Assembly: GCA_963693285.1 (NCBI GenBank)
Contig: OY848925.1
Span: forward strand, 5,558,932-5,622,931
Source of the DNA: Xestospongia muta
Taxonomy: Eukaryota > Porifera > Demospongiae > Haplosclerida > Petrosiidae
Direction of reading: 5' to 3'
Length of the DNA stretch: 64,000 nt
The notes beneath the pieces are model-generated. The model did no database searches. It was not told the origin of the DNA and saw nothing but the letters and a program-made list of their open reading frames with translations. Position 1 is the stretch's first letter, and each line of letters starts with the position of its first letter. Positions 1 through 64,000 of the stretch are shown one piece after another. The position numbers were made by a program, and so were the translations under genes.

Positions 1-694
1 TTCATTGCTTGAACCACACTCTCAAACTGAGCTGAGCCATAAGGGACGGTATGACTTACTTCTAATGCCATTGTTTTGTCGTGTTCTTGAGTTGGAACAG
101 ACGGTCTCCATTGTATATATTTGTTCCATTCTTCTTGAAGTTGACATTTTAGATCAGACTTTACTAGTTCTATTTCAGCTTTCAGTGCACGATATACTTT
201 AGCATCACAACCTACTGAACCAACTGACGCTATCAAATTACTCACCTCTTCGACAAGGTTAGCTGCAATAGAGTACTCCTCTTTAACGATCTCACGTTTA
301 CATTCCTCAATCATGTTATGAATTGTCACCAAGCTCTCAACAAATTTTATTTTTTCCTCAGTTTCGTTGTAGGATTTTTCAATCTCCTCTCGTTTGCCAA
401 TGGATTTAGCAAGGCGCCCTTTGAGCTCAATCTCTACTCTTGTGGTTAGTCTCTGAAACTCAACCTTAACTTCTTCTACTCTCTGTTCTAAAGAGATTAC
501 AGTGTCTGCGTGGGTGACAAACTCATCGTAATTTTGCTTAAGGAATTCTGAGACTTCTAATTTGAGTTCTGCACATTTCTTTTGGACTTTTTGAAGACTT
601 TCTTCTATATGGATGCTATCAAGTGCTGTTGCTCGTTTTAAGATGTTAGAAACTAGAGAGCCTCCCATTTTTACTTCTTCAACTGTGGTAGCCA
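1..694 (-). CDS. ZW10: ZW10 kinetochore/vesicle-tethering protein, N-terminal part (cut by window edge)
   Basis: An open frame runs from an ATG at 694 to the window edge without a stop or visible intron (about 231 codons). The translation is a long coiled coil that follows the ZW10 N-terminus: an opening helix with NILKRATALD, a following segment VQKKCAELKLEVSEFL, and a conserved LQEEWNKYIQW block corresponding to the LGEEWQKLIVW region of animal ZW10. ZW10 is part of the RZZ complex at kinetochores, which recruits dynein and checkpoint proteins, and of the NRZ tethering complex for Golgi-to-ER vesicles. The ATG is the first in frame after the short intergenic gap and gives a start with the usual spacing to the homologous helices. 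It is divergent from DZANK1 across 105 bp. The C-terminal two thirds lie outside the window. Another ZW10/Dsl1-type coiled coil is possible but less likely. Confidence 0.8.
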
Positions 695-799
695 TTTTTT
701 TCTTTGATTAACCCGCGTGGTATTATTAGAGCATGCGCAATAACATAAGGTTGCTAAGCAACGAGCTCCTTTGGCAAACAATAGCCTGAAGAAGTAATA
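695..799. promoter_or_regulatory. Bidirectional promoter between ZW10 and DZANK1
   Basis: Only 105 bp separate the two divergent ATG codons. The gap contains a GCATGCGCAA element at 731-740, which resembles an NRF1 site, and a perfect RFX X-box at 750-762. No TATA box is visible. This fits a shared promoter of housekeeping/ciliary type. Confidence 0.65.
750..762. promoter_or_regulatory. X-box (RFX binding site), perfect inverted repeat
   Basis: The sequence GTTGCTAAGCAAC is two perfect 6-bp half sites (GTTGCT / AGCAAC) around a single base. This matches the RFX X-box consensus. RFX factors drive ciliary genes in animals, and DZANK1, which starts 38 bp downstream, is a ciliary/basal-body gene in vertebrates. 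Confidence 0.6.
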
Positions 800-3700
800 A
801 TGACTGCTGGCTCTGTTAGTGTTCCCCAGATTATCCCGTTAAGACCTCCCAGAGGCCACAGAAAACATGTCATTGATTCTAACACAGAGATTGTTATCAA
901 ATCAGGTCAGATCACAATAAATGTTACTAGAAATCTTTATGTTTCCATCTCTTTTGTAGAAAATGTAGTATTCTATACTCTCAATAACAAGAGACCAGAC
1001 CCATTTCAAGTCTATGGAGAGAAATACACATACAAGTTTGACCATCCATTCACATTAGCTCCAGGCAAAGTAACAATCAAAGCAATGGCCATGTCCCAGG
1101 ACTGTTCAAAACAAAGTTCAGTAGTGACAAGATCATTTGTAGTCCATGAAGGAGGAGAGAGGGTGGAGTCAGACACTTGGAATGGACAAGTAATGATCAT
1201 TATGTTTATATACCATATAAGGACTTTCCATACTATTATGTATGTCAGCATGTGTGTGTACACAGATCATTGTATACCAACTGATCATTGTATACTAACT
1301 TATTGTTGTATACTAAGTGATTGTTGTGTACCAACTGATCGTTGTATACCAACTGATCATTGTATACCAAGTGATCGTTGTATACCAACTGATCACTGTG
1401 TACCAAGTGATCGTTGTATACCAAGTGATCGTTGTATACCAAGTGATCGTTGTATACCAACTGATCGTTGTATACCAAGTGATCGTTGTATACCATCTGA
1501 TCGTTGTATACCAAGTGATCGTTGTATACCAAGTGATCGTTGTATACCAAGTGATCGTTGTATACCAGGTGATCGTTGTATACCAAGTGATCGTTGTATA
1601 CTTATCTTCACAGATTGAGTTACATGGTTCAGAACTCTCCTTATCTCAGCAGTTCAGACATCGACTAAGACAAGCATCAAGGTACACTAAATGCACTAGT
1701 TATAATTGTATTATATTCTCATATTGACACTGTATTCTATAGAGAAAGTATTACTAGTAGACTCTCAGATACACTGATCACCATATCACCTTCACCAACA
1801 TCTCATCTTCCACCTTCATCTACACCAAATTTTTGCACTCCACATTCACAATTACAAACAACACCTTTACCACCTCAAACTTCACCCTCACCTTACAAAC
1901 CTATCTCAACTGGTATCCCAATTAGCCATGATATCTATCCAATGTGTCCATACTGCTCAAAACCACTAAACTTAACAACCTCACAAATATTTTGTACTAA
2001 TTGTGGTTCAAAGATAACTCAATTACCTCAAGTTTCTGATGAGCCTACACGATTAACTGTGTGTCCTAGCTGTCGATCTGAGCTTCCACCTGATATTGAA
2101 GTATGTCAAATTTGTGACTCAACTCTACCCCAACTACCAACATTGCCAACAATACAAGCACAATCTGAAAAAGATCTAAGAGTAAGCCCCTGTCCAGAAT
2201 GTAATAATTATTATGTATATTTATACAGGAGATGATAACTTGTTTACATTGTGGTACACGTAATACTCCTAATTTGGTAATCTGTACAACATGTGACCAG
2301 TCCCTCTTAATAAAACACCAAAAAATCCCGGCATTTCCCGGGGAATGTCAGGACACCATAATGCATCCAATTATTGGTAGCAGTTATGTTATGTGTGGTA
2401 CATGTGGTCGAGTGAATGTCTCTGATGCTAGATTTTGTGATTGGTGTGGATGCAAGGTAAATAACATGTCTAGTATGGAAGTACCTCTTCTACCTGGACA
2501 CTATCGAGTAAACTCAATTGTATTAGTCCTAACAAGTCCACTATTATTACAGTAATAAATAGTGTCCTTTCAAAATATGTAGAAATCGTCACTGTGAGTA
2601 AATTCATCTTTTGGTAGGAAATTATTTTTTAGCAAAACTTTGTTGTTAATGCATGGAAATTAAACAATGGTCATTAATTTAATATCCAGTAGGTTTGGCA
2701 TTGTTTTCAACAGGTTCAGAACACATATAAAGAGGTTCTCCCACATATCATCCACTTATCCTTTCCTCCACCCACTCATCTAATCATTTCCGTATTATAA
2801 CACAATCATTATTGTCCATCTCTCTATTTTTAGCCTGTTGGTTGTGACATTCAATTAATGTGTCAATCATGTGAGACAAACAATGAATGGCAGGCTCGAT
2901 TTTGTCAGAACTGTGGCACAGTCATGAAGACTCCTTTAAGGTAACAGATACCACTTAAATTACACATCTCTATATTAACTGTATTCTAGGCCTGACGTTG
3001 AACAAGGCAATACAATGCAAGTTAGTACTATGTTCCTCTCAACTAGGAGTCCTCTTTTGCCTATGTAGATGCCTAGAGGAGTCAAAATAGATCAGAACAA
3101 ATGGACTCCTATTACAGATATTATCATACACCGAGAAGATAAAACAGTCACTGCTGAGCCTGAAACCCATACTCGAGGGACTCAAACTCGAGGATTGTTT
3201 TACCCCTCACAGAAAACCATTACCACAAACAAACAAACAGAGACGTGGCAGAAACTAGTGAAGACAATTTCCCAAGACAGAGTCACACAGTTATCTACAT
3301 ACAGTCCAGGAAAAGGTAGGCTTCAATTTAATTGATACAGTATATAGCAACATATTACATTGCTTTCTAGGATTGTGGAGAGCACAAGTGGAACATATAG
3401 TTAATCATTTGAAAGCACATTCTTCAAGTTCCGCTGAACTTCAAAAGTCACTTGCTGATCAGGAACTTGGCAAGGTTAGATATAACTTATTACAGCTACA
3501 GTGATATAGAACTCGTTGTTTTAGTTGATAAGAAGTTCAATTGATGAAGAGAAAAATGAATTGTCTATCAATTTAGTCTTTACATTAAAAGTAAGTACAA
3601 TTATATATATTTTATATAATACATATAATAATGTATACATAATATATATAATATATATATAATATATATATATATATTATATAATATATATACTACAGAA

Positions 3701-4609
3701 GATTCACTATAATTTTGTATAGAGTGATGAACTAGACAAATCATTGACAAGTTATCAAAATCTGATCTCACCAAATAGTAAGCTCTTCAATATTACTAAC
3801 ATTATTGTCACTATATTTTAATAGATTGGAAAACTAGGAGAAGAAGCAGTACTTTGAGTAGTACTACTTCACAACACAAACTCAGTAATGATGGGAGGAA
3901 ACCACTGAGACGAGCTAATAGCTCTCGCCTCATATTAAAAGTACAAATAACCTTATCTACTATATTCTACCATACTCTATACATTTAGGTTGAAGATCAT
4001 TTACTTACAGCAGAACTGAGTTCTACTGGTCAAGGAAGACAAGATATTGTAGCAAGTCTCCTAGAAAAGGTACATTAAATTATGCTACAGAGAGAGAGAT
4101 AGAGAGGCCATCTATTTGTTCACAATATCATTGCTTTCCTAGGGAGCTAGAATTGATGCCATTGATCCAGGAGGTCTACCGATGTTGTTATTAGCAGCAT
4201 CTAATGGTCATTTAGATGCTATGAACACACTTATTGAACACGGTGCTAATTTGAACATACAGGCTAAAAGGTAAGACCCTTATTAAAGACACTTTTAATT
4301 ACATATTATATTGATACTCAGAACTGGTCACACGGCACTCCATGAGGCAGTCATTAAGGGCTTATCAAGAAAAGATATAATACAATCATTATTAAGGTAC
4401 ATCCCCTTAATTATAACTATTAATTTTAATAAAATACTTCCGTATTTTCTCTTAGTCATGGAGCTGATCCATCTATCAAGAACAAGGATAATTTAACCCC
4501 TTGTGAACTAGCTAGACATAAGGGTTACAAAGAACTAACACTATTGTTTGCCAATGTATTAGGGTCGAGTATGTTGGGTGAACTCCTGCCATCCCAAAAA
4601 AATAATTAA
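800..4609 (+). CDS. DZANK1: DZANK1, double zinc ribbon and ankyrin repeat protein (16 exons)
   Basis: The N-terminus MTAGSVSVPQIIPLR is nearly identical to vertebrate DZANK1. Exons I resolve: 800-905, 960-1189, 1614-1681, 1743-2181, 2229-2456, 2834-2940, 2990-3020, 3069-3315, 3371-3474, 3525-3590, 3723-3777, 3825-3940, 3989-4069, 4143-4270, 4322-4396, 4456-4609. All junctions are GT-AG and keep frame, giving 744 aa (about 750 in human). The first two exons form the conserved beta-rich N-terminal domain. Exons 4-6 carry five CxxC pairs of zinc ribbon type (for example CPYC...CTNC, CGTC...CDWC, CQSC...CQNC). The last exons (4143 onward) carry ankyrin repeats such as GHTALHEAV and HGADPSIKNKDNLTP. 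In zebrafish the protein works with Ninl and dynein in photoreceptor cilia. The first intron is 54 bp, in frame and stop-free, but removing it restores the family alignment. Intron 2 holds an 18-bp minisatellite. Confidence 0.92.
1265..1602 (+). repeat. 18-bp minisatellite in DZANK1 intron 2 (about 18.5 units)
   Basis: Unit consensus GATCGTTGTATACCAAGT, repeated about 18.5 times with few substitutions, ending just before the acceptor of exon 3. Because 18 is a multiple of three and the unit lacks stops in several frames, it produces long repetitive open frames on both strands. These are not genes. Confidence 0.95.
3600..3693. repeat. AT-rich microsatellite in a DZANK1 intron
   Basis: About 90 bp of (TA)n with interruptions lie between exons 10 and 11 of DZANK1. 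It is low-complexity sequence only. Confidence 0.8.
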
Positions 4610-4758
4610 TGCCCAATGGGGTCCTATTTTTATTGTAAATGACTTACTAACAAATTAGGGTAAGCTCCTGTCATCAATTAATAAACCTTTTATTTATTTG
4701 AAAATTACATCATTTGATGATCCACACAGACACGGACATACAAACACACAAACAAGTA

Positions 4759-5162
4759 CTGCAAACCACACCCACATACTGGGCACAGTGGGCAGCAAGT
4801 CAATTAAATTTCAATTAAAATTCAATTAAGCACTAACGAGCACTTCAAAGTAATTATACCACAATATTATCAGTCACAAAACACACATTAACTTGATGCA
4901 ATATGCAGTAAGCAGATACAGTTTGTTCAACCACTCCCAGAAGACACACACACACACACACTGCAAACCACACCCACATACTGGGCACAGTGGGCAGCAA
5001 GTCAATTAAATTTCAATTAAAATTCAATTAAGCACTAACGAGCACTTCAAAGTAATTATACCACAATATTATCAGTCACAAAACACACATTAACTTGATG
5101 CAATGTGCAGTAAGCAGATACAGTCTGTTCAACCACTCCCAGAAGACACACACACACACACA
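4759..5162. repeat. Two tandem copies of a 202-bp unit between DZANK1 and CRLS1
   Basis: The unit starts CTGCAAACCACACCCACATA at 4759 and again at 4961 and ends in a (CA)n tract. The copies differ at a few positions only, so the duplication is recent. It contains no open frame and fills the gap between two convergent genes. The stretch 4610-4758 is AT-rich with nothing recognised. Confidence 0.9.
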
Positions 5163-5205
5163 CTTCCAGTTAGCACTAACAGACATACAAATTGAGTATC
5201 ATAAC

Positions 5206-5440
5206 CTTTGCCAGAGGAAGTGAGTGTTAATTGCATCCAATTTGTATATTAATTACTACAAAACTTTTGCCAGAGGAAGTGAGTGTTAATTGCATCCAAT
5301 TTGTATATTAATTACTACAAAACTTTTGCCAGAGGAAGTGAGTGTTAATTGCATCCAATTTGTATATTAATTACTACAAAACTTTTGCCAGAGGAAGTGA
5401 GTGTTAATTGCATACAATTTGTATATTAATTACTAACAGG
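5206..5440. repeat. 59-bp tandem repeat, four copies
   Basis: The core CCAGAGGAAGTGAGTGTTAA recurs at 5211, 5270, 5329 and 5388, an exact 59-bp period with nearly identical copies. There are no spacers, so it is a minisatellite and not a CRISPR array. It lies 3' of CRLS1. Confidence 0.93.
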
Positions 5441-5493
5441 AAATGAGACACAAACAATACTAAAAATTGGTATATATTATTATTATTATATTA

Positions 5494-7300
5494 TTATTTT
5501 TGTTTTGTGGTTTTTCTCTTCTTTTTAACAATCTGAAAACCTTCCATTTGTATACAATAACACAGTCCTGACGCTATTGTAGTAAACCCAGTAATATACC
5601 TACAAACAAATAAAACAATATCTATTAAATAGAATCTTAATAACTTTCCCTAAAAACAAACAAAAGGTATTTCACAATCAATAAATACAATTGTTTTATA
5701 AACAGAAAAAGCTACTTACACAGACTGCATAAAGAATAAAAATAGCACTATTAAATGGATAAATGGATGGATAGAAAAATGATAGATGTATATATGAATG
5801 GATGGATACATAGATGAATGGATGAATGCCAAAATGAATGGATGAATGCCCAAATGAAGTAATATTATTACAAGGACAAGGTCATTACTATTGATAGCAT
5901 TTTTTAATGTTACTATTACTACTAGCGCACCCACTTACCATAATGTCTGTAAGAGTGGATGATTTACATATTGAAGTACAGGTGCTCCTAATGTTAAACC
6001 TACCAGTGTTAACTGCATCAAAGTATTAACCTACAACAATTAATATAATAAATACAATTACATCATTAAAATAAGATATATATCAAAACAAATTATTAGA
6101 TTACTTTGCTAAGAAAATTAGGTGTGACTTGTAAAGCAGAACGCTCAACATCCCAAAACTTGCGCCAAGTTTTCTAAACATTCATATACTAACACTCATT
6201 ATCATATGGAGACACTTACCGGAGGAGGAAGAGTAAGATAACGAAGATAAAAAGAACCACCAACTAGTACAAGATCTCTGGACAATATTAGTAATGTAAG
6301 AGGTACTGGAAAAAAGAACTCACTATAATGTATATCAATATAATGTATACTTTACTCTTAATAAATGCTATAGCATTAGTTATTAATAGTTATTAATGGT
6401 TATTAATAGTTATTAACAGTCATTAATAGTTATTAGAATTAACTATATCTAAACTTACAAGGTATAAGTTTCATATATGTTAAACCAAGATAGAGTACAG
6501 ACACAAGACATTTGTCAGCTAAAGGGTCCAATATTGAGCCGAGTCTTGAAGATTGAGAAGGAAAGGTGCGTGCAATAATACCATCAAACTATTAGAAAAC
6601 AAAGATGATACTCTTATAATTGTTAACAAATATTCTTCAGTAATAATTACAATGTCCTTGTATTCGTTATAGTATGTTTACACTGAGTTTGGACCCAAAG
6701 CAATGTAAAGAACTTTGTTGTCTCGTAAGAAAATACCATAGAACTTTTACCAATGTATTACAATGTCTATACTTACAAAGTCAGTGACGCTGGCTGCCAC
6801 AAACAAGCCAAATGCTACTATGTAGTGTTCTGTTACAACCAGGCACCCCAGGGCTGGTGTTGCAGCAATTCTGGACATTGTAAGAAGGTTTGGTATGGTC
6901 CATATGTTCTCCTATAATGTGCAACATTAATTACGTCTTAACACTTGATACTTCTACTCCATACCTTTTCAAATTCGACATTTTTATTATCGTCTGATGT
7001 AAGATCTCTTACAAAAGAAGGTTTCAACCATGTTTCAGTTTTTGTGAAACTGTTCTTTACATAATAATTTAAGGAGTTTTTGTTTATTCCAGTTGAACAC
7101 ACCCCCACGTGGTCAGACTGGGCTGGGATCATTGGCTCTTGCCAACTTGCTAAAGGAGAGAAGGAATTCCTAGTACCTTGTAACCACAGCCTGCTGTAAT
7201 AGGATTGAAATGGTCTCCAGGACTGTCCTGTCTTCTTGGTTCGTAGGATTGGCGGCCAATAAGAACAAATCAATACGCCTTTCCCTCTTGCTGCAGCCAT
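5494..7300 (-). CDS. CRLS1: Cardiolipin synthase (CMP-forming), mitochondrial (7 exons)
   Basis: Exons on the minus strand: 7300-6965, 6911-6777, 6588-6459, 6305-6220, 6173-6105, 6030-5939, 5599-5494. All junctions are GT-AG and in phase, giving 317 aa (301 in human). The first exon encodes an Arg/Ser-rich, weakly conserved leader typical of mitochondrial import. Exon 2 begins ENIWTIPNLLTMSRI, close to the human start of the membrane domain. The CDP-alcohol phosphotransferase motif D-x2-DG-x2-AR...G-x3-D-x3-D spans exons 2-3 (DFFDGIIAR, then GSILDPLAD) with all acidic residues kept. Several hydrophobic segments follow. The enzyme joins CDP-diacylglycerol and phosphatidylglycerol to make cardiolipin in the inner mitochondrial membrane. 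Its 3' end faces the repeats at 4.76-5.44 kb, and its 5' end lies 146 bp from the stop of the saposin-type gene on the same strand. The C-terminal Lys-rich tail is not conserved with human. Confidence 0.92.
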
Positions 7301-7445
7301 TTTAAATAATAATTATTTAATAACTATTAATTTAATTAAACAATAAAGAAATAAAGGACATTAATAGGGGGCAAAATTGCAGACGATAATTATAGTGTGA
7401 CAAGAGTTGTGTTCATGAGAGTTGCAATCATTATCTACACATCTT

Positions 7446-8520
7446 TCATTTTCGTCCAGCCACAACAACAAAAGGAACTTGTTTCGTATCATAAACTTGA
7501 CTATGAGGATGTTTGCTGCCACATTCTCCATTGCAAATAGCTATCAAGAAAAATCATACAAAGTGACGTGCACTAATACACACAGCTACATATAAAACTC
7601 ACCAATTTCAACGGAATAGTTACCAGGCGACCAGTTCTCACATATATTCTGAGTGGGATCACAATTGGGATCAGGTTTAGCATCAACTGAAGCAGTAGAA
7701 TTGTATGTACCAGGTTGAAGTGGCTCAATCAGCAGATTTTCACCTGATAACAGAGATATAAAAACACATTGTTGGTGTTTGTTAAATAACTTACCGAGTG
7801 GAACACCATCTTGTGTATGAATGATGATATCAATCTCTCCAGTCCCTGTGCCTTTTTGAGTTGTAAATGTGAATTTAATAGCAAATGTACTTCCTATTAA
7901 CAACACACCATTATGACAAAACTTCACCACATATAAAATCAAACCTCTTGGTACTTGGTTGGGAACAACTGTCAAACTGTTTATTGTAGCATCACCATCA
8001 TCTTTAATAGGACAAGTCTTAAGGAGTTCACAGTAATATATAGGATCTAAATCAGCTCTAAAAGTAAGAAGCAAGTAAAGGAGTATATTAAAGAGACAAC
8101 ATCTCACTTCTCAATGAGACTAATAAATTCTTTTATTCCAACATAGTCACAGAGCAAGTTACAGGCAACTCCTGCAATTTCAGACCCTGTTTTCTGTTCA
8201 AGCATTTGACATAATTCTCCACATGTCCCAACCACACCGGCATCTAAAGTGTCAGATCTCTTCAATGATATATGCTATACTAACTTACTGAGGATAATGT
8301 TCAAGAGTTGATTGATGAACTGACCAGCAAAGTCAATACAAGTTTTACACCAATCTATAGCTGGTTTTTCAACCTTATGTATGTCAAATTTAGACACCAC
8401 CAATGGTAGACCAAACGATTGACTTGCTATGAGGAGCACTAGAAAGACAGCCAGCTGCTATAAGTAAAGAAAAATCATTCTTATAACATTACTAATTCTT
8501 GCCTCTAGTCCTACCTTCAT
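7446..8520 (-). CDS. Secreted saposin-B domain protein with beta-rich C-terminal domain (7 exons)
   Basis: Exons on the minus strand: 8520-8515 (only ATG AAG), 8457-8289, 8243-8108, 8057-7945, 7893-7795, 7743-7603, 7540-7446. Phases agree throughout and give 252 aa. A signal peptide (MKQLAVFLVLLIASQSFG) is followed by a saposin-B domain at about residues 36-115, with cysteine pairs CKTC, CGELC, CNLLC and CELLKTC. Saposin-B domains are small helical bundles that bind lipids or membranes. The rest (about residues 120-252) is Thr- and beta-rich with four more cysteines, and I do not recognise it. The product is probably secreted or lysosomal. The six-base first exon is small but gives the only start that places Met directly before the hydrophobic segment. 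The partner gene at 9083 is divergent. Substrate unknown. Confidence 0.8.
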
Positions 8521-9082
8521 ATCCTTCAATCTTTGAATTTACTAGCACCTGAAGTGATTTAATCAAACTCAGTAAGCAGTAACAGCCAAAAGGTCAAGCT
8601 GAGCCAAGCATGTGCAGTTTACTTATTAAATTAAACCAACCATGCCATGTGACACATCACCTCTGCTGACCTGCACTTATATGAATTGAAATGATATTCA
8701 TGGTCAGGCAAAAATTATCTTTTTGTACACGACAAGGGATGTTTCATTCCTTGGTATATTTTATATATTAAGATTTTAATTGTGCTATAAAACTGAGTCA
8801 ATATATATGTTACTAGTTATGTCCATGGAGACAGTCAATTAGCATTAGTAAACAGAGTAGTTCATGATGATAAGATACTATATTGCTGTCATAGCAATCA
8901 AAATCAATTACTATCAAACTTGTTCCAATTTATAGTCAACAAAGGGACAAAATTAATTACAAATAAATTTAGAATTAGTAACTTCAAAATATTCTATTAT
9001 TTTCAATTCTCTAATTGGTCCTTATCAGCCACACAATCAAAACAATTAAAAGACCCAACCTCATAATGAGTTCTTAGAAAGG
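8521..9082. other. Divergent intergenic region, nothing recognised
   Basis: This 562-bp AT-rich gap separates the saposin-type gene (minus) from the secreted-protein gene (plus). It presumably contains both promoters. I see no ORF, repeat or clear motif. Confidence 0.5.
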
Positions 9083-10753
9083 ATGAACAAAGCATTTACA
9101 GAACTGTTTTTATTGTCCTTACTTGTCATAGCTGCTAATATCAATGGACAATGTCCTGTGTCTGGGTGCTCACCAAACCGTTGTTTCTGTGGACCACAGT
9201 CAGTCAATTTCCCTCGTGAACCAGATCAGCTCTGGTACAAAAAGTCCACAAGTTATGAGTTGTCTAAAGATGGCTGCATAGCTAATGGAGAGAATATAAT
9301 ATGTCCATTTGACAGAGCAACAAATGCAGAGTAAGTGAGATAAGCAAGAAAGAACATTAATAATTTTATTATATATAAAAATGATAATAGTTGAAGTTGT
9401 TTTCTCTGTTCTCTAAAGAAATGGTTGTCTTGTCATTAGTATCAATGGTAATTCTACTTGGGAGTGTAAATATCTTAAGCCTATACCACTCCCTCTTGTG
9501 GACATTACTGGTCAGGTGATAGCTAGTGATGGTGTTCATTTGGTAGCTTATGATGCCTCAGGAAATCCCTTGAGTAAACCCATCTATTTGTTCCCTGAGG
9601 AAGGATCACTGTTTGACTTAGTCATCACCGATAATGGAATGTTTGTTATGATATATAAATGTGGATTCATTGCTGTCACTGATACAAGTAAGCTCTATAC
9701 ATTTAGAACTCTTAATTTAGTTCATCGTTTTTAGATGGAATTCCTTGGGCAAGCAAATGGTTGAATGACAGTTACAATTCTGTTACTGGGACTTTTGTTC
9801 CATTGGCAACACCAGCTGTTGTTGGTCACAGAATGTACCTCCCAACTGCTTTCTGGCCACATGACAAAACCAAACTCGATCGTCCTGATGATGAATTCAT
9901 TTTACGTTTTTATGCAATTGATATAACAACAGCAGAAGTTGAACGCATTCGAGTAGCTTGGACTTATACCATAAAAGTCACAGGATATCTAACAACATTA
10001 CAAGATAACTTTAAAGACTGCAAACTGGTTCCTCCACCTCCACTGATGCGACAAGAGATCTCTATAATTCCTTTTAAGCCTATAGGTCATGTTATGGCAA
10101 TAAGAAATACAATTATTCTGACATTGAATTTTCTTTCAACGACCAGAAATTATCGTTATTTATCGATTGGTATTAATGACACTGGAACTAACTTTGAAGA
10201 AAACTTTTACACCGATGCCACTAACGTCATTGTCACCAGCATGAGCAGTTTGTCTTTCATGACTGTTGGTTCACCTAAAAGTACAAAATCGTCATATGTT
10301 AGTAGTTTTGACAATGTCCTTTTACAAGCTAACATATACACAACTAATCAAAGCAATCCTAGTATAGTATCTACAACAATAAAATTTTACAGCATATCAA
10401 TTCAAATTTTGGGTAGCTTCAGTCTTGAAACACTTCTTGCTCCATTGCATTCTATTGAACTGACAAGTGACCTTATGGCTTTAAAATATTCTCCACCCTC
10501 CAATGAGACAAATTTTCCTCCAATTTCATACATTTATCTTATATTTGGAGTACAAGGTGAAATTGACAACATTAAAGAGACTTTCCTTGTTGGTATTGAG
10601 ATTGACACATCTTTCAAAGAACGCCTCCTCTGGAAGAAACATACTCCAGACGGATGTTCCCCAGTTGGTCAGCTACCTATCCTTACCTCTGAAGAGGGAC
10701 AAATAATGCTGGTTGTCAGTACTCAATGTGGTATTATTTCATATTCATTGTGA
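9083..10753 (+). CDS. Secreted protein of unknown function, 511 aa (3 exons)
   Basis: Exons 9083-9330, 9419-9687 and 9735-10753 join in phase to 511 aa. The N-terminus is a signal peptide (MNKAFTELFLLSLLVIAANI, cleavage near GQC). A Cys-rich stretch follows (CPVSGCSPNRCFCG), then repeated segments of beta-propeller or beta-sandwich style (VIASDGVHLVAYDASG, VITDNGMFVMIYKCG). There is no transmembrane segment after the signal, so secretion is likely. I do not recognise a family. The strand-like short repeats resemble quinoprotein or PQQ-type blades, but this is a weak impression. A 70-bp piece of this gene (about 9890-9961) reappears at 22.34 kb inside the peptide-gene array. Confidence 0.75.
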
Positions 10754-11117
10754 GCTGCTCTTATTAATAAACTATAATTATATATAGTTTATAACTATAG
10801 AAACAAAAATAAAACAAGTTACTTTTCACTCTTATCTTATGCCCCTGTTAATTAATTGATTGATTGATTGATTATAAATATAATCTTAGAAATTGGGTGG
10901 GAGAGATTAGAGTTATCATGATTAGAAGATAACAGGCAGGAGATAGCATTGCATGGAAGTATAAAATATTATTAACCAACACACCTACTCCAGTCATTAA
11001 TTATTTACTAATTCTAACTTTAGTCATAATAATAATAATGTCTTTAGCAAGTATAACATCACATATAACATTTTAACTGGGGGTGGAGTGAATTTGTCCA
11101 AGCTCTGAATAAACAAT

Positions 11118-11913
11118 ATTTCTGTGACATAAGTTAAGTGTATGAGTGTTTTCAATAGATACTACTTTCCTAGTGTGATATACATGTGTCTTTCCTTCAC
11201 TAATTCATGTTTAATTTGATGTACAAACACTAGTGAAACAGTGTATACATTATCTTCCTTCATTGACACTTCATTCAAATTATAACCTTATTATGTAATT
11301 GATGTATGTATAGTTACATGTACAATAGATACTGTCTTCCTAGTGTGATGCGTACTTTTACTCAACTAATTTATTCTGTATTTTCAGTGTTCATATTTAA
11401 TGTGAAAAGACTGACATAACAGTGTCTACATTACCTTCCTTCATTGACACTACATTTTCTTTTACTTAAACTGAAAAACTGTAATATGGTCACATACAGT
11501 ATAAAGCTTTTCTTAATGTATTTAATATTCAACCAGAAAGGAGGAAACTATTCAAACCCTCTTTTATTAGCAATCATAACGTCCTTATAATATTAAAATA
11601 ATCTTTCTGTGACATAAGTGTACGAGTGTCTTCAATAGATACTACTTTCCTAGTGTGATGTATACATGTGCCTTTCCTTCACTAATTCATGTTTAATTTG
11701 ATGTGCAAACACTAGTGAAACAGTGTATACATTATCTTCCTTCATTGATACTTTATTTAAATTATAAACTTATTATGTAATTGATGTATATATAGTTACA
11801 TGTACAATAGATACTGTCTTCTAGTGTGATATGTACTTTTACTAAACTAATTTATTCTGTATTTTCCTTCATTGACACTACATTTTATTTTTTTTAATTA
11901 AACCAAAAAATAT
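11118..11913 (+). repeat. Two upstream module pairs without a gene between them
   Basis: Two copies (about 11118-11475 and 11592-11913) of the block that normally lies before the peptide genes. Each is a tandem pair of diverged modules that open with AATAGATACT and end with CTTCCTTCATTGACACT. No exon 1 follows the first copy. The rest of 10754-12312 is AT-rich array sequence. The same pairs occur on the plus strand at about 18.84, 20.34, 22.98, 26.70, 28.31, 29.70, 31.25, 41.20, 42.82, 44.01, 45.65, 46.61, 48.16 and 49.47 kb, and inverted at 13.53 kb. Confidence 0.75.
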
Positions 11914-12312
11914 TAATATGGTCACATATAGTATAAAGCATTTCCTAATTTATTTAGTATAAAACAGAATAGAGGTAACTATTATATATATTAATTTGAG
12001 GATATCTTATTGTGCAGTAATATACAAAGCCAGCAAATTGCCAATAAATTCATATCTCTGTGATTGGTGGATATACTGAATTAATATACATACATATATA
12101 AAGCATTTTTAAATTTATTTAATATAAAACAGATTGAGGTTACTATTATATATATATATATAAATATATACACATACACACACACATATATACATATTAA
12201 TTTAAAGAGAATGTCCTATTGTGGAGTTATTTATAAAGCCAGCAAATTGCCAATAAATTCATATCTTTGTGATTAGTGGATTAACCTATTGTTTAGTGCA
12301 TTCTAACAAAAG

Positions 12313-12501
12313 ATGAAGTATTCTCTCCTTTTCTACATTGTGTTTGCTATATATCTCAGCTGTCTTGCTGTAAATAATGCTTATGTTGAAGTTATTTTAA
12401 GTCAATTAAATTTATATAAACAATCTTTGATGTATTTTTTGTAGTGTACGTCGAGAACAATGTCACTATATATGCCATACTAATATATATGTCGCACGAG
12501 G
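12313..12501 (+). pseudogene. Broken Cys-rich peptide gene copy (exons 1-2 only)
   Basis: Exon 1 starts at 12313 with the family signal peptide MKYSLLFYIVFAIYLSCLAV. The normal donor is missing: the sequence reads GAAGTTATTTTAAGTC where intact copies have GATGTAAGTC. An exon-2-like stretch at about 12445-12500 keeps Cys codons but appears out of frame by one base. No third exon follows, because the sequence switches at about 12.6 kb to an inverted unit. It probably makes no peptide. Confidence 0.7.
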
Positions 12502-12894
12502 TAATTTAATTTAGGAATAGTTAAAATATTAATTTACAGTTTAAATTTTATTGCAATTATCTTATTTACTTGTAGACACACACACACATATAAACTAGTA
12601 TGGTCTTTGTAAAACCAGCACGCCTACCAGCTCCATTCTCTTTTCTTGCATGCACTATGTCCACAATTAGTTTTAATATAAGTTGGCAAATATCTTGACA
12701 ACAAATATATTAACAAAATGGATTTCAAATGAATATAAATCTTGAATTTTTTTGTAAAAATAAAAAGGTTGTACAATATCATATACAGTCAATTTTTATA
12801 GTTATATATATATATATGTTTGGTTTTGTAATTACGTTTTTTTCTTATTTCAGAATAAGTCAGCTCACATTGTTTAAATACTTTCTTTCAATGC

Positions 12895-13315
12895 TTAGAT
12901 TTCTCCTTTGCATTCTTGCCAACAGCGGTGGCAGTCTAAAAATGAACAAAAAGAGAGATAAAAATGTAATAAAGTGTGCTAAATCTTATAAAGCCATTCA
13001 TGATAGTATTCATTAATATAGTACATCAATGAATATAACTATTTCTTATATATGTGTGTGTGTACAAGTAAGTAAGATAATTACAATAAAATTGTTAAAC
13101 TGTAAATTAATATTTTAACTATTCCTAAATTAAATTACGTTTTGGACGTTCAGTTTTGCATGTATAGTGACATTCGAATGCACACTACAAAAAGACATCA
13201 AAAATTGTTTATAAAAATTTATATGACTTACATCATCTACATTATAAGCATTAACCACAGCAAGACAGCTGAGATATATAGCAAACACAATGTAGAAAAG
13301 AAGTGAATACTTCAT
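12895..13315 (-). CDS. Secreted Cys-rich peptide, inverted copy (3 exons, 56 aa)
   Basis: Exons on the minus strand: 13315-13232 (signal and propart), 13184-13139, 12935-12895, all GT-AG, phases 0 and 1, giving 56 aa. The signal peptide is identical to the family consensus. The mature part has the six-cysteine pattern C-x3-C-x3-C-x7-C-x2-C-x3-C, split between exons 2 and 3. An inverted TATATAAAG box lies at 13394-13402, 79 bp before the ATG, and an inverted module pair at about 13.53-13.88 kb. It is convergent with the broken copy at 12313. Function unknown. The architecture recalls secreted defence or venom peptides, but no homology is claimed. Confidence 0.75.
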
Positions 13316-14065
13316 CTTTAGAATTCACTGAATAAAGGTTTATTAAGTAAATTCACTGATCACAGAGATATGGATTTATTGACAATTTACTGGCTTTATA
13401 TATTACTGCACAATAGAACATCCTCTTTAAATAATATGTGTATGTATATGTATGTATGTATATATGCTGTTTTTGAATATTTTCCTCACTTCTGGTTTAA
13501 TATTAAATAAGTTAAGAATAGCTTTATACTGTATGTGACTATATTACAGTTTTTAGTTTTCAGTTTGAGTAAAAATAAAATGTAATGTCAATGAAGGAAA
13601 GTAATGTAGACACTGTTATGTCAGTGTTTTCACATTAAATATGAACACTGAAAATATAGAATAAATTAGTTTAGTAAAAGTACACATCACACTAGAAGAC
13701 AGTATCTATTGTACATGTAACTATACATACATCAATTACATAGTAAGGTTATAATTTAAATGAAGTGTCAATGAAGGAAGATAATGTATACACTGTTTCA
13801 CTAGTGTTTGCACATCAAATTAAACATAAATTAGTGAAGGAAAGACACATGTACATCACAATATCTATTGAAGATCTTTATAGACTTTTGTCACAGAAAA
13901 TATTGCTTATGATGATTATAAATTGTGTGGCTACTATATGTAGCTAGGAATTTCTGTACTGCCATTTTTACTATGTTCTTATTTAAGATGCATGTATACA
14001 AAACTGTATTTTAAGGTGTTTTAATAGTGGTCCTTTTTCACAAATCAGGTTACAAATGGTTTCAC

Positions 14066-14124
14066 ACAACAAGACAGCTGAGATATATAGCAAATACAAT
14101 GTAGTAAAGAAGTGAATACTTCAT
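14066..14124 (-). pseudogene. Exon 1 fragment of a Cys-rich peptide gene (minus strand)
   Basis: The signal-peptide exon begins at 14124 and matches the family for about 18 codons. It then breaks into unrelated sequence with a stop soon after. No donor, second or third exon is present. This is a truncated duplicate in the inverted part of the array. Confidence 0.7.
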
Positions 14125-14557
14125 CTTTTGTTAGAACACACTGAACAAATAAGTTCAATTTAGATCACAGATATATAAATTTATTCTATATATTGGCAAT
14201 TTGCTGGCTTTATATATTACTGCTCAAAATAGGATAACCTCTAATTAAAATATTGATTTAGTGTCTATATTACCTTCCTTCATTGACATTTCTTTTTGTT
14301 GTTTGAATATAATGAATTCTTTTAAATTCCTTTAACACATTTTTAATTATAAAGCCTTGCATATAGAAGGAGGCTACCATTCAAAGATGGTTAATGAAAA
14401 TTGTATGATCGTTATATTAATACAAATTGTGAATTTATTTTTCTAAAATAAAAAAGTTTATACCAATATCATATGCAGTTGGGTTGCATTTAATTTTTAT
14501 ACTATAAATTTTGTCTTGTTCAAAAAAAGGAGGTTCATATTGTTTTAAAGCTTTCTT

Positions 14558-14987
14558 TTACTGCTTATGAATTATGTCTCTGGCAATAATTGTAGCATCA
14601 TATGCAGGCTAAAATGAATGTAATTAAGAAGATAGATAAAAGTGTGATAAAGAGTGATATATCTTAAAGAGCTACAGCAGCATTAGTGTAATACATCAAT
14701 AAGTATTATACTATTTGTATGGTATGTGTACATACAAGTTTAAGATTATGGTGATAAACTTGTTCAGTTAAACTATAAACTAATATTGGAATTATCCTTA
14801 GAAATTGAAATTAAAATACCTCCATTTCAGACTCATAATCATCTTCACATTTTTCAACACACTACAAAATAGATCAAGTTTTGTGCTTAAAATTTATAAT
14901 TACATCAACATAGCCATAAACATCAACCACAACAAGACAGCTGAGATAAATAGCAAACACAATGTAAAAAAGAAGTAAATGGTTCAT
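14558..14987 (-). CDS. Divergent member of the Cys-rich peptide family (3 exons, 58 aa)
   Basis: Exons on the minus strand: 14987-14904, 14861-14820, 14608-14558. The signal peptide is diverged (MNHLLLFYIVFAIYLSCLVV) but aligns along its whole length, and exon 1 is exactly 28 codons as in other copies. Exon 2 keeps one C-x3-C pair and is otherwise acidic. Its donor has shifted to phase 0, which puts exon 3 in a frame without cysteines (PAYDATIIARD...). The reading frame stays open to a stop at 14558. It may encode a short acidic peptide with a single disulfide, or it may be a decaying copy that is open by chance. An inverted TATATAAAG box is at 15073-15081. Confidence 0.45.
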
Positions 14988-15349
14988 TTTTAAATTGCGC
15001 TAAACAATAGATTAATTCATTATAAGTATATCTACTAATCACAGAGGTATGAATTTATTAGCAATTTGCTTGCTTTATATATTATTGCACAATATATAGG
15101 ATATCCTCTTTAAAAAAAAAAAAATATATATATATATATATATATGCTGTTTTTGACTAGTTTCTTGTCTTATCGTTTAATATTAATTAATTAGGAAATG
15201 GTTTATAGTGTATGTGACCATATTAAAGTTTTTCAGTTTAAGTAAAAATAAAATGTAGTGTCAATGAAGGAAGGTAATGTAGACACTGTTATGTCAGTGT
15301 TTTCACATTAAATATGAACACTAAAAATATAGAATTAATAAAAATGCAC

Positions 15350-16131
15350 TAAAGTGCTTAACCTCGCTGCGGTGCCCAGTGTAGATCTATACTGCATGTA
15401 CATGTACATTTAAGATTGGACATGGTGTGGTCAAATTATTTAAAGATCACATGATGCACATTACACAAACTGTTGTTTGATGACATAAGTGTATGAGTGT
15501 CTTCAATAGATACTGCTTTCCTAGTGTGATGTACTTGTGTAATTTATGTTTAATTTGATGTACAAACACTAGTGAAACAGTGTATACATTATCTTCCTTC
15601 ATTGACACTTCATTCAAATTATAACCTTATTATGTAATTGATGTATGTATAGGTACATGTACATACATGATCTTCAATGTGGTGTTAGTGGTACGTATCT
15701 CTGACAATGTAGACGCACAAACCTCGTCAAAGGAGTATAATATGTAGCAAGTTTCCAAACTGCACTTGTATTAAGAGTGTCTATGTGACAAGAGCACTTT
15801 CAAGAGATACAGCATAGAGAATAATAATCCATTCCTTTCTTGCTTGTTGTTCTTTTTTCAATTGACTTGAGACTTCTTCACATTGTTCAGAATAACATTG
15901 CCATGCCATTGAACACTAACAATATCACCTGTTAAAAATTATTAATATGCTTATGACATTAAAATAATCTTTCTGTGGCATAAGTGTATGAGTGTCTTCA
16001 ATAGATACTGCTTTCCTAGTGTGATGTACACGTGCCTTGCCTTCACTAACTCAGTTTTAATTTGATGTACAAACACTAATGAAACAGTGTCTACATTACC
16101 TTCCTTCATTGACACTATATTTTATTTTTAC
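15350..16131 (+). repeat. Array sequence: partial modules and an LRR-exon fragment
   Basis: After inverted module sequence (15.23-15.35 kb) this stretch holds a plus-strand module (about 15490-15660), an antisense LRR-exon fragment, and a second module (15960-16131) whose middle is joined to the end of the partner module. No intact gene is seen. It ends at the TTAA transposon. Confidence 0.6.
15664..15930 (-). pseudogene. LRR-gene exon fragment (antisense in array)
   Basis: On the minus strand this is a decayed copy of the exon that opens the LRR genes at 37669 and 51.9 kb: the acceptor side CAG|GTGATATTG, then remnants of the EEVTSQL, SPES and MDTL regions. Frameshifts and stops are present. 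It is carried as part of the repeat unit. Confidence 0.65.
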
Positions 16132-16316
16132 TTAAAGGGGGGGGACATGCCAAAATTCAAAAATATTTTTTTTGCATAAATGTTATCTTTGACATATGGA
16201 ATTCACCCAAAAAATATTTAAATAATTGTTAAAAATTATTAACACTGTTAAAAGCAAACATCTTTTCGAAGCTCTTTAAAGGCTTCTTCTGAGATTGCAA
16301 TGTTCTTCCCAGTAGG

Positions 16317-16619
16317 GTGGGGCTCCCTTGTGACGTCACTTGGGGAACGAATGTTAGCATTGCTAGGTGCAAAGTAATGGCTGAAGACTTTCAAAGCGAT
16401 GTATCTAGTCGGTATTCCAGCATATTAAGCCTCTCCTACTCTTCTTCTTCCTTCGATATGATCGAAAGCAGTGACCCTGCTTCGTATGTGGAATCTGACC
16501 TCGAGGAAGGCTCTGAGAACATAGTTGTTCCATATCAGTATGAACCAGAGGAAAGTGGCTCTGAGTCAGAATCATCAGATGAATCTCAGAATGATGGAAG
16601 CTTACTAAATCCTGAATGA
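16317..16619 (+). CDS. Arm-encoded acidic ORF in the left inverted repeat
   Basis: A 100-codon frame in the left arm: MGLPCDVTWGTNVSIARC, then Ser-rich and acidic segments (SGSESESSDES). The same frame occurs inverted in the right arm at 17633. It ends at a stop just after the position where the right-arm copy appears to splice. The potential donor here is altered (GAATGATTAGT against GAATGGTTAGT). It is probably a truncated duplicate of the first exon. Confidence 0.4.
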   Translation: MGLPCDVTWGTNVSIARCKVMAEDFQSDVSSRYSSILSLSYSSSSFDMIESSDPASYVESDLEEGSENIVVPYQYEPEESGSESESSDESQNDGSLLNPE

Positions 16620-16977
16620 TTAGTCTCTTGTGTCAGCTTCTGCTATCAAGAGCCACAAAAGTCGTTTCAGCCTTTTCCAACAATAGTTCAATATTAGTTC
16701 AATAATGTTATTATTTGTTTGTTATGGAAATAATTAATATCATTACTCTTGACTATAATACTCATTAACTATGTTAGTTTCATTGAGTTAGTGATACTTG
16801 AACCCAACATAATAAGCAACTTTGTCAAAATTTTGTTGTCAACACAGCTAGGTAATACAACATGTATTTTTCTTCCAACCCAATACCAATACCAACTAGT
16901 AAACTGTCGATAAGAGATAAATTTGTATTGCCTGTATGTAATGGCTTACTGTAAGTGAGTTCAATAAAACCCTGTAC

Positions 16978-17633
16978 TTACTCATATCTTGGTTGGTCCC
17001 GAATATCATGTGTACCATAATGTTGCCTATAACTGAAATATCCTGCTTGCAATTGTAATACCCAAACATTTAGGCAAACAGGTTCAAATCCTTCATGTTT
17101 AGTGATACAGGATATCTGTGCTTGAATCTGCCCCATTTTCTGGATTGTAGTGTCTATCTCACAACACCATATGCACTCAGCTACAGTAAGCATGACTATA
17201 CAATGTCCACAGTTACACAGGTAAATATAATAGTATCTATAACATAACACAATATTTTGAAGTTAGCTCAGACAGCTCATGTAGCCTTCTTATTCATTAT
17301 TATAGCTGACTAACAGACACAAGAGACTAACCATTCAGTATTTAGTAACCTCCCATTATTCTGAGACTCATCTGATGATTCTGACTCAGAGCCACTTTCC
17401 TCTGGTTCATACTGATATAGAACAACTATGTTCTCAGAGACTTCCTCGAGGTCAAATTCCACATACGAAGCAGGGTCACTGCTTTCGATCATATCGAAGG
17501 AAGAAGAAGAGTAGGAGAGGCTTAATATGCTGGAATACCGACTAGATACATCGCTTTGAAAGTCTTCAGCTATTACTTTGCACCTAGCAATGCTAACATT
17601 CGTTCCCCAAGTGACGTCACAAGGGAGCCCCAC
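16978..17633 (-). pseudogene. P2X7-tail-like (P2RX7 intracellular domain) gene relic inside the transposon
   Basis: The minus strand carries a first exon from 17633 (start MGLPCDVTWGTNVSIARC, acidic PYQYEPE-like region) and, in the unique centre at about 17250-16978, a Cys-rich frame with CNCGHCIVMLTVAECIWCCE and CITKHEGFEPVCLNVWVL. That CxCGxC...CxCC...CIT.H.GF..VCL..WVL pattern is the P2X7 receptor C-terminal-like zinc domain found in many cnidarian and sponge proteins. The exon ends RYE followed by GTAAGT. No matching acceptor joins the two parts in frame, and the C-terminal part is missing, so I treat it as a captured gene fragment. Confidence 0.55.
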
Positions 17634-18019
17634 CCTACTGGGAAGAACATTGCAATCTCAGAAGAAGCCTTTAAAGAGCTTCGAAAAGATGTTTGCTTTT
17701 AACAGTGTTAATAATTTTTAAAAATTATTTAAATATTTTTTGGGTGAATTCCATATGTCAAAGATAACATTTATGCAAAAAAAATATTTTTGAATTTTGG
17801 CATGTCCCCCCCCCCCCCTTTAAACTGAAAAACATTAATATGACCATGTACAATATAAAACATTTCCTAATAACCAGAACAAAGGCAGCTATTCAAAAGC
17901 AGCATTTAAATATAGATAAATAAATATTTATTTAAAGAGGATATCTTATTGTGCAGTAATATATAAAGCCAGCAAATTGCCAATAAATTCATATCTCTGT
18001 GATTAGTGAATATACTGAA

Positions 18020-18433
18020 TTAACCTATTGTGTCTCTTGTTGTGGTTAATTCTTTTACTGATATGAGACATGCAATTATTAATAAATACAATCTTTGATC
18101 TATTTATTTGTAGTGTATATCTGAATGTAATACTTGCAGTGAGACCAGATCTCGTGAATTAAATGCTAGGAATAATTCTAATTTAAAATTACAATTTAAC
18201 TGAGCAATTTTATTGTAATTTTAAGCCATGTACGCACACACAAGCACACACACACACACACGCACACACACACACGTGCACACACATAAAATTATTCATT
18301 GATGTATTATGCTAATAATGTCATATATACCTCTATAAGATTTATCACTCTGTTTTACACTTTTGTCTATCTACTTATGTTCATTTTAGCTTGTCATAAC
18401 TGTATTAATAAATGCCACATCTTCAATTTCTAA
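18020..18433 (+). pseudogene. Cys-rich peptide gene copy with deleted signal exon
   Basis: The upstream region and TATA area are present, but most of exon 1 is deleted (only the end VVNS-like part remains near 18040). Exon 2 at 18114-18156 keeps C-x3-C-x2-C but its donor GT is lost. Exon 3 at 18390-18433 is open, with C-x2-C-x3-C and a stop. The mature exons kept their cysteines although the gene is dead. Confidence 0.65.
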
Positions 18434-19366
18434 ACAGTGAAACAAACATATTCCAACAATGCAAGCTTATTTTGGTGTAACAAGAAAACATTTATATAAA
18501 TAACAAATATTTTACTCTAAACATTCAATGCAACTTTAATATCAGCATATGCATGTCTTGTAAAAACTTTTTTTCTATAAAATGTGACCTGATTTGCAAT
18601 GAAGGAAAACTTCCGTGAAACCATATGTGACCTAGCTGATTTGTGAAAAAGGACCATCAATATAATGATGGTCAATTAAAACACTAATAAACAGTTTTGC
18701 ATAAATAAGAACATAGTAAAAATGGAGTACAGAAATTCCTAGCTACTTATTGTAACCACACAATTTATAATCGTCATAATATTAATGATGCATTTAACAC
18801 ACTAAAATAAGCAATATTTTGTATGACATAAGCCTATGAAGATCTTAAATAGATATTGTGATGTACATGTGTCTTTCCTTCACTAATTCATGTTTAATTT
18901 GATGTACAAACACTAGTGAAACAGTGTATACATTATCTTCCTTCATTGACACTTCATTCATATTATAACCTTATTATGTAATTGATGGATGTATAGTTAC
19001 ATGTACAATAGATACTGTCTTCTAGTGTGATGTGTACTTATACTAAACTAATTTATTCTATATTTTCAGTGTTCATATTTAATGTGAAAACACTGACATA
19101 ACAGTGTCTACATTACCTTCCTTCATTGACACTACATTTTATTTCTTTTACTTAAACCGAAAAACATTAATACGGTCACATATAGTATAAAGCATTTCCT
19201 AATTTATTTAGTATGAAACAGAATAGAGGTAACTATTATATATATTAATTTGAGGATATCTTATTGTGCAGTAATATACAAAGCCAGCAATTTGCCAATA
19301 AATTCATATCTCTGTGATTAGTGGATATACTGAATTAACCTATTGTTCAGTGCATTCTAACAAAAG

Positions 19367-19560
19367 ATGAACTATTTTCTTCTTTTCTACATTGTGTTTG
19401 TTATATATCTCACCTGTCTTGCTGTGGTTAATGCTTATGCTCAAATAATTGATGCCAGTATAAATTTTTTTATAAACAATCTTTGATGTATTTTTTGTAG
19501 TGTCGAAAATATTGTCACGATGATATTGCTATTATGGTTATCTATCATGCATTACACTAA
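19367..19560 (+). pseudogene. Cys-rich peptide gene copy fused to the glycosyltransferase 3' fragment
   Basis: Exon 1 starts at 19367 with a complete signal peptide (MNYFLLFYIVFVIYLTCLAV). The donor is lost (GATGCCAGTAT). Exon-2-like sequence starts at 19501 with C-x3-C, has no donor, and runs into sequence homologous to 24.93-25.17 kb. The copy is non-functional as it stands. Confidence 0.65.
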
Positions 19561-19800
19561 TCCTGTCTTTAGCTGTATAATTTAAAGAAGCCATGTTGCT
19601 AGACTGTACATTCACCCTGCATACTTGCACACAAACGTTGCCCATATTCTTAAGATGAATCACAAAAGTCAACAAACTTAAAGATTTATCTTTGGATTAA
19701 AACATATTTTGTGAATTCAACTACATTAGAAAGTTGTTTGTGGTCATGTCATAATAATAATTATGTAAATTTTATTTTAAGTTAAGTTATCAACTTGCTT
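19543..19800 (-). repeat. Copy of the 3' flank and last codons of the glycosyltransferase-like gene
   Basis: This stretch matches 24935-25175, including the 3' flank and the region around the stop of the gene at 25155. The match ends within the last codons, so the coding body is absent here. It shows that the gene's end was copied within the array. Confidence 0.75.
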
Positions 19801-19859
19801 TCCTTTATTATCTAAACAAGATATTGTCTTGTTATTAGTTCTGTTTGATTACAATTATT

Positions 19860-20339
19860 AGGAATAGATACTGTAATCTACTCATGTATATATGTGTGTG
19901 TCTGTCTGGATGTCTGTGAACTAAATTTGGCACATGAATTCATATGTTAATGATGGTAACAGTTTTGCTGACCTACACTGTATTATACACTGCTTGATTT
20001 CTTTCAGAACCAACTTGTTAATCATTGCTGGCGTAAAATATACAAAAGAAAAGAAAGGTCTTTATCAGCTATATAATATCAATGGAAAATTTAACAAAAA
20101 AAATTTAACAGATATTAAGAAACCTTCAAATTAACTAGCTCCCTCACATTATAGATAATAATGAAAATAATTAATTTAAATAATCCATTAGGAATCCATA
20201 AAATATAAATGGTAAAGCATTTTTAACAAAATTGCAATAGAAATGGCAGTAGAGAAATTCCTACCTAAGTAGCCACACAATTTTTAATTGTCATAATAGT
20301 AATGATGTTTATTAGCAATCATAACATACTTATTATATT
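19860..20339. other. Non-coding stretch, no supported gene
   Basis: AT-rich sequence with a (TG)n patch. A 66-codon open frame at 19934-20134 has no signal, motif or conserved copy in other units. I see nothing supported here. Confidence 0.4.
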
Positions 20340-20822
20340 AAAATAATCTTTCTGTGACATAAGTGTATGAGTGTCTTCAATAGATACTACTTTCCTAGTG
20401 TTATGTATACATGTGCCTTTCCTTCTTCACTAATTCATGTTTAATTTGATGTGTAAACACTAGTGAAACAGTGTATACATTATCTTCCTTCATTGACACT
20501 TCATTCATATTATAATCTTATTATGTAATTGATGTATATATAGTTACATGTACAATAAATACTGTTTTCTAGTGTAATGTGTACTTTTATAAATTTATTC
20601 TGTATTCTCAGTGTTCATACTTAATGTGAAAACACTGATATAACTGTGTCTACATTACCTTCCTTCATTGACACTTCATTTTCTTTTACTTAAGCTGAAA
20701 AACATTAATATGGTCACATACAGTATAAAGCATTTCTTAGTGTATTTAATATTAAACCAGAAGGAAGAAAACTATTATAAAAACAACATATTATTTAAAG
20801 AGAATGTTCTATTGTGCAGTAA

Positions 20823-20831
20823 TATATAAAG
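20823..20831 (+). promoter_or_regulatory. TATA box of peptide gene at 20910
   Basis: TATATAAAG, 87 bp before the ATG, inside a block conserved before nearly every copy. Confidence 0.6.
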
Positions 20832-20909
20832 CCAGTAAATTGTCAATAAATTCATATCTCTGTGATTAGTGGATATACTCAATAAACCTTTATTCAGTGC
20901 ATTCTAAAG

Positions 20910-21327
20910 ATGAAGTATTCACTTCTTTTCTACATTGTGTTTACTATATATCTCAGCTGTCTTGCTGTGGTTACTTACTCCACTTCTGAAAGATATGTAA
21001 GTTTTATATGTACAATATTTGATCTATTTTTTGTTGTTTTTCTAGTGTTTTCACAGATGTGAACATACTGACGGAAAAGGTATTTAATTTTCAAATGCTA
21101 GACATAATTCTAATGTTAATTTATAATTTAACTGAGTACTTTTACTGCAATAATAAGTTACATCTGTACACACATAGATAACAAATAGTATTCATTGATG
21201 TAATACTGTCATATATAACATTATCACTCTTTATTACACTTTATATTTCTTCTTATATTCATTTTTAGATTTCCGTCGCTGCATGAGAGAATGTAGAGGG
21301 CCTTTAAGACGTCCAAGTGATTTGTAA
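20910..21327 (+). CDS. Secreted Cys-rich peptide, four-cysteine type (3 exons, 59 aa)
   Basis: Exons 20910-20996, 21046-21079 and 21269-21327 join with phases 0 and 1 to 59 aa. The signal peptide MKYSLLFYIVFTIYLSCLAV is nearly the family consensus. The mature part has two C-x3-C pairs separated by ten residues (C-x3-C-x10-C-x3-C), one pair per exon, followed by a basic, Pro-containing tail. This spacing is that of helical-hairpin peptides (alpha-hairpinin type), so a two-helix fold closed by two disulfides is a reasonable model. TATA box at 20823. A near-identical paralogue lies at 23525. Function unknown. Confidence 0.78.
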
Positions 21328-21574
21328 TATGATGGTTGTACAATATTACATGCAGCTGAATTAATTATAAATTCACCACTGTACTATTCTCCATTAAAAA
21401 CTTATAAAAGGATAAACATTCAGCTGAGTACTTTTACTGCAATAATAAGTTACATGTACACACACATATATATAATAAATAGTTGTCATTATGTAATACT
21501 GTCATATATAACATTATCACTCTTTATTAACTTTATTATGATGCAAGTGAAATGATAAACTTTGTTTTCTGTGA

Positions 21575-21717
21575 CATAAGTGTCAAATACAAATTTCAGT
21601 GATGTCATCATCTTTCAGTGACTTGTTGTGAAGAAATAATTCTTTCAATGATTCATTACTTGTTATTAATTCAACTAGGGTGCTGGTACTAACGGAAGTG
21701 ATTTGCGAATTACAACT
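21575..21717 (-). pseudogene. LRR-gene fragment behind peptide gene A
   Basis: Matches the LRR region of the genes at 37.0 and 50.8 kb on the minus strand (for example the block ACGGAAGTGATTTGCGAATT, also at about 24300). It is short and cannot encode a protein. It joins at 21718 to an exon-3-like sequence. Confidence 0.65.
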
Positions 21718-21759
21718 GATTCCAAACGCTGCTTTCATATATGTGACACCTACCCCTAA
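21718..21759 (+). pseudogene. Orphan exon-3-like fragment of the peptide family
   Basis: A short open stretch with KRCFHIC and a stop, related to the orphan exon 3 at 24914. It lies directly behind an LRR fragment with no acceptor, so it is a deletion junction and not a usable exon. Confidence 0.5.
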
Positions 21760-22337
21760 CTTCTAAGATGTGAAAGAAAGTATCAATGCAATGTGAGCAT
21801 ACCTTTTCACAACCAGAAAAAATAATACATTATGTAACTATATATATTATATATATAAATAAAAATCAAATACAGCTAACTCAGCTGCATAATTATGATA
21901 TTGTAGAAACTTTTTATTTTGAAAAATAACTAAATATAATCTATATTCATCATCATTTTGTTAAACTTATTAAAGAATAAACAGTTCCTTCTTAAGTGAA
22001 ATAGCATCAATATCAATTTGGTAAGAATGTTTAATCACTCAAATAAACTAGTTTAACATAATAGGAGGACTGAAATAAACACTGTTTTCTATGACATTAG
22101 TGGGTATATATTCATTATTAAATGTTTTATATATAAATGTCATCTTTGAATAGTTGCCTCATTCTGCATGGTTTAATAATTAGGAAATGTGTTATATTGT
22201 TACCATAGAAAGAAATATAGCGTGAGTCATTAAAGAAATTTAAAGCAATTAAATTCAAGAAAGCATACATCACACTAGAAAGACAGTATATCTATATAGT
22301 GACAAAGCTAAACTCAATGAGAAAGTCAACTCAATTG
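21760..22337. other. Array-derived AT-rich sequence without gene
   Basis: It resembles the 3' flank of peptide genes (sequence around TATGTAACTATATATATT and TGTAGAAACTTTTTATTTT) with rearrangements. No exon or ORF is supported. Confidence 0.4.
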
Positions 22338-22411
22338 ATGAATTTATTTTATAATTATTTATACAATAGATATAACAACAGCACTAGTTGAACGCATTCG
22401 AGTAGCTTGGT
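22338..22411 (+). pseudogene. Fragment of the secreted 511-aa protein gene
   Basis: About 70 bp match 9890-9961 of the gene at 9083, including a nearly exact run GTTGAACGCATTCGAGTAGC. The flanks do not match. It is an isolated gene fragment copied into the array from more than 12 kb away. Confidence 0.7.
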
Positions 22412-22438
22412 ATGACGCTATATTAGTGTCAAAAATTA

Positions 22439-22477
22439 TGCGGTATAGAAATTTGACTTGGTAGTGATTATACCGCA
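22439..22477. repeat. 9-bp perfect inverted repeat with 21-nt loop
   Basis: TGCGGTATA at 22439-22447 and TATACCGCA at 22469-22477 are perfect complements. The block is GC-richer than its surroundings and follows the captured gene fragment. Its nature is unclear; it could be a small hairpin or part of a transposon end. Confidence 0.5.
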
Positions 22478-22689
22478 TCGTTTAAGGGGCGTGGTGTACA
22501 TACCATAGAAAGACGAAAAGTAACTGTTCAAAAATGACATTTAAACATAAACATACACACACATATTAATTTAAAGAGATTATCCTATTGTGCAGTATTT
22601 TATAAAGTCAGCAAATTGCCATTAACTCAATCTCTATGATTAGTGGATATATAGTGAAGTAATCTTTGCTGAGTGCATTCTAATAAAAG

Positions 22690-22780
22690 ATGAATTATTC
22701 ATTTCTTTTTTTACGTTGTATTTACAAACATCTGAAACAAGACTATGGTAAAAATAACACTATAAAAATCTCTACATAGT
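22690..22780 (+). pseudogene. Truncated signal exon of a peptide gene
   Basis: Upstream block present, ATG at 22690, but exon 1 diverges after about 8 codons (MNYSFLF) and continues into linker sequence. No other exons. Confidence 0.6.
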
Positions 22781-23437
22781 AGTCTCAACTTAAACAAAAA
22801 TACAAGTAGAAATGGCAGTATAGAAATTCCTAGATATAGAACCATACAATTTATAATTGTCATAATAGTAATGATGTCTTTTAGCAAGTATAACATGTAA
22901 TATGTTCATAACATTTTAGATGGAGGAGAAGAGAATTTATGCAAGCATTTCAGCTCTGAAAAATAATATTTTTTTTGTGACATACGTGTATGAGTGTCTT
23001 TAATAGATACTTCTTTCCTAGTCTGATGTACATGTGTCTTTCCTTCGCTAATTCATGTTTAATTTGATGTGCAAACACTAGTGAAACAGTGTATACATTA
23101 TCTTCCTTCATTGACACTTCATTCAAATTATAACCTTATTATGTAATTGATGTATGTATAGTTACATGTACAATACTTCTAGTGTGATGTGTACTTTTAC
23201 TAAACTAATTTATTTTGTATTTTCAGTGTTCATATTTAATGTGAAAACACTGACATAACAGTGTCTACATTACCTTCCTTCACTGACACTACATTTTCTT
23301 TTACTTAAGCTGAAAAACATTAATATGGTCACATACAGTATAAAGCATTTCTTAGTGTATTTAATATTAAACCAGAAGGAAGGAAACTATTATAAAAACA
23401 ACATATTATTTAAAGAGAATGTTCTATTGTGCAGTAA

Positions 23438-23446
23438 TATATAAAG
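23438..23446 (+). promoter_or_regulatory. TATA box of peptide gene at 23525
   Basis: TATATAAAG, 87 bp before the ATG, in the same conserved block as in duplicate A. Confidence 0.6.
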
Positions 23447-23524
23447 CCAGTAAATTGTCAATGAATTCATATCTCTGTGATTAGTGGATATACTTAATAA
23501 ACCTTTATTCAGTGCATTCAAAAG

Positions 23525-23942
23525 ATGAAGTATTCACTTCTTTTCTACATTGTGTTTGCTATATATCTCAGCTGTCTTGCTGTGGTTACTTACTCCGCTT
23601 CTGAAAGAACTGTAATTTTTATATGTACAATATTTGATCTATTTTTTCTTGTTTTTCTAGTGTTTTAAAAGATGTGAATATGCTAGGGGAAAAGGTATTT
23701 AATTTTCAAATGCTAGGCATAATTCTAATGTTAATTTATAGTTTAACTGAGTACTTTTACTGCAATAATAAGTTACATGTGTACACACATAGATAACAAA
23801 TAGTATTCATTGATGTAATACCGTCATATATAACATTATCACTCTTTATTACACTTTATATTTCTTCTTATATTCATTTTTAGATTTCCGTCGCTGCATG
23901 AGAGAATGTAGAGGGCCTTTAAGACGTCCAAGTGATTTGTAA
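23525..23942 (+). CDS. Secreted Cys-rich peptide, four-cysteine type, second copy (59 aa)
   Basis: Exons 23525-23611, 23661-23694 and 23884-23942. Signal MKYSLLFYIVFAIYLSCLAV, then C-x3-C in exon 2, ten residues, C-x3-C in exon 3, and the same basic tail as the copy at 20910. Exon 3 is identical in the two genes while exon 2 differs at several codons (C-FKR-C against C-FHR-C and following residues). The first donor is GTAATT instead of GTAAGT, still usable. Coding differences clustering in exon 2 of two otherwise near-identical segments are notable. Confidence 0.78.
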
Positions 23943-24199
23943 TATAATGTTTGTACAATATCATATGCAGCTGAATTAATTATAAATTCACCACTGTACT
24001 ATTCTCCATTAAAAACTTATAAAAGGATAAACATTCAGCTGAGTACTTTTACTGCAATAATAAGTTACATGTACACACACATATATATAATAAATAGTTG
24101 TCATTATGTAATACTGTCATATATAACATTATCACTCTTTATTAACTTTATTATGATGCAAGTGAAATGATAAACTTTGTTTTCTGTGACATAAGTGTC

Positions 24200-24863
24200 A
24201 AATACAAATTTCAGTGATGTCATCATCTTTCAGTGACTTGTTGTGAAGAAATAATTCTTTCAATGATTCGTTACTTGTTATTAATAGGGTGCTGGTACTA
24301 ACGGAAGTGATTTGCGAATTACAACTGATGTCCAAAACAGTAAGTGTTTGATTTTTAGCTTATCCTTCAACAATGTAACGAATTCCATTATCAGTGATGT
24401 CACAGTTGACAAGATGTAGTTCTTTCAATGTTTGTTGGTATTCAACACATCAGATAAATGAGCTAAATCTCCATCTTTGATAGTGATATTGTTACGTCAA
24501 GTATCTCAAATAAAGAATTTATTTATAGAGCTTTGGAAAAAATCTTGATATCACCAGCAAATTGAGAAGACGAAAGATGTATGATCTTCAATGTGGTGTT
24601 ATTATTTAAATGTCTCTGACAATGTATAGGTACACAACCTTCGTCCAAAGGAGTATGATATGTAGCAAGTTTCCAAACAGCACACATATTAAGAGTGTCC
24701 ATCATGACATGTAGCACTTTCAGGAGATGCAGCAAAGAGAAAAATACTCCATTCCTTTCCTGCATGCTTATTGTTCTTTTTCAATTGACTTGTGACTTCT
24801 TCACATTGGTCAGGAGTGGGTGAATAGAGACGAATAATATGCCATGCCATTGAACACAACCAC
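24200..24863 (-). pseudogene. LRR gene copy, incomplete
   Basis: Minus-strand sequence matching the exon that starts the LRR genes (NMCAVWKLATYHTPLDEG, then HLSSSQFAGDIKIFSKAL) followed by a decayed LRR region to about 24290. Stops break the LRR part. It lies in the 3' flank of the peptide gene at 23525 and lacks upstream exons. Confidence 0.7.
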
Positions 24864-24913
24864 ATTATCACTCTTTATTACACTTTAATCAACCTTCTTT
24901 TCTTCATTTCTAG

Positions 24914-24951
24914 ATTCCAAACGCTGCTTTCATATGCTTGCATTACACTAA
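24914..24951 (+). pseudogene. Orphan exon 3 of a peptide gene
   Basis: An acceptor (TTTCTAG) after a typical intron-2 end is followed by an open stretch with KRCFH and a stop at 24951. Exons 1 and 2 are missing; the LRR copy takes their place. Confidence 0.55.
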
Positions 24952-25154
24952 TCTTGTTTTTAGCTGCATAATTTAAAGAAGCTATTTTGCAAGACTGTAC
25001 ATTCACTTTGTATACTTGCACACAAACACTGCCCACATTCCTAAGATGGATCACAAAAGTCAAAGGTTTGTCTTTGCATTAAAACATATTTTGTGAATGC
25101 AACTACATTAGAAGCTTATTTGTGGTCATGTCATAATAATATGTGAATTTTATT

Positions 25155-26126
25155 TTAAGTTAAGTTATCAACCTGCTGTCCTTCATTTCCACATGATATA
25201 CTTATTGAACTCATTGTTTGCTCATCTCTTAATGCTATAAAAGTCTTCTCAGCTTCTGGAGTGACAATCCGTTCATTTATATATTTGCCAAATGTTTTAA
25301 TAGCCAGTAAATTTAGTGAAGCTTGATCATATCTGTGACAGCCAATAAATGAGATATCAGATATATTATGTTTCCATTGACAACCAGAACGATCTGAGGG
25401 AAGGATTGGAACACCAACCATACATTCCTTGTGTAAAGCACAGTCTACCCATTTGTTTAACAGCAAGAGTGTTGTAACATTAGCAAAGTTGAATATAAGA
25501 CTATTAGCTTCAAAACCAATGACACCTCGACCATCTTTAGGACTCATATTCAAATAGTTCAATGTACTGTCCTTCGTAAAGGCAACCATGTATCGACATA
25601 AAAGCTCGTGTCTAGATCCAGCAATAATAGGAAACTCTAAAAGTCTTTTCAAGAGACTTTTAGAAAATGGTTTCAATATTCGAATACTTGTGTCTGCCCA
25701 AAGAATGACATTATACTTTTTAGACATCTTGTTTATAATATGCACTTTAATTGCATACCCACCCAAACCAGGTGTACCAGCAAAATAAGGATAGTCAGAG
25801 AACTTATAGGATACTATTTTAACATTCTTAATCTTGTTGATCTTACTGAATTGATTTCTAGTCAGTCCCAAGTTGAATACAAAGATAGTTGTTTCCTTGA
25901 GATAGCGTTGAAAAGAGCCGATCATACTTAAAAGTTCTTCAAAGAAGTTAGAAGACGCTCCCGTTACAATAACTAGCGATTTAGTTACATCGTCAACTGT
26001 ATTAATATTGTCTTTGTTAAACAGACGGACTTTGACATCATCAGAAATCCTTGTGCGTCGCGTCAGTAACGAAAAGACTACTATTACCATAAACAGGATA
26101 AGAAAAAGGCTTTTTTTAAAGCCCAT
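25155..26126 (-). CDS. DUF1647-type glycosyltransferase-like type II membrane protein, intronless
   Basis: A single 323-aa frame from the ATG at 26126. Residues 7-22 form one N-terminal membrane anchor (LFLILFMVIVVFSLL) after a short basic tail, as in Golgi type II enzymes. The lumenal part follows DUF1647 proteins: VTGASSNFFEELLSMI, IFVFNLGLT, then a YAIKVHII segment and LWADTSIRI, whose Asp may correspond to the metal-binding acidic motif. The family is related to nucleotide-sugar glycosyltransferases. Substrates are not known to me. It is the only intronless cellular gene in the window and sits in a non-repetitive island (about 24.95-26.34 kb) within the peptide array. Its 3' end is copied at 19.54-19.80 kb. 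Confidence 0.7.
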   Translation of the reverse strand: MGFKKSLFLILFMVIVVFSLLTRRTRISDDVKVRLFNKDNINTVDDVTKSLVIVTGASSNFFEELLSMIGSFQRYLKETTIFVFNLGLTRNQFSKINKIKNVKIVSYKFSDYPYFAGTPGLGGYAIKVHIINKMSKKYNVILWADTSIRILKPFSKSLLKRLLEFPIIAGSRHELLCRYMVAFTKDSTLNYLNMSPKDGRGVIGFEANSLIFNFANVTTLLLLNKWVDCALHKECMVGVPILPSDRSGCQWKHNISDISFIGCHRYDQASLNLLAIKTFGKYINERIVTPEAEKTFIALRDEQTMSSISISCGNEGQQVDNLT

Positions 26127-26336
26127 GTTTTGCTAGTACGTTTGTCATGAGAGAGAGAGAGACAACAGTACCGGACAGATATTGTGTTAGCTGTTAGCCA
26201 TACCCAGAATGTGAACAGGTGATGTACGTATACGATGGTGTACGAAAAAATCAAAAACTACGGAAGCCTCGGACGGACATTCCTATTCCTGTTTCCAATT
26301 TCTTCCGCGCACCTAATATTCCAATTGAAGATGCAG
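26127..26336. promoter_or_regulatory. Unique upstream region of the glycosyltransferase-like gene
   Basis: About 210 bp of non-repeat, somewhat GC-richer sequence with a (GA)n tract directly before the ATG. Array sequence restarts at about 26337. It probably contains the promoter. No specific site is recognised. Confidence 0.35.
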
Positions 26337-26396
26337 TTGACACTTCATTCAAATTATAACCTTATTATGTAATTGATGTATGTATAGTTACATGTA

Positions 26397-26668
26397 CATA
26401 CATGATCTTCAATGTGGTGTTAGTGGTAGGTATCTCTGACAATGTAGACACACAAACCTCATCCAAAGGAGTATGATATGTAGCAAGCTTCCAAACTACA
26501 CATGTATTAGAGTGTCTATATGACAAGAGCACTTTCAAGAGATACAGCTAAGAGAAAAAAATAATCCATTCCTTTCTTGCTTGTTGTTCTTTTTTCAATT
26601 GACTTGAGACTTCTTTACATTGTTCAGAATAACATAGCCATGCCATTGAACACTAACAATATCACCTG
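26397..26668 (-). pseudogene. LRR-gene exon fragment (antisense in array)
   Basis: Same fragment type as at 15664: starts at a former acceptor near 26668 and runs through the EEVTSQL and MDTL regions with frame breaks. Confidence 0.65.
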
Positions 26669-27119
26669 TTAAAATTATTAATATGCTTATGACATTAAAA
26701 TAATCTTTCTGTGGCATAAGTGTATAAGTGTCTTCAATAGATACTACTTTCCTAGTGTGATGTATACATGTGTCTTTCATTCACTAATTCATGTTTAATT
26801 TGATGTACAAACACTAGTGAAACAGTATATACATTATCTTCCTTCATTGACACTTCATTCAAATTATAACCTTATTATGTAATTGATGTATATATAGTTA
26901 CATGTACAATAGATACTGTCTTCTAGTGTGATGTGTACTTTTACTAAACTAATTTATTCTGTATTTTCAGTGTTCATATTTAATGTGAAAAGACTGACAT
27001 AACAGTGTCTACATTACCTTCCATTGACACTACATTTTATTTTTACTTAAACTGAAAAACTATAATATGGTCACATACAGTATAAAGCATTTCCTAATTT
27101 ACTTAGTATAAAACAGAAT

Positions 27120-27124
27120 ATAGG

Positions 27125-27182
<58 letters not shown>

Positions 27183-27190
27183 TATATATG
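27120..27190. repeat. (TA)n/(TATG)n microsatellite
   Basis: Simple repeat just upstream of the conserved TATA block of the copy at 27316. Confidence 0.85.
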
Positions 27191-27315
27191 TTAATTTAAA
27201 GAGAATATCCTATTGTGCAGTAATATATAAAGCCAGTAAATTGCCAATAAATTCATATCTCAGTGATTGGTGGATATACTGATTTAACCTATTGTTCAGT
27301 GCATTCTAACAAAAG

Positions 27316-27633
27316 ATGAAGTATTCACTTCTTTTCTACATTGTGTTTGCTATATATCTCAGCTGTCTTGCTGTGGTTAATGCTAATGTAAGTATTGTAA
27401 GTCATATAAATTTTATAGTTTATAGTTAAGTTTAACAATTTTATTGCAATTATCTTAATTACTTGTGCACACACACATATATAAGAAATAGTTATATTCA
27501 TTGATGTACTATAATAATGAATACTATCATGAATAGTTTTATAAGATTTAGCACACTTTATTACATTTTTATCTTTTTTTGTTCATTTTTAGCCTGCCAG
27601 CGCTGTTGGAAAGAATGCAAAGAATGGCGATAA
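27316..27633 (+). pseudogene. Peptide gene copy lacking exon 2
   Basis: Exon 1 (from 27316) has the consensus signal peptide and a GTAAGT donor. Exon 2 and its flanks are deleted. Exon 3 at 27593-27633 is intact with C-x2-C-x3-C in the family frame. Because exon 2 normally contributes 3n+1 bases, direct splicing of exon 1 to exon 3 reads exon 3 in another frame (PASAVGKNAK...), which happens to stay open to a stop and has no cysteines. TATA box at 27224. A sister copy with the same deletion lies at 47188. It is either a dead gene or a source of a new peptide. Confidence 0.6.
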
Positions 27634-28310
27634 GCATTGAAAGAAAGTATTTAAACAATGTGAGCTGACTTATTCTGAAATATGAAAAAAACGTAATTAC
27701 AAAACCAAACACATATATATATATATATAACTATAAAAATTGACTGTATATGATATTGTACAACCTTTTTATTTTTACAAAAATAAATTCAAGATTTATA
27801 TTCATTTTAAATCCATTTTGTTAATATATTTGTTGTCAAGACGCCTGCCAATTTATATTAAAACTATATACTAAATATCAAAGTATTGTGGACATGCTGC
27901 AAGAAAAGGTGGTGAAGCTGGTAGACATGGTTCTACAAAGACCATATTGTCAATATCTTTGTTAGTTCTATTTATAAAATCATTTTCTATATGCTTCCCC
28001 TTTGTCATTATTAATGAAAATATCTGTTTTAATGGTGATACATTCTATCTCATCAGTTACTATTATCTAGTTTAATGAAAATTGTATTCCTTTTGTGGAC
28101 TTATCTCGTGCTTCTACAGCAAATCTCTACATTTTAAGAAATATTTTGGGAATGTTTATGTTCTCTTTTGCATTATTCTTAACATTAAACTTATTGTACT
28201 ACAATCAATTGCTACTTTGGTTTTGTTTGTTAATCAGCCACAACATTTTTAATTGTCATAATATAGTAATGATGTTTATTAGCAATCATAACATACTTAT
28301 GACATTAAAA
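27634..28310 (+). repeat. Conserved 3' flank of the peptide-gene unit
   Basis: The block after exon 3 (possible poly(A) signal AATAAA near 27780, then AAGGTGGTGAAGCTGGTAGA and GTGGACTTATCTCGTGCTTC) recurs at 30.30-30.78, 42.15-42.80, 44.97-45.64 and 47.52-48.16 kb, and inverted at 12.6-12.9 kb. A 72-codon open frame at 28095-28313 is shared with one copy but disrupted in others, so I regard it as non-coding. Confidence 0.75.
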
Positions 28311-28669
28311 TAATCTTTCTGTAACATAAGTGCATAAGTGTCTTCAATAGATACTACTTTTCTAGTGTGATAAACACATGCCTTTCCTTCACTAATTCAT
28401 GTATAATTTAATGTACAAACACTAGTGAAACAGTGTCTACATTATCTTCATTCATTGACACTTCATTCAAATTATAACCTTATTATGTAATTGATGTATA
28501 TATAGTTACATGTACAATAGATACTGTCTTCTAGTGTGATGTGTACTTTTACTAAACTAATTTATTCTGTACTTTCATTGTTCATATTTAATGTGAAAAC
28601 ACTGACATAACAGTATCTATATTACCTCTCTTTATTAATTGAGGTTATAATTTGAATTTTATTTAAACT

Positions 28670-29195
28670 GAACAACATCCATATGGTCACATACGCTATA
28701 AAGCATTTCCATTTTTTTTTAATTATAATATTAAATTGTACAAACATCTGAAACAAGACTATGCTTCAACTAAGAATGACACTATAAAAATCCCTACATA
28801 GTAGTCTCAACTTAAACAAAAATACAAATAGAAATGGCAGTATAGAAATTCCTAGATATAGAACCATACAATTTATAATTGTCATAAGAGTAATGATGTC
28901 TTTTACCAAGCATAACATGTAATATGTTTATAACATTTTAATTGAGAGAAGAGAGAATTTATACAAGTATTTAGGCTCTGAATAAATAATATTTTCTGTG
29001 ACAAATGTCTATGAGTCTTTCCAATAGATACTGCTTTCCTAGTGTGATGTACATGTGTCTTTCCTTCACTAATTAATGTTTAATTTGATGTACAAACACT
29101 AGTGAAACAGTGTATAAATTATCTTCCTTCATTGACATTTCATTCAAATTATAACCTTATTATGTAAGTGATGTATGTATAGTTACATGTACAAT
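28670..29195 (+). repeat. Linker block of the array unit
   Basis: Linker with AAGACTATGCTTCAACTAAG and TTTAGGCTCTGAATAAATAA followed by one upstream module. It recurs at about 43.2-43.7, 45.87-46.3 and 48.6-49.17 kb, each time before an LRR-exon fragment. No gene. Confidence 0.7.
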
Positions 29196-29391
29196 AGAGG
29201 TGATTTAATTTAAGAATAGTTATAATATTAATTAAACTTAACAATTTTATTGCTATTATCTTACTTGTGCACACAAATATAAGAAATAGTTATATTCATT
29301 GATGTACTATATTAATGAATACTATCATGAATGGCTTTAATAAGATTTAGCACACTTTATTACATTTAATTGATGTATATATAGTTACATG

Positions 29392-29663
29392 TACATACAT
29401 GATCTTCAATGTGGTATTAGTGGTAGGTATCTCTGACAATGTAGACACACAAACCTCATCCAAAGGAGTATGATATGTAGCAAGCTTCTAAACTACACAC
29501 GTATTAAGAGTGTCCATTGTGACATGAGCACTTTCAGGAGATACAGCTAAGAGAAAAATAATCCATTTCTTTTTTGCTTGTTGTTCTGTTTTCAATTGAC
29601 TTGTGACTTCTTTACATTGTTCAGAATAACATAGCCATGCCATTGAACACTAACAATATCACC
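29392..29663 (-). pseudogene. LRR-gene exon fragment (antisense in array)
   Basis: Same type as at 15664 and 26397, with frame breaks; part of the repeat unit. Confidence 0.65.
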
Positions 29664-29699
29664 TGTTAAAAATTATTAATATGCTTATGACATTAAAAT

Positions 29700-31243
29700 A
29701 ATCTTTCTGTGGCATAAGTGTATAAGTGTCTTCAATAGATACTACTTTCCTAGTGTGATGTATACATGTGTCTTTCCTTCACTAATTAATGTTTAATTTG
29801 ATGTACAAACACTAGTGAAACAGTGTATACATTATCTTCCTTCATTGACACTTCATTCATATTATAACCTTATTATGTAATTGATGTATATATAGTTACA
29901 TGTACAATAGATACTGTCTTCTAGTGTGATGTGTACTTTTACTAAACTAATTTATTCTGTATTTTCATTGTTCATATTTAATGTGAAAAGACTGACATAA
30001 CAGTGTCTACATTACCTTCCTTCATTAACACTACATTTTATTTTTACTTAAACTGAAAAACTATAATATGGTCACATATAGTATAAAGCATTTCTTAATA
30101 TATTTAATATTCAAATAGAAGTAGTGGAACTGTTCAAAAACAGCATTTAAATATATATAAATAAATATTAATTTAAAGAGGATATCCTATTGTGCAGTAA
30201 TATATAAAGCCAGCAAATTGTCAATAAATTCACATCTCTGTGATTAGTTGGATATACTTAATAAACTATAAAACTATAAAAATTAAAACTATAACTATAA
30301 AAATTGACTGTGTGTGATATTACACAAACTTTTTACTTCTACAAAAATAAATTCAAGAATTATATTCATTTAAAATCCATCTTGTAAATATATTTGTAGT
30401 CAAGATATTTGCTAACTTACATTAAAACTACGTACTAAATATCAAAGTATTGTGGACATACTGCATGAAAAAGGGGTGGAGCTGGTAGCCGTGATTCTAC
30501 AAAGATCATACTAGTTTATTGTCTATATCTTTGTTAGTTCTATTTTTAAAATCATTATTCAGATACTTTCCCTTTGTCATCATTAATGAAAATATCTGTT
30601 TTAATAGTGATACATTCTCATCAGTTACTATTATCTAATTTAATGGAAAATAGTATTCCTATTGTGGACTTATCTCATGTTTCTACAGCACATCTCCACA
30701 TTTCAAGAATTATTTTGAAAGGTTTTATGTTCTCTTTTGTATTAATTTTTAAACATTAAAGTTATTGTACTATAATTAATTGCTACGTTGATCTTGTTTT
30801 CTGCCATCCTTACAATTCATGAACTTTCTTGAGATAAATTCTCATGTACTTGGGTTGAAAATATACAGAGTATATAGACAGTGGCATCATGTAGTAAACC
30901 TATGGAAGGTATACTTAAGTGTTTTAGTATCATTTATTGTGTATTTACTCAAGTAATAGGAAAAAAATTAAACTGTTCTATTATTACTTTCATTATTAAC
31001 AGTATTTGATGCAGAAAACAAATTACTATTACCAAAAAAGCTACATCACTTAACTACAGTGGTTCAGCTACTAAGCAATAGAGTATAATAGTTATGCATT
31101 AATGTACTTACCATTCTTCTTATGTGCACTATATACAAAAATGCAGTAAAAATGGCAGTAGAGAAATTACTACGTAAGCAACCACAACATTTTCAATTGT
31201 CATAATAGTAATGTTGTGTATTAGCAATCATAACATGCTTATA
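29700..31243 (+). repeat. Array unit without peptide gene, plus LRR 3' flank
   Basis: The module pair (29.70-30.06 kb) and TATA region (30.2 kb) are present, but a deletion at about 30260 joins the promoter to the 3' flank, removing all exons. From about 30.9 to 31.1 kb the sequence matches the 3' flank of the LRR genes (as at 39.8 and 50.6 kb). No coding sequence is supported; a 61-codon frame at 30574 is part of the non-coding flank. Confidence 0.6.
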
Positions 31244-31751
31244 ACATTAAATAATCTTTCTGTGACATAAGTGTATGAGTGTCTTTAATAGATACTGCTT
31301 TTCATAGTGTGATGTACCTGTGTCTTTCCTTCACTAATTCATGTTTAATTTGATGTGCAAACACTTGTGAAACAGTGTATACATTATCTTCCTTCATTGA
31401 CACTTTATTCAAATTATAACCTTATTATGTAATTGATGTATATAAAGTTACATGTACAATAGATACTGTCTTCTAGTGTGATGTGTACTTTTACTAAACT
31501 AATTTATTCTGTACTTTCATTGTTCATATTTAATGTGAAAACACTGACATAACAGTGTCTACATTACCTTCCTTCATTGACACTACATTTTCTTTTACTT
31601 AAACTGAAAAACTGTAATATGGTCACATATAGTATAAAGCATTTCCTAATATATTTAATATTCAACCACAAGAAGTAGAACTGTTCAAAAACACCATTTA
31701 AATATATTTAAATAAATATTAATTTAAAGAGGATATCCTATCATGCAGTAA

Positions 31752-31760
31752 TATATAAAG
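31752..31760 (+). promoter_or_regulatory. TATA box of peptide gene at 31844
   Basis: TATATAAAG, 92 bp before the ATG. Confidence 0.6.
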
Positions 31761-31843
31761 CCAACAAATTGTCAATAAATTCATATCTCTGTGATTAGTG
31801 GATATACTGAATTAACCTATTGTTCAGTGCATTCTAACAAAAG

Positions 31844-32197
31844 ATGAAGTATTCACTTCTTTTCTACATTATGTTTGTTATATATCTCAGCTGTCTTGGT
31901 CTGGTTAATGCTTATATCTATGTTGATGTAAGTCATATAATTTTATGAACAACCTTTGATCTATTTTTTGTAGTGCAATGAACAATGTCACTATCAGTGT
32001 GCTTATGGCAGTGGTGGAGGTAATTTAATTTAGGAATAGTTAAAATATTAATTTACAGTTTAACTTAACAATTTTATTGCAATTATCTTACTTACTTGTA
32101 CACACACACATATAAAAATTACATTTTTATCTCTTTTTTATGTTCATTTTTAGTATGCAGCCTCTGTTTGAGGGATTGTAACAGACGTAACTACTAA
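31844..32197 (+). CDS. Secreted Cys-rich peptide, six-cysteine type (3 exons, 57 aa)
   Basis: Exons 31844-31927, 31974-32019 and 32154-32197, phases 0 and 1, 57 aa. Signal MKYSLLFYIMFVIYLSCLGL. The mature part follows C-x3-C-x3-C-x7-C-x2-C-x3-C and ends in a basic RRNY tail. Exon 2 is identical to that of the copy at 50065, while exon 3 differs at a few codons. It lies just before the gypsy element and the LRR pseudogene, the same order as at 50 kb. Confidence 0.78.
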
Positions 32198-32408
32198 GCT
32201 CTGAAAGAAAGTATTCAAACAATGTGAGCTCACTTTTTTGAAACAAGAAAAACTTAAATTACAAAACAAAATATGTAACTATAAAATCGAATGTATATAA
32301 TATTATACAAACTTTTATTTTTATGTATCAATTATTGCATATTTACTTAAGTAACAGGAAAAATTAAACTATTCTGTTATTACTTTTATTATTAACAGTA
32401 TTTAATAC

Positions 32409-32649
32409 TGTGATGTCCTGATCACTTTATTACACTGATCAAAATTATCATGAACAACTAACAAAGAGGTCAACTTAAATACATGTAGAACAATTAAGGT
32501 TAATTTACACATTAACAAAAGATATACAAGAGAAAAGGACAATGTAACAATAAGAAAGAATAAATGTGCTAATAAGAAGCAATTAACAAAACTATAATTG
32601 TATAATCCTAATTTACACTAGTTAACACATGTAAAGTTAGTTTACCACA
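32409..32649 (-). repeat. 3' LTR of the gypsy element
   Basis: 241 bp, same sequence as the LTR at 36624-36864. In element orientation it starts TGTGGTAAAC and ends ACATCACA. Flanked outside by AATAC. Confidence 0.9.
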
Positions 32650-32660
32650 TTCCTCCACCC

Positions 32661-35600
32661 TTAGCCAATACCAGGTATGAATCTTTTTGGTGAATGGCGA
32701 ATTCGGGTTGAACGACGAAGTTCTACAGGTTGTGTTGTTGTAGATACTTGACGAGTTTCTATTACATCAGGTGGTGTGTCTTGTTCAGATGAAAAGTCAA
32801 GGGGTAAATCATCTTGTATCTCAGTAGGTGAATCACATGAACGAATTCTTAAATGATCAAAGTGTCTTCTAGTAATGGTGCCATCATTCAATTTAATCAC
32901 AGCAGTTTGTGAACCTTCAAAACCAGTAATACAACCAGGTAGCCATCTACGATGATGAGTAAAGTCTTTAACGAAAACTGGATCATGTAACTTAAAAGTA
33001 CGATCTTTAGTCTTCTTATCATGTTGTTTCTTTTGTGTCCTCTGTTTATCCAATACTCTAGAGGAAGTGTCGGGTTGTAACAAGTCAAGATGACATCTAA
33101 GCTTTCTACCCATTAAAAGTTCAGCTGGGGATACACCAGTAGTAGAGTGGGGAGTTATCCTGTAATGATACAATAGTCGAGCAAGTCTTGTTTCCATATC
33201 TCCATCTGTCATCTTTTTCAATCCCTCTTTAAAAATTTGTACTCCACGTTCAGCTAAACCATTGCTGGATGGGTGATAAGGTGCAGATCTTAAATGTTGT
33301 ATTCCATTCTTCTTCATGAACTCTTGGAACTCACTACTTGTAAAGGCTGTTCCATTATCTGAGACAACTACTTCTGGTAGTCCATGAGTAGCAAATAAAG
33401 TCCTAAGTGCTCTGATAGTGTTAATAGATGAGGTTGAAGGTACAACAATTACTTCTAACCACTTTGAATGTGCATCAATAACGATTAAAAATATTTTATT
33501 TTGAAATGGTCCAGCGTGGTCAACGTGGATACGAGACCAAGGTCTTTTTGGCCATTCCCAAGGGTGCATTGGGACTGCTGCTAGAGATTTCTGGTTATAT
33601 TGACATTGTTGACAGCTCTTAACCTTCTTTTCTATGTCTTTATCGATTCCTGGCCACCAAACAGTACTTCTTGCTAGACTCTTCATTCTTACAATACCAG
33701 GATGACTTTCATGTAATTGATTTAATACCTGCTCTCTACCTACTTTTGGAATTACTACTCGACATCCCAAAAGTATGCAGCCATCATGGACACTTAACTC
33801 CTCTTTTCGTTGGGAGAATGGGCATAAATCATCAGCACTTGAGTTTGTCCACCCTTTTTGTATACAATTTCGTACTCGAGCTAATATTGGGTCTTTATCT
33901 GTCCAAGACTTGATTTTCATGGCTGTTATTGGTGATGATTGCAAAGTTTCCATGAGTAGAATCAATTCACCAGGGATAGGAACATCCGAAATCGTTTCCG
34001 GTAAGGGAAGTCTACTAAGTAGGTCAGCGTTTGCGTTTGCATTTCCTGATTTATAGATGATGTTATATTCATAGGCGCTCAAGGTCAGTGCCCAACGTTG
34101 GATTCTTGCTGATGCTAATGACGGAATTAGACGATTTTCACTGAATAAATGCTGGAGTGGCTTATGATCAGAACAAATGGTAAAATGTCGACCAAATAAA
34201 TAATGGTGGAACTTCTTCACTCCAAAAACAATTGCTAAGGCTTCTTTATCGAGCTGAGAATACTTCTTTTCAGCTGGGGCAAGGGAACGTGATGCAAATG
34301 CTACTGGCTTTTCTGATCCATCCTCCATGACATGAGACAACACGGCTCCTATTCCATACGGAGAAGCATCGCATGAGAGTATTAACTTTTTCTGTGGATC
34401 ATAATGGACTAACAACTTTGGGGAAGTTAATATCTTTTTAATGTCTGAGAACGCTTTCTTCTGGTCTGGTCCCCAAAACCATTTCATATTCTTTTGTAAT
34501 AGAGTGTAAAGTGGTGCTAACATAGTAGATAGTTGATGAAGGAACTTTCCATAATAGTTCACTAGACCAATAAATGAACGTAATTGTGCCACATTGTGGG
34601 GAGCCGGAGCTTTCAAAATAGCTCGTATTTTGTCTTCAGCTGGGTGTAGCCCTTCAGCTGTTATGACATGCCCAAGGTATTCAACCCTTGAGAGCATAAA
34701 GGCACACTTATCTCGCTTTAGCCTCATCCCCTCTGCCTCTAGTCGACTCAACACTTTGTCCAATGTTTGCAGGTGCTCTTCTTCTGATACACCTGTAATG
34801 AGAATATCGTCAATATAGACAGCCACATTCTTAATACCTCTCAAAATGCCTTCTATTGTTCGCTGAAAGATTGCTGGTGCTGAGTGGACTCCAAAAGGAA
34901 GGCGAGTGTATTGATATAATCCTTTGTGAGTGTTGATGGTTAAATACTGCCTGGAGTCTGGTTCTAGAGCAATCTGCTGGTATGCATGTGCAAGGTCAAG
35001 TTTTGTAAACTTTTTCCCTCCAGCTAGTTGAGAGAAGAGATCGTCAGCCTTGGGAAGTGGATATGTATCTAACTTAGCGGCTTGGTTTATGGTGAGCTTG
35101 TAGTCACCACAGACTCTGACAGTTCCATCTCGTTTCATGACTGGGACTATAGGAGCAGCCCAATCTGAAAATTCTACGGGCTCTAAGATGCCAGTTTTCT
35201 CTAGTCTCTCTAATTCTTGTTCCACTTTACCTCGTAGTGCATATGGAATTGGCCTTGGTCTGAAGAACTTGGGTTGACTGTGTGGATCGACATGGAGTTT
35301 TGCTTGCGTACTTTGGACTCGACCTAATTCATCCTTGAACAGCACATTGTGGCGATTTAGAATATCCTCTAATTTTAAGGCTTTAGCTCGTACATAGTTT
35401 AATTGTAGTTTTTCCCAGTTGAGTTTTATCTTGAGTAACCAATCTCTTCCGAGGAGACTTGGTCCAGATCCTTTTACGACTGTAAGCTGCAAAGAATGAC
35501 ATTGGTCTTCATATTTAACTGTAACATTTATAACCCCTTTTATAGATAATTTTTCACCTGTATAAGTTTTTAGATTGGTACTGGATGATACGATAGGTGG

Positions 35601-36599
35601 AGCTTGGCCTTTTTTCCAGTATTTACGATATGCAGCCTCGCTGATTATTGAAACCGAAGCTCCAGTGTCTACTTCCATGGTGATGTCTGCACCGTTAACG
35701 TTCACGGTCACTTGAATGGGTTTTACACGATTGCTATTCATGTTGAACAATGTATACGTTGATTCGCTGGGGGAGTGGTCAGCTTCAGAATCAGTGATTT
35801 GATGCGCTCGTTTTGAAGTGTCTCTCTGATGCTTCCTACGGGTATTATGCGTACCTTTGTAAGCATCCTTGTGTGCAGAGCCCTGTTTAGTACGACAAGC
35901 CCTTGCAATGTGCCCAGTTTTCTTACAATATGAACAAACAACGTCTTTGAATCTACACACAGCTGGGGAATGGGCTCCTCGACATCGATAGCATTCGTTG
36001 CTAACAACACGATCTCTCGTGATATGAGGATCTCGTCGTCCTTTTAGGGAGTTAACCTGAGCTGCGTCGGGCTTCAGTAGATCCTTAGCACTTCGTTCAG
36101 CCGATTCATGAGCTTGTGCAAGTGTAAATGCTTTGTCAAAGGTTAGAGGAGGTGGTTTTGCCAAGAGTAGACGTTGTAGACGATCATCATTGCATCCACA
36201 AATGAGGCGATCTCTCAGCATGTCGTTGAGTGTGTCGCCAAACTGACAATGTTCAGAAAGTTCTCGGAGGTGGGCAACAAAGTCGGCAATTGATTCTCCG
36301 TTCTTACGGTTACGGGAATGAAAAGCAAATCGTTGAACTGTAACAGACGGCGGCGGCTGGTGGTGTTCCTGCACTAACTTCACCAGCTCGTCGAAGGTCT
36401 TCTCTGACGGTTTCTGTGGAGATACTAAATTACGAATCAGTTGGTACGTTGACGCACCACAAATACTTAAGAGGATAGCTCTTTTCTTTTCCTGAGCTTG
36501 TACATCATTTGCCAGGAAATATTGCTCGAGCCTCTCTGCATAAGATAACCAGGTCTCTTTGCCCGGAGCAAATTCTCCTACAGAACCATGAGTTGCCAT
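32661..36599 (-). CDS. Ty3/gypsy gag-pol polyprotein, 1312 aa
   Basis: A single intact frame. Order of domains: retrotransposon Gag (about 1-190), two zinc knuckles (about 197-233; second is CSYCKKTGHIARAC), aspartic protease with the VDTGAS motif (about 310), reverse transcriptase with LPFGVHSAPAIFQ and catalytic YIDDILI, RNase H starting CDASPYGIGAVLSH, integrase with the HHCC region (HPGI...CQQCQ) and core residues in HVDHAGPF, VSDNGTAFTS and the later GLAERG glutamate. Gag and pol are in one frame with no shift. Catalytic residues are all present, so the element could be active. The ATG lies only 24 bp inside the 5' LTR. The element makes new copies of itself by reverse transcription; it is not a host gene. 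Confidence 0.95.
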   Translation of the reverse strand: MATHGSVGEFAPGKETWLSYAERLEQYFLANDVQAQEKKRAILLSICGASTYQLIRNLVSPQKPSEKTFDELVKLVQEHHQPPPSVTVQRFAFHSRNRKNGESIADFVAHLRELSEHCQFGDTLNDMLRDRLICGCNDDRLQRLLLAKPPPLTFDKAFTLAQAHESAERSAKDLLKPDAAQVNSLKGRRDPHITRDRVVSNECYRCRGAHSPAVCRFKDVVCSYCKKTGHIARACRTKQGSAHKDAYKGTHNTRRKHQRDTSKRAHQITDSEADHSPSESTYTLFNMNSNRVKPIQVTVNVNGADITMEVDTGASVSIISEAAYRKYWKKGQAPPIVSSSTNLKTYTGEKLSIKGVINVTVKYEDQCHSLQLTVVKGSGPSLLGRDWLLKIKLNWEKLQLNYVRAKALKLEDILNRHNVLFKDELGRVQSTQAKLHVDPHSQPKFFRPRPIPYALRGKVEQELERLEKTGILEPVEFSDWAAPIVPVMKRDGTVRVCGDYKLTINQAAKLDTYPLPKADDLFSQLAGGKKFTKLDLAHAYQQIALEPDSRQYLTINTHKGLYQYTRLPFGVHSAPAIFQRTIEGILRGIKNVAVYIDDILITGVSEEEHLQTLDKVLSRLEAEGMRLKRDKCAFMLSRVEYLGHVITAEGLHPAEDKIRAILKAPAPHNVAQLRSFIGLVNYYGKFLHQLSTMLAPLYTLLQKNMKWFWGPDQKKAFSDIKKILTSPKLLVHYDPQKKLILSCDASPYGIGAVLSHVMEDGSEKPVAFASRSLAPAEKKYSQLDKEALAIVFGVKKFHHYLFGRHFTICSDHKPLQHLFSENRLIPSLASARIQRWALTLSAYEYNIIYKSGNANANADLLSRLPLPETISDVPIPGELILLMETLQSSPITAMKIKSWTDKDPILARVRNCIQKGWTNSSADDLCPFSQRKEELSVHDGCILLGCRVVIPKVGREQVLNQLHESHPGIVRMKSLARSTVWWPGIDKDIEKKVKSCQQCQYNQKSLAAVPMHPWEWPKRPWSRIHVDHAGPFQNKIFLIVIDAHSKWLEVIVVPSTSSINTIRALRTLFATHGLPEVVVSDNGTAFTSSEFQEFMKKNGIQHLRSAPYHPSSNGLAERGVQIFKEGLKKMTDGDMETRLARLLYHYRITPHSTTGVSPAELLMGRKLRCHLDLLQPDTSSRVLDKQRTQKKQHDKKTKDRTFKLHDPVFVKDFTHHRRWLPGCITGFEGSQTAVIKLNDGTITRRHFDHLRIRSCDSPTEIQDDLPLDFSSEQDTPPDVIETRQVSTTTQPVELRRSTRIRHSPKRFIPGIG

Positions 36600-36607
36600 T
36601 GAAGTTT

Positions 36608-36621
36608 TACCCTCGTCGCCA
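36608..36621 (-). other. Candidate primer binding site of the gypsy element
   Basis: TGGCGACGAGGGT, two bases inside the 5' LTR on the minus strand, begins with the TGG expected to pair with a tRNA CCA end. The tRNA was not identified. It occupies most of the 24-bp leader before the ATG. Confidence 0.5.
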
Positions 36622-36623
36622 AT

Positions 36624-36864
36624 TGTGATGTCCTGATCACTTTATTACACTGATCAAAATTATCATGAACAACTAACAAAGAGGTCAACTTAAATACATG
36701 TAGAACAATTAAGGTTAATTTACACATTAACAAAAGATATACAAGAGAAAAGGACAATGTAACAATAAGAAAGAATAAATGTGCTAATAAGAAGCAATTA
36801 ACAAAACTATAATTGTATAATCCTAATTTACACTAGTTAACACATGTAAAGTTAGTTTACCACA
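36624..36864 (-). repeat. 5' LTR of the gypsy element
   Basis: 241 bp, same sequence as 32409-32649. It would carry the promoter. Its outer end lies 24 bp from the stop codon of the LRR pseudogene. Confidence 0.9.
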
Positions 36865-36888
36865 AATACAACAAAAAACAAATTAATA

Positions 36889-38908
36889 CTACCAAAAACT
36901 GAGTCTGTTCTTAATATATTCAAATCCATCAAACATTTCACAAGTCACCCTTTGTTGTTCATATAACCATAGTTCTTGTATAGTATTATTGCTAGCAAGT
37001 ACAACACAAATTTCAGTTATGTCCTCATCTTGAGGTGATTTGTTGCAAAGACGTAATTCCGTCAATAATGCGTTAGTTCTTACTAGTTCAACTAAGGTGC
37101 TGGGACTAACGGAAGTGATTTCCAAATTATGGCTGATGTCCAAAACAGTAAGTGTTTGGTTTTTAGTTAATCCTTTAAAAACATAACGAATGCCTTTATC
37201 GGTGATGTCACAGTTGATGAGATGTAGTTCTTTCAATGTTTTGTTGGTATTTATCACATTAGATAAATGAGCTAAATCTTTGTCTGTGATAGTGATATCG
37301 TACAACTCGAGTATCTTAAGTGAAGCATTTACTGATAAAGTTTCACAAAAAAAGATATCACTAGCAAGTTTAGAAGACAAAACATTCATGATTTTGAATG
37401 TAGTGTTAGTGTAAGTATCTCTGACAATGTTGACACACAAACTGTGTCCAAAGGAGTGTGATATGTAGCAAGTTTCCAAACAGCACACATATTAAGAGTG
37501 TCCATTATGACACAAGCACTTTCAGGAGATACAACAAGGAGAAAAATATTCCATTCCTTTTCTGCTTGCTGTTCTGTTTTCAATTGACTTGTGACTTCTT
37601 CACATTGTTCAGGAGTGGGTGAATAGAGACAAATAATATTACCATGCCATTGAACACTACCAGTATCACCTGTTAAAGAAACAGAAATACTAACATTGTA
37701 TAAACACACAATAATCATATTTAAGAAGCCATTACTAGCATGGTTATACTATAATAACAAGGAAGAGGTCTTGGTAATATTGTGAAGACACCACAAAGTA
37801 AACCTCTTAACGTAACATAAACCTCCTACTGATAGCACTAATAAGTGAATTAGACTAACTCTGTAAATGTAGACCATGTTCCACATACCTTTACCTGACT
37901 CTGACTCTTTAGCTGAACTTTCTTTTAACTTTAATAATGGAGACTCTAATAAGTAATCATAAAATATATTGCGATGATTAATTTTACATCTTTTACCTTT
38001 GTCTTCACTGATAGAGAGTACACACTCTTCTTGGATAGTTTGTGTTGGACATTCCGCTTCAAGCCTTTGATCACACCAGAATGGTTCTTGGGCTTTGAAT
38101 AAGAAGGCTAGATCTGATAAGTGATAACAATGTACAATAAAAAGTGACAATAGTAACTGACTAACTTACCTATCAAACTTTGCTTCAACTCATCAATCTA
38201 TTTGTCTCTCTCACTTAGTTTAACTGTCAATGATGTCACTATTTCTTGTAGTGTTTCAATTTCTCATTGTCTCTCTATACAAATGTACAAATAACAATGT
38301 ATTATTGCAAGATTTCAAGAAAAATAACTGTCATTATATATACATTGAAAGTAGCAACTGCTACACAACAGTCATATGAATGGCTTCCTCTGTACAGGTG
38401 TACAAATGTCTCTCCTTATTACTCAAATGTAAACATACACTCTATTATTAAGAAATGTAACTTTAACAGATACAACTATACCTTTGTTCTGTCTGACAAC
38501 AGACTCTATTTCCATGCTCTTCTTTCTACTGATATCTTGTTGTGCTTTTAACTGTTGTCTCAATTCCTTTATGTTCTTTTCTAAAATAGCTCTAAACTCC
38601 TACATAATGACGAACATCACATGTAGTAACTGTTGTCTAACACTACTCATCTCTTACCTTATCTTTTCTTTGTTTGTCATAAATGGTATGACATTTTGAT
38701 TTTTCTTCTTTGTTGATTCAAGAGTCTCTTGAGCTTTGATAATAAGTAAAGTTGTTAGATTGAGTGGGAAAAAAACAAGTGAAAATAATGGACCTGCCCT
38801 CTTTGATATAACAATTTCCACATCCATCTCAAGTGCTTCTGAAAGAAGATTGTTAATATCTTCCAACGTGCAGTCTTTATGATCCCACTTCAAGACAAAC
38901 ACAGCCAT
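36889..38908 (-). pseudogene. Coiled-coil/LRR immune-type gene, copy 1 (damaged)
   Basis: Exon-like blocks on the minus strand: 38908-38794 (start MAVFVLKWDHKDCTLEDINN), 38733-38658, 38591-38482 (coiled coil), 38274-38170 (coiled coil), 38113-37889 (acidic region), 37669-36889 (unknown domain with LYSPTPEQCEEVTSQL, then leucine-rich repeats of ribonuclease-inhibitor type such as NKTLKELHLINCDITDKG). Damage: two in-frame stops in the fourth block (38266-38264 and 38200-38198) and a 1-bp deletion near 37411, just before the LRRs. The 199-codon LRR frame is open but detached. Such LRRs are found in NLR-type sensors; no NACHT domain is present. It is a duplicate of 50.6-53.2 kb. Confidence 0.7.
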
Positions 38909-39335
38909 CTCACATCAGAGAAGAGAAGGTGATTTTGTAACTTTGAAACTTTCATTCAGACATTCATAGGCTTATGTTTCCTTGAAAACTTTTCTGCACA
39001 ACACACTTGTAGACTTGAATATGGGCCTCTGCATGCCTCTATGAGATTAAATCGTTCCACAATACCCTCCAGACAAACGATATTTGTCAGTGTGGAGGGT
39101 TATCATTAATAGCCTATCTAGCTTTACTGAAAGTCATGGCAATTTTTTTGTCACAGATTTCAAACTTTGAGGAATTGGAACTTAGTCTATGAAACATTAC
39201 ATAATAAATGAATTTTATAAATCTTCACTGACTTTGACTTAAAGTTGAACTGCTAACAACTGACTCCATTGACGTCGTGGTAGAAGGATTACCTATACTT
39301 ACATAATTATAATTCAAATTAATTTAATATTCTAC

Positions 39336-39780
39336 CTTCTCTATCATCAATATTATTTGATTGTAAATCCAAAGTGTCATCATCTGAAAACGCTTTCTCT
39401 ATCAACAAACAATCATTTAACAATAGAATAAACCAATTAACTTACCAACGTCCTTTAAAAGAGCATTAGTACACAGCATATTGTTGGCAAACTTTAACAA
39501 TACACTGGCAAATATCTTTAAGTTATTGTAGTTAGTATGTATAGCACAACACATAGAGCTTTTAATAAGATAAATGTTGATTTCTCTTCTTCATCATATG
39601 GAGATTGAGCATCAGATTTCACATTAGATAACATTCTATCTGAAATCACTCTCTCTTCACACAATAACTGTGACATATCAACAGGATATTGAAGAGACTG
39701 ACAGATAGTACCATAATGACGCCAAAAAATATCACTAGCACGATCTTCACAACTATAAGACCAGTCATTGCTATCTCCTG
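39336..39780 (-). pseudogene. CARD-like exon and short acidic exon, copy 1
   Basis: Block 39780-39447 matches the second CARD-like exon of the gene at 53.7-54.1 kb (YPVDMSQLLCEERVISDRML), and 39398-39336 matches its next exon (EKAFSDDDTLELQSNN). Upstream Death and first CARD exons are absent here; 5' of it the sequence changes to the 3' flank of another LRR copy. It is a remnant of block duplication. Confidence 0.65.
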
Positions 39781-39967
39781 ATAAATTTTTATGCACTTGT
39801 AAATATACAGAGTAGACAGTGCCACCATTTATTAAACCTATGGAAGGTATATTTTAGCGTTTTAGTATCATTTATTGTGTATTTACTCAAGTAATAGGAA
39901 AAAATTAAACTGTTCTATTATTACTTTTATTATTAATAGTATTTGATGCAAAAAAACAAATTACTAC

Positions 39968-40680
39968 TACCAAAAACTGAGTCTGTTCTTAATATATTCA
40001 AATCCATCAAACATTTCGCAGGTCTCCCTGTGATGTTCATATAACCATAGTTCCTTGATAGTATTATTGCTAGCAAGTGCAACACAAATTTCAGTGATGT
40101 CATTGTCTTTCGGTGATTTGCAAAGACTTAATTCCGTCAATGATTCGTTAGTTGTTGTTAGTTGTCCAAAATAGTAAGTGTTTGGTTTGTAGGTAATACT
40201 TCAACAACATAATGGATGCCATTATCGGTGATGTCACGATTGAAAAAATATAGTTCTTTCAATGTTTTGTTGGTATTCAACACATCAGATAAATAAGCTA
40301 AATCTTCATCTGTGCATGATAGTGATATCGTACAACTCAAGTATCTCAAGTGAAACATTTACACATAGAGCTTTGCGAAAAATCTTGATATCACCAGCAA
40401 GTTGAGAAGATGAAAGATGCATGATATTCAATGTGGAGTTAGTTAGTGAGTGCCCCTGACAATGTAGACACACAATCCTTGTCCAAAGAGTATCATATAT
40501 AGCAAGATTCCAAACTACACACATATTAAAAGTGTCCACTATGACATGAGTACTTTCAGGAGATAAAGCAAAGAGAAAAATACTCCATTCCTTAAATTTC
40601 CTGCTTGTTGTTTTGTTTTCAATTGACTTGTGACTTTTTCACATTGTTCAGGAGTGAGTGAATAGAGACACTACCAGTAT
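39968..40680 (-). pseudogene. LRR gene fragment, copy with internal deletions
   Basis: Minus-strand LRR sequence from about 40540 (MDTFNMCVVWNLAIYD, HLSSSQLAGDIKIF) through NTNKTLKELYFFNRDITDNG to a stop region near 39968. Insertions and deletions split it into short frames. No upstream exons. Confidence 0.7.
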
Positions 40681-41207
40681 CTTTTCTTAAAAAAACCAAA
40701 GTAATTAATGATATTATATTGTATAAAACATATTATTATTTTTAAGAAACCATTATTAGCTTGGTTACTATGGTGACAAAGTATACTAAAATAACAAAGA
40801 TGAGTTGAGCAAATCTTGATAATATTGTGAACACACTCCCAAATTAAAGGTAAAACTCTTATCATAGAATCAACATCCTACTGGATGTAGAGAGATATTA
40901 CCGTTTATCACACCTTTTTACACTTTTTTACACTTTTATCTATCTTTGAGCTTTCATCTATAGTCTGTAATCACTGCTTGCTTGTAAGAATTTTTAGTTG
41001 TTAATAATCACTCAAACAAACTAGAACATATTATAAATGATATAATAAGATTATTAATAAATACATTTTATCAAAAATTAATAAGATGTGGCATAGCATC
41101 TTAAACAAAAACACAGTAGAAATGGTAGTACAGAAGTTCCTACATATATTAACTATAATTGTCATAATAGTAACCAAGTTTTTAGCATTCATTAACATGC
41201 TAGTGTG
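40681..41207. other. LRR intron remnant and array border, no gene
   Basis: About 40690-40860 resembles the intron before the last LRR exon (37.68-37.85 kb). The rest is AT-rich linker leading into the next module at about 41208. No coding sequence supported. Confidence 0.45.
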
Positions 41208-41645
41208 ATGTATACATGTGTCTTTCATTCACTAATTCATGTTTAATTTGATGTACAAACACTAGTGAAACAGTGTATACGTTATCTTCCTTCATTGACA
41301 CTTCATTCAAATTATAATCTTATTATGTAATTGATGTATGTATAGTTACATGTACAATAGATACTGTCTCCTAGTGTGATGTGTATTTTTACTAAACTAA
41401 TTTATTCTGTATTTTCAGTGTTCATATTTAATGTGAAAACACTGACATAACAGTGTCTACATTACCTTCCTTCATTGACACTACATTTTATTTTTACTTA
41501 AACTGAAAAACATCAATATGGTCACATACAGTATAAAGCATTTCCTAATTTATTTAGTATAAAACAGAATAGAGGTAACTATATATGTGTGTGTGTGTGT
41601 TGTGTGCGTATGTTAATTTAAAGAGGATATCCTAATGTGCAGTAA

Positions 41646-41654
41646 TATATAAAG
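41646..41654 (+). promoter_or_regulatory. TATA box of peptide gene at 41734
   Basis: TATATAAAG, 88 bp before the ATG. The block from here to the ATG is the most conserved non-coding part of the unit. Confidence 0.6.
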
Positions 41655-41733
41655 CCAGCAAATTTCCAATAAATTCATATCTCTGTGATTGGTGGATATA
41701 CTGAATTAACCTATTGTTCAGTGCATTCTAAAG

Positions 41734-42142
41734 ATGAAGTATTCTCTCCTTTTCTACATTGTGTTTGCTATATATCTCAGCTGTCTTGCTGTGGTTAATG
41801 CTTATGATGATGTAAGTCATATAAATTTTTATAGACAATTTTTGATGTTTTTTTGTAGTGCGGTGTAGAATGTGAAGTACCATGCAGTATTAGTCAACGA
41901 GGTAATTTAATTTAAGAATAGTTAAAATATTAATTTACAGTTTAACAATTTTATTGCAATTATCTTACTTACTTGTACACACACACATATTTAAGAAATA
42001 GTTATATTCATTGATGTACTATATTAATGAATACTATCATGAATGGCTTTATAAGATTTAGCACACTTATTACATTTTTATCTTTTTTTGTTCATTTTTA
42101 GCCTGCCAGCGCTGTTTGAAAGGATGCAAAGAATGGCAATAA
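41734..42142 (+). CDS. Secreted Cys-rich peptide, six-cysteine type (3 exons, 53 aa)
   Basis: Exons 41734-41811, 41859-41901 and 42102-42142, phases 0 and 1, 53 aa. The signal peptide is the consensus MKYSLLFYIVFAIYLSCLAV; the short propart ends in YDD. Mature pattern C-x3-C-x3-C-x6-C-x2-C-x3-C. Exon 2 is three bases shorter than in the copies at 31844 and 50065 and unrelated outside the cysteines. Complete 3' flank follows. It is a good reference member of the family. Confidence 0.8.
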
Positions 42143-43696
42143 GCATTGAAAGAAAGTATTTAAACAATGTGAGCTGACCTATTCTGAAATAAGAAAAAAA
42201 CGTAATTACAAAACCAAACATATATATATAACTATAAAAATTGACTGTATATGATATTGTACAACCTTTTTACTTTTACAAAAAAAATCAAGATTTATAT
42301 TTATTCTAAATCCATTTTGTTAATATATTTGTAGTCAAGACGCCTGCCAACTTATATTAAAAGTATATACTAAATATCAAAGTATTGTGGACATGCTGCA
42401 AGAAAAGGTGGTGAAGCTGGTACACATGGTTCTACAAAGACCATATTGTCAATATCTTTGTTAGTTCTATTTATAAAATCATTTTCTACATGCTTCCCCT
42501 TTGTCATCATTAATGAAAATATCTGTTTTAATAGTGATACATTCTATCTCATCAGTTACTATTATCTAGTTTAATGGAAATTGTATTCCTTTTGTGGACT
42601 TATCTCGTGCTTCTACAGCAAATCTCTACATTTCAAGAAATATTTTGGGAATGTTTATGTTCTCTTTTGCATTACTCTTAACATTAAACTTATTGTACTA
42701 CAATCAATTGCTACTTTGGTTTTGTTTGTTAATCAGCTACAACATTTTTAATTGTCATAATATAGTAATGATGTTTATTAGCAATCATAACATGCTTATA
42801 ACATTGAAATAATCTTTCTGTAACATAAGTGGATAAGTGTCTTCAATAGATACTACTTTCTTAGTGTGATAAACACATGTCTCTCCTTCACTAATTCATG
42901 TTTAATTTGATGTACAAACACTAGTGAAACAGTGTCTACATTATCTTCCTTCATTGACGCTTCATTTAAATTATAACCTTATTATGAAATTGATGTATGT
43001 ATAGTTACATGTACAATAGATACTGTCTTCCTAGTGTGATGTGTACTTTTACTAAACTAATCTATTCTATATATTTTCAGTTTTCGTATTTAATGTGAAA
43101 ACACTGACATAACAGTATCTATATTACCTCCCTTTATTAATTGAAACTACATTTTCTTTTATTTAAACTGAACAACATCAATATGGTCACATACACTATA
43201 AAACATTTCCTAATTTATTTAATTATAATAATAAATTGTACAAACATCTGAAACAAGGCTATGCTTCAACTAAGAATGACACTATAAAAATCCCTCCATA
43301 GTAGTCTCAACTTAAACAAAAATACAAATAGAAATGGCAGTATAGAAATTCCTAGATATAGAACCATACAATTTATAATTGTCATAAGAGTAATGATGTC
43401 TTTTAGCAAGCATAACATGTAATACGTTCATAACATTTTAATTTGGGGAGGAGAGAATTTATGCAAGTATTTAGGCTCTGAATAAATAATATTTTCTGTG
43501 ACAAATGTGTATGAGTGTCTTCAATAGATACTACTTTCCTAGTGTTATGTATATATGTGCCTTTCCTTCACTAATTCATGTTTAATTTGATGTACAAACA
43601 CTAGTGAAACAATGTATACATTATCTTCCTTCATTGACACTTCATTCAAATTATAACCTTATTATGTAATTGATGTATGTATATAGTTACATGTAC

Positions 43697-43965
43697 ATAC
43701 ATGATCTTCAATGTGGTGTTAGTGGTAGGTATCTCTGACAATGTAGACACACAAACCTCATCCAAAGGAGTATGATATGTAGCAAGCTTCTAAACTACAC
43801 ATGTATTAAGAGTGTCCATTGTGACATGAGCACTTTCAGGAGATACAGCAACGAGAAAAATAATCCATTCCTTTCTTGCTTGTTGTTCTGTTTTCAATTG
43901 ACTTGTGACTTCTTTACATTGTTCAGAATAATATTGCCATGCCATTGAATACTAACAATATCACC
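43697..43965 (-). pseudogene. LRR-gene exon fragment (antisense in array)
   Basis: Same fragment type as at 29392, at the same place in the next unit. Confidence 0.65.
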
Positions 43966-44500
43966 TGTTAAAAATTATTAATATGCTTATGATATTAAAA
44001 TAATCTTTCTGTGGCATAAGTGTATGAGTGTCTTCAATAGATACTGCTTCCCTAGTGTGATAAACATGTGTCTTTCCTTCACTAACTCATATTTAATTTG
44101 ATGTGCAAACACTAGTGAAACAGTGTATACATTATCTTCCTTCATTGACACTTCATTCATATTATAACCTTATTATGTAATTGATGTATGTATAGTTACG
44201 TGTACAATAGATACTGTCTTCTAGTGTGATGTGTACTTTTACTAAACTAATTTATTCTGTACTTTCAGTGTTCATATTTAATGTGAAAACACTGACATAA
44301 CAGTGTCTATACTACCTTCCTTCATTAACACTACATTTTATTTTTACTTAAACTGAAAAACACTAATATGACCATGTACAATATAAAACATTTTCTAATT
44401 TATTTAATATGAAACTAGAACAGAGGCAACTATTCAAAAACAGCATTTAAATATATATAAATAAATATTAATTTAAAGAGGACATCTTATTGTGCAATAA

Positions 44501-44509
44501 TATATAAAG
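44501..44509 (+). promoter_or_regulatory. TATA box of peptide gene at 44593
   Basis: TATATAAAG, 92 bp before the ATG. Confidence 0.6.
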
Positions 44510-44592
44510 CCAACAAATTTCCAATAAATTCATATCTCTGTGATTAGTGGATATACTGAATTAACCTATTGTTCAGTGCATTCTAACAAAAG

Positions 44593-44966
44593 ATGAAGTA
44601 TTCACTTCTTTTCTACATTGTGTTTGGTATATATCTCAGCTCTCTTGCTGTGGTTAATGCTTATGTAAGTATTGTAAGTCATATTGACCATTGTGAATTT
44701 GAGTGCAGTATTAGTGAACGAAGTAATTTAATTTAGGAATAGTTAAAATATTAATTTACAGTTTAACAATTTTATTGCAATTATCTTACTTACTTGTACA
44801 CGCACACACATATAAGAAATAGTTATATTCATTGATGTACTATATTAATGAATACTATCATGAATGGCTTTATAAGATTTAGCACACTTTATTACATTTT
44901 TATCTCTCTTTTTGTTCATTTTTAGCCTGCCACCGCTGTTGGAAAGAATGCAAAGAATGGCAATAA
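44593..44966 (+). CDS. Cys-rich peptide gene without intron 1 (2 exons, 56 aa)
   Basis: Exons 44593-44722 and 44926-44966. Most of intron 1 and the 5' part of exon 2 are deleted, so the signal exon reads straight through the former donor (GTAAGTATTGTAAGT is now coding) into the rest of exon 2 in frame. The joint with exon 3 keeps phase 1. The deletion removes the first cysteine, leaving five (C-x3-C-x6-C-x2-C-x3-C), an odd number in the mature part. The signal exon also has lost its internal Cys (IYLSSLAV). Use of the old donor would instead skip to exon 3 out of frame. It is either a variant peptide or a decaying copy. Confidence 0.55.
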
Positions 44967-46301
44967 GCATTAAAAGAAAGTATTTAAACAATGTGAGCTG
45001 ACTTATTCTGAAATAAGAAAAAAACGTAATTACAAAACCAAACATATATATATATATATATAACTATAAAAATTGACTGTATATGATATTGTACAACCTT
45101 TTTATTTTTACAAAAAAAATTCAAGATTTATATTTATTTTAATCCATTTTGTTAATATATTTCTAGTCAAGACGCCTGCCAATTTATATTAAAACTATAT
45201 ACTAAATATCAAAGTATTGTGGACATAATGCAAGAAAAGGTGGTGAAGCTGGTAGACATGGTTCTACAAAGACCATATTGTCAATATCTTTGTTAGTTCT
45301 ATTTATAAAATCATTTTCTATATGCTTCCCCTTTGTCATCATTAATGAAAATATCTGTTTCAATGGTGATACATTCTATCTCATCAGTTACTATTATCTA
45401 GTTTAATGGAAATTGTATTCCTATTGTGGACTTATCTCGTGCTTCTACAGCAAATCTCTACATTTTAAGAAATATTTTGGGAATGTTTATGTTCTCTTTT
45501 GCATTATTCTAAACATTAAACTTATTGTACTACAATCAATTGCTACTTTGGTTTTGTTTGTTAATCAGCCACAGCATTTTTAATTGTCATAATATAGTAA
45601 TGATGTTTATTAGCAATCATAACATGCTTATGACATTAAAATAATCTTTCTGTAACATAAGTGCATAAGTGTCTTCAATAGATACTACTTTTCTAGTGTG
45701 ATAAACACATGTCTTTCCTTCACTAATTCATGTTTAATTTGATGTACAAACACTAGTGAAACAGTGTATACATTATCTTCCTTTATTGACACTTCATTCA
45801 AATTATAACCTTATTATGAAATTGATGTATATATAGTTACATGTACAATAGATACTGTCTTCTAGTGAAGACTATGCTTCAACTAAGAATGACACTATAA
45901 AAATCCCTACATAGTAGTCTCAACTTATACAAAATACAAATAGAAATGGCAGTATAGAAATTCCTAGATATAGAACCATACAATTTATAATTGTCATAAG
46001 AGTAATAATGTTTTTTAGCAAGCATAACATGTAATACGTTCATAACATTTTAATTGGGGGAGGAGAGAATTTATGCAAGTATTTAGGCTCTGAATAAATG
46101 ATATTTTCTGTGACAAATGTGTATGAGTGTCTTCAATAGATCTACTTTCCTAGTGTTATGTATACATGTGCCTTTCTTTCACTAATTCATGTTTAATTTG
46201 ATGTACAAACACTAGTGAAACAGTGTATACATTATCTTCCTTCATTGACATTTCATTCAAATTATAACCTTATTATGTAATTGATGTATGTACAGTTACA
46301 C

Positions 46302-46574
46302 GAACATACATGATCTTCAATGTGGTGTTAGTGGTAGGTATCTCTGACAATGTAGACACACAAACCTCATCCAAAGAAGTATGATATGTAGCAAGATTCT
46401 AAACTACACATGTATTAAGAGTGTCCATTGTGACATGAGCACTTTCAGGAGATACAGCAAAGAGAAAAATAATCCATTCCTTTCTTGCTTGTTGTTCCGT
46501 TTTCAATTGACTTGTGACTTCTTCACATTGTTCAGAATAACATAGCCATGCCATTGAACACTAACAATATCACC
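46302..46574 (-). pseudogene. LRR-gene exon fragment (antisense in array)
   Basis: Same fragment type as at 43697, at the same place in the next unit. Confidence 0.65.
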
Positions 46575-47187
46575 TGTTAAAAATTATTAATATGCTTATG
46601 ACATTAAAATAATCTTTCTGTGACATAAGTGTATGAGTGTCTTCAATAAATACTGCTTTCCTAGTGTGTGATACATGAGTCTTTCCTTCACTAACTCATG
46701 TTTAATTTGATGTACAAACACTAGTGAAACAGTATATACATTATCTTCATTCATTGACACTTCATTCAAATTATAACCTTATTATGTAATTGATGTATGT
46801 ATAGTTACATGTACAATAGATACTGTCTTCTAGTGTGATGTGTACATTTACTAAACTAATTTATTCTGTATTTTCAGTGTTCATATTTAATGTGAAAACA
46901 CTGACATAACAGTGTCTACATTACCTTCCTTCATTGACACTACATTTTATTTTACTTAAACTGAAAAACATTAATATGACCATGTGCAATATAAAACATT
47001 TTCTAATAACCAGAATAAAGGCAACTATTCAAAAACAGCGTTTAAATATAGATAAATAAATATTAATTTAAAGAGGATATCCTATTGTGCAGTAATATAT
47101 AAAGCCAACAAATTGCCAATAAATTCATATCTCTGTGATTGGTGGATATACTGAATTAACCTATTGTTCAGTGCATTCTAACAAAAG

Positions 47188-47498
47188 ATGAAGTATTCAC
47201 TTCTTTTCTACATTGTGTTTGCTATATATCTCAGCTGTCTTGCTGTGGTTAATGCTAATGTAAGTATTGTAAGTCATATAAATTTTATAGTTTATAGTTA
47301 AGTTTAACAATTTTATTCCAATTATCTTACTTGTACACACACACATATATAAGAAATAGTTATATTCATTGATGTACTATATTAATGAATACTATCATGA
47401 ATGGCTTTATAAGATTTAGCACACTTTATTACATTTTTATCTCTTTTTTTTGTTCATTTTTAGCCTGCCACAAGTGTAGGAAAGAATGCAAAAAATGA
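47188..47498 (+). pseudogene. Peptide gene copy lacking exon 2, second example
   Basis: Same deletion as at 27316: exon 1 with consensus signal and GTAAGT donor at 47188, no exon 2, exon 3 at 47464-47498 with C-x2-C-x3-C and an earlier stop. Read in the frame that direct splicing would give, exon 3 is again open (PATSVGKNAKNDE) and ends at a different stop. TATA box at 47096. Confidence 0.6.
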
Positions 47499-49167
47499 CG
47501 AATAAGCATTGAAATAAAGTATTTAAACAATGTGAGCTGACTTATTCTGAAATAAGAAAAAAACGTAATTACAAAACCAAACATATATATATATAACTAT
47601 AAAAATTGACTGTATATGATATTGTACAACCTTTTTATTTTTACAAAAAAATTCAAGATTTATATTTATTCTAAATCCATTTTGTTAATATATTTGTAGT
47701 CAAGACGCTTGCCAACTTATATTAAAACTATATACTAAATATCAAGAAAAAGTGGTGAAGCTGGTGGACATAGTTCTACAAAGACCATATTGTCAATATC
47801 TTTGTTAGTTCTATTCTTAGAATCATTTTCTATTTGCTTCCCCTTTGTCATCATTAATGAAAATATCTGTTTCAATGGTGATACATTCTATCTCATCAGT
47901 TACTATTATCTAGTTTAATGGAAATTGTATTCCTTTTGTGGACTTATCTCGTGCTTCTACAGCAAATCTCTACTTTTCAAGAAATATTTTGGGAAGGTTT
48001 ATGTTCTCTTTTGCATTATTCTTAACATTAAACTTATTGTACTACAATCAATTGCTACTTTAGTTTTGTTTGTTAATCAGCCACAACATTTTTAACTGTC
48101 ATAATATAGTAATGATGTTTATTAGCAATCATAACATGCTTATAACATTAAAATAATCTTTCTGTGACATAAGTGTATGAGTGTCTTCAATAGATACTAC
48201 TTTCCTATTGTGATGTACATGTGTCTTTCATTCACTAATTCATGTTTAATTTGATGTACAAACACTAGTGAAACAGTATATACATTATCTTCATTCATTG
48301 ACACTTCATTCAAATTATAACCTTATTATGTAATTGATGTATGTATAGTTACATGTACAATAGATACTGTCTTCTAGTGTGATGTGTGCTTTTACTAAAC
48401 TAATTTATTCTGTATTTTCAGTGTTCATATTTAATGTGAAAACACTGACATAACAGTGTCTACATTACCTTCCTTCATTGACACTACATTTTATTTTTTT
48501 ACTTAAACTGAAAAACATTAATATGACAATGTACAATATAAAACATTTTCTAATTTATTTAATATTAAACCAGAACAGAGGCAACTATTCATAACAGTCT
48601 CTATATTACCTCCCTTTATTAATTGAAACTACATTTTCTTTTATTTAAACTGAACAACATCAATATGGTCACATACGCTATAAAGCATTTCCTAATTTAT
48701 TTAATTATAATATTAAATTGTACAAACATCTGAAACAAGACTATGCTTCAACTAAGAATGACACTATAAAAATCCCTACATAATAGTCTCAACTTATACA
48801 AAAACACAAATAGAAATGGCAGTATAGAAATTCCTAGATATAGAACCATACAATTTATATAAGAGTAATGATGTCTTTTAGCAAGTACAACATGTAATAT
48901 GTTCATAACATTTTAATTGGGGGAGGAGAGAATTTATGCAAGTATTTAGGCTCTGAATAAATGATATTTTCTGTGACAAATGTGTATGAGTGTCTTCAAT
49001 AGATACTACTTTCCTAGTGTTATGTATACATGTGCCTTTCCTTCACTAATTCATGTTTAATTTGATGTACAAACACTAGTGAAACAGTTTATACATTATC
49101 TTCCTTCGTTGACATTTCATTCAAATTATAACCTTATTATGTAATTGATGTATATATAGTTACATGT

Positions 49168-49438
49168 ACATACATGATCTTCAATGTGGTGTTAGTGGTA
49201 GGTATCTCTGACAATGTAGACACACAAACCTCATCCAAAAGAGTATGATAAGTAGCAAGCTTCTAAACTACACATGTATTAAGAGTGTCCATTGTGACAT
49301 GAGCACTTTCAGGAGATACAGCAAAGAGAAAAATAATCCATTCCTTTCTTGCTTGTTGTTCTGTTTTCAATTGATTTGTGACTTCTTCACATTGTTTAGA
49401 ATAACATTGCCATGCCATTGAACACTAACAATATCACC
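49168..49438 (-). pseudogene. LRR-gene exon fragment (antisense in array)
   Basis: Same fragment type as at 46302, in the last unit before the gene at 50065. Confidence 0.65.
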
Positions 49439-49973
49439 TGTTAAAAATTATTAATATGCTTATGACATTAAAATAATCTTTCTGTGACATAAGTGTATGA
49501 GTGTCTTCAATAGATACTGCTTTCCTAGTGTGATGTACATGTGGCTTTCCTTCACTAATTCATGTTTAATTTGATGTACAAACACTAGTGAAACAGTGTA
49601 TACATTATCTTCCTTCATTGACACTTCATTCAAATTATAACCTTATTATGTAATTGATGTATGTATAGTTACATGTACAATAGATACTGTCTTCTAGTGT
49701 GATGTGTACTTTTACTAAACTAATTTATTCTGTATTTTCAGTGTTCATATTTAATGTGACAACACTGACATAACAGTGTCTACATTACCTTCCTTCATTG
49801 ACACTACATTTTTCTTTTGCTTAAATTGAAAAACTATAATATGGTCACATATAGTATAAAGCATTTCTTAATATATTTAATATTCAAATACAAGAAGTGG
49901 AACTGTTCAAAAACAGCATTTAAATATAGATAAATAAATATTAATTTAAAGAGGATATCCTATTATGCAGTAA

Positions 49974-49982
49974 TATATAAAG
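49974..49982 (+). promoter_or_regulatory. TATA box of peptide gene at 50065
   Basis: TATATAAAG, 91 bp before the ATG. Confidence 0.6.
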
Positions 49983-50064
49983 CTAGCAAATTGTCAATAA
50001 ATTCATATCTCTGTGATTGGTGGATATACTGAATTAACCTATTGTTTAGTGCATTCTAACAAAG

Positions 50065-50424
50065 ATGAAGTGTTCACTTCTTTTCTACATTGTGTTTGTT
50101 ATATATCTCAGCTGTCTTGGCCTGGTTAATGCTTATATCTATGTTGATGTAAGTCATATAATTTTATGAACAACCCTTGATCTATTTTTTGTAGTGCAAT
50201 GAACAATGTCACTATCAGTGTGCTTATGGCAGTGGTGGAGGTAAATTAATTTAGGAATAGTTAAAATATTAATTTACAGTTTAACTTAACAATTTTATTG
50301 CAATTATCTTACTTACTTGTACACACACACATATATATATAAGAATTACATTTTTATCTCTTTTTTATGTTCATTTTTAGCTTGCAGCCGCTGTTTGAGG
50401 GAATGTAACAGACGTAATTACTAA
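50065..50424 (+). CDS. Secreted Cys-rich peptide, six-cysteine type, block-duplicate of 31844 (57 aa)
   Basis: Exons 50065-50148, 50195-50240 and 50381-50424, 57 aa. Signal MKCSLLFYIVFVIYLSCLGL. Mature pattern C-x3-C-x3-C-x7-C-x2-C-x3-C. Exon 2 is identical to that of 31844; exon 3 differs by a few codons, most of them non-synonymous by eye. It is followed at once by the LRR gene block on the opposite strand, as in the sister block. Confidence 0.78.
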
Positions 50425-50589
50425 GCACTAAAAGAAAGTCTTCAAACAATGTGAGCTCACTTTATTGAAACAAGAAAAACTTAATTACAAAACAAAATAT
50501 GTAACTATAAAATCGAATTTATATGATATTGTACAAACTTTTATTTTTATGTATCAATTATCGCATATTTACTCAAGTAACAGAAAAAA

Positions 50590-53183
50590 TTAAACTATTC
50601 TGTTATTACTTTTATTATTAACAGTATTTAATACAAAACAAATTACTACTACAAAAAAACTGAGTCTGTTCTTAATATATTCAAATCCATCAAACATTTC
50701 ACAAGTCACCCTGTGTTGTTTATATAACCATAGTTCCTGTATAGTATTATTGTTAGCAAGTACAACACAAATTTCAGTGATGTCATTGTCTTTTGGTGAT
50801 TTGTTGCAAAGATGTAATTCCGTCAATAATACGTTAGTTCTTAATAGTTTAACTAAGGTGCTGGTACTAACGGAAGTGATTTCCAAATTATGGCTGATGT
50901 CCAAAATAGTAAGTGTTTGGTTTTTAGTTAATCCTTTAAAAACGTAACGAATGCCTTTATCGGTGATGTCACAGTTGATGAGATGTAGTTCTTTCAATGT
51001 TTTGTTGGTATTTAACACATTAGATAAATGAGCTAAATCTTCGTCTGTTATAGTGATATTGTACAACCCAAGTATCTCAAATGAAGCATTTACCGATAGA
51101 GTTTCATAAAAAACTTTGATATCACTAGCAAGTTAAGAAGATGAAATATACATGATCTTCAATGTGGTGTTAGTGGTAGGTTATCTCTGACAATGTAGAC
51201 ACACAAACCTCATCCAAAGGAGTGTGATATGTAGCAAGTTTCCAAACAGCACACATATTAAGAGTGTCCATTATGACATGTAGCACTTTCAGAAGATACA
51301 ACAAAGAGAGAAAAATATTCCATTCCTTTCCTGCATGCTTGTTGTTCTGTTTTCAATTGACTTGTGTGACTAACGGAACTAACGGAAGTGATTTCCAAAT
51401 TATGGCTGATGTCCAAAACAGTAAGTGTTTGGTTTTTAGTTAATCCTTTAAAAACATAACGAATGCCTTTATCGGTGATGTCACAGTTGATGAGATGTAG
51501 TTCTTTCAATGTTTTGTTGGTATTTATCACATTAGATAAATGAGCTAAATCTTTGTCTGTGATAGTGATATCGTACAACTCGAGTATCTTAAGTGAAGCA
51601 TTTACTGATAAAGTTTCACAAAAAAAGATATCACTAGCAGGTTTAGAAGACAAAACATTCATGATTTTGAATGTAGTGTTAGTGTAAGTATCTCTGACAA
51701 TGTTGACACACAAACTGTGTCCAAAGGAGTGTGATATGTAGCAAGTTTCCAAACAGCACACATATTAAGAGTGTCCATTATGACACAAGCACTTTCAGGA
51801 GATACAACAAGGAGAAAAATATTCCATTCCTTTTCTGCTTGCTGTTCTGTTTTCAATTGACTTGTGACTTCTTCACATTGTTCAGGAGTGGGTGAATAGA
51901 GACAAATAATATTGCCATGTCATTGAACACTACCACTATCACCTGTTAAAAAAAAAGAAATACTAACATTGTATAAACACACAATAATTATATTTAAGAA
52001 GCCATTACTAACATGATTATAGCATAATAACAAGAAGGAGGTCTTGGTAATATTGTGAAGACACCACAAAGTAAACCTCTTATCATAACATAAACCTCCT
52101 ACTGATAGCACTGATGAGTGAATTAGACTAACTCTGTAAATGTAGACCATGTTCCATGTACCTTTGCCTGACTCTGACTCTTTAGCTGAACTTTCTTTTA
52201 ACTTTAATAATGGAGACTCTAATAAGTAATCATAAAATATATTGAGATGATTAATTTTACATCTTTTACCTTTGTCTTCACTGATAGAGAGTACACACTC
52301 TTCTTGGCTAGTTTGTGTTGGAGTTTCCACTTCAAGTCCTTGATCAGACCAGACTGGTTCTTGGGCTTTGAATAAGAAGGCTAGATCTGATAATTGATGA
52401 CAATGTACAATGAAAAGTGACAATAGTAACTGACTACCCTACCTTTCAAACCTTTGCTTCAACTCCTTAATCTTTTTGTCTCTCTCACTTAGTTTAACTG
52501 TCAATGATGTCACTATTTCTTGTAGTGTTTCAATTTCTCGTTGTCTCTCTATACAAATGTACAAAAATAACAATGTATTATTGCAAGATTTCAAGAAAAA
52601 TAACTGTCATTCTATATACATTGAAAGTAACAGCTGCTACACAACAGTCATATGAATGGCTTCCTCTGTACAGGTGTACAAATGTCTTTCCTTATTACTC
52701 AAATGTAAACATACACTCTATTATTAAGAAATGTAACTTTAAAAGATACAACTATACCTTTGTTCTGTCTGACAACAGACTCTATTTCCATGCTCTTCTT
52801 TCTACTGATATCTTGTTGTGGTTTTAATTGTTGTCTCAATTCCTTTATGTTCTTTTCGAAAATAGCTCTAACCTCCTACATAATGACGAACATCACATGT
52901 AGTAACTGTTGTCTAACACTACTCATCTCTTACCTTATCTTTTCTTTGTTCGTCATAAATGGTATGACATTTTGATTTTTCTTCTTTGTTGATTCAAGAG
53001 TCTCTTGAGCTTTGGTAATAAGTAAAGTTGTTAGATTGAGTGCGAAAAAACAAGTGAAAATAATGGACCTGCCCTCTTTGATATAACAATTTCCACATCC
53101 ATCTCAAGTGCTTCTGAAAGAAGATTGTTAATATCTTCCAACGTGCAGTCTTTATGATCCCACTTCAAGACAAACACAGCCAT
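50590..53183 (-). pseudogene. Coiled-coil/LRR immune-type gene, copy 2 (damaged, internally duplicated)
   Basis: Same exon order as 36889-38908: 53183-53069, 53009-52934, 52867-52758, 52548-52443, then an acidic exon (about 52391-52163), then the LRR exon from about 51945. Here the coiled-coil exon 52548-52443 is free of stops, but carries a 1-bp insertion near its end compared with copy 1. The LRR exon has a Trp codon turned into TGA (51922-51920) and the same 1-bp deletion before the LRRs as copy 1. It is also internally duplicated: a partial LRR exon (about 51945-51377) is joined to a second one (51372-50590). The shared deletion shows the gene was already broken when the block was duplicated. 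Confidence 0.7.
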
Positions 53184-53606
53184 CTCACATCAGAGAAGAG
53201 AAGGTGATTTTGTAACTTTGAAACTTTCATTCAGACATTCATAGGCTTATGTTTCCTTGAAAACTTTTCTGCACAACACACTTGTAGACTTGAATATGGG
53301 CCTCTGCCTCTATGAGATTAAATCGTTCCACAATACCCTCCAGACAAACAATATTTGTCAGCGTGGAGGGTTAGCATTAATAGTATATCTAGCTTTACTG
53401 AAAGTCATAGCAATTTTTTTGTCACAGATTTCAAACTTTGAGGAATTGGAACTTAGTCTATAAAACATTACATAATAAATGAATTTTATAAATCTTCACT
53501 GACTTTGATTTAAAGTTGAACTGCTAACAACTGACTCCATTGATGTTGTGGTAGAAGGATTACCTATACTTACATAATTATAATTCAAATTAATTTATAA
53601 TTCTAC

Positions 53607-55043
53607 CTTCTCTATCATCAATATTATTTGATTGTAATTCCAAAGTGTCATCATCTGAAAACGCTTTCTCTATTAACAAACAATCATTTAACAATAGAAT
53701 AAACCAATTAACTTACCAACGTCCTTTAATAGAGCATTAGCACACAGCACATTGTTGGCAAAGTCTAACAATACACTGGCAAATATCTTTAAGTTATTGT
53801 AGTTAGTATGTATAGCACAACACATATAGCTTTTAATAAGATAAATGTTGATTTCTCTTCTTCATCAGATGGAGATTGAGCAACAGATTTCACATTAGAT
53901 AACATTCTATCTGAAATCACTCTTTCTTCATACAATAACTGTGACACATGAACAGGATATTGAAGAGACTGACAGATAGTACCATAATGACGCCAAAAAA
54001 TATCACTAGCACAATCTTCACAACTATAAGACCAGTCATTGCTATCTCCCGATCATTAAATGTCGTCTGGTCATCAGCAAATTTTTGAGCTAGATAAAGA
54101 AGTAATCATTAGCCAATTAACTTTAATTTCTTACCATATTCCCTGCCAATTCTGTCAAATAATAATTTTGTCTCTTCAAACTTGGACAATAAAGAAGGTA
54201 ACACCTTTAGCATTTTATGGTTAAAAGACACTATTGCATGTATAGCAGACAATAGTGTTGCCTTCTTTTCATCTAGAGAGTCTTCTAATGTCTCCATTTT
54301 ATCAAGTGCTGTTTCGCTGATGCATCTCTCACTAAACAAGAGCTGAGCAACTTTTATAGGACAGTTCAAATACTGTGACAGCACTGTTAAATATCCTTTA
54401 AGAGCTTCTTCTTTCACTAAAGAAAACAATGGATAAGTCTTGTATTTTACCAGTATTGTGACCGTTTTAAGTAACTGTTATATTGTACTCACTTTTGTAA
54501 AGTCAACTCATACAATTATGTCAACTATTCTTCAATGATATTATACATAATTCATTATTTGAAACTCTAACCCCTTAACTTAAAGCCTTAAATTCTAAAG
54601 TCATAATGCATTTAAAATTAATTTTGTAGCAATCATCTTTGTGAGAGTTGATCATACACTTTGATACTATTCTTTTACTTACATGCAGAGTCTGTCAAAG
54701 TCTTCACATAATAATCAGCTAGACTGGTCTCCCCAATAACTTCTTTCCTTAAAGCCTCTACAATATGTCTTCTAGAGGCGTGAGGGTTGGTGTCCAAACA
54801 CAACTCAAATATCTTTGAAGTTTTATGCCTCATTTCTCTTGGTTGTTCGTCAATAATGTATAAAAACTTTACATTGAGTTTCAACTGGATTCCTAACTGG
54901 TACCATTTGACACCGATAGCAATATATTTACACAATTCATCAAGAGTTGGTTTCTTGTCCAGAAATGACTGGTTCACATTAACCATGCTTGTAACATTGG
55001 GTGTGGTATGATCACACCTACCGACACAGGTAAAGTAAGTCAT
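53607..55043 (-). CDS. Death-domain/CARD protein, second CARD frameshifted
   Basis: Minus-strand exons: 55043-54683 encodes a Death domain (KPTLDELCKYIAIGVKWYQL, IDEQPREMRHKTSKIFELCL, SRRHIVEALRKEVIGE); 54416-54135 encodes a CARD-like helical domain (LNCPIKVAQLLFSERCISE); 54089-53717 encodes a second, homologous CARD-like domain; 53669-53607 is a short acidic exon. Death and CARD folds mediate adaptor assembly in apoptosis and innate immune signalling. The first two exons join in phase. The third is one base out of phase with its CARD reading frame near 54050, so the protein may end early or the exon border may differ from mine. The start could be ATG 55043 or an internal Met. Upstream it abuts the CCDC42-like gene. 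Confidence 0.6.
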
Positions 55044-55258
55044 ATCCTGTTATATTTGACAGAGTATTTGGATTTTGCAATGGAAACCTATTCATCTACA
55101 GTCACACACTTCAAGTTATGTTAGTCTTCACTCAGCATATTAGCTATTTACAATAAAACTTTGATCTAATACATATAAATGTACAGGTAAAAGTTGTACT
55201 ATATGACATGTTATATTGACCAGTATACTGCACAGATAGAATTTAGTAACTTTTCAAA

Positions 55259-57044
55259 ATGGATGAGCTCTCTGTCAAGTGATCTACCACTATTCTTTAA
55301 TGTATAATTATAATTTTAATATTATATAGCTCTAGTTTATCGGATGTTCCAGATAATCAAGAAATAATTGACAAAGCAAGTGTCTTTGATGGAGAACAAG
55401 AAGAGATTAAAGAAAGAATGATTAAGTTAGCTGCCTCTACTAACGACATTAAAACTAGACCTGATGTATTATTGGTGAGTTGACACTCAATACATTTGCT
55501 TTAGTTTAGTGAACAATGCATCTTTAAGGGACCAAGATTGCAATCAATGACTGTACAACTCCAACTTCAGCAGCAACTTGTAGAATTAGATCGTAAGTTA
55601 GATGCAAAGAAAAAAGAAGTGAAAGAAAGACAAGAAACATGTCGAATTAAATGGCATGACTTGACTAAGAGACAAAAAGAGGTAAATATTGGAAGTTTGC
55701 CAATCATCCATCTAGCATCCATATGCATCCATTCATCACTTATTCATTTATCCATCAATTCATCTATCTATCCATTTAGTTCCAAATGAAGATGCAGAAA
55801 TTCAACAGTATAATAGAAGAGGGCAAGATCATGCGATACAGAGCAATGCAAAGACAAGGAGAAGAGACAAAAGAGTTAAGAATAAAAGAAGCTGAAGCAA
55901 GCAGTATGAAAAAAGAACTAAAAGAGCTCATAGAAAAGTAAGTCCAGACATAAAGTCATAGTTGTTTAAAATTATGTTAGAAACTTTGCATTACAACAAG
56001 GCATCAAAGATCACCAGCCATATCTTGAATATTTGAAGACTGTTTACACTACAGCACCAAATGGCAAGTAGTACATTCTACATAACAAATTAAGGATTTG
56101 TGAAGTGTTTATGAGTGTCTTCTTTTTTATTATCGGCATTTCTTTTATATTAGGATACTTTGATACCAATGTTATAGCACCTGAAGCAGTTATAAAGCGA
56201 CATCATGCTATGATATTAAATGGAAAATATTTACATGATGAACTCATGTCAAAAACTGATGAGGTACCACACAATAGCCTGCATTTATTGCTTGTTTTTG
56301 AACTACTATTCTAAGTACATTGACAATACTGAACAGTATTAGCTACATGTATTTTAATTGAATTGAGTTTAGAAGTTATAAATCAACATATCACTGCTGT
56401 AGGTGATAGATGCACAGAAAGGATTAAGTGAGAGGATTCGACAACATGAACAAGAAGTGACAGTAAGTGTAATATAGTAATACTTACTGAACAAACTAGC
56501 ATGTATTATAACTGTATGTTTGATTTTAAATGTACTGCTGAAGAGACAAAGTGTCTTTCTTAGATGTCTTATAGTAAAATTGCTAAATTAAGGAAACAAC
56601 TTGAGGAATTAACAAATAAAAATATCACCAGAGAGGAACAAGTTTATAAAAAATTGGAAGTGTATAGAAGAAAGGTAATAAGTTTTGTGATAGCTAATTA
56701 TTTTTTGTTATGCTGACACTTCAGAATCAAGAGTTGTATGCTATTTTATCTGCTATTGATAATCTTAGTCTTGTTAGTAAGACTGGAGATATGACAAAAC
56801 GCAAGCAACATTCTGTTAATCCAGTAGCTGTTAAATTAAAACAAATTGAAGTAAGTTTATAATTTGAAGAGTACTCTTTTTAAATGATCACAATATTTTA
56901 TTAAAGGATTATATTCTTTACAAGACTACTGTAGTCAATCATGCTAAAATGTTAATGAGAAATGAAGTGGAAGGAAGAATAAGTACAACAACTAATTGTA
57001 TTGATTCTCAAAGTACCATTATAACTTCAGCTGGAAAAATCTGA
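55259..57044 (+). CDS. CCDC42/CFAP73-like ciliary coiled-coil protein (10 exons, 367 aa)
   Basis: Exons 55259-55278, 55330-55474, 55529-55681, 55780-55937, 55981-56063, 56154-56263, 56403-56462, 56564-56674, 56725-56850, 56907-57044 join in phase. Almost the whole protein is coiled coil. The central part has the DUF4200 layout of CCDC42, CCDC38 and CFAP73: a heptad-rich segment (LDRKLDAKKKEVKERQETCR), then FQMKMQKFNSIIEEGKIMRY and KELIEKN...YLEYLKTVY. In this family the proteins sit in the ciliary axoneme near the inner dynein arms or in sperm structures. The intron after exon 5 starts with GC (G|GCAAGT) instead of GT. The last exons lie tail to tail with the FN3 receptor gene, and exons 8-9 are copied at 61.8 kb. 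Which family member it is cannot be decided here. Confidence 0.65.
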
Positions 57045-57442
57045 TCAAAATAGCGAACAAATTAAAATAGAAATTATCATTTTTTTCCTATTAATATAAT
57101 CTCCTCAACTGATATATCAGAAATGGTTAATTATTTAGTCAAAAACATGTCATTTGTTCTGTTCTGAAAATCATACTTGTATTTTGTTATTATGTTAGGT
57201 GGAAATGCAGCCAACATAACCTTCTATCTAGTAGTAAATATTTCTGAGACAAGAAACATTGTATATATTTCAATGAGTCTTCACTAGAAATCAAAATAAA
57301 AACTGTCCTTTCCAAATGATAATGTCAAATAAAAACCTAACAAAACTATATTTTTATACTGTAAACAATAGAATTATGATATATTATGTACTACATATAC
57401 AGTATTTAATTGTAACCATGTGTCAAGAACTGTTCATACTTG

Positions 57443-60400
57443 TTAATTACTGGTATGCAGAATCTCATCATAGACCATCCTCTCATAAATGTGGTCTTCT
57501 TGAGAAGTGAGATCAGTTGGTTCTTGATTAGTTAGCTCATATAATGCTTCTTCAGGTTTACTATAAACATCATATTATAATTTTAAATCTGTCTATATTA
57601 ATATCTTACTTAGTACTTGTTTTCAAAATACTATAAGCTGGACTGGTTGTCATAGCGATATCCTCATGTGAAGTTTTCATACTACATCCATTTAATGGTC
57701 AATAAAGTTAATATATCTAATGACATACACATACCTCAATAATTGTATCTTTTTCTGTTGCCTTATTACAATCAGTACTAATATTATAATAATAATACCA
57801 GCAATAACTAATAGTAATAGCAATATTGATAATGCAGTTAGGATACTAGTAGAAGACTGACACTCTGTACATGTGGTTGTCATAGTGATAATAGGAGTAA
57901 ATCCTATAGAATAATGGCATTACATTACATAATATAATGAGTACATAGTTAGAATAATCATTATTAAATTGTAAAGATATCTTATATATGATCTTTAGTT
58001 ATAGTTATGTATAAATATATATACATAAGGTGTTGTGTTACATATAAAAATACATATAACTGTTGTCATAACTATAATAGAATCTATACAGTTTCAATAT
58101 TATTTAATGTGTGTTTTACTTGTGTTTGTTGTTGATAGTGAAGATGTAATGATTAAATTTGTTGATAAAAGCATAAAGGATGATTTTTTTGATGATGACA
58201 TCATTATTTGTGTTGGAGTGCAAGTGAATCCTATAATATAAAAAATGGGATAATAAAGTGTATCAATATATAAGTAATAGCCAAGTGGTCTAGCTTCGCT
58301 AAAGTTAAGCAACACTGAGTGGGATCATTTATATGATGGGAGACATAAGACTAGCTACTAGTTGGAACCTAGCTCTACCCCCTAAATTAACTAGTGTTAT
58401 ATTGTTTGTATAATTGATTCTAGATAAATAGATTCTTATCAAATATGTCCTACCAGGTGAAATAGGTTGGGTTCTCTCTCCCTCGCAATCAACTCCATTT
58501 ATTTCATACGTTACAGAAAGTGAAAACAAATACTGTAAGCTAGTTTGTAGTCCTCCTATTACACCTTCATTGCTACCAGCAGGAAAGATCCTGTTACCCA
58601 TATCAGATTGTCTCTTATGTTTACTAGTACTAATATAATAGACAGTATAGTGCTTGACTTCTGGAGCAGTAATAGGTTGCCACATAGCAAGTACTGTAGT
58701 GTTACTGATTTTTAAAATTGAGAATCCAGAAACTGTAGCTATAGTGGAAAGGATACAAGTTATTGAAAAGACAGACAAAAGACTTACATATGTTACTGGT
58801 AGACATTTGAGTATCACTCCATTCTCCTGGTCCTACACTGGTATATGCTCTCACTCCAATGATATAGTTAGTGTTAGGTAGTAGTCCTCCTATACTGTAT
58901 TGTGTGTTGGTTGTATTAGTCAGATTGTATGGACCATTACTGTTAGACTCTCTATAACGGATCTCATACATGATAATGACACCATTGGGTACTGTGGGTA
59001 TATTCCATGTAATGTTGATCACTTGTATCTCTGTACCACTTTGTATTAGACCAGATACCACACCAGGTTCTACAGTATATCAATAGTACATTATATATCT
59101 GTAGTAACTGACTGACCAGCTTCTCCTGTCTGTTGTATTACCTCACTACTTGCTGGTCCAGTCCCAACATCATTATATGCTATTACTGCCACAGTGTAGT
59201 TAGTGTAAGGTGTGAGTGTTATGAGGTTGTACTGTCTATTGTCTCCTCCAGTGATGTTAACTGTGTCATTGAATGTTGTATTAGTGTAGTAGAGCAAGTA
59301 CCAGTGATGGGTCCATTCTGTCCAGAACAAGGTACCTCGTCCCATGATACAGTCATAGACCTTGCCTCAACTGATGAGATAGTGATATTACTGACAGATG
59401 AAGTGGGTGCTGTAGATAATGTGAGAACAATATAATATTTGTGGATGTGAAAATGTATTATAGTTTACCAGATGAGAGTGTAGTAGTATTTCTAGTAGAA
59501 ATACTCAGGTTTATAACCTCATTACCATATATTCCATTAAGAACAACAATACAGTAAGTACCAGGATCAATACCAGTAAATGTATATGGTGATGAAATTG
59601 AATCAAAGGGTATACCAGAACCAAATTCCTTTTCACATAGTCTACAACAATAACGATAACCCTGATATGTTTGAGGAGCAAATGAAGGTGGTGTCCATGT
59701 CATAGTAATAGTGGTATTAGTAGTTGTGATGATCTCAAAGTCATCCACTCTTGGGTATGCTAAAGTATTATAAATCACATGAAGTAATCAAAGCTAACCA
59801 TTACACACTCACAGAACCAATAGCTTGTAACATTACTATAAACACTAGGTAATACAATACTATCCTCACTGCCATATGATACTATAAAGAAATTGAAAGT
59901 TTTACCAACAGCAAGTCCTGATGTTATATTCAACATTGTATTAGTGGTAGTTCCTGCACTCATAACAGAACCACTACCACTACTGAGTTGATAGAACATC
60001 TCATAGCCAAATACTCCTGACACAGAGGACCAAGAGAGTTGTACATGAGCCAGACCTATGTTCAGTCTTGTACCAGTCAAACCAGTAGGGGTATCAGCAA
60101 CTGTAACAGAGAAAATACGGATACCATCCCACTCAGTGATTTATTAACTTTTTATAGGCTGTGATGTACTACTACTATTTGTAGCATTTGGACCACTTTT
60201 TCCAGAAGAAGGACCATTAGTCACTCTGGCATTGGACACAGTACACTGGTAGGTACAAGCCTGTCCCATCCTCACTGTCACTGTCACCTGTGTAACAAAT
60301 CCTGGTCCATTCACTATCACACGAGACAGGTCACCACTAGCAATAGTGAATGGATTACTTCCATCTGTACAAGTGATATCAGTGGGTGGTCCATTAGTAA

Positions 60401-61065
60401 CATTGAAGGTAAGAGTGAAGACTGGAGGGTTAGCATGTCTTATGGAGATGAGAGAGAATTTCATAGAGGAGTCTGCATTAGGACCATCTATATAGGAGTG
60501 AGATATATTGTAACTTCATTACTACATAAACTCTGTCACTGACCATTCTGATTGTAAGCATAATTTCTGTATATTCCTACCACTAGTGTTTGGTTTACTT
60601 CATTCTCATCAGGAATGATACAGGTATATAGACCTTCATAACCTGATAGTTTAGCTTTTCTAGCCAGTGCAATCTGACCTGTGAACCTCTTAGAGAATAT
60701 TGGACTTGGTGTGTTATTATCATCAAATGCTCCAGTAAACAAAGGTACTTGAGTACCATTAGGATAATACCACAGTCCAATATTAGAACCATTATTAGCA
60801 CTTTGACACCACAAGGCATCATTAGTACCATCACCATTCCTATCATCATTAATAAACTGTCCAGCATATATCATTGAGAAATCAGGTATTATCATATTCT
60901 TAATGGGTAGATACAGTTGTACACCTGTTATTATGAAGCATATATTAATGATCACTCTAACAACAACTACTTACCATTACTAGGTCTGTTGGTAGGTGCT
61001 TGTCCATCTCCTAGTTGTACTAGTAGTAACATATAACACAATAACTTCACTAACTTCATCATCAT
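57443..61065 (-). CDS. Ig/fibronectin-III transmembrane receptor with tyrosine motifs (11 exons, one frameshift)
   Basis: Minus-strand exons: 61065-60975 (signal peptide LLCYMLLLVQLGDG), 60924-60544 (Ig-like: LWCQSANNG...GLYTC), 60487 to about 60149 (Ig-like with CTYQCTVSNA), 60100-59813, 59759-59469, 59409-59117, 59069-58788 and 58738-58454 (FN3-type domains), 57903-57735 (membrane segment LSILLLLLVIAGIIIIILVL), 57681-57610 and 57560-57443 (tail). The donor of the third exon is uncertain (60149 or about 60170; both keep phase). The tail of about 80 residues has YSIL, YELT, YERM and YDEI; YxxM binds PI3K p85 SH2 domains and YDEI resembles Src-family SH2 sites. No kinase domain. One base is missing in exon 59409-59117 near 59301, shifting the frame inside an FN3 domain; length would be about 869 aa otherwise. 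It may be a pseudogene or contain a sequence error. Confidence 0.72.
58270..58372 (+). repeat. 5S rRNA-derived sequence in receptor intron, copy 1
   Basis: Contains GTTAAGC and GATGGGAGAC (58335-58344) in the order of the 5S rRNA internal promoter, strongly decayed elsewhere. It lies in the intron between the last FN3 exon and the membrane exon, antisense to the receptor. A better-preserved copy lies at 63.66 kb. Confidence 0.55.
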
Positions 61066-61810
61066 CTTTGAGAGTTAGTGCTGATGTAATGAACTATTAA
61101 TAGAAGTACTATTTTTAGTATCACTATGAATAAAATAGATAGTGTAATCAATAACTGTTTAGATAATAGAGTGACATTTTTGTATTACCATATTAGCACG
61201 TGTTGAACACAATATGTTCAATAACATATTGTGATATGTTATAAAATAATGTCAAATTGTCCAATTAGGATCAATAGATACCTTCATTATAATAAAGTCT
61301 ATTATAGTGTTATATAATGTATTACTTTAAATGGACACATAGCATATGATCTTATATCTTTAATACTAATCCATTCTGATATTCCTATCAATTTCTGATC
61401 CTTCTCAACATCATCATCAAATGCACACTATATATGTACATACATTGGTTACCATGACGATACATGTATAAGATTATTGTATTATTTATGTAATTATTCT
61501 GTTAACACAATTTAATAGTAAACTATACAACCTCTACATACATGTACATACATTGGTTACCATGATGATACATGTATAGAGTTTATTGTATGATTTCTGC
61601 AGTTATTCTGTTAACACAATCCTTTTCTGTGAATGGCAGGGCACACTCATCTAAAATCTTATGACCACCCCTCTAGAGAGAGAGTGAGAGAGAGAGACGA
61701 AGGCCAATGATCAACTGAACTATAAAGGATCCATGTTGATGGTGCTGAGATACCAGTGTTCTTCACTCCAACTGTATATAGTACATTAATATATGAACTT
61801 TATAAAATTT
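61066..61810. other. Upstream region of receptor gene with a 108-bp direct duplication
   Basis: AT-rich. TACATTGGTTACCATGA starts at 61441 and again at 61549, each followed by the same roughly 70 bp. A (GA)n tract is at about 61676-61700. No ORF is supported. It contains the receptor promoter. Confidence 0.5.
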
Positions 61811-62002
61811 AGATGTGTACAGAAGAAAGGTAATAAGTTTTGTAATAACTAATTTATTATTATGCTGACACTTCAGAATCAAGAGTTGTATGCTATTATA
61901 TTTGCTATTGATAATCTTAGTCTTGTTTGTAAGACTGGAGATATGACAAAATACAAGCAACATTCTGTAAATCCAGTAGTTGTTAAACTAAAACAAATTG
62001 AA
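61811..62002 (+). pseudogene. Copy of CCDC42-like exons 8 (end) and 9
   Basis: Matches 56658-56850: the end of exon 8, the intron, and a full-length exon 9 (61877-62002, 126 bp, open) with its donor. Further exons are decayed. It is the left edge of a segmental duplication and has no start. Confidence 0.75.
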
Positions 62003-62809
62003 GTAAGTTTATAACTTGAAGAGTACTCTTTCAAATGATCACAATAGTTTATTGAATTATCATTTTCTTATAAAAATGTATCATCTCATTGATAATAATA
62101 TTAATTTCCCTAATAAATCAAAAGGCTAATTATTAAGTCAAACATAGAATGTGTCCTGCAACTTGTATTTATTTGTATGCTAGATAGAATTACTGCATGA
62201 CTTTGACAGCCAACAAGAAAAGATGTATATATTTATATATTTATATATTGCTGCCACTTCTATCTAGGAGTAAATTTTCTGAGACAAGATAAGCTGTATG
62301 CATTTTATAACAGGTCCTTGCTAGAAGCCAAGTAATACTTGTCCTTCTGTGATACCCTGTCTCAGTTAGTAGCTTATTAATATTCATAAGTTGGTTTTGT
62401 ATTTAAATCATTTCTTTTTGTATTTCAGTTAGTTAGTCAGATAGAGAATGAGTGAGGTTCAGTAATGACTTTCCATTTATTACTGTTATTGAGTCATTGT
62501 TTTTGTCAAGTTATAGTTGTTAGATGTTATTACCATTTATTTGTTGGACTGTGAGTCTTTGTTACGACTAATTGTGTGCCAGTCATTTAACCTTACCAAA
62601 TGATAATAACAAATTATGTATTTTAACAGGTTCTTGCTAGAAACAAAGTAACACCTGTACTTACTAAATGATAATAACAAATAAAAACCAAACAAAACTA
62701 TATTTTTATATTGTGAACAATACAATTATGATTTATTATGTGCTACATATACAGTATTTAATTGTAACCATGTGTCAAGAACTGTTCATACAACACAAGG
62801 CCTTAATTG
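62003..62809. repeat. Duplicate of the region between the convergent genes
   Basis: Partly matches 57045-57440, including the decayed last exon area of the CCDC42-like gene, with insertions. No coding sequence seen. Confidence 0.55.
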
Positions 62810-64000
62810 TTAATTACTGATGTTCAATATGTCATCATAGATTACTCTCTTATGAGTACGGTCCTGTTGAGAAGTGAGTTCAGTTGGTTCTTGATTAGTT
62901 AGCTCATATAATGCTTCTTCAGGTTTACTACAAACATGATATTTTAATTTTCAATATGTCAATATTAATAACTCACTTATTACTTGCTTTTACAATACTA
63001 TAAGCTGCACTTGTTGTCATAGCGATATCTTCATGTGATATTTTAGTACTGAACAAAAAGAGTGATTTTAATGATAGATAAAGTTAGTTTATCTAATGAC
63101 ATACTCATACCTCAATAACTGTATTTTATTATATAGTCTTAATATTATTAGTACTAATATTATAATAATAATACCAGCAATAACTAATAGTAATAACAGT
63201 ATTGATAATGCAGATAAGATACTAGTAGAAAACTGACACTCTGTACATGTGGTTGTCATAGTGATAGTAGGAGTAAACCCTATAAAATAATGACATCATC
63301 ATTACATAATATGATAACAATATAACATAAGTACATATTGTACTCATTATTAACATGTAAAGATGTTATATGATCTATAGTTATAGCTATATATATATAT
63401 AAATATATAAAATAAATTGTTGTGTTACATTTAAACATACATATAACTTTTGTCATAGCAACAATGGAATCGACATAAAATATCACTGAATTATTTATTA
63501 TATGTTTTACTTGTTGATAGTGAAGGTGTATCAGTTAGTAAAAGCATAAAAGATGATTTTGAAGACGTCATTGTTGGTATTGGATTACTAGTGAATCCTA
63601 TAATATAACAAATATGATAATAAAGTGTATCAATGTTAAGTGTATAAGTAATGCTCGGGATATCTAGCTACTTAGTTGAATGTCACTGAAGCTAAGCAAT
63701 ACTGAGTACAAACATTTATATGATGGGAGACTGCTTAGTGATCTGCTGGTGAAATATAGAAGAAACCCATACAAGGCTTTGGGCTCTTGAGTAGACTTAG
63801 CTCTAACCCCTAAATTAACTTGTGTTATATTGGTTATATAATTGACTCTAGCTAAATAGATTCCTATCAAATATGTCTTACCAAATGAGATAGGTTGGGT
63901 TTTCTCTCCTTCGTATTCAACTCCATTTATTTCATATGTTACAGAAAGTGAGAACAAATACTCTAAACTAGTTTGTAGTCCTCCTATTATACCTTCATTG
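62810..64000 (-). CDS. Second Ig/FN3 receptor copy, C-terminal part (runs off the window)
   Basis: Minus-strand exons: 64000-63882 (FN3 end, partial), 63279-63111 (membrane segment), 63048-62977 and 62927-62810 (tail), each of the same length and phase as in the first copy, with no stop. The tail keeps YSIV, YELT and YDDI but the YERM motif has become HKRV, so the PI3K-type site is lost. The intron before the membrane exon also carries the 5S-derived sequence. It is an intact-looking tandem paralogue whose body lies beyond 64 kb. Confidence 0.75.
63655..63765 (+). repeat. 5S rRNA-derived sequence in receptor intron, copy 2
   Basis: GAAGCTAAGC at 63688-63697 and GATGGGAGAC at 63722-63731 match the 5S rRNA internal promoter boxes A and C, 34 bp apart from start to start as in 5S genes. 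The rest is diverged, so it is a 5S pseudogene or the head of a 5S-derived SINE. Confidence 0.65.

Follow-up and report, generated by a model that had tools for sequence, protein, structure and literature searches.

The window analyzed here, a 64,000-nucleotide stretch of the genome of the sponge Xestospongia muta (contig OY848925.1, positions 5,558,932 to 5,622,931), contains 15 copies or fragments of a short gene for predicted secreted, Cys-rich peptides. Six are intact genes of three exons, one is a variant that reads open as two exons, and eight by eye are broken or without an exon (Table 1). An earlier note on this DNA had also counted 15, a number that holds only when two fragments (at 18035 and 22690) are added to the 13 copies with a signal exon. 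That note gave all 15 a three-exon layout, whereas only the six are intact, and it took eight copies to be open where we found seven. The seven spans that it listed nevertheless coincide exactly with our open gene models. Its exon sizes for most copies (84-87, 34-46, and 41-59 bp) agree well with those of the nine intact genes of the contig, C9, on which the window lies (78-87, 34-46, and 41-68 bp). LRR-containing ORFs stand among the family copies (ten window ORFs were examined). The sponge origin of the DNA is supported by one exon that resembles silicatein and has Ser where the catalytic Cys would stand, as judged with an approximate query fragment.

Table 1. Copies and fragments of the peptide family in the window (positions counted from its first nucleotide)
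Feature	Position	Strand	Description
Broken copy	12313..12500 (end approximate)	+	Splice donor gone, exon 2 frame-shifted, no own exon 3 found; by eye
g13, intact	12895..13315	-	Signal exon 13232-13315, exon 2 13139-13184, exon 3 12895-12935; 6 mature Cys
Broken copy	14041..14124	-	Signal exon interrupted by stop
Broken copy	14563..14987	-	Three recognizable exons, exon 3 interrupted in family frame; by eye
Fragment	18035..18450 (end approximate)	+	Signal exon start missing, exons 2 and 3 recognizable; by eye
Broken copy	19367..19560 (end approximate)	+	First splice donor gone, exon 3 not found; by eye
g20, intact	20910..21327	+	Exons 20910-20996, 21046-21079, 21269-21327; 4 mature Cys (CX3C-X10-CX3C)
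Signal exon fragment	22690..22723	+	
g23, intact	23525..23942	+	Exons 23525-23611, 23661-23694, 23884-23942; 4 mature Cys
Copy, exon 2 not found	27316..27643	+	
g31, intact	31844..32197	+	Exons 31844-31927, 31974-32019, 32154-32197; 6 mature Cys
g41 5' flank	41644..41733	+	TATAAA at -86
g41, intact	41734..42142	+	Exons 41734-41811, 41859-41901, 42102-42142; 6 mature Cys
Variant 44593	44593..44966	+	Two open exons 44593-44722, 44926-44966; intron 1 largely gone, exon 2 without its start; 5 mature Cys
Copy, exon 2 not found	47188..47514	+	
g50, intact	50065..50424	+	Exons 50065-50148, 50195-50240, 50381-50424; 6 mature Cys

The family extends beyond the window. We found 19 intact genes on three contigs: nine on C9, three of which (h2M, h3Ma, and h3Mb) lie outside the window; nine in a distant array of the same layout, C6, where 9 of 14 places are intact; and a singleton of that layout, C14. 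Our gene finder for C6, which accepted only exon 1 lengths of 0 mod 3 and used Cys number and donor likeness to rank its models, gave usable models at 7 of the 14 places; those of C6f, C6i, and C14 were set by hand. Three further loci on contig C3 (L015-L017) were rejected and not counted, as by eye the signal exon breaks off after its first bases and other sequence begins.

All 19 genes have GT-AG introns in the same phases; in g13, for example, both introns are GT-AG, in phases 0 and 1. Exon 1 consists of the start codon and a predicted signal peptide and is followed by a phase-0 intron of about 50-60 bases. Exon 2 starts exactly at the first Cys position. In the 6-Cys members it carries C1-x3-C2 and C3, and beyond the phase-1 intron exon 3 carries C4-x2-C5-x(3 or 4)-C6 and the stop. 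Eight lengths are seen for exon 2 (34, 43, 46, 55, 61, 64, 67, and 82), every one of them 1 mod 3, unlike the intron lengths, which take all remainders. The N terminus is hydrophobic in 19/19 genes by eye. Signal peptide cleavage follows the (-3,-1) rule, and the residues before the presumed cut, VNA or VDA in most genes, fit it. With this fixed cut, chosen by eye so that peptide lengths are approximate, the presumed mature peptides have net charges of -2 to +7. A TATAAA lies 85-94 bases upstream of the ATG in 16 of the 19 genes, the exceptions being C6a, C6b, and C6c.

Thirteen genes have six mature Cys, and h2M has seven. The six mature Cys columns are invariant in the aligned precursors of 12 of these 14 genes (alignment A2, which leaves out the near-twins g50 and C6i). 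C3 and C4 are jointly absent in four genes, the 4-Cys group, and C1 and C6 are jointly absent in C6h and, by eye, in a broken copy near it. In the C6 array, the eight six-Cys members have C5-x4-C6, and Gly-Pro precedes C3.

These features argue that this is very probably a genuine secreted coding family. In a chance control, we kept the signal exon and first donor of six genes and shuffled the downstream sequence 40 times with dinucleotide counts preserved. The real mature Cys number was reached in 0/40 shuffles for g13, g41, g31, and C6a (six Cys each), 1/40 for C14 (six), and 3/40 for g20 (four), where Cys number alone was scored and neither the observed spacing nor the phases were required. 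That the copies are not genes but a tandem repeat, with reading frames that are chance or decayed relics, would suit the 8/15 broken copies in the window. Such a repeat would not be expected to keep the exon 2 remainder across three contigs, invariant Cys columns, and canonical splice sites, or to reach Cys numbers that only 4/240 shuffles reached, and we regard this explanation as exceedingly improbable.

Two protein searches of 5.8 billion sequences returned no homologue. This fits the suggestion of the earlier note that the exons are too short for ordinary gene finding and the family may be unannotated, although that set need not contain the annotation of this species. The DNA pattern of the signal exon matched nothing in viral_contigs or genome_contigs, neither of which consists of sponge genomes, and a family profile gave 92 pattern matches in viral_contigs, 0 of them confirmed. 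Against the PDB, two single sequences had no match at E values up to 10, and profile A2 had five (E 0.31 to 2.4) that we took as chance. Pfam gave nothing above the cutoff for seven proteins and one match below it (E 0.044). Matches to two NCBIfam families, each from one member of 12 (best E 0.006 and 0.35), were likewise taken as chance. As far as searched, in collections that are not sponge genomes, the family is thus lineage restricted. No account of it was found in the literature searched, which covered few subscription journals.

We then compared the divergence of exons and introns. Within each Cys group on C9, intron 2 was 92-99% and intron 1 83-98% identical; in the 6-Cys genes, intron 1 was the less quiet (83-97% versus 92-99%). 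In the 6-Cys group, exons 2 and 3 were 63-82% identical, one near-twin pair excepted, and in a sliding window divergence was highest at these two exons. Counts were made in seven gene-disjoint pairs (g20-g23, h3Ma-h3Mb, g31-g50, g13-g41, C6b-C6c, C6f-C6i, and C6j-C6k), with h2M, C6a, C6h, C6m, and C14 outside the pairs and the broken copies and variant 44593 also excluded. The pooled P values are descriptive, because the pairs were picked after pairwise values had been seen. Differences per site were 0.155 at mature N sites, 0.131 at mature S (silent) sites, and 0.046 in introns. Mature N sites exceeded introns (84.9/547 versus 71/1533 sites, P = 6e-15), also without g13-g41 (0.118 versus 0.050, P = 9e-7), and so did mature S sites (17.1/131 versus 71/1533, P = 3e-4; P = 0.042 without g13-g41). 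There was no mature excess in g31-g50, where exon 2 is identical (P = 0.17), and the excess was not significant in C6b-C6c (P = 0.30) or C6f-C6i (P = 0.11).

There is thus good sequence support for what the earlier note described, a family of secreted Cys-rich proteins with fast mature exons. The outcome that it named as refuting, exons 2 and 3 diverging no faster than introns, did not occur, as these exons outpaced introns in most pairs compared. Three of its particulars need qualification. The signal exon, called almost unchanged, is indeed 86-100% identical between intact C9 genes, but within a cluster it is no slower than the introns (6-Cys C9 group: signal N 0.080, signal S 0.115, and introns 0.056 differences per site). 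Between clusters the signal exon aligns (z 8.2 to 16.2 in six pairs, against mononucleotide shuffles) and introns do not (z -0.2 to 2.4), so its constraint is visible only there, where introns cease to align. Exons 2 and 3 barely align between clusters (z -0.6 to 4.1), and their homology thus rests on position, phase, and Cys. That they vary in everything but cysteines was too strong, since g20 and g23 have identical third exons (59/59 bases), g31 and g50 have identical second exons (46/46 bases), and C3 and C4 are missing together from the 4-Cys group. The comparison with an arms race implies positive selection, but over the seven pairs silent sites are raised as well and the N/S ratio is about 1.2 (P = 0.28). 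Only the two 4-Cys pairs showed N clearly in excess of S (0.121 versus 0.033), a difference that was not significant (P = 0.077). Positive selection is suggested in the two youngest pairs only.

Since mature silent sites also exceed introns, protein-level selection alone fails to explain the exon/intron contrast. A rival explanation is that the contrast comes mainly from a DNA process, as proposed for snake three-finger toxins (ASSET). Gene conversion would homogenize signal exons, introns, and flanks but spare the mature exons or let them swap short segments, so that silent and nonsynonymous sites would both be raised there. Such a process would account for mature silent sites that change about 2.8 times faster than introns (seven pairs), for silent third-base variation in 3/6 mature Cys codon columns (the five six- or seven-Cys genes of C9), and for an intron 2 that is 97-98% identical in five pairs among g13, g31, g41, and g50 (g31-g50 excluded) that share 63-82% identity in exons 2 and 3. 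Passages in PMC2474615 describe the same pattern in viperid toxins. However, the silent-change counts are small and unreliable where codons are hit repeatedly, the two youngest pairs resemble the outcome of ordinary protein selection more closely (N 17.8/147, S 1.2/36, and intron 10/442), and a quartet count gave no segment with clearly conflicting grouping, intron 2 having no informative site. That count also did not support g31 as a conversion mosaic, as the identity table had suggested; segments other than intron 2 mostly group g13 with g41. We therefore regard a DNA process as possible but somewhat unlikely. A more novel reading, in which exchange of exon segments or local mutation makes the two half-encoding exons outrun their introns severalfold, at coding and silent sites equally, strikes us as quite unlikely. 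If true, one scaffold on three chromosomes would give an animal that lacks adaptive immunity a repertoire of diversifying effectors.

On balance, the best explanation is that a multigene family encoding secreted, disulfide-rich mini-proteins (about 30-42 residues) has its main array in the window. Our best reading is that these would form a new family of disulfide-laddered mini-proteins. The signal would be cut just before C1, leaving no propeptide, and the two exon-encoded halves would fold together through a nested ladder, C1-C6, C2-C5, and C3-C4. The scaffold would most likely be compact and helical-hairpin-like, with the remaining residues free to change. Nested disulfides are probable because C3 with C4 and C1 with C6 were each lost together; each pair loss was probably one event, so the nesting rests on two events. 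The seventh mature Cys of h2M argues against a nested hairpin, and the C5-x4-C6 spacing and Gly-Pro before C3 in the C6 array fit two helices less well. Tandem duplication and gene loss would renew the gene set, with mature exons diverging at several times the pace of introns.

Active parts that change faster than a gene's introns are known from defense and venom peptide families. We give about an even chance to the peptides acting as defense effectors (antimicrobial, antifouling, or feeding deterrent), whose varied repertoire would track varied targets. With charges that reach from negative to positive, they are not uniformly cationic, unlike a typical antimicrobial family. The combination of small, secreted, Cys-rich peptides, fast mature parts, and tandem copies also typifies recognition and signaling ligands. 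The family could serve gamete, self, or cell-cell recognition, with diversity kept by matching receptors, and the mixed charge suits binding proteins at least as well as membrane-active peptides; nothing here points to reproduction in particular, and we consider this role unlikely. That the peptides are enzyme inhibitors or housekeeping secretions with no role in conflict seems very doubtful: stryphnines show that Cys-rich sponge peptides can inhibit (an excerpt of PMC13418204), but housekeeping predicts neither mature exons faster than introns nor many broken copies.

If the defensive reading is true, the family would be a hidden class of secreted sponge effectors, possibly passed over by ordinary gene prediction since no coding exon reaches 90 bases, and would give a sequence-level handle on how sponges deal with their microbiota or their enemies. 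The pattern of quiet introns and fast exons, known from cone snails and snakes, would then also be found in an early-branching animal lineage, where recent duplicates and broken copies are available for testing how it originates.

Among known systems, α-hairpinins are helix-loop-helix peptides with disulfides C1-C4 and C2-C3, or a nested equivalent in the 6C form. Those of plants (4C and 6C, such as EcAMP1 and nigellin-1.1) are, like the sponge family, short peptides with two Cys-rich halves in 4- and 6-Cys versions. A section of PMC11591084 records both versions and gives the motifs as CX3C-X4-20-CX3C (4C) and CX3CX3C-X4-20-CX3CX3C (6C). The 4C motif is matched exactly in 4/19 sponge genes (X10), but the 6C motif occurs in 0/19, and in 0/13 six-Cys genes, which have X2 between C4 and C5 (13/13) and, in the eight of the C6 array, X4 between C5 and C6. 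From the C6 array and the published motif together, we rejected plain α-hairpinin membership for the family as a whole. We also detected no sequence homology to the plant peptides, and the sponge family carries each half on its own exon. CS-αα scaffolds, short secreted peptides with two disulfide-linked helices, occur in several animal groups and plants (PMC11722136, in part). Members such as scorpion κ-KTx, conotoxin vil14a, worm B-IV, and anemone acrorhagin I resemble the sponge peptides by Cys spacing alone; no sequence relation to a member of solved structure was detected in the PDB and Pfam searches.

Asteropsins are sponge knottins, and the knottin/ICK pattern has six Cys with an adjacent CC pair. 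The stryphnines, knottins that inhibit bacterial sialidase and barnacle fouling, are likewise ribosomal, disulfide-rich sponge peptides with a rich repertoire, as part of PMC13418204 reports. In contrast, adjacent CC occurs in 0/13 of our six-Cys genes, the sole CC being in h2M, and the array C1-x3-C2 ... C4-x2-C5-x3/4-C6 would be paired in a nested rather than a knotted way. Mytilus CRP-I, as portrayed in an excerpt of PMC10138031, shares a conserved signal, a fast six-Cys mature region, and broken copies (there, pseudogenes), with positive selection and a function described as unknown. It differs in having a propeptide, for which the sponge family has no room, in its C-C-CC-C-C array, and in using a single exon for the mature part, which the sponge family splits over two. 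The arminins and periculins of Hydra, genus-restricted antimicrobial peptide families in chromosomal clusters (PMC10945409, in part), are comparable to the sponge arrays in being clustered and restricted.

Sponges are not known to have a venom apparatus. The likeness to conotoxins and snake three-finger toxins, in which the introns of a gene group stay conserved and the mature exons diverge (passages in PMC3862624 and PMC2474615), is one of pattern only, in other phyla and without homology or venom. With tandem paralogues, a separate signal, and mature divergence above non-coding divergence (the excess not being significant in g31-g50, C6b-C6c, and C6f-C6i), the sponge genes fit the general kind of rapidly diversifying secreted peptide multigene families.

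A scan that used one copy's signal-exon peptide as query found 13 strong copies of the family in the window, and searching for exons contributed two fragments, at 18035 and 22690. Six copies (g13, g20, g23, g31, g41, and g50) are intact genes in which exon 1 encodes the signal and exons 2 and 3 encode the Cys-rich mature part. Their introns are all GT-AG, with lengths of 46-49 bases (phase 0) and 134-203 bases (phase 1), and their precursors have 53-59 residues. In copy 44593, the beginning of exon 2 and most of intron 1 are gone, and the gene is still open, with two exons. Eight copies are broken, as judged partly by eye.

The contig of the window, C9, belongs to a 158-Mb assembly of 28 contigs. 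Searching the genome with the signal exon gave at least 17 places. All of them are on C9, and 13 lie in the window, with 1 near 2.08 Mb and 3 near 3.30 Mb. Three of the four places outside the window are intact genes; the fourth, inspected by eye, has no start codon where one is expected. By tracing a 300-base stretch upstream of g31, we reached a distant second array of 14 places on contig C6 and a singleton gene on contig C14. Nine C6 places (C6a, b, c, f, h, i, j, k, and m) have intact gene models; in C6d, e, g, l, and n, the start codon or an exon is missing or the copy is interrupted, again partly by eye. Together, C6 and C14 contribute 10 further intact genes, for a family total of 19. 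The link between the two arrays is the C9 gene at 2.08 Mb (74% over 107 bases, E 3.6e-8). The 300-base element itself lies roughly 200-540 bases upstream of ten window copies. Its 43 matches, complete or partial, are distributed over C9, C3, and C6, some at places where no gene was found. The element could be either mobile or a regulatory block.

Several regularities indicate real genes. The length of exon 1 is a multiple of three in all 19 genes, although this was imposed beforehand for seven C6 models. Exon 2 has eight distinct lengths, every one of them 1 modulo 3, and intron lengths show all three remainders. In 19 of 19 genes, the start of exon 2 coincides with the position of the first cysteine, including C6h, where that Cys is itself replaced. 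Among precursors that have six or seven mature Cys, 12 were aligned, and six mature Cys columns are invariant across them. When each of six genes was shuffled 40 times, the real Cys number was reached in 0, 0, 0, 3, 0, and 1 shuffles. Between clusters, the signal exon can be aligned (z 8.2-16.2, six pairs), exons 2 and 3 can be aligned weakly (z -0.6 to 4.1), and introns cannot (z at most 2.4). In 16 of the 19 genes, TATAAA stands between -85 and -94, against an expectation of 0.095 per 50 bases on the plus strand of the window.

The earlier note had implied that exons 2 and 3 diverge faster than introns. Among g13, g31, g41, and g50, leaving aside the near-twins g31-g50, intron 2 is 97-98% identical and intron 1 is 83-95% identical; the values are 66-78% for exon 2 and 63-82% for exon 3. 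A 20-base sliding comparison placed divergence maxima at exons 2 and 3, with low values in the introns between them, and some far-flank stretches equal the exon 2/3 height. Pooled nonsynonymous (N) and silent (S) differences per site in the C9 six/seven-Cys group were 0.080 and 0.115 for the signal and 0.41 and 0.48 for the mature part, with introns at 0.056. In the C9 four-Cys group, they were 0.044 and 0.036 for the signal and 0.18 and 0.19 for the mature part, with introns at 0.041. Mature N exceeded introns at p < 0.05 in 15 of 16 C9 pairs and, on C6, in 5 of the 7 pairs compared, counts in which pairs sharing a gene are not independent. We also pooled seven pairs with no shared gene (g20-g23, h3Ma-h3Mb, g31-g50, g13-g41, C6b-C6c, C6f-C6i, and C6j-C6k; h3Ma and h3Mb are C9 genes outside the window). 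Mature differences were 84.9/547 for N and 17.1/131 for S, and introns had 71/1533. N exceeded introns at p 6e-15, which agrees with the note; S also exceeded introns (p 3e-4), and N versus S gave p 0.28. In the two four-Cys pairs alone, g20-g23 and h3Ma-h3Mb, mature N was 17.8/147, S was 1.2/36, and introns had 10/442 (p 7e-6 for N over introns and 0.077 for N over S). The mature exons thus change faster than introns. Protein-level selection is the likely cause of the fast mature exons in the youngest pairs and is unproven as the cause in older pairs.

Positions of neighboring and related features
Feature	Location	Strand	Remarks
ORF, 1326 aa	window 32661-36641	minus	Ty3/gypsy-type polyprotein look (by eye); ~460 bases past g31, within the array
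Leucine-rich-repeat ORF	window 36889-37491	minus	Pfam LRR_6; related to next
Leucine-rich-repeat ORF	window 50590-51132	minus	Pfam LRR_6
DUF1647 gene	window 25155-26132	minus	eight relatives in ENA contigs, 51-90% identical
18-base minisatellite	window 1193-1660		open in several frames
Fibronectin type III ORF	window 58702-59079	minus	
300-base element	window 31315-31614		upstream of g31
h2M, C9 gene outside the window	L009 5061-4654	minus	seven mature Cys, including adjacent CC
Second array	C6 8.233-8.254 Mb		
Silicatein-like exon	G000:C11:2456715-2456825 (L023)	minus	

The two LRR_6 ORFs sit among and next to the peptide genes and are possible innate-immunity neighbors. At three loci on contig C3 (L015-L017), coding sequence seemingly related to the DUF1647 gene adjoins a signal-exon remnant of a peptide gene, as judged by eye, as if the two had been duplicated together. 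Proteins in ENA contigs that are 88-90% identical to a window gene may stem from this species or a sister species. The C11 exon has 78% identity over 37 residues to a fragment that we take to be silicatein. It carries Ser in place of the catalytic Cys; among seven sites printed for this motif from 11 of 12 fetched matches, the six others carry Cys. Cathepsins have Cys at the catalytic position. The exon is what one would expect of a demosponge.

Four C9 members have the pattern CX3C-X10-CX3C, and four six-Cys C9 genes have CX3CX3C-X6-7-CX2CX3C. Cys spacing is 3,5,8,2,3 in the C14 gene and 3,6-12,8-11,2,4 in eight six-Cys C6 genes. The odd thiol of h2M could serve intermolecular pairing. In alignments anchored at exon junctions, C3 and C4 are jointly absent from the C9 four-Cys group, and C1 and C6 are jointly absent from C6h. 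Because partner cysteines are lost jointly, as nesting would give, we infer from these two probable loss events that bridges C1-C6, C2-C5, and C3-C4 would form a nested ladder, with one half encoded on exon 2 and the other on exon 3. Nested disulfide pairing is known from alpha-hairpinins and CS-alpha-alpha peptides. The putative sponge ladder can be compared with these plant (PMC11591084) and animal (PMC11722136) peptides, which both sources describe as built on two disulfide-linked helices. The 6C hairpinin motif, as given in PMC11591084, occurs in 0 of the 19 sponge genes. Therefore, we say that the family works like hairpinins, not that it is one of them.

The presumed mature peptides have 30-42 residues and a net charge of -2 to +7. 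Such a spread of charge does not favor a simple family of membrane-active antimicrobials, and the peptides may instead act in recognition or as inhibitors. No relatives of the family were found in a 5.8-billion-protein set, PDB, Pfam above cut-off, viral_contigs, or genome_contigs. Our best guess remains that the peptides act in defense, because the mature part is accelerated, copies turn over, relatives are absent as far as searched, and parallels exist in Mytilus CRP-I (PMC10138031) and the Hydra AMP families (PMC10945409).
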